This document shows, piece by piece, positions 1 through 64,000 of a DNA stretch of 64,000 bases. How positions within the stretch are numbered: the stretch's first letter is position 1; every line of letters begins with the position of its first letter. The position numbers were made by a program, and so were the translations under genes. The notes under the pieces are model-generated. The model ran no database searches. It was not told where the DNA came from and worked only from the letters and a program-made list of their open reading frames with translations. Source of the DNA: Blepharisma japonicum. Lineage: Eukaryota > Ciliophora > Heterotrichea > Heterotrichida > Blepharismidae. The stretch is from NCBI GenBank assembly GCA_949751835.1, contig CATKHK010000131.1:1-64000 (forward strand), written 5' to 3'.

Positions 1-3000
1 AGTTTAATTATGGAAATACAATTATATCACTAGAAAATAAAATCATAAATTCGACTCTGGAAGCAAATGATTGTTTATTCGAATATAACACAGGATCATT
101 ATATTCGCTAGATAATGATTACGTTTTCGATAAACATACTATAGCTCGGCATAATTATTCACCAAGCTCAGGCGGGGTAATAAATATTAAAAATTCAGCA
201 ATTTTTTGCTCCAAAAATTCTTATTACTTTAACAATACTAGTAATTTGAATGGAGGTGTTGTTTCACTTAGCTCAGAATCTCAATTTTTTTGCAATTATT
301 GTAATTTTACACAAAACCATGCTGGCTCTTCAGGAGGTGCTATATACGCAGATTCAGATTCTATTTTTTTCCTTATCAGCTCTATTTTATCCAAAAATTC
401 TTGCCAAAATACCGGATCTGTTATATTTTTAGTCAGCACTGCATCTAGCTCAATAATAAATGGTTCTGAAATAACAGAAAATCACTCATATAGTGAAGGG
501 ACAATATGTCTTTCTTCATCTCAAATTAACATTTATTCCACAAAAATATATAAAAACTCAGCTGAGAGCAATCCAAGTATACAGTTAGAAGATTCAAAAA
601 TAACGCTTATTGACTCTGAATTTTCAAACCAAGCATGCGACCAAGGATGCTTCCTTAACTTAGGAGCGAGCTATGCGAAGATAATTAATTGTAAATTTTC
701 AAATGGATATTCAAACCTTTCTGGAGCTGCTATATACACGACTTTCAGCACCTTGGATGTTTTAAATTCAAATTTTTCTGAACTTTACACGAGTGCTAGT
801 GGAGGAGCAATATATTTAGACGAGGAAAGTACTATTTTCGTAGAAAAATCAACATTTGGTAAAATGAATTCTTCTTTTGACTTATCTTTAAGTACTATTA
901 AAATCTCAAAATCTTCTTTCAAGGATTATTTGAATTCTGCGATTTTAGCATCACAATCAGAACTAGAAATTACAAATTCTGAGTTTTTAGAAGGCCTTGG
1001 AGTTAATGGAGGCGCTATATTTTGTTCAAAATGCTCCAGAGTATCAGTGAGCTCATCTTTATTTGCAAATAATTCAGCAGAGAATGGTGGAGCAATTTAT
1101 ATTGAAAATAAGGGACTAGGGCCTGAGTCTAATCAACTAGCTATTGCATCATCTTTATTTGTCTCAAATACTGCAGGCAATGGTGGGGCAATTTGAGCAA
1201 ATAATGCTGCGCTACAAATAAATTCTTCAAATTTTAGTGAAAACTATGCTGAGGCAGTTAAAACTGCATCGCTTCAAGAAATAAAGGATGGAGTAGGTGG
1301 CGCAATAAAAGTAAGCTGCCAGGATTCAGATTTTATTTGTAATTTTGAGTTATCATCAAATTCTTTTAACAACAATAGTGCAGTTTATAACGGTGGAGCT
1401 ATAAGCTGAGATGACTCAAAGCCTCTATTCAGTCTCAATACTTTTCAAAATAACTCCGCACAGTATGGAGAAGACATTGCTTCATTTCCCACAATGATCG
1501 TTTTTATCAATACCAGTATTGATAAGCATCTTTGAATGAAAGATCCTGTAGATAGCTATTTAGATTTAACGCTAAACAATATTGCATCTGGACAAAATAG
1601 AAATCCAAACCTAACCTTTGCATTAGTTGACGATCTATACCAAATAATAACTACAGATATTACAAGCCAAGCCAAAATGCAATCAGAAAACAATGATGTA
1701 ATTGTTTCTGGTACTTCTATTGCTACTTCAAAAAATGGGATATTTTACTTTGACAGTTATATAATTGCAGCAAAGCCAGGGTCTTCTAGCAAGATTGCTA
1801 TAATATGCCCAACAATTGATATCTCAAAAAGTAAAACCTCGTCCAATGTTCTGCTCATGTCAACTAGTTTTTACATAAATGCAAATTTTAGATATTGCGA
1901 AGCAGGAGAAGCAGCTGTTGGCTTAAATTGTGAGATTTGCCCCAAATTTTATTATAATATAGATGCGAAATACTCTAAGTGTTTAGATTGCCCTTCTTCT
2001 GCAGTTTGCTATGGGAGTTATAAAATGGTTCCAAAATCAGGATATTGAAGAGATAATAAATTTACAGATGTATTCTGAAAATGCCCATATTCATCTGCTT
2101 GCTTGGGATCCCCCGACTCTAATAATATTTCATTTACAGGAATATGCAAAAAAGGATATCAAAGTAATATGTGTAATTCTTGTGAAAAGAGTTATTCGAG
2201 ATTATATAAAAATCAATGCCAAGCTTGTCTTAGTAAATCTAACAACATTTTTAGATGACTTGGAATTTTTATTTTATTGATTTTAATCATGATGGCAATT
2301 ATAAAATCCGTCAGGAAATTTGCACTAGAGGCAAAGTCTTCACTGTCAATTTATATAAAAATTTTTTGGAGTTATTTACAAATCATGATTATTATTGCGA
2401 CTTTCAATTTAAATTGACCACCAGAACTTTTGAAATTTTTTAATGCTCAAACATCAATTGATTACATCGGAACTCAGCTCTTTTCTTTTGGCTGTTTTCT
2501 ACAATCTTTAGAGTCAAAGAGAAAAATTTATTTTTACCAAATTTTAATCACAAGCTTAACTCCATTTTTAGTTGTTTTAGCATGCTTTATTTCATGATCA
2601 ATGATTTATATTATTAAGAGAAAAAATATAAAGGAAATGAAAAATGATTATATATCAACGTGTATTATTTTGATATTTTTAATCCATCCTAGCTTCTTAG
2701 GCATGATGTTTAATATATTCAGTTGCAAAGAAATTAATTCTGGAGAATTTTGGCTAAATTCTGATCTAGGGATTAGATGCTGGGATCGCGATCATTTATT
2801 TTACGCCCTGCTGTTAGCTCTTCCTAGTATAATTATTTGAGCTATAGTAGTTCCAGAACTTTGCCTAGCAAATCTGGTAAAAAATAGGACTTTATTAAAA
2901 AAAGTCCCAATTAAACTAAGGTATGGATTTTTATTTTATGGGTATAGATCTAAGTTTTATTACTGGGAATTTGTGATTTTATATTATAAATCCATTTTAG

Positions 3001-3518
3001 TAGGCTGCTCAGCATTTTTGTCAAATGTGTCAATAAGTGTTCAATCTCTTACAGTAGCCATTTTAATGATTTTATTCTTTTACATACAGACTAGAAATCT
3101 ACCATTTACTGAACCATTATTTAATAAAGCAGAAAATTTTTCAAGATTAGTTTCTCTTATAACTATTTTAGCTGGTATTTTCTTTATCACCGATGATTTA
3201 GATTATACGTCTGTACTATTGCTTTTACTAGTTGTATTATTTTTAAACGCTATTTTTATAATTTGGATTATATGAATATTTTTAGCTCAATTTTCTTTTT
3301 TCAAAAAATCGTTTTCAATAATTATTAGAATTTTATATTCAAATCGTGAAAGAGCATATATAATAGAAGACGCTAATTCAGATATTAATTCAGATATAAA
3401 TTTCAAAATCGATAATTATCAAAGCATAGATGTGATTAATTCTACAGGAATTAAAGAAATTATCTCTAATGAACGAGATCCCTGCCCTTCAGATCAGAGT
3501 ATAGAGAGTAAAAACTAA
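1..3518 (+). CDS. A1: type-A LNR/beta-helix/multi-TM surface protein, 5' truncated by window edge
   Basis: This is the C-terminal half (about 1,171 residues) of a type-A family member. It enters the window in frame (first full codon at base 3) and ends at TAA 3516-3518. TGA must be read as Trp at several places, for example 1194-1196 and 2046-2048. Beta-helix repeats with GGA[IV] and FxxN run to about base 1500. The 'ASGQN...FALVDDLYQIITTD' module follows at about 1575-1880, then the ephrin-receptor-like Cys domain (CEICPKFYYN, CLDCPSSAVCYG, GYWRDN) at about 1890-2250. About nine hydrophobic segments lie between 2250 and 3310, including FYYWEFVILYYK. The last 65 or so residues form a polar tail ending SDQSIESKN. 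No internal stop or frameshift was seen. The signal peptide and LNR head lie outside the window. A plasma-membrane receptor or adhesin role is inferred from architecture. Confidence 0.9.
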
Positions 3519-3706
3519 GAGAAAAATTTTTACATTTATGGGGATTTAAGTTCTATCTAAAATTTATTTTTAGATTCAAAAATTACTAAATTCTTGAGTT
3601 TATACTCTAATTAACTCATTAATGCTGTAAATTTAATCCTTCTTTGCATAAGAAAGTATTTCATTGCTACTTTAATCTTACTTGATAAAATATAATTAAC
3701 AGTTTG
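3519..3706. other. A1-A2 intergenic spacer (188 bp)
   Basis: A short AT-rich gap between the TAA of A1 and the ATG of A2. It must hold the 3' end signals of A1 and the promoter of A2. I recognise no specific motif. Confidence 0.5.
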
Positions 3707-6700
3707 ATGCAATTTTTAGTGATTTATGTATTTTTCCTCAATGTTCAGAGCAAAGACTTAACATGCGATTTATCTCTTTGCCCAGATATTATTGTAACAA
3801 TAATTTAGAAAGGCGACCATAGATGCCATCCCGAATGCATGAGCTCATCTTGCAATTATGACACAAATTTTGAATTAGATGGAACAGTTTTGAAAGAAAG
3901 CTCAGATTGCTACGGATATTGTGTCAGTCATGACGGCTGCAACCCAGAAAATCTTGGAAATGGATCTTGTGATGAGTCTTGCAATACAGAAAATTGCGGA
4001 TTTGACTGGGGAGATTGCCTTTGTGCTCCTGGGTGTTTAAATTCTATGATGGGAGATGGAAATTGTGATGAGGAGTGTAACAGTTGAGACTGTGACCTTG
4101 ATAATCATGACTGCGGGGCATGTGCGTCAGAATGCTTTCCAATTATGCTTGGAAATGGGGTTTGTGATCCTGAATGCAATAACGAAGACTGCTTATATGA
4201 TTATAATGATTGCCAATGTGCAGAAAACTGCTTATGAACTGATTATGGGGCTTGCAAGCCAGAATGCATGGTCGCAAGCTGTAATTTTGATAAAGTTGAT
4301 CAGTATCCTGATAACTGATGCTCTAATTCTTCATTAGCTATTTTCTCCTCCTATCAGCAAATCATTCGAGGTGATTTTTCATACGTAACTCATCTTGAAG
4401 ACTGCTATTTAGCTTCAAATTTCAATTGTACATTGGAAAAAGCCTTTTCCCTATCAGAATGCTACAATGAATGTAATATTATTGAATGCAATTATGCAAA
4501 TGGCAACTGTAATACTGAAACCCCTGATGATTTATTCTGTGAGCGTTCTTATAAATATTCAGGTGGCTGCATATCTTGCAAAAAATATTATCATAGCATT
4601 CTATCAAATGGAGTTTGCATCAAGATAAGTGGCTATTTTTACCCATTTCGATTTCCTGATAATGCTTATGTTTATTATACACAAGTTGACAAATCTTCGA
4701 AGGAAAACCCACATATTTATTTTATATGGCCTATCGGAAACTCAGGACCAGAATGAGGATATGGAACTATTTACACTCCTTGGGAAACTATCACTGCTCT
4801 TTCCAGAGTTCAATATAAATATATAACTGTTTATTTATTAGAAAGTGATAATTATTTTGCAAGAGTATTCCCAATACCAGGTACATCCGGAATAGGCGGA
4901 TATAGATCTTTTAATACAAAAATTATTTTTAACAGTTTTTCTATGAAATATGTAAAAATTACAACTTTGAATAGCACAATAACTTATCATAGGGCCTTTG
5001 ATGATAGAAGTGACAGTACATTTTTATTTTATTTGGAAAATGTTAAAAACTTGGAAATAAGTAACGTTATTTTTGACTGAAAAAATACAGTCAGCAACTG
5101 CAATGATGAAAACTATTGTGATTATTGTCCTTTTGCTATTTATGATTCTGCATCTGGCATGCATTATAATGATAGGGGAGAAAATTTAACCGATTTTTTA
5201 TCGTCAAAATGATGCCAAAATGATAACAATAAAAACTTTTTCCATCTTGTGAATAGCAACTTGGCATTAACTAATGTAACTTTTATCAATTTTCGAAGTG
5301 GGTTTAATTCGATCATATATGCTGAAAATGGAAATGTGACTTTGAATAATGTTACTTTTGATAATATTAAAGTGTATGATGGCGATAGTTCTGGAGTTAT
5401 AATATGGAATGGAACGAATAATTCGAGCTATAATTCTGGTAGCTTAAAGTTTGAAAATGGTATTGTAAATAGGTTAAATAATGGCTATGAACTTAAAGAC
5501 ACTATTAATACTAAAGGATTCTTGCATGCCATCAATATTACTTCAGCACTATTTCGAAATGTTGATTTCAGGAATAATGTAATGTTGAGAGAATCGGTAA
5601 CAGGCTTAAATAGTGCTTCAATGTTGTTTTTAAATTTATTTCAAGCACTTTGAATAGATTCTTGCTCTTTTGTGTATAATTATTGTGATTTAGGAATAAT
5701 CAATTTACAGCAGCAGTATAATTATTTTTCTCTTGAAACAAATGATTTAAAAGAAATCATTTATTCAACACTGAATCATGTGCATATTAAAAACTCTAGT
5801 TTTATATCAAATTATGGGAAAAAAGCTGGAATCTTGTATGCGAAATATGATTATGAAAGCAAAAACTTTCTTATTGAAAATTCTTCTTTTATTATGAATG
5901 GCATTGAGAATGGACCTTTAATTTATATTGAGAGTAATAATGCAGATGAAAGCTTTTCTAAAGATAATATAATAAGCTTAGCTCAAGCTGATGGTGAATT
6001 TATAGATACAGTTTATTTAGCTAAATGAGCCAAATTCTTCAACTTAACATTGCTTGAAAATTATTCAGGAAAAGCAGGGCTGATAGAAATTACAAAAATG
6101 ATTAATTTGGAGCTAAAAAACATTAATATTAACTCAAACGGATTAATTTTAGCTGAAGATGTGAATATAAATACAATTCTTTTAAACCATTATATTGATG
6201 ATCCCGATATGTATATCAAGCTAAATTTCACTAATCCACCTGATTTGGACTGCGAATATCTTTCTTCAATTTCAGATTCCATCAATTTAAACATAAAAAA
6301 TGCAAATATTCTTAAAAATAACTGTAAAAGCTCTTCTCCAAGTATTATAATATCTAATACAACAAATACAAACATAAATTCATCACTATTTGCAGAAAAT
6401 ACTGGCTCAGGAAGCACTAGTGTTTGTTTAACTATTCTTGGAGATTCATTGACTTTTATAGCCAATTCTAAATTTAATGCAAATAAAAATAGTCACTCTG
6501 GCAGCCCAGGCGCGCTAAGTTGCTCCTCCAATTTATTACTACAAAATTGTTTATTTGTTGACAATTCTGGAGATTCTGGAGGAGCTATTTGCTTCACAGG
6601 CCAAAATCTAACAATCTTGTCATCAGAATTCACTTCCAATAAATCACCTAATTTATCAGGAGGAGCTATTTATTTTTTAGTCTCTTTAAATGCTGTTGAA

Positions 6701-9700
6701 GCCTTATTACTTTCTATTACTGACTCCACTTTTTCTAATAATTTTTGTTCAGCTAATGGTGGAGGGATTTTTATTCACCGAAATACTCCTTTAGAGCCTA
6801 TTTTATCAATTTTTATTTCAAATGCTAATTTTTCTAATAATGAAGCTTTAGATGGTTCTTGTGTTTATGTTGATAATGATATTACTCTATCCTCTGATTC
6901 ATTAATGTTTAATTGCAATTTTGAAGAAAACAAAGCAAATTTTGCAGGCGCATTTTCAGCTTTTTATAAGTATGGAGTGTTCTCTTTTAGCCAATGCAAA
7001 TTTCTAAAAAATGTTGGGCTTTATGGCTCTGCAATTGACATATCTATTGGTGAAGATAATGAGAAAAAATCATCCAAAATAATTTTAAATTCTTGCTTGT
7101 TTCAATATAATTCTGGGATGGCAACTATATCAATTGATGATTCGAATGCAAACTCTACTCTGGAATCAAATGATTGCTTATTTGAATATAATGTTGGATC
7201 AGTATTTTTAATCGATAGCGATTATATCGCGGATAAAAATTCTATTATCCAGCATAATACTTCTCCTATCTCTGGAGGGGCATTCAATCTAAAGAATTTT
7301 GCAATTTTCAAATCTGAAAACACAACATATTTTAATTGTAGCAGCAATCTTAATGGTGGAGTAGCTTCAATCAGCTTAGAATCTCAATTTCATTGCTTTT
7401 ATTGCAAATTTATCAAAAATAATGCAGGTTCTTCTGGCGGTGTTATATATGCTGACTCAAATGCACAATTCTTTATCGTAAGTTCAGATTTGACTCAAAA
7501 CTCTTGCCAAAACATAGGATCGGCTATATTCATGGCAAGCACATTGGTGGGCTCATTAGTATACGAATCTGATATAAGTGATAACTATTCATATAATGAA
7601 GGAACTATCTCTCTTTCATCGTCATCTATTTCAATATTTTCGACAAAAATATCAAAAAATTCTTGTGGTGGAGAAGGGACAGGGATTGAGCTAGAAGATT
7701 CGAACGCTACAATCATGGATACAACTTTTTCTGACCAAAAAGGAGTCCAGGGGAGCTTTATTCTTATGGGTGCAAGTAATGTAAAAATCACAAATACAAG
7801 TTTTTCTAATGGATTTTCTATTAATTCAGGTGCTGCGATATATGCGATATCTAGCAGCTTAGAGATTATTAATTCTACATTTTCAGATTTATATACTAGT
7901 ATTTATGGTGGAGGTGCAATTTATTTATATGAAGAAAGTAGCATGCATCTGGAAAACTCGAGTTTTATAAATTTAAACTCCGCAATTGATTTATCATCAA
8001 GCTTCATTAATATTTCAGATTCGTCATTTAAGAATTATTCAAGCGTTGCGATTTTCGCAACACAAACTGATTTACTTGTAGCAAGGTCGAAATTTTCAGA
8101 TGGCTTAGGAATCAATGGAGGAGCTATTTATTGTTTGCAGTGCAATAATATTTCTATTGTTTCATCTTTACTTATGAATAACCTCGCAGAAAATGGTGGA
8201 GCTATTTATGTCGAAAATGAAGCAGATCATCTTGCTTCATCTCAGTGCAATATTATATCTTCGTCATTCATATCAAATAGAGCTGGTAACGGTGGTGCAA
8301 TTTGTACAAAAAATATAAATTTACATATTTCCGAATCAGAATTCATAGGAAATAATGCTAGGTCTTGGAAGACTGAGACACTTCAAGATATAATTGATGG
8401 AATTGGAGGAGCAATAAAAATGAAATGTGAGGATACAAAAATCAGCTGCAAATTTGATATTTCCTCAAATAATTTTATCAACAATAGCGCAGTTTATAAT
8501 GGAGGAGCTATTAATTGAGAAGACTCAAAGCCCTTATTCTTAAACAATACTTTTAGAAATAATTCAGCTAAATATGGAGCAGACATTGCTTCATTTCCAG
8601 TTATGATGATTTTTTTCAATAATACAAAAAGTCGATTTTTAGACACTCAATCTTTTTCCGAAAATAGTACAAGTTTAACTCTTAATGATGTTGCCTCAGG
8701 GCAAAAAGATAACCCACCTTTAGCCTTTGCGTTAGTAGACGATATTTATCAAATTATTACAACAGATATTAAAAGTCAAGCTCAGTTGCAACCAACAAAT
8801 AATGATGCAATAATTTCTGGAACTTCAATAGCTTATTCAAAAAATGGGATTTATTATTTTGATAAGTATATAATTTCTTCAAAACCTGGCTCATCGACAC
8901 ATATTAGTTTAGTATCTTCAGCAATAGCTTCATCAAATATTTCTGCATTTTCTATTTATGTCAATCTACGATTATGTGAAATCGGAGAAGCGACTGTAGG
9001 CTTAAGCTGTGAAAAATGCCCAAAATCTTATTATAATATAGATGCTGAAAATTCTAAATGCTTAGATTGTCCTTCCTCTGCTATTTGCTATGGAAACTAC
9101 ACAATGGTTCCAAAGCCAGGGCATTGGAGAGATAATAAATTCACAGATCATTTTTGAAAATGCCCATATTCTTCTGCTTGCTTGGGATCTCCAAATTTAT
9201 CCAATATCTCTTTTACGGGAACTTGTAAGAAAGGATACGAAAATAATATGTGCCATTCATGTGGACATGGCTATTCGAGGCTCTATAAAAATGAATGTCA
9301 AGCTTGCCCTCATTTAGTAAGCAATATTTTCAGATGGTTTGGGATTTTTATATTTTTAATTTTTATTGCACTAGCTATTCTCAAAACTACCAGAAATTCT
9401 GCTTTAAGACCCTCATCAGTCTCATCAATCTACATTAAAATTTTTTGAAATTATTTACAAATTATGATTATTATTGCAACTTTTAATTTAAATTGGCCAT
9501 CTCAAGCAATTCAATTTTTCTATATCCAAACCTGTCTTGATTACATTGGAGCTCAACTGTTTTCTTTTGATTGCTTTTTACAGTCATCAATCCCAAAGCA
9601 CAAAGTTTATTATGATAAAATTTTAATCACAAGCATAACGCCTCTCGCCATTAAATTGGCCAGCTTTTTCTTGTGACTAATTATATACAAAGTAAGTAAA

Positions 9701-10645
9701 AAACGAATAAAAGAAATATGAGACGATTATATATCAACATGTGTTGTTTTATTGTTTCTAATTCACCCAACTATTATTGGCACTATGTTTAGTGTTTATA
9801 GTTGCAAAGAAATTAATCCTGGGGAATATTGGCTTAATGCTGATCTTGGAATTAGGTGCTGAGACCATGATCATGTGTTTTACGCATTTTCGATAGCTCT
9901 GCCAACAATATTTATATGGCTTATTATACTGCCTGCTATTTGTCTTGTAAATTTAATAAAAAATAAGAATGTCCTGAACGAAGTCCCATTTAGAATGAGA
10001 TATGGATTCTTATGCAATGGATATCGCTCAAAACTTTACTACTGGGAATTTTTGGTATTATATTATAAAGTCATTCTCATAGGCTGCGCTGTGTTTTTAT
10101 CTAATATCTCAATAAATATTCAAGCTATTACAGTAGCGATCTTACTCGCCTTGTTTCTACATCTACAAGCTAAAAATCAGCCTTTTATAGAAGATTTTTT
10201 AAATAAAACTGAGACATTTTCTAGGATAGTATTGCTAACAACTATTTTGGCAGGCCTTTTCTTTTTAACAGATGATCTAGATACATTGAGCACAATTCTT
10301 ATACTTTTTGTGTTATTGATTTCAAATATTTTGTTTATTTTATATATTTTTCTGAAGCTTCTAAGGCAGCTTTCTTTTGCTAATAAAATTATTGCCGTTT
10401 TATCAAGAATTTTGCATTTTAGAAAAGAAAGAAAATACGTTTATATAGAAAAAGAGCAAATTATATCCGATGAGAACAATCATGATTATAAAATTGTCCC
10501 TTTTCAAAGTAGTAAATTTTCCAGCACAGTTATATTTGGAGATAGTTCAAATATTGATTTATCGAAAGAAATTAACAAAAATGCAAGTATGTCGCTTGAA
10601 ATTGCTCCACATAATTCAGAACAAAGTGAATCATCTGATAATTAA
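3707..10645 (+). CDS. A2: type-A giant LNR/beta-helix/multi-TM surface protein (2,307 aa)
   Basis: Complete type-A gene with one 15-nt intron (3794-3808). The ATG at 3707 begins a signal peptide (MQFLVIYVFFLNVQS, residues 1-15). LNR-like modules follow at residues 20-265, for example GNGSCDESCNTENCGFDWGDC split by spacing typical of Notch LNRs. A GYGTIYTPWETI segment near residue 350 resembles the start of beta-helix domains. The beta-helix spans about residues 500-1625, with GGAIY repeated roughly every 25-60 residues. 'ASGQKDNPPLAFALVDD' lies near 1660 and the ephrin-receptor-like Cys domain at 1750-1870. About nine TM segments cover 1870-2232, with LYYWEFLVLYYK before TM6. The cytosolic tail ends HNSEQSESSDN, stop TAA 10643-10645. 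Many Trp codons are TGA. I found no in-frame TAA or TAG outside the intron. A surface receptor or adhesin role is inference. Confidence 0.93.
3794..3808 (+). other. 15-nt intron of A2
   Basis: The sequence is gtaacaataatttag: GT at the start, A at position 10, AG at the end. It is phase 0, directly after CPDII. Unspliced it would put TAA/TAG in frame. All intact family heads have a 15-nt GT-AG segment at this position. Confidence 0.93.
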
Positions 10646-10872
10646 GTATAATTTTATTTTTAAAAAGAATAGTAATTCATTTTTAATTTTTATAAGTTAA
10701 AAGAAACCTTGTTTAATATATATAGGAGAATAAAAAAAGGCAATCATACTGAAATAGACCAATATTTATAAGCTTGCTTATATAAAAATCTATCTTTATA
10801 AAATTGATTTTTGAGTTTTTTTATAAAAATTATTTTTTAATAAGCTTAAGTTTAAACTTTCATTATTCAAAG
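10646..10872. other. A2-B3 intergenic spacer (227 bp)
   Basis: AT-rich spacer without recognisable genes. An in-frame upstream ATG at 10804 would add 23 residues to B3, but ATG 10873 gives a compact signal peptide that aligns with the paralogs. Confidence 0.5.
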
Positions 10873-13800
10873 ATGTATTTGATTTTGATACTTTTTATAC
10901 CAGCTCTAAGTATTGAGTTAGCCTGCAATCTCCATGAATGCCCACCAATATTCGTAATTTCTAAGCAGCAAGGAGACGGCACTTGTAATTTAAGCTGTAT
11001 GAGTCCTTATTGCAAGTTTGATTCAGGAGGCCTTTTCAATAATCGAAATGACATCGATAAATCAGATTGCTACAATGATTGCCATTCAAATCCTTATTAC
11101 GCTTGCGACGATGTTTATATTACCGACATATGTTTAAAACATTGCAATAAAATAGAGTGCGGTTGAGACTTTGGGATGTGTGGATACTGCAATAGCTTAT
11201 GTGACTTATATTTAGGCAAAAAATCTCAATTAGGAGGTGAGTGTGATCCAGAATGTAATACAGTATCTTGCTATTATGATGCGCTTGCCTGCTCTGATTG
11301 TGCTGAAGGATGTAATTCAACTATATGAGGAGATGGGGTATGCAATAAAGAATGCCACAACACTGAATGCAACTTTGATAATGGAGATTGCTTGAACTCC
11401 ACCTGCGCCCCGAATTGTTACACTTGGATGATTGGAAATTCTATTTGCGATGAAGCTTGTAATGTGGAAGAGTGTAATTTTGATGTATATGACTGTGACT
11501 GTTCTCCTGGTTGTTTTGATTCGCTATTAGCAAACCAAGTATGTGATGAAGTTTGCAATAATCAAGCCTGCAATTTTGATAATGGTATTTGTGGATATTG
11601 TGCAAGCGGATGCTATTTGGATATGCTTAGAAATGATGTATGTGATGATCTTTGTAATAATTTTGACTGTAAATATGATTTTTATGCTTGCGGATGCAGT
11701 GAAAATTGTAAAGCAGAAAATTATGGGAACTGTAAATCTGAATGCTTAGTAGGAGACTGTAAGTATGATCAAATAAGCACAGATCCTAATAAAAGATGCA
11801 ATGATGATAATTTAATTTTATTTACTATTTATCAGCAAGTTATACTTAACGATACTAATCGTGCAGTTACTTTTGATAATTGTTCGATGGTATCTAATTC
11901 TACTTGTAACTTATCAATGGCAATGGATCCTAAATCCTGCTATTCCGAATGCTATTTTCGGGAATGTAATTATGGTTTATGTGATTTTGAAGAAAATAAC
12001 TGCTCAAATATACCTGATGAAGCTTCAAATTTGTGCAATCAATGCAACGGCTTTCAATATTGTTCTCCTTGTCAGGAAGAATCTTCATTTTGCTTATCAT
12101 TTATTTTATTTGATTTTGAATTTACATATAATAGCTCTTATATTTGCAATCAAAATCTTTCTCCTGAAAAGTTAGATTACACTCAAAAATGCTATAAATC
12201 AGGAGGGATTTCTGATTTTTATATTTGACATGTCATTTCCACTCAAAAAGGATCTTTTCCAATTGGAGATGGAAGTATTTATACTCCATTTGAGACTCTT
12301 GATTATGCATTAGAATCCATATCAAATCTAAAGACGCAGACAAATCTTTTGTATTTAGCTAATGATGGAAATTATTCCTTGACTGATTGTGAAGCCTTAT
12401 CTTCAGATAGATTAAACTTTACCTTTACTACTTATGATGGCACTGCCATTATCATAAAAATGGATGGCTGAGCTAAATTTTCATGTGAAATTTCTGGGAA
12501 AATTAAATTTGAAAATGTGATTTTTGATGGATCAGGACAGTTTGCTACTTGCAATAATTCTATATATTGTGAGTATTGTTCATATAATACTTATAATGAG
12601 ACTGATGGATTTTATTATAATGATAGAAATGAAGCTGTAAATGAAGAATTCCCTTCAAGTTATTGTGAAAATGATAATGATAATACTTATAGTTTATTTC
12701 AATTGAAGAACAGTGATTTTGAATTGAAAAATGTAGAAATAAAAAACTGAAGGTTCAATTATGATTCTATTATTGCAGGCTCTGGGTCTTTGAGGTTAAT
12801 TAAAGTCAACTTTGAGAATATAAGACTAAAAGGAGCTGAAGCTAACGCAGTTATAGTAAATTCTGGGATGGATATTATTTATTATGGAGGCTCTGTAAGG
12901 AAATTAAACAATGGATATGAGTTTGGTGACCTTATGGATTTTAGAGGATTTTTATACTCAACCTACGAATCAACAATTGAAATAAAAAATGTAACTTTTG
13001 AATACAATTTAGTTTATTTAAAACCTCAAAGCTATCTTTCAAGCGCATCGCTTATACATTTAAACTATATAAAGCGCATTGAAATAGAAAACTGTACTTT
13101 TATGTATAATTATTGTGAAACTGGGCTATTTTTTGCAGAACTAGATATCACTAGCTATGAAACTGCTCGCAATGAGACATATTATTTGACTTATTTAACA
13201 TTTACTCACATATATATTCACGATTCACGTTTTATATCGAATTATGGGAGTCGTGGAATAATTCATATAGACTTCATAGAAAAACTCCTAAATGTTCAAT
13301 TAAATAATTTAGTGTTTGAGTTTAATGGAGCAAAAACTAATTCTTTAGTTTACGTTAATAGCCCTTATATTTTGGATGAATATAAAACTAAAACCATAAG
13401 CAGACTGACATTGTCAACTTATAATACAATAACTGTCATTTTAATGCCAAGATGATGCCAAATGACAAATTTAACATTTAATTATAATCATGCTCAAAGT
13501 ATGATAACTGCTAACAATTTGGCTAATTTTGATTTGACAAATTTAAGTATAAACTCTAATGGGTCTCCAAATGAGGATAAAAATATTAATACTCTTTTGC
13601 TTGATTATTTTATCAAAAATAGAGACATCGAAGATTTATATATAAGTAAACTATTAATAAACCCAAAAGCTATTGATTGTGCATTCATGGTATCTATGCT
13701 AAATCCATATAATCTGGATATGTTTTATCTCACAATGACGAATAATATCTGCAGAAGTTCATCTCCAACTTTTAAAATTTATAACTCAAATATTACTGAT

Positions 13801-16800
13801 ATATCATCAACTGTTTGTACAGACAATATTGGAAATGGTCTTCTCCCTATCTGCTTCTATTTTACAGGGCCATTTGATAAAAATATAACAAATTCAATAT
13901 TTTGCAGAAATAAAAATAATTATATTTCTGGCAATGGGGCAATCCAAATCGAAAGTGAAAATGACTTATATATCACAAATTGCTCGTTTACTAGCAACTC
14001 TGCCAATTTGTCACCTGCTATTTACTTTTCTGGTAAAAGTATTTTTATTGATTCCTCGAATTTTGAAATAAATGAATCAAAAAAGGGTAGTGGGGGAGCC
14101 ATTTATTTTCTTTCAGCAACTTCAACAAATAAAGGCTCTGCCGTTATTTCATCAAGCAATTTTACAAATAACTCAGTATATGAAGATGGCGGAGGAATTT
14201 TTATAGAAGAAAAATCAATATCACCGTTGAGTATGGAGCTTATAATAAACCAAGCAATATTTAATAGAAATTATGCAGCATATGGCTCTGCTTTATATAT
14301 TGATCACTCTGTAGCTTTTTCTGAAGACTCAATTATAACCTCATCAAAATTCAATGAAAATAATTCTAAAGAATCAGGAACAGTCTCTTTATATTATAAT
14401 AGTGGTATTTTATCATTCAAATCCTGCGAATTCATAGAAAATTCTTCCACTTTAGGTGCAGCTTTTCATATTGATATTGCTCAAGACACAAATAAACTGC
14501 GTTCTAAAATTATTATTGAATCATCTGTAATTAGAAAAAATACTGGAAATTCTGTTATATATGTAGATAACCTTAACAAAAACTCTACTATTGAGACAAA
14601 TAATTGTACATTTGAATATAATTCTGGGAAAGTTGTTTCGCTAAATAATGATTATTTTTCTGATCATGGCTCAATTTTTCAGTTTAATTTCGCTAGTTCT
14701 GGGTCTTGCTTTTATCTTCAAAATGCTGCTATATTATATGCAAATTCTAAATTTTACAATAATACTAGCGAAAAATATGGAGGTGTTGTAGCAATAAGTT
14801 TTAATTCAGCTTTTCACTGTGATTATTGCAGTTTTATCAAAAATAAAGTTTTAAAAGGAAAAGGTGGTGTATTAAATGCTGAGCAAGATTCTCGATTTTA
14901 TATATCAAATTCAAAATTTATGCAAAATTCGTGTGAAAATGATGGGTCTACAATTTCTGCTTTTAATTGCAATTTGACAGCATCTTATATATACTCTTCT
15001 TATTTTACTGAAAATCATGCGAATGGGGCTGGGCTAATGGCATTTATAAGTTCAAAAATAATTATTTCTTCTTCTATTATCAAGAATAACACTGCTAAGG
15101 GAATCACTTCAGGAATCAAGCTTTCCTTATCCAATACTGAGATATATAGTTCATCCTTTGAAGCTCAAGCAAGTGCATCTGGAAACTTTCTCTATATATT
15201 TTCATTAAGCACTGTAAATATACATAATACTTCATTTTCTAAGGGAAATTCAAGTGAAAATGGAGGTGCTATATATGCCAGCTTAAGCGCTGTGCTATTA
15301 TCTTCTTCATCTTTTCGTCAACTATCGTCTAAAAATGGAGCTGCAATTTATGCGACTTTTGGTAGCACAATAGCAATAAGCAATTGTGAATTCTCTAGTT
15401 TATTTAGTCAATCAGCAGGAGGAATCATAAACATTAAGCAAGCTGCTTTATCTATAGAAAACTCAATATTTTCAGACTTTTCTTCAACCGGCATATATGG
15501 AGTACAGCTCAAAAAATTGGAAATTGCAGATTCCTCTCTAATTAATGGAATTGGAATTAACGGAGGTGCTGTTTATTGTGACTCGTGCAATGAAGTCAAT
15601 ATAAAATATTGCAATTTCGCTAATAATATAGCCCTTTTATCTGGAGGTGCTATATTTTTAACTGCAAATAATGAAATCGGTGAGTCATATAATATTTTTT
15701 CAAGTCAGTTTATAAATAATACTGCAAAAAATGGAGGAGCTCTTTTTGCAAGTGATATAAGCCTTAGCATCCTCTTTTCAGAATTTAACTTAAATGCAGC
15801 AAATACAGACCAAATTGCTGTGGGCAAAAAATTTGACTATGGAATTGGAGGAGGCATAAAAATAAGCTGCCCAAATATTGAGCAATGCAAACTAGTAGTT
15901 AAATCTAGTACATTCACTGAAAACACTGCAAAATATAATGGAGGAGGAATCAGCTGGGATGATAAAATACCTGAATTTTTTAATAATTCATATATAGGCA
16001 ATACTGCAGAATATGGAAACGATATAGCCTCTTATCCTGTAAAGCTGGCAAAAGTAAATAAAGATGGAAGCTTAGATGGATATACTAATAGAATGCTAGT
16101 TGTGTCGAATTCTACCTTAACTGGGATTGCATCTGGGCAAAACAATAAAACCCCATTAATTATTGCCTTAGTTGATGATATGGATAATATCATAGTTACC
16201 GATAATTTGAGCGAAGCAGAGCTGAAATCTGTAAACTTGACCACACAAATTTCAGGCATAACCAAAGCTACTGCAATAAATGGAATATTTAACTTTTCTG
16301 AATTTGTTATTTCAGAAGAGCCAGGATCTGATATTCAAATAATGGTGATTTCTTCAGCAATAGATACTGATAAAATTAAAAAATCTGGCGAAATTTTTTA
16401 TAGTAAAAATTTGACCTTTAATGCAAATGTAAGAGAGTGTGAGATAGGGGAAGTTAAATCAGGAAAAAATTGTGAAGTATGTCCCGAAGGGTTTTATAGT
16501 TTAAATCCGAACTTAATTTCATGTCTTACTTGTCCAAATACAGCTGTATGCTATGGAAACTATACAATGGCTCCATTGCCTGGATATTGGAGAGATAATA
16601 TGCACACAGATAAATTTTGAAAGTGTCCGCATCCTCCAGCGTGCTTAGGATCACCTAATAAAAACAATATTTCTTATACAGGCGAATGTGGCAAAGCTTA
16701 TAAAGGAAATAAATGTCAGTCATGCAAAGCTGGGTTTTCTCATACAATGAATAAAAAATGTGAAAAATGTCCAAGTACTGTAATTAACTCCTTAACAACA

Positions 16801-18060
16801 GTAGGAACTACACTTGGGCTTATATTTTTATTATTTATAATGGTAAAAACTACAAGAAAATCTGCCTTTAAGCCTAAATCACATACATCTGTCCATATAA
16901 AGATTTTTTTGAATTATATTCAAATGGTTATATTAGCGTCTACTTTCAAATTAAACTGACCAATTGAAGTTTTAGAGCTTTTTAAGGCCCAAAATAACAC
17001 TGATTATGTTTACCAACAAATTTATTCATTCCAATGTCTTTTACAAGATGGAGCATCCCAAGACTTAGCTTATTTTAGAACTTTAATTATTATTGCTTTA
17101 CTTCCTTTTTTAATGGTGATTTTATCATTATTATTTTGAATTTTCATCAAGTTCATAAAAAGTTCTTACAAAACTTTTTGGGATGATTTTATCTCAACGT
17201 GCATTATTCTCCTGTTTTTGATTCATCCAAGTACCGTTAAAAAAATGTTTGCGTCAATGAATTGCACTGAAATAAATCCTGGAGAATATTGACTTGAAGA
17301 AGACCTTGATATTAAATGCTGAAATTACGATCATTTCTTTTATGTACTAACTGTCTCCTTGCCAACTATAATTTTATGAGGAATTGTTGTGCCTACGATT
17401 TGTTTGATAAATCTTATTAGAAATAGAGACCATATTAATGAAATACATATACGGCTAAGATATGGTTTTCTATTTAATGGATTCAAAGACGATCAGTTTT
17501 TTTGGGAGTTTATAATTTTATACACAAAGATTATTCTGATTTGTTGTTCAGTTTTTCTGACTCGAATTTCATTGAAGATCCAAGCACTTATTGTAGCAAT
17601 TTTATATTCTATTTGCTTACGTTTGCAATATTCAAATAATCCGTATAACGACAAAAGTTTAAATCAAATGGAATTAAGAGCAAAGATCGTTTGTGTGGTT
17701 ACTATTTATAGTGGGCTTTATTATTTAATGGGTTCTTTAAGTTATATCTCCAGCTTTATTTTTTTCTTATTTATTTTGACAGCGAATCTGTATTTTTCGA
17801 TATATTGAGGATATTATCTTATAAAGTCAATCGTTCTAATGATATCGAAAAAAGTGAATCAACGACAAAATAGAAGCAAAATTGACAGCGAGAACAACAA
17901 TTTAAACAGTGAAAATTGTGAGATATCAAGCGTTATAGATATTGAAATTAACGTATCAAATTCATCAAATGAAAGTATGCAAGCTCAAAGTCAGAACCTT
18001 AATAATATTGAAAGCTCAATAAATACTGCGAATAAGCTTGATGTTCCTAAAACTAATTAG
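10873..18060 (+). CDS. B3: type-B giant LNR/beta-helix/multi-TM surface protein (2,390 aa)
   Basis: Complete type-B gene. ATG 10873 starts the signal peptide MYLILILFIPALSIELAC. One 15-nt intron (10954-10968) follows CPPIF. About nine LNR-like modules cover residues 20-370, more than in type A. GDGSIYTPFETLDYAL near residue 460 is a classic lead-in to a right-handed beta-helix, which runs to about residue 1,708 with many GGAIY/GGGIF turns. 'IASGQNNKTPLIIALVDD' and the ephrin-receptor-like domain (CEVCPEGFYSLNPNL, CLTCPNTAVCYGNY, GYWRDN) occupy about 1730-1962. About nine TM segments lie at 1965-2314. The tail has SNSSNESMQAQSQ and ends at TAG 18058-18060. A second GT-AG 15-mer at 11201-11215 could be an additional stopless intron; splicing it would give 2,385 aa. 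TGA encodes Trp throughout. Confidence 0.93.
10954..10968 (+). other. 15-nt intron of B3 (stopless)
   Basis: The sequence is gtaatttctaagcag, at the conserved phase-0 position after CPPIF, with A at position 10. Unlike its counterparts it ends CAG and holds no in-frame stop, so retention would only add five residues. Confidence 0.85.
11201..11215 (+). other. Possible second 15-nt intron in B3
   Basis: The sequence is gtgacttatatttag, aligned with the second intron of B4 and B6. It has GT-AG ends and A at position 10, but GTG instead of GTA at the start, and no stop. It reads as CDLYLG if retained. Status is undecided. Confidence 0.35.
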
Positions 18061-18364
18061 AAATATTCATCTTAAATAATTGATAGGCCTTATTATTAAT
18101 TGCATAGATTAGTATAGCTTGTTGGTTTTAAGATATTTAATTAATAAATGAAGTATAAGCTGAATTTTCATTTTCATTTATAGTTAAAATTGGTAATTTT
18201 AAGCTAAGTGATCAATTACTTAAAATAAAGCATTTCGTCATAAATAAGTGATAAAAATATCATAATTTAATTTATAGAATGAAATTAACTAAGTTAAGTG
18301 CGGGCTGATAATTAAATTCTCAATGAATTATATTCTTGGCATTTATTAATTTATTTATATAATT
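18061..18364. other. B3-psi1 intergenic region (about 300 bp)
   Basis: AT-rich, stop-filled in all frames that I scanned, no repeat or motif recognised. Presumably the 3' flank of B3 and the decayed promoter of psi1. Confidence 0.4.
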
Positions 18365-19330
18365 ATGAACTTCATTGCTTTATTTTTTTAACTCCAGTTT
18401 TGAGCATGGATTTTCTTTGCAATCCCAACGATAGCCCTCCTTTTCTTGTAATTTTTAAGTAGCAAGGTAATGGCTTATGCAATCCTAGCTGCATGAATCC
18501 TTATTGCAATTATGATACAGGAAGCCATTATAACATCCCAAATAATTTTTTAAATGTCAAACTTTTTCTCTCAATGCTTTTTAGATGCTCCTACATGCAA
18601 TGTAAACTATCTTGGTAATGGTATTTATAATGATAATTGCAATTTCGCATCTTGTGGGCTTGATTTTGGAAACTGTGGGTATTGTGCTCCCTCATGCAAT
18701 TTATATTTAAGCAAATTATCTCAATTAGGAAATGAATGTAAAAATAAAAAATGCAATTACAACAATGGAGACTGCTTCAATATTACTTGTGAGACTAATT
18801 GCTATAATTATATGATTGGAAACTCCATTTGCGATGAAGCTTGCTATGTGAAAGAATGCAATTTTGATAACACTGATTGTGATTGCTTTCCTGGATGCAC
18901 TTCACTATTATTGCAAAATGATACCAAATACCTTCGTTTTTAAATAACACATTTTAAAAATAATGTTCCTAAATATGGAAAAGATATAGCTTCATATCCA
19001 ATAAAGTTAATAAAAAAGTAAAAGAAGATGGGAGCTTAGAAAAATTTAATTAGGAGAGAGCTATCTGACCCAATTCCCAGTCTTAATTTACAGAAATAGC
19101 GCCAGGACAAAATATTAAAAATCTCTTACAAATTACTTTGGTTGTTGATTTGGATAATATCATGTGCACTGATATTATGGAATATGCAAGCCAGAATGCA
19201 TGATAGCAAGCTGCAATTTCGATAAAATAGACCAATCTTATAATAATTAATGCCTTAATACCTCTTTGACTATTTTTCTTCTTATCAACAAATCATACGA
19301 AAGGATTTTTCATATGTTGTGCATAACAAA
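18365..19330 (+). pseudogene. psi1: three-piece mosaic relic of type-B and type-A genes
   Basis: Three family fragments are fused. Piece 1 (18365-18925) is a type-B head. It has a signal-peptide remnant out of frame, a preserved intron-like 15-mer (18448-18462), and LNR modules (GNGIYNDNCNFASCGLDFGNC; NSICDEACYVKECNFD) with an internal deletion of about one module. Piece 2 (about 18915-19180) is the end of the beta-helix plus spacer (NNVPKYGKDIASYPIKL, then TEIAPGQNIKN..VVDLDNI), so about 4 kb that a full gene would carry is missing. Piece 3 (about 19180-19330) is a type-A LNR end (CKPECMIASCNFDKID, then a decayed version of the S-YQQIIR-FSYVVH segment). Several frameshifts and TAA/TAG stops lie within the pieces. 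No product is expected. Confidence 0.85.
18448..18462 (+). other. Fossil 15-nt intron in psi1
   Basis: The sequence is gtaatttttaagtag, at the family position between SPPFL and QGNGLC, with GT-AG and A at position 10. The splice signals outlived the reading frame. Confidence 0.7.
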
Positions 19331-19644
19331 ACACCTCTCTTTTATAAAAAATGGCAAGCGTTTATTCTTATTACTAGCTATGTTTTGAATTTAGAATTTT
19401 AATAAACAATTATAGTAAATGCAATTTGTTTTTAATATTTTACAGTTTATCCAGACAATTAAGATGATTGATATGCTCATTTTAATTATTCATCTAATTA
19501 AAAAATATATATGTGTATAATCGATTTCAAAATATATAAAAACTATTGTAATTAAATTTCTTTGATATTTAGATATTTAAGCTTCCAGAATTTTTAAAAT
19601 ATATTATTATTTACTTTATTGTGTCTAAACGAAATACTATTTAG
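19331..19644. other. Gene-free AT-rich stretch after psi1
   Basis: About 310 bp with no supported coding potential and no similarity that I can recognise to the family. It ends where the repeated segment shared with the B6 upstream region begins. Confidence 0.4.
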
Positions 19645-19859
19645 GGGTTTTCTACTCTAGAATTTGCTTTTATAAGCAATTAACTTAATGACTAAATATT
19701 TGCTATCATGTTGCTCCATTCATTTTCGATAATTATTGGTTAAGTATTGTTTAATTCATAGGTCTTTCCTGATCCTTTGGCTCATGTAGTCTGATTCTTA
19801 GCACCGCTTCATAAAAATTAAAAAAGGTATTAATAATTCTGATTATTTTTTTAATAATT
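19645..19859 (+). promoter_or_regulatory. B4 upstream region, partly conserved before B6
   Basis: About 95 bp (19645-19738) match 36380-36475 with scattered changes. Then about 80-90 bp are present here but not before B6, and the last 25 bp before the ATG match again. Conservation may only reflect recent duplication, so promoter function is unproven. Confidence 0.4.
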
Positions 19860-22800
19860 ATGGTATTTTGGCTAGGACTCTTTTTAGGTCAGGCTTTTGG
19901 GCTTAATATTGTGTGCAATTTGAATGAGTGTATTCCATTTAATGTAATTTCTAACTAGCAAGGTGATGGCATATGCAACTTGGAATGCATGAGTTTATCT
20001 TGCAATTACGATACTGGAGGAATGTACAGATATTCAAGTAATGCTACGTGATCAGACTGCATTGATGATTGCCTATTGGGTAGTTGAGGGTTTTGCTCTC
20101 TTTCAATGCTTGGCGATGGAAGTTGCGATGAAGGCTGCAACGTCCACGAATGCGGATATGATTTCGGAGATTGTGGGTATTGTGCTCCATCATGTAAATA
20201 ATATTTAGGCTATAAATCTCAATTAGGAGGATCTTGCGATCTTGAATGCAATACGACTTCATGCTATTATGACGCTGGGGCTTGCTTAGAGTGCGCTGCT
20301 GGGTGCAGTTCTGATATTTGAGGAAATGGAGTTTGCAATCAAGAGTGCAATAATAAAGAGTGCAATTATGATAATGGAGATTGCTCAAACATTACATGTG
20401 CTTCCAACTGTTATATTTGAATGATAAATAATGGTATTTGTGATAAAGCTTGCCATGTAGAAGAGTGCAACTTTGATGATTTTGACTGTGATTGCTCTCC
20501 TGGCTGTTTTTCTTCATTGCTAGGAAATGGAGAATGCGATGAAATCTGTAACAATCTTAGATGTGAATTCGATCGGGAAGATTGTGGATATTGTGCCAGT
20601 GGCTGCTATTTAGATATGCTCGCTAATGATGTCTGTGATGATATTTGCAATAATTTAGGCTGCAAGTATGATAATTATGCATGCGGGTGCTCTTCAAGCT
20701 GTAAAGTAGAAGATTATGGGAAATGTAAGCCAGAATGCTTAGTAAGTTCATGCTTCTATGATCAAGTTGCAAAAGCTGATGGCAAGTGATGTAAAGACAA
20801 AGATTTAGTAATGTTCACAGTGTTTCAGCATATGATTTTAAATGACGCAACTCAAATAATCAATTTTGATGACTGCTTAGCAGCATCTTCTAATGAATGC
20901 ACTTTATCTAAGTATTCAGATCCAGATATAAGCTATAGCGAGTGTCTCTACAAGGAGTGCAATTATGGGATAACTATCACTAAAACACAAAATTGTGATT
21001 TGCTTGTCCCAATCCAGGACCAAAGTATATGCAGCTCTTGCTATTATGACTATTGCTGATTTTGCTGAGATAACATTTATCGTGATAAATATAACTATTT
21101 TACAATGACTTTGTTCGATATAGAATTTCGTTTAATTCCTAATTATATTAGAATTGAAGGATACAAAAATTTCTTTATCTTTCATACAACTTCAATCCAA
21201 ATAGGTTCAGTTCCATCTGGTGATGGCCGTCGTGTCTCTCCATTTGAGACGATTGAATTTGCTTTCCAGTCTATATCTGATCTGGGGGAAGAAATAAATA
21301 TTTTGTATTTAGCAAATGATGGGAATTACACTTTATCAGACTGCTATATTATGGACTGAATCAATAATTTATTAGTGACTTCTTATGATAGCAATAAAAT
21401 CATAATTAAAATTAATGGGTGGTCAGAGGTATCTTGTCATCATTATTATTGAAATTTGAAGTTTAAAAACTTGATTTTTGACGGATCTGAGCAGTATGCT
21501 GCATGTAATGACTCAATATACTGTGAATATTGCGCATATAGTTTTTACAACGAAAGTGATGGCTATTATTATAATGATAGAAATCAGCCTGTTTCCAAAA
21601 ATTTGCCGATAGATAATTGTAGAGGCGATAGATCAAATTATCTTTCTCTTTTTCAGAGTTCTGGGATATTTACTATTATTAACACTGAGATAAGAAACTT
21701 CCGTTTTAACTATGATTCTATTTTTTCTAATAGCTATGGGGAATTGAATCTTTTTAATGTTACTTTTGACAATATAAGATTAAGAGGCACAGAAGCTGCT
21801 GCTGTTATTTATATATCAGAAAGTATCCTTTATTTTAAATATATAGGAGGCTCTGTAACAAGATTGAATAATGGGTATGAACTAGGAGACCCAATGAATT
21901 TTCGTGGATTTTTATATGTAGCAGATAAATCATCAATTTTGATTAAAAATGTCGATTTTAAGTACAACTTAGTCTACAAAAATCCTCAGAGTTCTCAGTC
22001 AAGTGCTTCATTGATATATATTATGCAATCAGCAGAAATAGAAATAGATAATTGCACTTTTATGTATAATTATTGTGAAGATGGATTGATTTATTCTAAT
22101 ATAAAAATTACTGCTTACGACTCTAGTTATAATGAAACATATTACATGACTGTTTTAACTCAAACTTTTGTATATGTTCACGACACAAATTTTATATCAA
22201 ATTATGGAAAATTTGGAGTCATTCATATAAATTTTTTGGATAAGCTTTTGAATGTCCACTTAAGTAATTTGAGAATCGAATCCAATGGAGCAGAAGATGA
22301 TTCTATGATTTATATAAGAAATCCACAAATTTACAATGATTATAAGACCTATACAACAATAAGCATTCTAACTGCTTCTAAAGCTCAAGCTATTTCTATA
22401 ATCATGTCACCAATATGATGCAATATCACTAGCATATATTTTAAAAACAACCACGCAAGAGGAATGCTCAATGCTACTAATTTGGTAAATTTCGAGCTAA
22501 AAAATTTGACTATTGACTCAAATGGATCTCCAATTGAAGATAAAGATATCAATACTTTGGTTATCGATTATTTTATTGAAAACAGGGATGTTGAAAATTT
22601 ATATTTAAGCAAGAAAAAGGCTAATCCGCAAGAACTCGATTGTGACTTTATGGTTTCTTTATCAAATCCATACAATTTAGATATGAATATACTGAATATT
22701 TCAAACAATATCTGTAGGAATTCTTCACCAACTTTTAAAATTGAAAATTCAGATATTCGTGACTTGGCTTCAGTTAATTGTTTTGGGAACATTGGAAATG

Positions 22801-25800
22801 GCCCATTTTCAGTGTGTTTTTATTTATCTGGGTTACACAGCAGAAACATCGTCAATTCTTATTTTGTTGGAAATATAAATTATGAGACCACAGGTTATGG
22901 TGCTCTCCAAATAGAAAGCAAAAATGATTTATATATTACAAACTGCACATTTTTTAATAATTCAGCTTGCTTGTCGTCTGCTCTATACTTCTTAGGCCAT
23001 AGCATTTTTATTGACTCATCAACCTTTGAATCAAATGAATCTAAGCTAGGAAATGGAGGAGGCTTATATTTCACCTCAATCCCTTCAACTACAAAAGGCT
23101 CAATAATTATCACTTCAAGCAGCTTTAATTTAAATTCTGCTTTTATGTTTGGGGGAGCAGTCTATATTGAAGAAAAATCAACTTCCCCTCTATCTCTAGA
23201 ACTTGTAATTTCCCAAGTAATCTTTACTAGAAACAGTGCAAATCATGGCTCAGCCTTGTATATCGATAAAACTGTTGCCTTAGTTGAAAGCTCAACAATA
23301 TTAGCTACAAATTTCACCGAAAATCATTCTTTTGAATACGGAACAGTGTCGCTATTATTTTATAGTGGAATTTTATCGTTTAAATCTTGTAAATTCATAG
23401 AAAATACTTCAATTTATGGTGCAGCCCTTTATATTGATATCACTCAAGATAAAAATAATTTGCGATCAAAGGTTGTTATTGAATTGTCAACGTTTAGGAA
23501 TAATAAAGGAAATTCAATTATTTTTGGTGACAACCAGAATAGAAACTCATCAATTGAAACTAAAAACTGCTTATTTGAGTACAACAAAGGCATCGTCACA
23601 TCACTAAACTATGACTATTTTATAGACACTGACTCAATTTTCCGATATAATTCTGCTCCTTTTGGATCCTGTTTTTATCTTCAAAATTCTGCTATTCTAT
23701 ATGCAAAGTCACAGTTTATTAATAATACAAGTGATGACTATGGGGGAGTCATAGCAATAAATTTCAAGTCTATTTTTAATTGTGATAACTGCACATTCAT
23801 CCAAAACAAAGCTTTATTAGGCCAAGGAGGAGTGCTTAACGCAGAGCAAAATTCTCTATTTTATATATCGAATTCAAATTTCCTTCAAAACTCATGTGGA
23901 AAAGATGGATCAGCAATTTTTGTTTTTAACTGCAACTCTACAGCTTCTTCTATTGTGGCGTCAAATTTTTCTGATAATAATGCTAATGGAGCAGGGGTCA
24001 TTACTTTGATAAGCTCGAAATTAACTATTTCTTCTTCCAATCTGAATAGCAATTCTGCTAAAGGCTATGTTTCTGGAGTAAAGCTATCATTCTCAATGGC
24101 AGATATCTATGATTCAAAGTTTGCAAATCAATCAAGCATTTATGGAAATTTTGTTTATTTACAGGTTGCAAGTAGCATTAATTTGCGAAATACAACATTT
24201 TATAGAGGAAGTTCAAACGATAGTGGAGGGGCAATATATTCAAGCTCAAGCTTGGTATCTGTCGACTCGTGCATTTTTGATGAATTGTTATCCCCAAGAG
24301 GAGGAGCAATTTATGCTACTTTTGATAGCACTATTATTGTTAATAATTCTAATTTTAAACGTTTATCAAGCTCGACAGCAGGCGGGATAATAAATGCGAA
24401 TCAAGCCACTTTGATTATCAAAAATTCAAATTTTCGTGAGTTTTCTTTTACTGGAATATATGGTAAACAATTAAAATATTTAGAAATATCGAACTCATCC
24501 TTTACTAATGGCCTAGGAATTGATGGTGGTGCAGTCAGTTGTCAAGCATGCAGTAAAGTAAATATCAATTTATGCACTTTTATAGATAATTCTGCATCTT
24601 TGTATGGTGGTAGTTTATATTTTGATTCTAGCAGTGAATTCGCAGATTTTTATAATATTTTTTCTTGCAAATTTATTAATAACATTGCGGCAAATGGAGG
24701 AGCAATTTTTGGAAGTGATGTTAACTTAAACATTTCATCATCAGTTTTTAAACAGAATAAAGCAGATACCGAATTCGATCATGCAAAGATAGAATATGGA
24801 ATTGGTGGAGGAATTAAAATAAGCTGCGCTAATATTCAATCATGCAAGTTTAAAATTAAATCCAATAATTTCATAGAAAACTATGCAAAATATAATGGTG
24901 GAGCTTTAAGCTGAGACAATCAATTACCTGAGTTTTTCAATAACTCTTACCAGAATAATACTGCTTTGTATGGAAAAGACATAGCTAGTTTCCCAATAAA
25001 ATTGATGAGAATCAATGAAAGCGGAATTTTAGAAGATTATGGAAGTAGAAGAAGATTGGGCGGACCTGTATCAAGCTCGAATTTAACTGAAATTGCATCT
25101 GGACAGAATTATAAAAACCAGCTTTGTGTTGCCTTAGTAGATAATATGGATAATGTCATAACGACTGACAATTTAAGTGAAGCAGAGCTAAAATCAGTCA
25201 ACTCAACAACCAAAATTTCTGGCAAAACCAAAGTTACAGCAGTAAATGGTATTTTTAATTTTTCTGAGTTTGTTATTTCAGAAGAGCCAGGGTCAAATAT
25301 ACAAATAACAGTTATTTCCTCAGCAATTGATGCTGCTAAAATAAAAAAATCAGGCCAGAAATTTTACAGCCAAAATTTGACTTTTAATGCAAATGTCAGA
25401 AAATGTGAATTGGGTGAAGTTACATCGGGAAAAAACTGCGAAGTATGTCCTGAAGGGTTTTATAGCTTAAATCCAAATTTAATTTCTTGCTTGGCCTGTC
25501 CAGAAATAGCTGAATGCTATGGAAATTATACAATGGTTCCGAAGCCTGGATATTGAAGAGATAATTTATATACAGATAAGTTTTGAAAATGTCCCCATTC
25601 TCCAGCTTGTTTGGGCTCTCCTAATAAAATTAACCTCTCTTATACTGGTGAATGTGGAATGGCTTATCAAGGCAATAAGTGTCAAGCTTGCAAATCAGGA
25701 TATTCACATACAATGGACAACAAGTGTGAGGAATGCCAAAGCGTTACAGTAAATATTGTGACTACAACAGGAGTTTCTTTAGCGCTTATCATTTTATTAT

Positions 25801-27032
25801 TTATTCTTGTAAGAGCGACGAGAAAATCTGCTTTTAGACCAAGATCTCATTTATCGATTTATATAAAAATATTTTTGAATTATATTCAAATGGTAATTTT
25901 AGCATCCACATTTAAACTCAACTGATCTGAAGAAGTTATAGGCCTATTTAAAGTTCAAAACAATGCTGACTATGTCTACCAGCAAATTTATTCATTTCAA
26001 TGCCTCTTCCATAACGAAAAGTCTCAAAGCTTGATTTATTATAGGATACTAATCATCGTAGGGTTAATTCCAGTTCTGATAATTATTATGTCATTTTTAT
26101 TTTGAACTATTGTCAAAATATTGAAAAGATCTTATAAAACATTTTTTGATGATTTCATATCAACTTGTATTATTTTGCTGTTTTTAATCCATCCAAGTAT
26201 AGTGAAAAAAATGTTTTCATCAATGAACTGCTCAGAAATAAACAGCGGGGAGTACTGGATTGAAGAAGATTTAGACATTAGATGTTGGGATTATGAGCAT
26301 ATATTTTATGTGCTGACTGTTTCTTTACCATCTATTATTTTGTGGGGAATCATTTTACCCACAGTTTGTTTAGCACATATGATAAAAAATAGAAAGTCTC
26401 TAAACGAGATAAGCATACGCCTTAGATTTGGATTTCTTTTCAATGGATACAAAGAAGAACACTTTTACTGGGAATTTATCATTTTATACAGTAAAATTAT
26501 TCTTATCTGCTGCTCAGTATTTTTAACGAGAATTTCTATTAAAATTCAGGCCCTTATTGTTGCAATTTTATATTCAATTTATCTCAGACTTCAATATTCC
26601 AATAATCCATACAATGAATACAAATTAAACCAAATGGAGCTGAGGGCAAAGCTTGTCTGTGTAGTTACCATCTATTGTGGACTTTATTATTTAATGGGAT
26701 CATTAAGTACCCTGGCAAATATTTTTTTCTTTATATTGATTGTTATAGCAAATATTTATTTTCTAGTTTATTGGGCATATTATTTAATCAAATCGCTTTG
26801 CTCTGCGATATTTAAGAAAGTAAACTATTTAAGAAGTAGAAGAAAAGATAGAAGTGAGTCTGCACTGAGAAGCTTAAGAAGTGTTTTTGAAGAGTCAAAA
26901 TTAGAATCAAGGAGTGTTAATCTGTCAATTGCCTCAAATGACAATTTAATAAATGAAAGTCAAGCTCCAGTTGATACTGCTAAAAACAATAAAGAAAATT
27001 TTGAGGAAAGCTCTAAAATTATCAATGCCTAA
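19860..27032 (+). CDS. B4: type-B giant LNR/beta-helix/multi-TM surface protein (2,380 aa)
   Basis: Complete gene, near-twin of B6 with identical genomic length (7,173 bp). ATG 19860 begins a signal peptide (MVFWLGLFLGQAFG). It has two 15-nt introns (19944-19958 phase 0; 20194-20208 phase 1). The second holds an in-frame TAA, so the gene is open only if it is removed. LNR-like modules cover residues 19-370. GSVPSGDGRRVSPFETIEFA near 435 leads into the beta-helix (to about 1,700). The 'IASGQNYKNQLCVALVDN' module and ephrin-receptor-like domain (GFYSLNPNLISCLACPEIAE) end near 1951. About nine TMs lie at 1954-2309, and the tail contains SIASNDNLINESQAPVD. Stop TAA 27030-27032. The GYWRDN Trp is TGA here but TGG in B6. 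Confidence 0.93.
19944..19958 (+). other. First 15-nt intron of B4
   Basis: The sequence is gtaatttctaactag: GT-AG, A at position 10, phase 0, with a TAG in frame if retained. It is at the position shared by all family heads. Confidence 0.92.
20194..20208 (+). other. Second 15-nt intron of B4
   Basis: The sequence is gtaaataatatttag: GT-AG, A at position 10, phase 1 inside a Cys codon (t|gc). Removal joins CAPSC to YKSQLGG, which keeps the LNR cysteine and deletes an in-frame TAA. The same 15-mer lies in B6. Confidence 0.85.
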
Positions 27033-27594
27033 AGAAATTATTTGCTTAAGATAATAATTTTAAGCTTTAGCTAGATATATGAAATATAGGACCTTAATAT
27101 CAGGTAAACAATATCCATTTTGATACTTTATTTTAAATTATTTTTCAATTTTCTAAATCAGCTATTTAAAAAGTTGAAAACTATCTGTTTTATTTCTTTT
27201 TTAATTACTAAAACCATACAGAAGTTATTTTAAAATAATAAATGAGCCTTGATTTATGCGCTAAAACATTAATCTTATTTAATCTATTTATAAAAATTTA
27301 AAATACAATCTAATTTCTTTTAAATTAAATTTATACTAATGGATAACTTAATACTCTAATTGAAATTTTTTAGTTTATTAAATAAACTCTCAATCATCAT
27401 AATTGATAAAATTTAATTGCTAAATTCAAGGATATTTTAAAAATTTTTTTTGCTATCAAGAGACATTACAAATCTCTTGAAATGATATAAAATTCTTTAA
27501 TCTGGGTTGCAGGGATATTTGAAATGTTTATATTATTAGGAACTATTGTATAAATCTATATATAAGAAAATGATTAAACTATTTGTAATTATAA
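27033..27594. other. B4-psi2 intergenic region (about 560 bp)
   Basis: AT-rich and gene-free. Much of it aligns with 43679-44217 after B6, for example the stretches near 'atttatgcgctaaa' and 'ttatttaatctatttataaa', so it is duplicated flank. No terminator or promoter motif recognised. Confidence 0.5.
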
Positions 27595-28085
27595 ATGAAA
27601 TACTAATAATTTCCTTTACTCTACTGTTAACTAAGGATAAAGTCCTTGAATGCCACTTATCTGCTTGCCCAGATATTAGGATAAATTTAATTTAGAAGTA
27701 AATCAAAAATGTGATCATAGCTGTATGACTTCGTACTGCAATTTTGATATAAAGCTGGGTACTGATGGAAAAATTAATGAAGAAAATTTAGATTGCTATG
27801 AAACTTGCATTAATTTCGACGGTTGCGACCCAGAAAAACTTGGAAATGGGATATGTGACAATTTTTGTAATACACAAAACTGCAGATTTAACTGAGGAAA
27901 TTGCACTTGCACTCCTGTCTGTTTATACTTAATACTAGGAGATGGTAATTGTGATGAGACTTGTGATAATTGAAACTGTGTTCTTGATAATCACGATTGT
28001 GGGCTTTGTACAGATTGATGCTTTCATATTATGCTCGGGAACGGAGTTTGCGACTCAGAATGCAATAATGAAGATTGTTTATATC
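27595..28085 (+). pseudogene. psi2: truncated type-A head, counterpart of the A7 5' end
   Basis: It aligns with the first 490 bp of A7 (44218-44709). A 1-nt loss in the signal-peptide codons brings TAA right after MKY. The intron donor GT has become AT (27681-27695), and another 1-nt loss follows the intron. LNR modules remain readable (GNGICDNFCNTQNCRFNWGNC; GDGNCDETCDNWNC). Homology stops near 28083, some 60 bp before the start of A5. It is the broken partner of A7 in the duplicated segment. Confidence 0.88.
27681..27695 (+). other. Dead 15-nt intron of psi2 (GT to AT)
   Basis: The sequence ataaatttaatttag aligns with gtaactttaatttag of A7. The donor dinucleotide is lost while the length, the A at position 10 and the acceptor remain. 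Confidence 0.8.
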
Positions 28086-28142
28086 TCGAAATTCATAATT
28101 TATAAAAAATAACCCAAAAAAAATTTCTCAAATTCTAATAAT

Positions 28143-31100
28143 ATGAATTACTTAGTGATTCTTAGCATTTTATGGTCAGCAAAAAGCATAGATCTAACCT
28201 GCCCTTTATCAGTTTGCCCAGATATCAAGGTAATTTTAAAATAGAAAGGTGATCATAGATGCAACCCTGAATGCATGACATCCTACTGCAATTACGATAC
28301 AAATTTCCAGCTTAATGGATCACTACTAAAAGAAAGCTCTGATTGCTACGAGAATTGTGTAAGCCTTGATGGCTGTGATCCTCAAAATCTAGGAAATGGT
28401 GTCTGTGATAGCTCTTGCAATACTGAAAACTGTGGATTTGATTGAGGCGATTGCACTTGCTCTCCAGGATGCTTGGACTCAATGCTTGGTAATGGAAATT
28501 GTGACGAAGCATGTGATAATTGAGACTGCGATCTTGATAACCACGACTGTGGCCATTGCGCAGATGGATGCTTTCCAACTATGCTTGCAAATGGAATCTG
28601 CGACCCTGAATGCAATAATGAAGAATGTTTATATGATTATCAAGATTGCCGATGCTCAGATAATTGTTTATGGACTGATTATGGATCATGCAAGCCAGAG
28701 TGCATGGTAGCAAGTTGCAATTTCGATAAAGTAGATCTATATCCAAATAATTGATGCCTTAATAATTCTTTGGCGATTTTCTCTTCTTATCAGCAGATCA
28801 TCCGTGACAATTTTTCATATGTTGTGCATTTGGAAGATTGTTATGCTGCTTCTAATTATACATGCTCGTTAGAAAAGGCATTAGACTTTTTAAATTGCTA
28901 TGAAGAGTGCAATATCCTGGAATGCAATTACGCAAATGGTAACTGTAATCAGGAAACGAATTATTATTCTTTTTGTCAACGTTCTTATCAATCTTATAAT
29001 GGATGCTTATCTTGCCGTTACTATATTAATTATTTACGGATTTTATGAAATAAAAATTGCTATCAATCATATGATGTTAACAACAATATTAAAACATTTC
29101 CAGATGGATATCCAGTTTCAATACCTATAATTGATACTTCATCATCAAAAAATCCTCATGTTTACTTTGTAAAATCAGAGGGTGACCCTAGCTCATATAT
29201 TGGAAATGGAACATATTTTTACCCTTATGCAAGTATTTCGTATTGCCTTTCGATGATAATCCATGATTATTCAGTTATTTACATTTTAGGAGGAGATTAT
29301 AAAATAGCTCCACATTACACTCCTAATAAAAATAACAGATATGTAGAATACGCTATTCCATGAAAAGCTTTTAAAAATTTCTCTGGAAAAATTATAAAAA
29401 TTAGTCCTTGAAACAGCACTTCAACAACTATAAGAAGAGAAGAAATTAATTCTCCAGACACCTTTGAGTTCTATATACAGAAAGCCAAACTCTTCGAGAT
29501 AAATAACATCATTTTTGACTGGGAGGATACAATGCCAGATTGCTCAAGTGGCGAATATTGTGATTATTGCCCAGTTGTTGTCTATGATTCAGTATCAGAT
29601 GCCTATTACAACGATAGAGGCGAAATCATAGACAAATTCTTACCCTTATCCTGATGCTCCAGATATAATAGTGCTTTATTTTTCCTGTTAGTATCAAGCA
29701 ACTTAGTTCTTACTAATGTAACTTTTACTAATTTCCGGATTGATTTTTCTTCAATTATATGCACAATGAATGGAAGTAACATAACTTTAAATAATGTCAC
29801 TTTTGACAATATAAAAGTTTATGATCAAGACGGTTCAGCAATAATAGCAACAGATGTATGTGGTAGTGAACTAGACCCATACGAAGAAAAAATCAATCAA
29901 AATATCTATGGAAATCTGAAATTTGAGAATGGATCTGTTAGTAGAATCAATAATGGATATGAAATAAAGGATGAAATCAATTTAAAAGGGTTTTTAAACA
30001 TTGCAAATATATCTACTATTGTTTTTAGGAATGTTGAATTTCAAAATAATGTGGTTTTTAAAAACTCATTGGCTGGAACCAGTGAAGCCTCACTTTTCTC
30101 TTTGAAAAATTTTCAATCACTTTTAATTGATTCTTGCTCTTTTTCATATAACTATTGCGATTTAGGTCTAATAAATATAGAACAGGACAACAATAATTTT
30201 ACTATTGAAACAAATGATAGAGGAGAGATAATTTACTCAACATTGAGCCATATTCATATTTATATTTCGAATTTTATATCAAATTTTGGAAAAGCTGCTG
30301 GAATTCTATATGCAAATTATAAGGATGAAACCCAAAATTTCCTGATCGAAAATTCATTATTCATTCTAAATGGCGTTGAAGCTGGCACTTTGATCCACAT
30401 TGAAAGTAGTTATGCCAATCAAAATTATTTACAGGATAGAGTTATAAGCCTGACTACTTCAAATGAAAATCCTACTGAAGGAAAATACTTAGCGAAATGA
30501 ATGAAAATTCTTAACTCAAGATTTAATGAAAATCATTCAGGTGGGAATGGGATAATTGACGTGTCTAAAATGATTAATATTGACTTAGAAAACATTGAAA
30601 TTAGCAATAACGGAGCCACTTCCTCTGCAGCTATGAATGTCAATTCAATAATTATAAAATATTTTATTGAAAATCCTGATTTATATATTAGACTAAACAT
30701 AGTGGATCCTCCTGATTTAAATCTTCAGAATTTATCATTCATTTCTGATTCTATCAATGCTAATCTATTGTCTGTGAACGTCAAAAATAATTACTCTAAA
30801 AATTCTTCTCCTGCGATCCTTATATCAAATACAATAAACATAACAATAAAGTCGTCTAATTTTGAATATAATAGTGGATCAAGAAGTAATGGAATTTGCT
30901 TAATATTAGATGCAAATTCTTTAGTAACAATAAAAGATTCCGAATTCAATTCAAACACAAATCATGAATCTGAAAGCTTGGGAGCTATAAGCAGTCTTTC
31001 CAGCTTATTTCTGCAAAATTGTTCATTTTACAATAATTCTGGAGATTTAGGAGGTGCATTATATTTTGCAGGGCAAAGTCTTTATATAAATTCTTCTAAT

Positions 31101-34100
31101 TTTGATTCAAATAGATCACCAAATTTAAATGGAGGTGCTATTTATTTTTCAATTTCGACTACCAGTAATATGACACAGCAATTTTATATTTATCACACCA
31201 TTTTTGAAAATAATTTTGGAGGTGTTAATGGTGGAGGAATTTTTATTCAAAGAAATTCTGCTTTAAAGTACATATTATCACTAACTATTTTAAGCACTTA
31301 TTTCTACAATAATCAAGCTTTAGAAGGCTCATGCATTTATATTGATAGCAACACTTTTATATCTGTAGATTCTTCGATCAGTAACTGTGACTTTCAAGAA
31401 AATAGGGCATGATTTTCAGGCACAATTTCAGTTCATTATATAAGTGGACTGCTTTTTTTGACCCAATGCTCATTTATAAATAATTCTGGCGCTTATAGCT
31501 CTGTATTTAATATTGCGATAGGAGAGAATACTGAAATATCAACCTCAAAAATGATTTTTAATTCCTGCACTTTTCAATTTAATTCAGGAATTGCAACAAT
31601 ATCTCTAGATAATCCAAATATAAATTCTACATTGAAAATAAATGATTGCTTATATGAATACAATAAAGGGACAATATTTACACTGGATAACGATTATGTC
31701 CTTGATAATGGCTCAAGATACAGGCATAATTCCTCACCTAATTCTGGAGCAGCACTCAATTTGAAAAATTCAGCAGTTTTTCAATCAGAAAAAGCAACAT
31801 TTCACAACTGCAGCAGTGGAATTGATGGAGGAGTAGCTTCAATTAGTTTGAAGTCTCGCTTTTATTGTTTTTCATGTGCTTTTATTCAAAATGTAGCAGA
31901 ATCCTCAGGAGGTGCTATATATGCAGACACAGATGCTCAATTTCATCTTTATAGTTCTATATTCAACAAAAACACATGCAAAAATAGAGGCTCGGCAATA
32001 TTCATGGCAACTAGTTCAGTTGGCTCCTCAATATACAATACAGAGATAAGTGAAAACTATGCAAATAATGAAGGAACAATAACTCTTTTATCATCACTTA
32101 TTTCGATTGTTTCCTCAAAAATGTCAAATAACTCTGCCAGTGGAAAAAGCCCAGGCATTTTCCTAGAGGACTCTGATGCTACAATAATAAATAGCACTTT
32201 TTCTAACCAAAAAGGAGATCAAGGATGTTTTATCCTATTGAGTATGAGCCATATGAAGGTGGTCAATTCAAATTTTCATGATGGCCTCTCAAATAGTTCA
32301 GGAATTGCTATACATGCGACATCTAGTACTGTCAACCTTGTCTCAACGTCATTTGAAAATCTTTTTGCAGTTGACAGTGGAGGAATGATTTATCTATATG
32401 ATAGTAGCACAATGTATTGTGAGAATTCAGTCTTCATTAGTTCAAATAAGTCAATTGATACGTCTTCTAGCTCTCTTTTTATTTCAAATTCATCTTTTAA
32501 AAACTATAGTAATAGTGCTATCTCAGGGACACAAATATTCAGTCTATCAATATATAGTTCAGAGTTTTTGGATGGTTATGGCATTAATGGAGGCGCTTTA
32601 TACTGCTGGGAATGCAGTGACATTTCAATTAGCTCATCTATTTTCTTAAACAATTTTGCCGAAAATGGTGGAGCTATTTATATTTTAAATGAAGCAGATT
32701 TTTCTGAGTATTCTCAATGCGATATCACTTTCTCTACATTTATATCAAATGCAGCTTATAATGGTGGTGCAATTTGGACTAGCAGCATAAATCTGAATAT
32801 TTCTTCTTCAAGTTTCTATGAAAACTATGCTGAATCTCGACTGACTGTAACCTTTCAAGAAATACTAGATGGAATTGGAGGAGCTATAAAAATTGCTTGC
32901 AAAAATTCTGATAGTTGCTATTTTAATATTTCGTCAAACAATTTTAGCAATAATTGAGCAACTTATAATGGTGGATCGATAAGCTGAGATGACTTTAAGC
33001 CAGAGTTTAAAAATAATACTTTTTCGAATAATTCAGCAGAATATGGAAATGATATTGCTTCTTTTCCTGTGATGATTCTTTTTATTAATAATACCAGCAA
33101 TCGAGTTCTTGCAGATGATTTAGAAGGTAGCATGATTCTAACTCTAGATAATATTGCTTCAGGTCAGAAAAATAATCCACCTTTGACCTTTGCTTTAGTT
33201 GATGATCTTCATCAGATAATCACAACAGATATAACAAGCCAAGCTCAATTAAAAAGTCTTAGTAATGACACAATTATATCTGGGACCTCAACTGTGTATT
33301 CTGTTAATGGGATTTATCACTTTGATGACTATGCAATTTCGGCAAAGCCTGGATCCCTGATTCAAATTTATATTGAATCATCAGCAATAGATAAATCAAA
33401 AAGCAGTGCAATAGAGCAAGTGATTCAAATGCCAAGCCAATTCCTTATCAATGTTAAAATGAGACTATGCATAATTGGAGAGGCCACTGTTGGTCTTGAA
33501 TGTGAAAGCTGCCTTGAAAATTATTATAATATTGATGCCAGAGATTCTAAATGCTTAGATTGCCCTTCCTCTGCGATTTGCTACGGAAATTATACGATAG
33601 TTCCAAAATCTGGTTATTGGAGAGATAATAAATTTACCGACCGTTTTTGGAAATGCCTTTACCCACCTGCCTGCTTAGGATCTAAGGATATTAAAAATAT
33701 TTCTTTTACAGGAGTCTGCGAAGAAGGATATGAAAATAATTTGTGCCATTCCTGCAAGGAAGGATACTCAAGATTGTATAAAAACGAGTGTCAAAAATGC
33801 CCTGATATTGTCACTAATGTTTTAAGACTTCTTGGATTTTTTGCTCTATTAGTCTTTATGGCAATAGTTATAATAAAAACTTCTCGGAAATCTGCTTTTG
33901 AGCCAGCCTCTTCTTTATCAATTTATATAAAAATCTTTTGAAATTATTTGCAGATTATGATTATAATAGCTACTTTTAACTTGAATTGGCCCCATGAAGC
34001 AGTTCAGTATTTTTACATCCAGACATGCATAGATTATATCGGAGCACAATTATTTTCTATTGACTGCTTTTTGCAGTCCTCATATTCGAAGGACAAAATT

Positions 34101-35135
34101 TATTATTTCAAAATTATGATTACGAGCATGACTCCATTTTCCCTCGCATTTATTTGTTTGCTTTTTTGGATTATTATTTATGCGATCCAAAAGAAAAATC
34201 TAAGAGAATTGAAAAATGATTATATATCATCATTTATAGTTTTGCTATTTTTGATTCATCCAAGTATTATCGATAATATGTTTAGTATTTTTAGTTGCAA
34301 AGAAATAAATAGTGGAGAGTACTGACTTAATGTGGATCTTGGAATCAGATGCTGGGACTATGATCATTTATTTTATGCACTTTTATTCGCATTGCCTACA
34401 ATAAATATTTGGATTATCGCAATTCCAGCACTTTGCTTCATAAAATTAGTAAAAAGTAAAAGTGCACTAGAAGATTCATTAACAAGACTGAGGTTTGGGT
34501 TTCTATTTAATGGGTATAGCTCAAAGTATTATTACTGGGAATTTTTAATTTTATATCATAAGGTAATTCTGATTGTGTGCTCAGTGTTTTTTTCAAATAT
34601 TTCAATAAATATTCAAGCACTCACATTAGCCCTCCTGCTAACTTTATTTCTCCACATCCAAGCTAAAAACAAACCATATTGTGACGATATGCTCAATAAA
34701 ACAGATATATTCTCTAGAGTATCTTCTCTTACAGCAATTATAATTGGTCTTTTCTTTTTGACTGGAGATTTAGATACTGTTGGAAAAAATATTTTACTTC
34801 TAATTTTATTGCTTTCTAACTTGCTATTTATCATCTATATCTCAATCAAGATCCTAATGCAGTTTTATATGTTTAAAATAGCTATTGGTGTATTTAATAG
34901 GATTTTTAATTTGAATAAGGGAAGAAAATATGTAGTTGATGTGGACTGTGAGATCTCAAATAAAATTGATAAAGAATATACACCTATTACTTCTCAAAAT
35001 CAAAAAATTATCAGTACGGGAATATTTTCAGAAGATTCAAATATCGGCCATCTTGCAGAATTTGAGAGAAGTGCTAACATTCCAATTGAAGTAGATCCAC
35101 TTCCCTCAGAGCAAAGCGATTTAGTTAAAGAATAA
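28143..35135 (+). CDS. A5: type-A giant LNR/beta-helix/multi-TM surface protein (2,325 aa)
   Basis: Complete type-A gene with one 15-nt intron (28230-28244). ATG 28143 starts the signal peptide MNYLVILSILWSAKS. LNR-like modules lie at residues 29-271, including SMLGNGNCDEACDNWDC. The beta-helix lead-in (YIGNGTYFYPYASI) is near 350 and beta-helix repeats extend to about 1,635. The 'IASGQKNNPPLTFALVDD' module lies near 1,665. The ephrin-receptor-like Cys domain is at 1768-1885 (YYNIDARDSKCLDCPSSAIC, GYWRDN). About nine TM segments lie at 1886-2245, with YYYWEFLILYHK. The cytosolic tail ends LPSEQSDLVKE, stop TAA 35133-35135. TGA is Trp at many sites, for example 29046-29048, 31410-31412 and 32955-32957. 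No disabling change was seen. It sits about 60 bp after psi2, so its promoter must be very short or lie within psi2. Confidence 0.93.
28230..28244 (+). other. 15-nt intron of A5
   Basis: The sequence is gtaattttaaaatag: GT-AG, A at position 10, phase 0 after CPDIK, with an in-frame TAG if retained. Confidence 0.92.
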
Positions 35136-36379
35136 TATTAATCTTTTAGTTATAATTAAAATCTTTATGAATATCAAAACAGAACCAAATTAAAATAAAA
35201 AAATGGGATATTGAGAGACAATTTAAATATTACTGCTAAAAATTTTGAAAATTTCACCATTTTTGAATGTAGATATCTTGCATAAACATTCAATTCATTC
35301 TGCATATCAATGCATTTAAATAATTAATTAGTTTGTAATTTTTAAAATTATTTAATTTCACCATTAAATTTCCAAAGGCGAGAAGTTTTATTTTTGCACC
35401 TTTAGGCTATTATTTTACTCCTAGCTTGCAGTATTTTGTATATTTTGCAGAGATTTTCTGAGTCACAGTTATTAAAATAAATGCAAATTTCATGGCAGCC
35501 AGATATCTCTTCTATATCTACCCATCAAGCTGATGATTATCATCATAATTAAATATAAACTCATGCAGCCTATGTCATTTATGATCGACTTTCTAAAATA
35601 AAAATTTCTATAATAAAGGGCATGAAGATAAGCTGCATGTGAATTCTTTGCTTTCTGCTGACCGTATCAAAATAGAGATAAAAATCACAAAGGAATCCAA
35701 TTAGTTTATTAATCACTTATATATAATTCAAATAATCTTTAGATATTGATTTATGAAGTCCATATATATAATATATGATAAAATTAAAAGCTTGAAAAAT
35801 AATAAGCATCTTAACCCCATATATTTTTATAAAATTATGCAAGATTAGAGTAATGAATATGAACTACTGCTAAGCGCAGGAAAATCTTTAATAATTTACG
35901 TTTTACTAAAATAAAGCTGTGAATTGATAAATTTGACAAATAAAAATTTAAAAGGTAATCTTATTTTTCTAATTTTTAATATTAAATTCTTGAGCTTAAG
36001 GTTGATAAATTTTATAAATAAATAATGAGGCTATTAGTCTAGTTATTATAAGTTAAATATAAGAAGGTGTTAATTTTAAGGTGAATTATAATTAATGTTT
36101 TATTTAATCTCTCTTATAAACCCCATATTAATAAGCATCTGAACTAATTATAATAATATGAAGCTACACACAGAGGATTTAGGAATGCTCTTGGATATAG
36201 ATCCTATCTTTTGGCCATTAAAGAAATCAAAAGAATAGAGATAATGATTGTTGATATTCACTATGCAGATATGAATTTATGGAATTATTTGATTTCCTAT
36301 TATGACTATGCAGTTTTCAGATTCTAAAAATGAATTTTTATTGTAAGCTTAATTAAAAACAAAGAAACAGAAATTTGCT
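35136..36379. other. A5-B6 gap: gene-free AT-rich region (about 1.2 kb)
   Basis: This is the longest stretch without a family gene. It is AT-rich with stops in all frames. Two things stand out: a weak possible relic of the Cys domain at 35203-35262, and an open stretch of about 56 codons without a start at 36157-36327. I recognise no RNA gene, transposon or regulatory motif. It is the left flank of the second duplicated copy. Confidence 0.5.
35203..35262 (+). pseudogene. Possible tiny relic of the GYWRDN-FWKCP segment
   Basis: The run ggatattgagagacaattt, followed by ttttgaaaatttcacc, resembles the family's gga-tat-tga-aga-gat-aat ... ttt-tga-aaa-tgt-ccc, with small gaps. The length is short, so chance similarity in AT-rich DNA is possible. 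Confidence 0.3.
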
Positions 36380-36505
36380 TGGGGTTTTCTACTCCAGAAT
36401 TTGCGTTTATACATAAATTAAGTTAATGACTAAATATTTACTATCCTGCTGCTCCGTTGGTTTTCGATAATTATAATAAATCATAATTAATTATTTTTAA
36501 TAATT
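36380..36505 (+). promoter_or_regulatory. B6 upstream region, shared with B4
   Basis: About 95 bp from ggggttttctactcc, plus the 25 bp just before the ATG, match the B4 flank. It lacks the extra 80-90 bp seen there. Candidate promoter by position only. Confidence 0.4.
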
Positions 36506-39500
36506 ATGGTATTTTGGCTAGTTTTTTTTTTAGGTCAGGCTTTTGGGCTCGATATTAAGTGCAATTTGAATGAGTGTCTTCCAATTAATGTAATTCCTAA
36601 GTAGCAAGGTAATGGTAATTGCAACTTGGAATGCATGAGTTTATCTTGCAATTATGACACTGGAGGATTAAATAGTGACTCAAGCAATGCTCAGTGATCA
36701 GACTGCATTGATGATTGCCTAATAGGTAAATGATGGTCGTGCTCTCTTTCAATGCTTGGCGATGGAATTTGCAATGAAGGCTGCAACACCCAAGAATGCG
36801 GATATGATTTCGGAGATTGTGGGTATTGTGCTCCATCATGTAAATAATATTTAGGCTATAAATCTCAATTGGGAGGATCTTGCGATCTTGAATGTAATAC
36901 GACTTCATGTTATTTTGACGCTGGAGCTTGCTTAGAGTGCGCTGTTGGGTGCAGTTCTGATATTTGAGGAAATGGAGTTTGCAATCAAGAATGCAATAAT
37001 AAAGAGTGCAATTATGATAATGGAGATTGCTCAAACATTACATGTGCTTCCAATTGCTATACTTGAATGATAGATAATGGTATTTGTGATGAAGCTTGCC
37101 ATGTAGAAGAGTGTAACTTTGATGGTTTAGACTGTGATTGCTCTCCTGGCTGCTTTTCTTCATTGCTAGGAGATGGAATATGCGATGAAATTTGCAACAG
37201 TCTTCAATGTGAATTCGATCGGGAAGATTGTGGATATTGTGCCAGTGGCTGCTATTTAGATATGCTTGATAATGATATCTGTGATGATATTTGCAATAAT
37301 TTAGGTTGTAAGTATGATAATTATGTGTGTGGGTGCTCTCCAAGCTGTAAACCAGAAGATTATGGGAAATGCAAGCCAGAATGCTTAGTAAGTTCATGCT
37401 TCTATGACCAAGTAGCAAAAAGCGATGGCAAGTGGTGCGAAGACAAAGATTTAGTACTGTTCACAGTGTTTCAGCACATAATTTTAAATGACACAACCCA
37501 AATAGTCCGTTTTGATGACTGTTTAGCAGCATCTAATAATGAATGCACTTTATCTAAGTATTCAGATCCAGATATAAGCTATAGCGAGTGTTTCTATAGG
37601 GAGTGCAATTATGGGATAACTACGACTAAAAGTGAAAATTGTGATTTGATCATCCCAATGCAGGACAAACATATATGCAGTTCTTGCTATAATGACTTTT
37701 GTTGAGTTTGCTTTGACTGCTATCATTTTGATAAATATAACTTTTTTACAATGACTTTGTTCGATATAGAATTCCGTTTATTTCTTAATTACGCTAGAAT
37801 TGAGGGATACAAAAATTTCTTTATCTTTCATGCAACTTCAATTCAAAAAGGTTCAGTTCCATCTGGTGATGGCCGCCGTGTCTCTCCATTTGAGACGATT
37901 GAATTTGCTCTTCAGTCTTTAGTTGAGCTAGGGAAAGAAATAAATATTTTGTACTTAGCAAATGATGGAAATTACACTTTATCGGACTGCTATGCTATGA
38001 GAAAAATAGCAAATTTATTTGTTGTTTCTTATGATAGCAATAAAGCCTTAATCAAGATTAATGGATGGTCAGAGGTATCTTGTCAGCTTTTTTATGGAAT
38101 TTTTAAGTTTAAAAACTTGATTTTCGATGGATCTGAGCAGTATGCTGCATGTAATGACTCAATATACTGTGAATATTGCGCATATAATTTTTATAACGAA
38201 AGTGATGGCTATTATTATAATGATAGAAATCAGCCTGTTTCCAAAAATTTGCCGATAGATAATTGTAGAGACGATAGATCAAATTATCTTACTCTATTTG
38301 AGAGTAATACGATATTTACTATTATAAACACTGAGATAAGAAACTTCCGTTTTAACTATGATTCTATTTTTTCTAATAGCTATGGGGAATTGAATCTTTT
38401 TAACGTTACTTTTGACAATATAAGATTAAGAGGTATAGAAGCTGCTTCGGTTATTTATATATCAGAAAGTATCCTTTATTTAAAATATATAGGAGGCTCT
38501 GTGACAAGATTGAATAATGGGTATGAACTAGGAGACCCAATGAATTTTCGTGGATTTTTATATGTAGCAGATAAATCATCAATTTTGATTAAAAATGTCG
38601 ATTTTAAGTACAACTTAGTCTACAAAAATCCTCAGAGTTCTCAGTCAAGTGCTTCATTGATATATATTATGCAATCAGCAGAAATAGAAATAGATAATTG
38701 CACTTTTATGTATAATTATTGTGAAGATGGATTGATTTATTCTAATATAAAAATTACTGCTTACGACTCTAGTTATAATGAAACATATTACATGACTGTT
38801 TTAACTCAAACTTTTGTATATGTTCACAACACAAATTTTATATCAAATTATGGAAATTTTGGAGTTATTCATATAGATTTTTTGGATAAGCTTTTGAATG
38901 TCCACTTAAGTAATTTGGCAATCGAATCCAATGGAGCAGAAAATGATTCTATGATTTATATAAGAAATCCACAAATTTACGATGACTATAAGACCTTTAC
39001 AATAATAAACACTCTAAGTGTTTCTAAAGCTAAAACTATTTCTCTAATCATGTCTCCAAGATGATGCAATATCACTAATATTTATTTTAAAAACAACCAC
39101 GCAAGAGGAATGCTTAATGCTACTAATTTGGTAAACTTCGAGCTAAAAAATTTGACTATTGACTCAAATGGATCTCCAATTGAAGATAAAGATATCAATA
39201 CTTTGGTTATCGATTATTTTATTGAAAATAGGGATGTTGAAAACTTATATTTAAGCAAGAAAAAGACTAATCCGCAAGAAGTCGATTGTGATTTTATGGT
39301 TTTTTTATCAAATCCATACAATTTAGATATGAATATTTTGAATATTTCAAACAATATCTGCAGGAATTCTTCACCAACTTTTAAAATTGAAAATTCAGAT
39401 ATTAGTGACTTGGCTTCAGTTAATTGTTTTGGGAACATTGGAAATGGCCCATTTTCAGTATGTTTTTATTTGTCTGGGTTACACAGCAGAAACATCATCA

Positions 39501-42500
39501 ACTCTTATTTTGTTGGAAATATAAATTATGAGGCTACAGGTTATGGTGCTCTCCAAATAGAAAGCGAAAATGATTTATATATCACAAACTGCACATTTTT
39601 TAATAATTCAGCTGGTTCGTCGTCTGCTCTATACTTCTTAGGCCATAGCATTTATATTGACTCATCAACTTTTGAATCAAATGAGTCTAAGCTGGGAAGT
39701 GGAGGAGCATTATATTTCATCTCAATCCCTTCGAGTACAAAAGGCTCAATAATTATTACTTCAAGCAGCTTTAATTTAAATTCTGCTTGTATTTTTGGGG
39801 GAGCAGTTTATATTGAAGAAAAATCAACTTCGCCTCTATCTCTAGAACTGATAATTTCCCAAGTAATCTTTACTAGAAACAGTGCAAATCATGGCTCAGC
39901 CTTGTATATCGATAAAACTGTTGCCTTAGTTGAAAGCTCAACAATAATAGCTACAAATTTCACCGAAAATAATTCTTTTGAATACGGAACAGTGTCCCTA
40001 TTATTTTATAGTGGAATTTTATCATTTAAATCTTGTGAATTCATAGAAAATTCTTCAATTTATGGTGCAGCCCTTTATATTGATATCACTCAAGATAAAA
40101 ATAATTTGCGATCAAAGGCAGTTATTGAATTGTCGGCGTTTAGGAATAACAAAGGAAATTCAATTATTTTTGGCGATAACCAGAACAGAAACTCATCAAT
40201 TGAAACTAAAAACTGCTTATTTGAGTACAACAAAGGCATCGTCACATCACTCAACTATGACTATTTTATTGACACTGACTCAATTTTTCGATATAATTCT
40301 GCTCCTTTTGGATCCTGTTTTTATCTTCAAAATTCTGCTATTCTATATGCAAAGTCACAGTTTATTAATAATACAAGTAATGACTATGGAGGTGTCATAG
40401 CAATAAATTTCAAGTCGATTTTTAATTGTGATAATTGCATATTCATCCAAAACAAAGCTTTAATAGGCAAAGGAGGAGTGCTTGATGCAGAGCAAAATTC
40501 TCTATTCTATATATCGAATTCAAATTTCCTTCAAAACTCATGCGGAAATGATGGATCAGCAATTTTTGTTTTTAACTGCAACTCTACAGATTCTTATATT
40601 ATAGCGTCAAATTTTTCGAATAATAATGCTAATGGCGCAGGTGTCATTACTTTGATAAGCTCAAAATTAATGATTTCTTCTTCCAATCTGAACAGCAATT
40701 CTGCTAAAGGCCATGCTTCGGGAGTAAAGCTATCATTCTCAATGGCAGATATCTATGATTCAAAGTTTGCAAATCAATCAAGCATTTATGGAAATTTTGT
40801 TTATTTGCAAGCTGCAAGTAGCATTAATTTGCGAAATACAACATTTTATAAAGGAAGTTCAAACGATAGTGGAGGGGCAATATATTCAAGCTCAAGCTTG
40901 GTATCAATAGACTCGTGCATTTTCGATGAATTATTATCTCCAAAAGGAGGCGCAATTTATGCTACTTTTGATAGCACTATTATTGTCAATAATTCTGATT
41001 TTAAACATTTATCAAGTTCAACAGCAGGCGGGATAATAAATGCGAATAAAGCCATTTTGACCATCGAAAATTCAAATTTTCGTGAGTTTTCTTTTACTGG
41101 AATATATGGTGAACAATTAAAATATTTAGAAATATCGAACTCATCCTTTACTAATGGCCTAGGAATTGATGGTGGGGCAATCAGCTGTCAAGCATGCAAT
41201 AAAGTAAATATCAAACTATGCTCTTTTATAGATAATTCTGCGTCTTTGTATGGTGGTGGCTTATATTTTGATTCTAGCAGTGAATATACAGATTTTTATA
41301 ATATTTTTTCTTGCAAATTTATTAATAACATTGCAGAAAATGGAGGAGCAATTTTTGGAAGTGATGCTAACTTAAATATATCATCATCAGTTTTTAAGCA
41401 GAATAAAGCAGCTACTGAATTTGATCATGCAAAGATAGAATATGGAATTGGTGGAGGAATTAAAATAAGCTGCCCTAATATTCAATCATGCAAGTTTAAA
41501 ATTAAATCCAACATTTTCATAGAAAACTATGCAAAATATAATGGTGGAGCTTTAAGCTGAGACAATCAATTACCTGAACTTTTCAATAACTCTTTCCAGA
41601 ATAATACTGCTTTGTATGGAAAAGACATAGCTAGTTTCCCAATAAAATTGATGAGAATCAATGAAAGCGGTATTTTAGAAGATTATGGAAATAGAAGAAG
41701 ATTGGCTGGTCCTGTATCAAGCTCGAATTTAACTGGAATTGCATCTGGACAGAATTATAAAAATCAACTTTGTGTTGCCTTAGTAGATGACATGGATAAT
41801 ATCATAACGACTGACAATTTAAGTGAAGCAGAGCTAAAATCAGTTAACTCAACTACCAAAATTTCTGGAAAAACCAAAGTTATAGCAGCAAATGGTATTT
41901 TTAATTTTTCTGAGTTTGTTATTTCAGAAGAGCCAGGGTCCGATATACAAATAACAGTTATTTCCTCAGCAATTGATGCTGCTAAAATAAAAAAATCAGG
42001 CCAGAAATTTTACAGCCAAAGTTTGACTTTTAATGCAAATGTCAGAAAATGTGAATTAGGTGAAGTTACATCAGGAAAAAACTGCGAAGTATGTCCTGAA
42101 GGATTTTATAGCTTAAATCCAGATTTAATTTCCTGCTTGGCCTGCCCAGAAATAGCTGAATGCTATGGAAATTATACAATGGTTCCAAAACCTGGATACT
42201 GGAGAGATAATTTATATACAGATAAGTTTTGAAAATGTCCCCATTCTCCAGCTTGTTTGGGCTCTCCTAATAAAAATAACCTCTCTTATACTGGCGAATG
42301 TGGAATGGCTTATCAAGGCAATAAGTGCCAAGCTTGCAAATCAGGATATTCGCATACAATGGACAACAAGTGTGAGGAATGTCCAAGCGTTACAGTAAAT
42401 ATTGTGACTACAACAGGAGTTTCTTTAGCACTTGTCATTTTATTATTTATTCTTGTAAGAGCGACAAGAAAATCTGCTTTTAAACCAAAATCTCATTTAT

Positions 42501-43678
42501 CGATTTATATAAAAATATTTTTGAATTATATTCAAATGGTAATTTTAGCGTCCACATTTAAACTCAGCTGGTCTGACGAAGTTATAGGCCTTTTTAAAGT
42601 TCAAAACAATGCTGACTATGTCTACCAGCAAATTTATTCATTTCAATGCCTCTTCCATAAAGAAAAGTCTCAAAGCTTGATTTATTTCAGGATACTAATC
42701 ATCGTAGGCTTAATTCCAGTCCTGATAATTATTATGTCATTTTTATTTTGAACTATTATCAAAAAATTGAAAAGATCTTATAAAACATTTTTTGATGATT
42801 TCATATCAACCTGCATTATTTTGCTGTTTTTAATTCACCCAAGTATAGTAAAAAAAATGTTTTCATCAATGAACTGCTCCGAAATAAACAGCGGAGAGTA
42901 CTGGATTGAAGAAGATTTAGACATTAGGTGTTGGGATTATGAGCATATATTTTATGTGCTGACCGTTTCTTTACCATCTATTGTATTGTGGGGAATAATT
43001 TTGCCCACAGTTTGCTTAGCAAATATGATAAAAAATAGGAAGTCTCTAAATGAGATAAGCATACGCCTTAGATTTGGATTTCTTTTCAATGGATACAAAG
43101 AAGAACACTTTTACTGGGAATTTATCATTTTATACAGTAAAATTATTCTCATCTGCTGTTCAGTATTTTTAACAAGAATTTCTATTAAAATTCAAGCCCT
43201 TATTGTTGCAATTTTATATTCAATTTATCTCCGACTTCAATATTCAAATAATCCTTACAACGAATACAAATTAAACCAAATGGAGCTGAGGGCAAAGCTT
43301 GTTTGTGTAGTTACCATCTATTGTGGGCTTTATTATTTAATGGGATCATTAAATACCCCAGCAAGTATTTTTTTCTTTATATTGATTGTTATAGCAAATA
43401 TTTATTTTCTAGTTTATTGGGCATATTATTTAATCAAATCGCTTTGCTCTGCGATATTTAAGAAAGTAAACTATTTAAGAAGTAGAAGAAAATCTCAAAG
43501 TGAGTCTGCAGTGAGAAGCTTAAGAAGCGTTTTTGAAGAATCAAAATTAGTATCAAGGAGTGTTAATCTGTCAATTGTATCAAATGACAATTTATTAAAT
43601 GAAAGTCAAGCTCCAATTGATACTGCTAAAAATAATAAAGAAAATTTTGAGGAAAACTCTAAAATTATCAATGCTTAG
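36506..43678 (+). CDS. B6: type-B giant LNR/beta-helix/multi-TM surface protein (2,380 aa)
   Basis: Complete near-twin of B4. ATG 36506 begins MVFWLVFFLGQAFGLD. It has two 15-nt introns (36590-36604 and 36840-36854); the second again removes an in-frame TAA. About nine LNR-like modules are followed by GSVPSGDGRRVSPFETIEFA near residue 435 and a beta-helix to about 1,700. 'IASGQNYKNQLCVALVDD', then the ephrin-receptor-like Cys domain (GFYSLNPDLISCLACP; GYWRDN with TGG). About nine TM segments include HFYWEFIILYSK. The tail has SIVSNDNLLNESQAPID and the stop is TAG 43676-43678. Differences from B4 are scattered and mostly conservative, with no indel changing protein length. A 324-bp tract (38504-38827) is identical to B4. 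Confidence 0.93.
36590..36604 (+). other. First 15-nt intron of B6
   Basis: The sequence is gtaattcctaagtag: GT-AG, A at position 10, phase 0, with an in-frame TAG if retained. Confidence 0.92.
36840..36854 (+). other. Second 15-nt intron of B6
   Basis: The sequence is gtaaataatatttag, identical to the B4 counterpart, phase 1. Removal restores CAPSC-YKSQLGG and eliminates an in-frame TAA. Confidence 0.85.
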
Positions 43679-44217
43679 AGGAATTCATTAGCTTAAGTTA
43701 ATTCATTTAAGCTTCAGCTAGATATAAGATATAAGTATTATTTATAATATAGGGATTTAATATCAAGGTAAGCAATATCCATTTTGATAATTTATTTCTA
43801 AGTTATTTTTTAATTTGTAAAATCAATTATTTAAAAATTTGAAAACTATGTTTATAGAGGTCATTTAAAATTTAAAAATTTGAAAACTATGTTTATAGAG
43901 GGGTCATTTAAAAATAATAAATGAGTCTCGATTTATACGCTAAATCATTAATATTATTTAATCTATTTATAAATATTAAATTACAATCTAATTCTTTTAA
44001 TTTAAACTTATAATAATGGATTACTTAGATAAAAATTTAATCCTTTAATTCAAGGATATTTAAGAAATTTTGTTTACTATCAAAAGGCACTACAGATCTC
44101 TTAAAATGTGGTAAAATTTTTTTTGCTTGGCGTGCAAGGATCTGAAATGCTTAAATTATTAGGAATTACTATAAATCTATATATAAGAACTGACGAAACC
44201 TATATTATAATTATTAA
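43679..44217. other. B6-A7 intergenic region (about 540 bp)
   Basis: Gene-free AT-rich DNA, homologous to the B4-psi2 spacer. It contains a 41-bp tandem duplication not found in that copy. It must contain the A7 promoter; no motif recognised. Confidence 0.5.
43830..43910 (+). repeat. 41-bp tandem duplication
   Basis: Two copies of a unit beginning tttaaaaatttgaaaactat and ending near tttatagagg, starting at 43830 and 43871. The second copy has two extra G after the gagg. The equivalent spacer after B4 has only one partial copy. Confidence 0.75.
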
Positions 44218-47200
44218 ATGAAATATTTAATAATTTCCTTTACTCTGCTGCTAGTTAAGGGTAAAGACCTCGAATGTCATTTATCTGCTTGCCCAGATAT
44301 TAGAGTAACTTTAATTTAGAAAGGGAATCACAAATGCGATCCTGGCTGCATGACTTCATACTGTAATTTCGACACAATAATGAAGACTGATGGAAAAATT
44401 AATAAAGAAAATTCAGATTGCTATGAAACTTGCATTAATTTCGATGGCTGCGACCCAGAAAAACTTGGAAATGGAATATGTGACGATTCTTGTAATACAC
44501 AAAATTGCGGATTTGACTGAGGAGATTGCACTTGTGCACCTGGCTGTTTAGACTCAATGCTAGGAGATGGGAAATGTGATGAGGCTTGCGATAATTGAGA
44601 CTGTGACCTTGATAACCACGATTGCGGGCTTTGTGCAGATGGATGCTTTCCTATTATGCTTGGAAATGGAGTTTGTAATTCAGAATGCAATAATGAAGGT
44701 TGTTTATATGATTACAAAGATTGTAAATGCGCTGAAAATTGTTTATGGACTGACTATGGAAACTGCAAGCGTGAATGTATGGTAGAAAGCTGCAACTATG
44801 ATAAAATGACCCAATATCCAAATAATCAATGCCAAAATATCTCTTTAGCTATTTTTTCTTCTTACCAGCAAATTATCCGTAACAATTTTTCATATGTTGT
44901 GCATTTAGAAGACTGCTATGAAGCGTCAAACAGCAAATGCACACTAGAAAAAGCTTTAGATTTTGAAAATTGCTATGAAGAATGCCACATTCTTGAGTGC
45001 AACTATGCAAATGGAAATTGTGATAATTACCTATGATTTCCGTTTTGCAAAGGCTACTATTCAGATTCTCGAGGTTTTTCATGCATAACTTGTGAAAAAA
45101 GATTTCCTTCATATCTTTATACTTTGACCTTATTAAATGGCCATTGCACCACATGGCCATTTGTATCTCAAATCCCATCCCTTTTCCCAGACAACAGTTT
45201 TGTAGTTGTTCCTTTTATTGATACCTCTTCAGCTAAAATTCCTCACATTTATTTTGTATGCCCTGATGCAAACTCAAACCCTGATTCTGGAGTTGGAAAC
45301 TACTTCTCCCCCTTTAAATCGCTTTCCTTTGCTCTTAATAGAATTGCACATAAATATTCAATCGTTTATTTATTAGAATGTGATGGATACAATTTAACAA
45401 CCTACCATACGGCTTTTTCTGCTGATTTTGTAATAATAGATGATAATTATACCTTTGCAGGAAAGCATGTAAAGTTTACCCCATTGAATAACTCAAAGAT
45501 AACTATTAGAAGAGTTCTAGATGATAGGAACGGAAATCATTATTTCGCGTTTCAATTTCTATTTATAAATCCCTCAGTGATTGAGATGAGTAACATAATT
45601 TTTGATTGAAGAGATACTGTTTCAACATGCACCAATGAGAAATATTGTGATTATTGCCCTTATGTGAAATATGATTTAGAATTAAATAGTTATTATAGTG
45701 ATCAAAACGAAATTATTGATAATTTTCTTACGTTAGACTGATGTAAAAAAGATGGATCTTGGAATTTTATACAATTTCTAAATGGCAATTTCATTCTTAA
45801 AAATGTATCTTTTGTAAACTTTCGAAATGGTTTTAATTCTATTTTATATATACAAAAAGATAGCAATGTGACGTTTATGGATGTGACTTTTGATAACATA
45901 AAAGTAAATGATAATTATAACTCATGAGTTATATGATGGAACGGATCAGGAATCGGAAATTTTAAATTTGAAAATGGGGTTGTAAGTAGGCTTAATAATG
46001 GATATGAATTGAATGATCCTATAAATACAAAGGGGTTTATGAATGCGAGCAATATTCACTCGGTCGTTTTCAGAAATATAGAATTTCGAAACAACGCAGT
46101 ATTCAAGAACTCTGCAGCTGGTATAAGAGTTTCCTCGCTTTTTTTTATAAATTCATTTCATGCTCTTTGAGTAGATTCTTGCACTTTCTTGTATAATTAT
46201 TGTGATTTAGGAATATTTAATATCAAACAAGAATTGAAAAATTTACCAATGGAAATTGATGATTCTGGGACCTTTATTCTCTCTAAGCAAAATCATATTC
46301 ATATTTCCAACTCGAATTTTTCATCAAATTATGGAATTACTGCTGGAGTTCTGTATGCTTTATATAAGTTTGAAGGCCAGAATATTCTGATTGAAAATTC
46401 CACATTTAGTTTAAATGGAATTGAAAGCGGAGCTTTGATACACATTGAGAGCAATTATGTTGACGAAAGCTATTTAATAGATAGGAAAGTCAATGCATCT
46501 ATGTCTGATGGGAGTATTGTTGAAGGAAGTTTCTTAGCGAAAAGAGTAAAGCTTTGAAATTTAAATTTTACAAAAAACTATTCCGGAGAAAGCGGGGTAA
46601 TTGAAATTATAAAAATGGTGAATATCGAGTGAGCTAATGTCAGGATAGACTCAAATGGGTTAATTTTGTCAGAGGCATGGAATGTCAATTCAATCCTTAT
46701 AAAATATTATATTGATAATCCAGAAATCTATGCTAAATTCAATATCAGTAATCCTATTGATTTGAATTGCCAGTCTCTCTCAATGATATCAGATTCTATC
46801 CATTTTAGGATTAAGAAATCTAATATTAACAATAACTTTTGCAAGGACTCTTCTCCAAGTATTGTTATTTCTAATACAACCAACTGCACAATAAAGTCCA
46901 CATCTTTTTATGATAATAAGGGAGCAGGAAGTTATGGTATTTGTTTAACACTTCTTGGAGACATACTCTACGAAGTTATGAATTCTGAATTTTATTCAAA
47001 TATTAATTATCAATCAGGGAGTCCTGGAGTGATAAGTTGTCTTTCAAACTTGTTAATAAACAATTGCACATTTTCGAATAATATTGGTGCTTTATACTTT
47101 GGAGGACAAAATCTCAGCATTTTTTCTTCTGATTTTTATTCTAATAGTTCTCCTACATCAAGCGGAGGTGCTATTTCTCTCTCAATTTCACAAGACAGCA

Positions 47201-50200
47201 TATATAATTCGATGCTTTTTATTTCAAACACAACATTTGCAAATAATTTTTGCTCTTTTAGTGGAGGGGCTATCTATATTCACAAAACAATTTCTTTGAA
47301 TTTGCTATTAGCATTTAAATTTGAATACACAGATTTTTATAATAATCAAGCCAAAGATGGTTCCTGTATTTATATAGACAATTCTGTGGCGCTTACTTTA
47401 GATTCTTCAATTCGCAATTGTTCTTTTCAAGAAAATAAAGCAAGCTTTTCAGGCACTATTTTTGCCTATTACATAAATGGAATATTGATTTTTGATAGTT
47501 GCAATTTTGTTAAAAATACAGGAGTTTATAGTTCAGGATTTAATATAGATATAGGAGAAAACAAAGAAGAGATTACTTCAAAATTAATTCTGAATTCTTG
47601 CATTTTTCAGTTTAATTCTGGAAATAGAACACTTTCTATGGATAATGCAAATACAAACTCTACCTTAGAAGTTAATAATTGTTTGATTGAATATAATGTA
47701 GGCTCGATATTCACATTGGATAATGATTATATAATTATAAAGAATTCAAAAATTCAGCACAATTATTCTCCTAACTCTGGAGGAGCTTTGAACCTTAAAA
47801 ACTTAGCAGTTTTTTTATCAGAGGACACAACTTATTTTAATTGTAGCAGTGATATTAATGGTGGAGTTGCTTCGATAAGCCTGAAATCTCAATTTTTTTG
47901 TTTTTCATGTTTTTTTAGTTATAATTATGCTGGCTCATCAGGAGGTGTCGTATATACTGATTCAGATGCTCAGTTCTATATAGCTGATTCCATCATTAGT
48001 CAAAACTCATGCAAAAATAAAGGATCAGCCATATTTATGGCTAGTTCTTTAGCTGATTCGTCAATAAACAATACAGAAATATATGGGAATCATGCTTATA
48101 GTGATGGAACGGTCTTTATTTTATCATCATCACTTTCTATATTTTCCTCAAAAATTTATAAAAATAAAGTTGATGAAAAAAATCCTGGATTATATATAGA
48201 CGACTCAGTTGCTATAATCACAGACACTCATTTTTATGAACAAAGTGGAAATGAAGGATGCTTTATTTATATGAGTACAAGCTATATTAAAATTACTGGT
48301 TCAGAATTTTATGAAGGTTTTTCTAACAATTCTGGAATTGCAATACATGCAACCTCTAGTAGTGTAGATATTTCTTCCTCAATATTTTCTGATTTATTTT
48401 CAAATAATGGAGGTGGAACAATTTATTTATATGAAGGTAGTAATCTTTCTATCGATGACTCAGAGTTTTTGAATTCTGGTTCATCGATTGATTCATATTC
48501 AAGCTCTATTTTAATAGAAAGCACACTATTTAAAAACCATTCAAATACTGTTATATATGCAAGCCAAATTGAAATATTGGAAATATTAAGCTCGCATTTT
48601 ATAGATAACTATGGAAGCAATGGTGGAACCTTATACTGTGTCCAATGCTTTATTATTTTAGTCAGTTCATCAACTTTTTCTAACAATTATGGAAAAAATG
48701 GTGGAGCAATTTATGTTCTAAACGAAGCAGATCATCCTGAAACTTCCCAACTTATTATTGATTCTTCTAATTTTAAATCAAATGTAGCTCGTAATGGTGG
48801 AGCAATTTGGACAAACAATATTAATTTAATAGTTTCTTCGTCAATTTTCATCGAAAATAAAGCTCAATTATTTCAATCAAAGAGCCTTAAAGAAATTTCA
48901 GACGGCATAGGAGGCGCAATAAAAATAAGTTGTCAAGGCTCAAATATTATTTGCGAATTTAATTTCTCATCCAATTCGTTTGTAAATAATAGTGCTACTT
49001 ATAACGGTGGGGCGCTAAACTGGGATGACTCAAAACCAGTTTTTGAAAATAATATTTTTGAGAATAACTTAGCATCCTATGGACCTGATATTGCCTCTTT
49101 CCCTATAATGATGATTATTCTAAGTAATAATTCAAGAAATTTAGAAAGAAAAGTTACTTCAGAAAGTAGTAAGTTAACTCTAAATAATATTGCATCAGGT
49201 CAGAACAATAATCCGCCTTTAGCTTTTATTTTAGTTGATGATCTTAACCAAATAGTTACAACAGATACTACAAGCCAAGCGCAGATAAGTGCAGTAAATA
49301 CTGGCACAATTATTTCTGGCTCTACAATAATTAGTGCACAAAATGGGATTTATTATTTTGATGATTACATAATTTCAGCTGAGCCAGGGTCTTCTGTATA
49401 CATTGATATAGTTTCTTCAGCGATAGATATACGAAAAATGAATACATCAAAAGAGAGTCTTCAAATGTCATCTACCTTTTCTATAAATGTGAACTTGCGC
49501 CCATGCGAAATAGGAGAAGCTACTGTCGGTTTAATTTGTGAAATTTGCCCAGAATTTTATTATAATATTGATGTTAGAGTTTCTAAATGTTTAGATTGTC
49601 CATCTTCTGCGATTTGTTATGGAAATTTTTCTATAGTCCCTAAGCCAGGATATTGAAGAGACAGCAAATTCACAGATAAGTTTTGGAAGTGCCCTTATCC
49701 TCCTGCTTGTTTAGGATCTCCTAATATTTCAGAGTTGGCTTTGACTGGGGCTTGTGATAAAGGATATGAAAATAATATGTGTCATTCGTGTGAAAATGGC
49801 TACTCAAGATTATACAAAAATGAGTGCCAAGCTTGCCCTGATATAGTGAGTAATATTTTTAGATGAATTGGAATTTCCTTATTTTTACTTTTTATCTCTA
49901 TCTTTACATTAAAAATAACAAGAGGCTCATGATATAGGCCAAACTCTTTTACTGCAGTTTATTTAAAAATCTTTTGGAATTATTTGCAGATCATGATAAT
50001 TATAGCAACTTACAATTTAAATTGGCCATACGAAGCAATCCAATTTTTTTATATCCAGACTTCTCTCGATTATATAGGAGGGCAGCTCTTTTCTTTTGAT
50101 TGCTTTTTACAGTTATCGAATTCGAGAAGTAAGATTTACCATCTAAAAATTTTGATTACCAGCTTGACTCCTTTTGCTATAGCATTTTTATGTTTGACTT

Positions 50201-51168
50201 TATGAATTTTAATTTATAAATACAAAAGTAAACGAATAAAAGAAATAAAAGATGATTACATATCTACTTGCATTGTATTATTATTCTTAATACATCCAAG
50301 TATAATTGACACAATGTTCAGCACTTTTAGTTGCAAAGAAATAAATTCCGGAGAGCTTTGGCTGAATGTGGACCTTGGAATTCGATGTTGGAATCGCAGC
50401 CACCTTTATTATGCTTTACTACTTGCTCTACCTACAGTAATTATATGGGTCATTGCAGTTCCTTTACTTGCCTTTATAAATTTAATTAAAAATAAGAAGC
50501 ATTTAGAAGAAATATGAATGAAAAAGAGATATTCATTTATATGCAATGGGTATAACTCAAAGCATTATTATTGAGAATTCTTAATTTTATACTGCAAAGT
50601 GATATTAATTAGTTGCTCAGTATTTTTGTCTAATATCTCAGTTAATATTCAAGCTCTTACAGTAGCACTATTTTTGGTTCTATTTCTTTATCTTCACACC
50701 AGAAATGAGCCATTCAGCGAAACATTTTTTAATAAAGCAGAAACATTTTCCAGACTTGTATCTCTAATAACAATACTTATTGGTCTTTGCTTTTTAACAA
50801 ATGACTTGGGTGCTGCTGCTAATTATTTTTTAGTTGTTCTCTTAATAATGGCTAATGCAATTTTTGTACTTTATATCTTAACAAACTTCTTGCTTCAATT
50901 TACTATTGCAAATAGAATTATGGCTATAATAAAAAGAATTTTCTGTTGGAAAGAGGAGAAATATACTATCAATATTGTTCCTTATGATGAAAGTGACCAA
51001 TCTCAAAGCTACAATGAGCAGAAAAGTCAGACAGGAAAACTTATAAGCACAATGATATATTCTGGCAACACAAAAATTGAAAATGTAAAGATCTTTAGAG
51101 AAAATTTGGGGAGTTCAAATGAAATAGGCCCTTTTGTTTCAGAACAAAGCATCCCTGCTTTTAGTTAA
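44218..51168 (+). CDS. A7: type-A giant LNR/beta-helix/multi-TM surface protein (2,311 aa)
   Basis: Complete type-A gene, one 15-nt intron (44305-44319). ATG 44218 starts MKYLIISFTLLLVKGKDLEC, with the signal peptide ending near residue 15. LNR-like modules lie at residues 30-264. The lead-in SGVGNYFSPFKSLSFAL is near 360 and the beta-helix runs to about 1,626. 'IASGQNNNPPLAFILVDD' lies near 1,655. The ephrin-receptor-like domain is at 1756-1873 (YYNIDVRVSKCLDCPSSAIC; GYWRDS with TGA). About nine TMs lie at 1876-2233. The tail ends FVSEQSIPAFS, stop TAA 51166-51168. TGA is Trp repeatedly, for example near 45607 and 46555. Its first 490 bp have a broken twin in psi2, and psi3 immediately downstream is closest to its 3' third. 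Confidence 0.93.
44305..44319 (+). other. 15-nt intron of A7
   Basis: The sequence is gtaactttaatttag: GT-AG, A at position 10, phase 0, with an in-frame TAG if retained. It aligns with the dead intron of psi2. Confidence 0.92.
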
Positions 51169-51336
51169 TTGTTCTTATATTCAGTTTTTAATTGAGATTG
51201 TGTTAAAATAGGTATTTTGCGTTTTAATATAGAATCTAATATGAAAATATAATTAAGTAATCAAAACTTGTTAAAAATGAATTATCATTTGCTATTAAAC
51301 CAGAATTTTATATCTTAGTATTTTAATCTTTTTATC

Positions 51337-53600
51337 TTCATTTACTGGTAATTTGGGGGAAAATGGAGGTGCAATTTATATTTCAAATGAAATAGATCAC
51401 CCAGAAAGCTAACTAGCTACTATTTTTTCTTTTTAATTTCCAAAAAAATATAGCAAGTAACGGTGGAGCAATCTGAACGAATAATATTAATCTACAAATT
51501 TGTTCATCACTATTTATAGAAAATACATCAGAGTCATTGGAAGCAAAGAATTTTCAAGGAAAATTAGATGGACAAGGTGGAGCGCTTAAAGTAAGCTGTA
51601 AAGGTTCGCAGTTAATTTGCAGTTTTAATATCTCATCAAATTCTTTTATAAATAATAGTGCAACTTATAATGGTGGAACTATAAATTGAGATGATTCAAG
51701 GCCAATCTACGAAAATAATAGTTTTCAAAATAATTCGGCTCAATATGGAACTGTATGGCTTCTTTTCCAGTAATGATGATTTTTCTAAGCAATGATACAA
51801 GGAATGTGGAGAATCAAACATTCTCTGAAGATAGGATCAGGCCAAAAACATAATCCTTTATTAGTTTTGGCTTTGGTTAACGATTTTTATCAATATGTTA
51901 CCACAGACTTTACAAGCCAAGCTCAATTGCAAGCAATAAATGATAATACAATTATTTCAGGCTCTGCAATGATTAATACAAAAAATGGGTTTTATTATTT
52001 TGATGATTTCATAATTTCAGCTCAGTAAGGCTCTTCTGTGTCTATTGATATCGTTTCTTCAGCAATAGATACTCAAAAAATGTATACACTAAGAGAAAGC
52101 CTCCAAATGTCATCTACCTTTTCTATAAATGTGAATCGTCGCACATGTGAAATCGGAGAAGCTACTGTTGGCTTAATTTGTGAAATTTGTCCAGAATTTT
52201 ATTATAGTATTGATTCTAGAGTTTCCGCCCATCTTCTGCGATTTGTTATGGAAATTTTACGATGGTTCCAAAGTCAGGATATTGAAGAGAAAATAAATTC
52301 ACAAACAAGTTTTGGAAGTGCCCTTATCCTCCTGCTTGTTTAGGATCTCCTTATGTTTCAGACTTGGATTTGACTGGAGTTTGTGATAAAGGGTATGAAA
52401 ATAGCATGCGCCATTCATGCACAATTGGCTATTCAAGATTGTATAAAAACGAATGCAATGCTTGTCCTAGTATAGTCAGTAATGTTTTTAGATGTATAGG
52501 AATATCCTTATTTTTACTTTTTATCTTGATACTCATTTTAAAAATAAAAAGAAACTCATGATATAAACCAAACTCTTCTTATTCTACAGTTTATATAAAA
52601 ATATTTTGAAAATTATTTGCAATCATGATAATTATAGCTACTTATAATTTAAACTGACCATACGAAGCAATCCAGTTGTTTTAATCCAGACTTCTCTCGA
52701 TTATATAGGAAGACAGCTCTTTTCTTTTGATTGCTTTTTAATTTATAAAGTTAAACGAAAACAAATAAAAAATAATTATATATCTACCTGCATTGTATTA
52801 TTATTCTTAATACATCCAAGTATGATTGATAAAATTTTCAGCACTTTTAGCTGTAAAGAAATAAATTCTGGAGAGTTTTGGCTAAATATTATCTTGGAAT
52901 TAGATGCTGGGACCATAATCACCTTTTTTATAGTTTATTACTTGCTTTACCTACAATAATTATATGAGGGATTGCAGCCCCTTTTCTATGCCTTCTTAAT
53001 TTAATAAAAAACAGTCAAGCCCTAGGAGAAGTATGAATGAAAAAGAGATATGCCTTTCTTTTTAGTGGTTACAACGCAAAGCATTATTATTGAGAATTTG
53101 TAATTTTATATTACAAAGTGATATTAATTGGTTGCTCTGCATTCTTATCAAATATTTCAGTTAATATTCAATCTCTTATTTTTGTGATTTTCCTTTATTT
53201 TCATACCAGAAATGAGCCTTTTAATGAAATATTTTTCACTAAAGTAGAAACATTTTCTAGTTGATCATAATAATTGCAGGTCTTTTCTTTTTGACAAAAA
53301 ATTTGAATGCAGCTGCGACTTATTTTTTACTTTTGCTTTAATAATCACAAATATTATATTTATAGTTTACAATTGTCTGCTTTCTGATGCAATTTTCTAT
53401 TATAGCTATAACAATTTTTAGAATTGGGAGGATTTCCAATTTAACTTCAAAGAAATATGCAATTAAAGTCGTTCCTATAAATAAAAGTGAGCAAGATCAG
53501 AGCTTCAAAGATATTCAAGGCTCCTATGGAAAATTAGAGAGCACTATGGTAAATAGACCCTTTTGTTTCTCAACAAAGCTTACCCTATATAAGCGAAACT
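51337..53600 (+). pseudogene. psi3: decayed 3' third of a type-A gene
   Basis: It aligns best with the last third of A7. It begins inside the beta-helix (ENGGAIYISNEIDHPES), keeps the ASGQ-like spacer (GSGQKHNPLLVLALVNDFYQYV), the Cys domain (CEIGEATVGLICEICPEFYY, CHSC changed to RHSC) and TM segments, and fades after the tail. It has many breaks: a TAA replacing the first codon of the family's EPG (52026-52028), a TAA after PES near 51409, a small deletion near 52228 that removes the CLDC codons, and missing segments near 52680 and 53270. No head is present, so it was a partial duplicate or lost its 5' part. It starts about 170 bp after the A7 stop. Confidence 0.88.
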
Positions 53601-53704
53601 AATAAATATTCGCTTACAAATGAATTCTATGCAATTTTACTTCAAGTTCTTATGCAAATTAATAAAATAAATTTTTCACATTTATTGATAATTGATATTT
53701 CCTA
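53601..53704. other. psi3-B8 spacer (about 100 bp)
   Basis: A very short gap between the last recognisable psi3 codons and the B8 ATG. The B8 promoter must be in it or in the psi3 relic. No motif recognised. Confidence 0.4.
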
Positions 53705-56700
53705 ATGCTTTTAACATTCTATAGACTTCTGTGATTTTCTCAAGCATTTGGAATCAATATTGTATGCAATTTTTATGAATGCCCTCCAATTTATGTATTT
53801 CATAATTAGAGAGGTGATGGAACATGCCATATCAGCTGCATGGCTCCTTATTGCAACTTTGACATGCAAGAATTTTATCAAGCCACCAAAGATCCTACGA
53901 AATCAGATTGTTTACTTGAAGAGCCATGCCATCTCTTCAGTAATTATCAATGTCTTGATGAATGGCTTGGTGATGGAACTTGTAACGAAGAATGTAATGT
54001 CCCATCATGTGGGTATGATTTTGGAGACTGTGGATATTGTGCTTCATCATGTAAATCACATTTAGGCTTTCAATCCCAATTGGGAGGAACTTGTGATACT
54101 GAATGCAATACAACTTCATGCTATTACGATGCTGGGGCTTGCTTGGAGTGCTCTGTAGGGTGTAACTCAACTATATGAGGAAATGGAATCTGTGACCAGG
54201 AGTGTAATAATAAAGAATGTAATTACGATAATGGAGACTGCTCAAATATCACATGTGCACCTAACTGTTATAATTGAATGCTAAATAACTCAATTTGTGA
54301 TGAAGCTTGTCATGTAGAAGAATGCGGATTTGACTATTTCGATTGTGATTGTTCTCCTGGCTGTTTTTCTTATTTATTAGAAAATGATGAATGTGACGAA
54401 ATTTGTAATAATTTAGCTTGCGAATATGATAAAGGGGATTGCGGATATTGTGCAAGCGGCTGCTTTTTGGATATGCTTGTGAATGATATTTGTGAAGAAG
54501 TTTGCAATAATTTTGCATGCAAGTATGATTATTATGCCTGCAAATGTGCTGATGATTGTTTAGCAGAAGATTATGGAAAATGCAAGCTAGAATGCTTAGT
54601 AATGGACTGCAAGTACGATCAAATAGGCAATGATCCTACAAAGAGATGTAATAATACAAATTTAGTTCTCTATTCCTTAATACAACAAACAATTAATCAA
54701 GATTTTGACATCCTAGTTAATTTTGATTCTTGCTTAGAAACGTCATCTTCTCAATGTTCTTTGTCAATGTCAGTTGATTCGGAATCATGTTATTCTGAAT
54801 GCTTTTATAAAGAGTGTAACTATGGCCTATGCAACTTTTACACTGATTGCTATTCTTTACCTTTAGATGCGCAAGCCATCTGCGACATATGCCAAGGTGA
54901 AGCCTTATTTACCTGTATTTGATTTGGAACAGGCCAGCTGCTATTCATGTTAGGCCTTGGAATACAATACAATAGTAAATGGCTTACAGCAGGACTTCCA
55001 GATTTCAACATATTCTATGCAACTTCAAGACAAGTAGGATCTTCTCCATCAGGAGACGGCAGCACTCACTTTCCTTATGAAACTCTTGACTATGCATTAA
55101 AATCTATTTCTCAATTAAAAGGACAAACTAATATTTTATACTTAAGATGTGATGGAAATTATAGCTTAAATAATTGTGATGCTTTTGGGACTTATGATTC
55201 AGTCTATACAATAAAGGGAAGTTGTGAAAGTAAAGTTACAATAAAAATAAATGGATGGAAAAAATTCAGATGTGCCATTAGTTTATATGTAAAATTCGAA
55301 AATATAATTTTTGATGGTTCTAAGCAATATACTACATGCAATGATATAGAGTATTGCGAATATTGTTCGTATAACACTTATAATAAAAGTGACGGCTATT
55401 ACTATAATGATAGGAATCAATCTGTTTCTAAGAATTTACCAATAAACAATTGCAATCGTAATCAAAATTATTATCTTGGCATTTTTCAGATTATCAATAG
55501 CAAATTAACGCTGAAAAATGTTGAAATTAAAAATTTTCGCTTTAATTATGATTCTATCATATGAGGATATGGGATTTTAAAGCTGTTCAATGTTAACTTT
55601 GATAATATACAACTATATGGTTCTGATAAAAATGCAGTTATATATCATAATACTTTCTGAGGAGATAATTTTCAGCTAACTTATATAAAAGGGTCTGTAA
55701 AGAAATTAAATAATGGATATGAGCTAGATGATCCAGTTGATTTTCGAGGATTCTTATATGCAGCGGGCTTTTCTTCAATTTTAATAAAAGACGTTGAATT
55801 CAAATATAACTTGGTGTACAGGAAGCCAAAAAGTTCTTTATCAAGTGCTTCATTAATTTATCTAAAATCAATTAGAAGTATTGAAGTCAATAATTGTACT
55901 TTTATATATAATTATTGTGAAACAGGCATTTTCAACTCAAATCTAGAAGTAAGCACCTATCAAACTGATTATAATGAGACTAGTCATTTGACATACCTAG
56001 CTCAAGCTCATATTTATATCCATGATTCTAAATTTATCTCTAATTATGGGACTCTCGGGGTTATTCATATCGAATTTTTAAGCAAGCTGCTCAATATCCA
56101 TTTAAATAACATTACATTTGAATCAAATGGAGTAGAGAGCGATTCTTTGGTTTATATATATAACCCTACAATTTTAGATGAGTATAAAAATGAAACAGCT
56201 TCTAATATTGTCATTTATGGTAAAGGAACATTAAATCTAATCCTGCTTCCAAGATGATGCAAAATGGCCAGTATTGAATTTAAAGATAACCATGCCTTGA
56301 GTATTATTAATGCTACGAATTTGGTGAATTTTGATATAAATGATTTATTGATAGAGTCAAATGGATCTCCGGAAGAAGGTAAGAATGTTAATACTTTACT
56401 TTTCGATTATTTCATCAAAAATAGGGATACAGAAAATTTATATATAAGCAGAGGAAAATCGAATGTTCAGTCTACTGATTGCAGTTTCATGGTTCGAATA
56501 GAGAAGCCTTATAATTTGAAAATTATAGATATAACACTGCGAAATAATATATGTAGAAATTCATCACCTACTTTTCAAATTTATAATTCAGATATCAGAT
56601 ATCTAGCTTATATTAATTGCTTTGATAATATTGGATACGGGCCTTTGCCTGTATGCTTACATTTTGTAGGATTTTTTGATAGAAACATAACAAATTCAAA

Positions 56701-59700
56701 TTTTATTGGCAATATAAATTATCATAAATCTGGAATTGGGGTATTTCAAATAGAAGGTGAAAATAATTTATATATCACAAATTCCTCATTTATCAATAAT
56801 TCTGCAAATCTGATTCCTCTATACTTTTCTGGCAAAAGTATTTATATTAATTTTTCAAAATTCGAATTTAACAAATCAATATTTGGTAATGGAGGAGGAT
56901 TGCATTTAATTCTATCTTCTTCAATTCATATTGGATCAGTAATCATTTCATCGAGTAATTTTACTTGCAATTCGGTCAATGTTAATGGTGGGGCTATTTT
57001 CATAAAGGAAAAAACAGTTTCTCTCTTGAAACTTCAGCTTCTGGTTTCCCAAACAATTTTTTATGGAAATCATGCAAATTCCGGTTCAGCATTATATATT
57101 GATAGCTCTGTTATATTATCGCAAGATTCAGTAATAATTGGCTCAAAATTTATAGAAAATGAATCAAAGATGTCTGGAGCTATTTCTTTATATTATTACA
57201 GTGGAATTTTGTCTATTTTGTCTTGTAGTTTTATTGAAAATACTTCACAAAATATGGGAGCAGCTCTCCATATTGATATCCCAGAAGACACACAAAGTCT
57301 ACGATCAAAGGCTGTGATTGAATTATCCACTTTTAGAAGAAATATTGGGGATTCTATCATTTATGTTGATAGCATAAATAGAAATTCTTCAATTGAAACC
57401 AAAAAATGCTTATTTGAATACAATAATGGCACTATTGTATCATTAAATCATGACTATTTTATTGACCATGGCTCAATTTTTCAGCATAATACTGCAGCTT
57501 TTGGATCCTGCTTTTCTCTTCAAAATTCGGCAATATTATATGCAAATTCGCAATTTTTAAACAACACTAGTGATGAATATGGAGGAGCAGTGGCAATGAG
57601 TTTTAAATCGGTTTTTTTCTGCGATAATTGTATATTTATCGGAAATTGAGTCAAAAAAGGAAAAGGAGGCGTATTAATAGCGGAGCAAGATTCTCAATTT
57701 TTTTTATCAAATTCAAGCTTCATTGAAAATTCATCAGGAAATGATGGATCAGCAATTTTTGCATTTAATTGCAACTCTACAGCCTCTTCTATAGATAGCT
57801 CTATTTTTTTAAGAAACCATGCATTAGGCTCTGGTGTAATTGCATTCATAAGTTCAATAGTCTCAATATTGTCATCTACCATTGATAACAATTCAAATGA
57901 AGGATATGCATCAGGAATAAAATTAACTTATTCAATAGCCAAAATTTCTAATTCCATGTTCGCAAATCAATCAAGCGCCTCAGGTAGCTTCATTTATGCT
58001 CTTGCAGGCAGTGATGTAGAAATAAAAAATACTACATTTTATAGTGGAAATTCAGAAGAAAGTGGTGGAGCAATTTACTCGAGTGAAAGTTTTATATTGA
58101 TAGACTCCTCTGTTTTCACTGGCTTATCATCCCAGAAAGGGGGTGCTATTTATTCTGCATTTGAAAGCGCAATTACCATAAAAAATTCTGAATTTTCTGA
58201 TCTTAAAAGTTCAGTAATAGGAGGGATTATCAATGCTAACCAAGCTTCATTAAGTATAGAAGATTCAAGATTTGACAAATTTTATATGACAGGAATATAT
58301 GGAAAACAGCTAAAAATGTTAAATATAACGAATTCAGAGTTTAGGGATGGTTTTGGGTATAATGGAGGTGCAATATACTGTGAATCGTGCAGCAATATTA
58401 ACATTAAATTGTGCACATTTGATAATAATAGCGTTGATTTATATGGTGGCGCTTTATTTTTGACTTCTAGTGGTGAAATAAATACAATCCATAATATTTC
58501 AGCATGCAAGTTTATTAACAATAGTGCCCAAAGCGGAGGAGCCATAAATTCAGACGGTATGAACTTGAAAATATCCTTATCTGATTTTGAACAAAATAGA
58601 GCTATTTCAAAGCAAGATAAAGGAGAATATGGAATCGGAGGAGGAATCAGGATTAGTTGTCAAAATTTCCAATCATGCAAATTTAAAATCCAATCATGCT
58701 ATTTTACTGAAAATACTGCAAAATTTAATGGTGGAGCTGTTAGCTGGGATGATAACTTACCTGAGTTTATAAATAATTTATATGAAAATAATGTCGCTGA
58801 GTATGGAGAAAACATAGCTTCATATCCTGTCAAGTTAATGCAAGTTAATATGGATGGGTCTTTGGAAGGCTATAAAAATAAAAAAATAGCTGATTTTGTA
58901 TCAAATTCGAGCTTGACTGGAATAGCTCCTGGGCAGACTGTTAAAAATAAATTACTAGTAGCCCTAGTGGACAATATGAATAATATTATACGAACTGACA
59001 ATCGAAGTGAAGCAGAGCTAAAATCAATTAATTTAACTACTCAAATTTCTGGAAAAGTCAAAGTTAAGGCTAGCCGAGGAATTTTCAATTTTTCTGATTT
59101 TGTTATTTCGGAAGAGCCAAGGTCTGAAATTCAAATTATAGTCACATCATCCGCAATTGATACAAATAAAATAAAAAAATCAGGAGAAACAGTTTTTAGC
59201 AAAAATATAACTTTTGATGTAAAAATCCGAGAATGCAAAGTAGGAGAAGTCAAATCTGGAAAAAACTGTGATGTGTGCCCAGTAGGATTTTATAGCCTAA
59301 ATCCCAACTTAATTTCATGCTTATCTTGCCCTGATGTAGCTGAATGCTATGGAAATTATACTATTGTGCCTAAACCTGGCTATTGGAGAGATAACATGTA
59401 TACAGATAAGTTTTGGAAGTGCCCTCATCCTGCAGCTTGCCTTGGCTCTCCTGATAAAAGTAACATTTCCTTAACAGGAGAATGCGGGAAGGTTTATAAA
59501 GGCAATAAATGCCAATCATGCCAAACTGGATATGTACATACTGTAGAAAACAAGTGCGATAAGTGCCCAGATAAAACGAACAATATTTGGATGATATCAG
59601 GAATCACTTTAGCGCTTATTATAGTTTCATTTCTCATTGTAAAAGCGACCAGACAGTCTGCTTTTAAGCCTAAATCGCACCTTTCAATTCATATAAAAAT

Positions 59701-60877
59701 ATTTTTAAACTATATTCAAATGGCTATTTTGGCTTCAACATTTAAACTCAACTGGCCAGACGAACTTTTAGAGCTTTTTACTATTCAGCTGAAATCTGAC
59801 TATATTCATCAGCAAATATACTCGCTCCATTGCCTGTTTCAAAATGAGACATCGCAAGACTTGGTCTATTTCAGAACTCTTATTGTTACAGCTTTAATGC
59901 CAGTTCTTATGATAATTTTATCACTATTATTTTGGATGACATTTAAAAAGTTTAAAAAGACCTATGAAACTTTCTGAGACGATTTTATATCAACATGCAT
60001 CATTTTATTGTTCTTGATTCATTCAAATATAGTGCAAACTATGTTTGCGTCAATGAATTGCACAGAAATAAACCAAGGGGAATATTGACTGGAAATAGAC
60101 CTTGATGTTCGTTGCTGAAATAATAGTCATCTTTTTTATGTCTTCACAATTTCATTGCCGTCCATTATTTTATGGGGAATTATTTTGCCTAAAATTTGCT
60201 TGGTGAGCCTTATAAGAAATAAAAATCAGCTTGACAGTATAAGCGTTCGCCTTCGGTATGGATTTCTCTTCAATGGATATAAAATAAAGCACTTTTATTG
60301 GGAATTTATTATTTTATATAGCAAAATTATTCTTATCAGCTGCTCAGTATTTCTAACAAGAATTTCAATTAAATTGCAAGCCCTTATTGTAGCTATTTTA
60401 TACACAATTTATCTGCATTTGCAATATGTGAATAGTCCTTATAATGAATCCAATTTAAATCAAATGGAAATAAGAGCTAAGGCTGTCTGCGTAGTAACCA
60501 TCTACTGTGGGCTTTTTTATATAATGGGCCCTCTTGGTAACGTAGCAAGCTATTTTCTTTTTATGCTGATCGTTTTCACCAATTTTTATTTTTTAATTTA
60601 TTGGGTATGGAACCTTTTAAAATCAATTTTGATGAAAATAAATCAACGAATAATTGATTGGAAAAGTAAAAGTAAGGCAAATGATCAACTTAAAGATAGT
60701 AATTTAAAGAATGAAAGCAGAGAAGACTTAGAAAACATTTTTAGCAAAAGAATCAATGTCTCGATTGCGTCTAATGAGAATTTTTTAAGCGAAAGCCAAG
60801 CTTTGAGTCTATATAAGAATGAACACTATCAGAGTGAAGAGATTAAAAATGATTCTGAAGAAGTTAAGCAGAAATAA
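53705..60877 (+). CDS. B8: type-B giant LNR/beta-helix/multi-TM surface protein (2,385 aa)
   Basis: Complete type-B gene. ATG 53705 gives MLLTFYRLLWFSQAFG (the second W is TGA) as signal peptide. A 15-nt intron (53795-53809) follows CPPIY. LNR-like modules lie at residues 31-378 (EWLGDGTCNEECNVPSC; NGICDQECNNKECNYDNGDC). GSSPSGDGSTHFPYETLDYA near 440 leads into the beta-helix (to about 1,704). 'IAPGQTVKNKLLVALVDN', then the ephrin-receptor-like domain (GFYSLNPNLISCLSCPDVAE; GYWRDN with TGG) at 1838-1951. About nine TM segments lie at 1954-2311, and the tail has VSIASNENFLSESQAL. Stop TAA 60875-60877. Genomic length is 7,173 bp, the same as B4 and B6. If the 15-mer at 54051-54065 is also spliced, the protein is 2,380 aa like theirs. 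Confidence 0.93.
53795..53809 (+). other. 15-nt intron of B8
   Basis: The sequence is gtatttcataattag: GT-AG, A at position 10, phase 0 after CPPIY, with an in-frame TAA/TAG if retained. Confidence 0.9.
54051..54065 (+). other. Possible second 15-nt intron in B8
   Basis: The sequence is gtaaatcacatttag, aligned exactly with the second intron of B4 and B6, with GTAA start, TTTAG end and A at position 10. It lacks an in-frame stop and would read KSHLG if retained, so splicing is plausible but not forced. Confidence 0.5.
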
Positions 60878-61178
60878 TAAGAATAATTACATTTATTTAC
60901 TTTATTTCTTTAAGGCAGGGCTATTTATTTAAATGACAAATTAGCCTGTTTTTCTCTTGTCTGATTATTATGGGAAATTTATTGCTAGCTGATTGAAGTT
61001 CTTAAAGTTGAAGTAGAGAATTTAAAGAAATCGAAAAATAAAAATAAGGTTATAATCAATGAAAAAATCAATAAATTCTTTTATAACTAAAAACTTGAGT
61101 TAAAATATCTGAAAGCTGGCTTTCAAATTTTATAGCAATAATTCATTAATTCTTCTATTTATAATTTTAAGTTTATTT
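60878..61178. other. B8-B9 convergent spacer (301 bp)
   Basis: AT-rich region between the two facing 3' ends. No terminator hairpin or relic recognised. Confidence 0.5.
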
Positions 61179-64000
61179 TTAACTGTCTTCAGCTTGTTTT
61201 GCTGTTTCCTGATAGTTGCAATCTTTGCTTAAATTTTCAATTAATAAAACATCACTCGATGCAATAGAAGAGTTTATATTCTTCAAGTTTTGGCCATCTA
61301 AATAATTTTTACTTGGGTTCTCCTCTTCAATTTCACTTTTAACCTTATTTTTATTTCGCCATCTGCTAATATTTTTTTTAAGTACAGCTCAAATTGATTT
61401 AAGAAAGTGAAATGCCCAGTAAATTAAAAAATAAAGATTTGCTATAACAATAACGACATAGAAAAAAACGTTTGTTCCATCACTTAATGAGCCCATTAAA
61501 TAATAAAGTCCACTGTATATGGTAATAACACAAACTAATTTTGAGCGCAGATCCATTTGATTTAATATATACTCTTTATAAGGATTATTTGAGTATTGTA
61601 AACGAAAATAAATTGAGTAAATAATAGCCACTATTAGTGCTTGAAGTTTTAAAGAAATTTTTGTTAAAAATACTGAGCAGCAAATCAAAATGATTTTGGT
61701 ATAAAGAATAATAAATTCTCAATAAAAATATTCGGTCTTGAATCCATTGAAAAGAAATCCATAAGTAAGGCGGACATCTATATTGTCAAGTTTTTTTCTG
61801 TTTTTGATAATATTTATCAAACAAATAGTAGGCAAAATAATACCCCATAAAATGATACTGGGCAAAGAAATGGTCAACATATAAAATATATGATCATAAT
61901 TTCAGCACCTTATGTCAAGATCTTCTTCAAGTCAATATTGGCCAGAATTAATTTCTGTGCAGTTCATCGATGCAAACATTTTTTTCACAATGCTTGGGTG
62001 AATTAAAAATAATAAAATAATGCATGTTGAAATAAAGTCATCCCAAAAAGTTTTGTATGAGGATTTGACTAGCTTAATAATATACCAAAAGAGGAAAGAT
62101 AAAATTGACATCAAAAAGGGAATAAAAGCAATAATTGTAAGAGTCCTAAAATAAATCAAACTTATGGAGTCTTCATATTTAAAGAAACATTGAAATGAAT
62201 AAATTTGTTGATAAACGTAGTCAGAGTTATTTTGGATTTCGAACAGTGCCAAAACTTCTGATGATCAATTCAGTTTGAAGCTCGAGGCTAAAATAACTGT
62301 TTGAGTATAATTCAAAAATATTTTTATATAGATTGATACTCGCGATTTTGATTTAAAAGCAGATTTTCTTGTTGTTTTTACCATTATAAATGATAATGTA
62401 AAGAGTAAAATCATAATTCCTAATAATATCAAAATATTGTTTTTAGTATTAGGACATTCTTTACATTTATTACTGGATGTATGCGAATATCCAATTTTAC
62501 AGGATTGGCATTTGTTGCCTTTATATGGCATCCCGCATTCTCCTGTATAGGAAAGATTATTTATATCAGGTGAACCCAGGCAAGCTTGAGGATATGGGCA
62601 TTTTCAAAATTTATCTGTATAAATATTGTCTCTTCAATATTCAGGCTTTGGAATCATTGTATAATTTCCATAGCATATTGCATTATATGGACAAGCTTGG
62701 CATGAAATTAAATTTGGATTTAGACTATAAAATCCTTCAGAACAAACCTCACAGTTTTTCCCTGACTTTACTTCTCCTATTTTGCATTCCCTTATTTCTA
62801 TATCCAAAACCAAATTTTGACTACAAAAAGGCTCCCCTGATTTTTTAATTTTGTCTATATCAATTGCTGAAGAAGTGACCATTATTTGTATAGAAGATCC
62901 AGGTTCTTCTGATATAATGAATTCAGAAAAATTAAAAATTCCTTTTAGAGCAGTAACTTTGATAATTCCTGACAGTTGGGTTGATGAGTTAACGGCTAGC
63001 AGGCTAGCTTCACTTGAATTATCGGTTCTTACAATATTATTCATATCGTCAACTAAAGCAATTAGTAAGGGAACTTTTATAGCTTGTCCAGATGCTACTT
63101 CAGTTATATTGAAGTCTGATATTGGAGTATCTAAATTTCTTCTTTTATAGTCAATTAAGCTTCCGTCTTTATTTGCTTGCATTAGCTTAATTGGAAAAGA
63201 AGCAATGCTCTGTCCATACAGAGCAATATTGTTTTTGTAATAATTATTAAATAGTTTAGGCATTCTGTCATCTCAGCTAATGGCTCCTCCATTAAATGTC
63301 GCAACATTTTCAGTAAAACTAGTATTCTTTATAATAAAATTGCACATTATTGTGCCAGAACAAGACATTCGAATTCCTCCACCACTTCCGTATTCTGCTT
63401 TGTTATTTTTTTGTAGTATTGCTTTATTTTTCTCAAAATTAGATAAATGAATATTTATTCCTACGCTGCTTATCCAGATTGCACCTCCGTTTTGAGCAGT
63501 ATTAGCATCAAATATACACTCAGAAATGTTATAAGGTTCCCTTATTTCATTACTCGTTGTAAAAAATAGTGCACCTCCATTTAAAGATGCGCTATTACTA
63601 GTAAAAACGCTCGAGTCAATATTAATTACACTGCATGAATCGCAATATACTGCTCCGCCATTAATTCCAATGCCACTCATAAATGTTGAATTTATGATTT
63701 CTAAATTTTTTAGTTCTATCCCATATATCCCTGATAAAGTAAACTTTGTAAAAACTGAATTTTCAATTGACAGAGCTGACTGATCAGCATTTATGATCCC
63801 TCCTGCTGAAGCACCATTTATATCATAAAATTCAGAGTTATTGATATTTACTGTGCTTTCAAAAGTAGCATAAATCGCACCTCCTTTAGAAGAAGACAAC
63901 TGATTAAACTCTGAAGAATTTATTAAGAGTGTGCTAGAGCTTAAGTAGATCGCCCCTCCACCCTCAGAAGTACTACCTTTATAAAATGTCGTATTTTGAA
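61179..64000 (-). CDS. B9: type-B surface protein on the minus strand, 5' part beyond window
   Basis: C-terminal 939 or so residues of a type-B member, in reverse orientation; the N-terminal part lies past base 64000. The stop TAA is read from 61181 to 61179. From right to left: beta-helix repeats (KGGAIYATFESTV; NGGAVYC; NGGALFF) to about 63200, then 'VASGQAIKVPLLIALVDD' (about 63100), then the ephrin-receptor-like domain (GFYSLNPNLISCQACPYNAI; PEYW where others have PGYW) at about 62800-62460. About nine TM segments follow to 61390. The tail contains NINSSIASSDVLLIENLSK and ends QAEDS. Trp codons are TGA at several sites, including the RDN-preceding Trp near 62637. No internal TAA or TAG was found in the segments I read. 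Confidence 0.9.

Follow-up and report, generated by a model that had tools for sequence, protein, structure and literature searches.

A tandem family of giant single-chain proteins with an LNR head, a predicted beta-helix stalk and a TRP-like membrane domain

The window analysed here, a stretch of 64,000 bases, is largely taken up by nine members of one protein family, which amount to 87% coding sequence when TGA is read as Trp (55,806 of the 64,000 bases). The domain order and module numbers are well supported: a signal peptide, LNR modules (five in type A, eight in type B), a right-handed beta-helix, a Cys-rich segment, about nine transmembrane helices and a short tail. Sequence comparison indicates that part of the membrane domain has its homologue at the C-terminal end of PF06011, which covers fungal TRP/Pkd2-like proteins, and this brings the interpretation closer to a channel-like sensor than to a generic receptor. 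The original prediction was right in placing an LNR head, a long beta-helix, a Cys segment, a polytopic membrane domain and a tail in one chain; as an interpretation it holds for the architecture and tandem layout but missed the TRP homology.

Gene content of the window and family size

Genetic code table 4 (TGA as Trp) opens nine frames of 939-2,424 codons, which table 1 fragments. The standard code was rejected for these interruptions and table 6 for its lack of long continuous frames. Eight genes are on the plus strand and one on the minus strand; the first and last (G1 and G9) cross the window edges, and the seven complete within it encode 2,307-2,395 residues each. In six of the seven, a short signal-peptide exon is joined across 15-nt GT..AG introns, and for each of these six the 260 bases searched contain a single in-frame ATG. 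The remaining gene, G3, has its start within its own frame. The tiny introns and TGA code, together with CCCTAACA telomeres, point to Blepharisma; the telomere repeat is absent from the contig's last 248 bases. That each gene is a single transcript rests on the open frames, the splice sites and dN/dS below 1, and should be read as a prediction.

Type A includes G2 (3707..10645, plus; 2,307 aa; intron 3794-3808; LNR match 9.5e-12), G5 (28143..35135, plus; 2,325 aa; intron 28230-28244; LNR 3.2e-13) and G7 (44218..51168, plus; 2,311 aa; intron 44305-44319; Beta_helix 3.4e-8), all with five LNRs. G1 (3..3518, plus; Chlam_PMP 6.5e-14) is type A by similarity, and its 3' part in the window holds the end of the beta-helix, the Cys segment, the transmembrane domain and the tail. 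Type B genes with eight LNRs are G3 (10873..18060, plus; 2,395 aa as an unspliced frame; LNR 8.4e-13), G4 (19860..27032, plus; 2,380 aa; introns 19944-19958 and 20194-20208), G6 (36506..43678, plus; 2,380 aa; introns 36590-36604 and 36840-36854; LNR matches) and G8 (53705..60877, plus; 2,385 aa; intron 53795-53809; LNR 7.1e-23, Beta_helix 1.5e-8). G3 has a stop-free 15-nt GT..AG stretch (10954-10968) at the homologous intron place, and the G4 and G6 segments are 92.9% identical in DNA over 7.5 kb. G9 (61179..63998, minus; Chlam_PMP 2.8e-9) is type B by similarity and also represented by its 3' part; its head probably corresponds to LNR matches on the contig's minus strand at 67.6-67.8 kb.

Three decayed copies, all on the plus strand, lie near 18.4-19.2, 27.4-28.1 and 51.4-53.3 kb. 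The first (18406..19214, outer limits approximate) was found by three-frame reading and an LNR match at 18785-18883, and consists of an LNR head with stops and frame breaks followed by a post-helix remnant and a type-A LNR piece. The second (27405..28084) is a truncated type-A 5' end, identified by its frames and 83.7% identity to 44028-44709. The third (51360..53345), 78-79% identical to G7, is the 3' half of a type-A copy, interrupted by stops and frame breaks; its transmembrane fragments at 52229-52690 and 52890-53324 contain TAA. Outside the genes, all table-4 frames of at least 100 codons fall in these copies, and scanning the window gave no tRNA and no Rfam match. The prediction of nine tandem genes and three pseudogenes of one family, with nothing else recognisable, is borne out. 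Family matches continue beyond the window, as far as 85 kb in a contig of 88,147 bases.

In this genome the family is large: there are at least 73 full-span copies, spread over 22 contigs. An LNR match lies upstream in 62 of them, and two of the 73 have TAA or TAG. Wherever a domain and pair gave a usable value, dN/dS is below 1, at 0.09-0.17 in the transmembrane domain, 0.05-0.14 in the Cys segment, 0.27-0.67 in the linker and 0.44-0.67 in the tail. The fastest-changing parts are the linker from the LNRs to the helix, the early helix and the tail. Subtelomeric placement is unsupported, with the nearest contig end 1.6 to 314 kb away (64 of the 73 copies covered).

LNR head, beta-helix and Cys-rich segment

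The Pfam scan took in eight of the nine window proteins, all but G6. LNR (PF00066) is above cut-off in six of the eight and the other two lose the region to the window edge, which upholds the expected N-terminal LNR modules; complete genes have five or eight CxxxCxxxxCxxD cores. In G3 the eight-module array lies at approximately 10921..11772 (plus), from the Pfam match and module cores.

The Pmp-like beta-helix stood as a fold and less well as a Pmp label. The helix occupies about 1,250 residues per chain, and either Chlam_PMP or Beta_helix is above the Pfam cut-off in four of the eight proteins, below it in one and absent in three. Chlam_PMP (PF02415) alone is above cut-off in just two (G1 and G9), below it in two (G4 and G8) and gives no match in four. 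In the whole genome PF02415 has a single match, so short repeat models are ill suited to counting copies here. A G3 piece lacking a match to either family was modelled as a beta-helix (overall pLDDT 52, pTM 0.56); from residue 591 on, 39 of 51 ten-residue blocks have pLDDT of at least 70 and beta structure. Searching the PDB with this model gave four matches at E<=0.001 (best 1.8e-4), all of them PL6 alginate lyases, which we take to be beta-helices. Asn and Ser peaks in the coil period were scattered, in an analysis run without a shuffle control. We place the G3 stalk, some 1,270 residues, at 12280..16092 (plus), with inferred limits and the model reaching up to 14214.

The Cys-rich segment follows next to the membrane, in G3 at 16471..16770 (plus). 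The segment is there as predicted; its ephrin-receptor-like label is weak. Ephrin_rec_like/GCC2_GCC3 (PF07699, cut-off 23.1 bits) appears in one of the eight whole proteins, sub-threshold at 15.2 bits, and, at E<=1, in 28 of the C-terminal pieces taken from 37 paralogs (best 1.9e-4). A better fit is DUF7630, in 35 of the 37 pieces (best 6.7e-7).

Membrane domain and PF06011

Hydropathy gives six to nine C-terminal segments per gene, and a model from nine sequences (pLDDT 67) has eight helices of at least 20 residues and one broken helix. On these grounds the G3 domain, with about nine helices, spans 16777..17907 (plus; end inferred), and the counterpart of the stretch matching PF06011 (TRP) in paralogs is at 17341..17850 (plus).

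The comparison took 34 of the 73 full-span copies, including six window genes, cut to their C-terminal half: PF06011 matches 29 of the 34 at E<=1 (best 4.1e-7), other Pfam families each match at most three, and reversed-sequence controls give 0 of 10. For uncut C-terminal pieces of 37 paralogs TRP is not listed by Pfam at E<=1, and for two of these not even at E<=10; detection thus depends on the stretch submitted. The cut was chosen after one member, L069, scored higher when cut (by hmmscan 18.9 bits uncut and 25.6 cut; 31.4 in the genome search, where the cut-off is 28.5). The best-aligned member covers only model positions 271-413 of 426, and the nine window copies match weakly, three at E<=1 (best 0.002) and below the cut-off. 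Genome-wide, PF06011 has 35 matches at E<=10, of which 19 are in this family and one is above cut-off; 14 control genomes gave no match to it. A separate family in the same genome is above the PF06011 cut-off in three of three members, and a profile comparison with the window family aligned the same motif (E 1.4e-5, probability 80%). Foldseek with the membrane model found no PDB match at E<=0.001 (best 0.021, a sodium/proton exchanger), and the membrane profile against PDB sequences gave only a 25-residue Cys match (E 9.2). Fungal Pkd2 and FLC belong to PF06011, a family whose members may not all be channels.

Possible functions and known relatives

The reading we favour, tentatively and at a little short of an even chance, is a set of surface sensors whose stiff stalk links the LNR head to the TRP-like membrane domain. 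We infer surface location, ligand binding, gating by force or ligand, ion flow and stalk length. A head of five or eight LNRs, a calcium-binding fold in Notch, would sit on a stiff right-handed beta-helix of about 45-50 coils and 20-25 nm, with the Cys-rich segment as the stalk's junction with the membrane and the nine-helix TRP-like domain beyond. The head may bind a surface, a particle or a soluble ligand; displacement or binding would travel along the stalk and alter the state of the TRP-like domain, which would then probably let in Ca2+ or other cations. Paralogs differ mainly in the linker, early helix and cytosolic tail, variation that would yield different ligands and outputs. On this reading the cell may have dozens of contact or chemical sensors built in this way, a large and diversified array of giant surface proteins joining an extracellular lever and a channel-like domain in one chain. 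They would be candidate genes for contact, prey or mate sensing in such cells and a natural system for studying the gating of a TRP-like domain by a stiff stalk, and they would extend LNR modules, familiar chiefly from Notch, to a large family in a protist. The boldest form we consider rather unlikely: more than 70 rod-tethered TRP-like channels, each bearing an LNR head, would serve to recognise contact, prey or mates, with a beta-helix lever of 20-25 nm conveying force or ligand gating and the tether lying within the channel chain.

Adhesion or surface-coat proteins are an unlikely alternative, if the least so of those considered. Rod and head would fix the cell to its food or substrate, or else make up a coat, and the polytopic part would be a mere anchor that conducts nothing. 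Beta-helix rods and PMP repeats do occur in adhesins, the family is large and diversified, and the weaker structure matches of the helix model include the PfbA adhesin (E 0.01). However, the Cys and transmembrane parts are the most constrained (dN/dS 0.05-0.17), beyond what an anchor seems to need, and the TRP homology also speaks against it. Variable surface antigens, with one or few copies expressed and the clusters as a reservoir, are less probable still. Ciliate immobilisation antigens are a precedent, and tandem arrays, the recent 7.5-kb duplication, decayed copies and some copies within a few kb of contig ends would fit, but the copies with measured distances are not mainly terminal, dN/dS is below 1 in all measured domains and a multi-helix TRP-like domain is unexpected as an antigen anchor. 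We regard metabotropic receptors, in which the Cys segment and polytopic domain signal like family C GPCRs with no ion flow, as improbable. NCD3G, a domain of family 3 GPCRs with nine cysteines, is matched at E<=1 by 12 of the 37 paralogs (best 0.0016), yet far under its curated cut-off in the members shown; no 7TM receptor family appears in the Pfam scans of the eight whole proteins and the 37 and 34 paralog pieces, and the model has about nine helices rather than seven. That the beta-helix is a carbohydrate-active enzyme, a lyase, on the cell surface is very improbable. The four PL6 matches speak for it, but their TM-scores are only 0.10-0.23, as for a shared general fold, and no lyase family occurs in Pfam among the eight scanned proteins.

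Several known systems share parts of the architecture. Notch, with an EGF array, HD domain, ankyrin repeats, a single transmembrane helix and three LNRs, has the PF00066 modules in common; unlike it, the window proteins are polytopic with N-terminal arrays of five or eight LNRs, and the eight whole proteins have no EGF, HD or ankyrin family, apart from weak laminin-EGF-like matches in one Cys segment. Chlamydia Pmp proteins share a beta-helix and, as far as the PF02415 matches go, Chlam_PMP repeats, whereas the membrane domain here is helical and the eight proteins have no autotransporter barrel family. Polycystin-1 proteins also combine a TRP-related polytopic domain with a giant ectodomain built of modules, but of other kinds; PLAT, GPS and REJ families are absent from the eight. 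With Pkd2/FLC of PF06011 the family appears to share a membrane domain of about nine helices and homology over the C-terminal part, and the lipid-binding ectodomain of the fungal proteins, called ML-like, has no match in the eight whole proteins at E<=1.

Among mostly open-access papers, no title or opening of an abstract describes the architecture. 'Notch' is absent from the main text of two Blepharisma genome papers (PMC9942806, PMC9942856), and the available part of PMC10970066 discusses LNRs for animals only. PMC11277609 describes fission yeast Pkd2 as having a nine-helix membrane domain, Ca2+ passage upon membrane stretch and a putative lipid-binding ectodomain; compared with this account, LNRs and a giant beta-helix replace that ectodomain. 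In Chlamydomonas, according to PMC10846610, PKD2 anchors long extracellular MST1 polymers. The mastigoneme system is alike in coupling a long extracellular structure to a TRP-class protein and unlike in that MST1, with its Ig-like and Sushi domains, forms a polymer of its own, whereas the window family is a single chain with a beta-helix.

Homology of the membrane domain

We conclude from sequence comparison that the membrane domain of the giant family is homologous to the C-terminal part of PF06011 (TRP); we do not claim membership by the Pfam cut-off. When 34 paralogs are cut to their C-terminal half, TRP is found in 29 of them (best 4.1e-7) and the runner-up family in 3/34. The nine window genes, cut in the same way, show TRP in 3/9 (best 0.002), and ten reversed pieces show it in none. 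In the uncut C-terminal pieces of 37 paralogs, taken from the 73 full-span copies, TRP is absent from the Pfam results at E<=1, which include DUF7630 (35/37) and Ephrin_rec_like (28/37). A genome-wide search with PF06011 at E<=10 returns 35 matches, of which 19 are positioned inside the giant family, one of these 19 over the cut-off; 14 control genomes give no match at E<=10. Another family of the same genome passes the TRP cut-off in all three members fetched (29.2-31.7 bits), and it aligns to the giant family with E 1.4e-5 and probability 80% over 136 columns, and to its C-terminal half with E 2e-5 and probability 77%. The three members fetched are loci L070, L071 and L072 (contigs C15, C139 and C51 of assembly G000). 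The ectodomain of this other family is different from that of the giant family, with a weak Ig-like match (Big_5, E 0.014) in L070. On C139 there are five of the genome-wide TRP matches, and on C110 two.

Hydropathy identifies 6-9 segments per gene, and the membrane-domain model, built on nine sequences, shows one broken helix besides eight that are at least 20 residues long. A structure search with this model returns no match at E<=0.001, which at such model quality is no proof against PF06011 homology. Fifteen Cys are invariant across 37 paralogs, 12 of these within the Cys-rich segment. PF09402 (Man1-Src1p C-terminal) matches 22/37 paralogs of alignment A2 at E<=1 (best 1.6e-4), falling on the Cys segment in the three paralogs inspected, and is probably a chance effect of Cys spacing.

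Beta-helix stalk and proposed mechanism

Chlam_PMP or Beta_helix exceeds the Pfam cut-off in 4 of the 8 proteins scanned (all window genes except G6), and window gene G3 matches neither. The G3 stalk model (1,100 residues, built from seven window rows; whole-model pLDDT 52, pTM 0.56) is unreliable over the LNRs, where pLDDT is about 20-30; of the 51 ten-residue blocks from residue 591 onward, 39 have pLDDT >=70 and are beta structure. Searched against the PDB, the model has four matches at E<=0.001, all PL6 alginate lyase chains (best 1.8e-4), with TM-scores of 0.10-0.23. In 6/6 genes the autocorrelation along the stalk, taken over lags 15-39, is highest at lag 27 for Gly and at lag 26 for hydrophobic residues (coefficients 0.09-0.17, without shuffle control), and the Asn and Ser peaks are scattered. 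A beta-helix usually rises 0.48 nm per coil, and with the 26-27 period we estimate that the stalk would have 45-50 coils and a length of 20-25 nm.

We take fission yeast Pkd2 to be a PF06011 member. It is described as having a nine-helix domain and passing Ca2+ under membrane stretch (PMC11277609), and Chlamydomonas PKD2 as anchoring mastigonemes (PMC10846610). By analogy with these two proteins, the stalk could act as a built-in lever. Besides surface sensors with a TRP-like membrane domain, our best explanation, the family could be read as an adhesin, an antigen, a GPCR-like protein or an enzyme. The LNR, beta-helix and TRP-like domains are individually known; what appears to be new is their combination in a single chain in more than 70 copies, of which a literature search of titles and abstract openings found no description.

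Gene anatomy and selection

Contig C131, whose first 64,000 bases are the window, has 88,147 bases, in an assembly of 45.2 Mb in 224 contigs. TGA is necessarily tryptophan, because table 4 joins the window frames broken under table 1 into nine frames of 939-2,424 codons. The window genes have GT..AG introns of 15 nt at corresponding positions near their 5' ends. Three units of the CCCTAACA repeat are present 168 times in the assembly, at contig ends in the places listed first, and the reversed control 0 times. For Blepharisma stoltei, UGA as tryptophan, introns mainly of 15-16 nt and CCCTAACA telomeres are reported (PMC9942806), and we call the present genome Blepharisma-like.

A signal-peptide exon is added to six genes, and for each of them the 260 bases searched contain a single in-frame ATG; the start of G3 lies inside its own frame. 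Where the other genes have the conserved intron, G3 carries a GT..AG 15-mer without a stop (10954-10968), and it is probably spliced there as well. Open-frame gene finders would take such a frame-neutral intron for coding. Type A, with 5 LNR cores, includes G2, G5, G7 and, by similarity, G1; type B, with 8, includes G3, G4, G6, G8 and, by similarity, G9. Protein identity is 54-62% inside types, except for G4/G6 (91%), versus 36-40% between them. Coding bases make up 55,806 of the 64,000 in the window, and outside the nine genes all table-4 frames of at least 100 codons fall within the three decayed copies.

Nei-Gojobori estimates under table 4 for six gene pairs put dN/dS below 1 wherever a domain yields a usable value: LNR 0.05-0.34, linker 0.27-0.67 (5/6 pairs), early helix 0.24-0.53, late helix 0.23-0.32, pre-Cys 0.10-0.40, Cys segment 0.05-0.14, TM 0.09-0.17 and tail 0.44-0.67 (5/6 pairs), most dS values apart from G4/G6 being unreliable because they are near or above 1. 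From these values below 1 the genes look to be in use and the membrane part looks conserved, with the linker, early helix and tail apparently diverging.

Family size and duplication

Two single-protein genome searches give 83 and 81 matches. Of the 83, 73 are full-span copies (beginning at position 1 and reaching position 440 or beyond, of 529), on 22 contigs, and 2/73 have a TAA or TAG inside. In 62/73 the 7 kb upstream contain a same-strand LNR match. The LNR list behind this count is a lower bound, with at least 140 matches from the 150 candidates scored out of 501; among the other 11 copies is G1, truncated by the start of the contig. LNR matches at C41:280419-282893, C5:340755-342973 and C1:290341-291072 of G000 are not followed within 7 kb by a full-span membrane domain of the family, and are perhaps other LNR proteins.

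The tree of 37 members has several well-supported clades. Contigs C131, C137, C150 and C9 are each represented in both type-A and type-B clades, a distribution from which we infer that old A and B lineages probably spread through block duplication. Two window segments, 19831-27353 and 36474-44031, share 92.9% identity; downstream, one copy is followed by intact G7 and the other by decayed copy 2. On contig C198, locus L049 holds a G1-like gene at a distance from the contig start equal to that of G1. It matches window 429-3518 at 96% identity across 3.1 kb and then has no match there, the comparison covering C198 from base 429 on; L049 may be an allele or a close paralog, or may come from a branch in the assembly.
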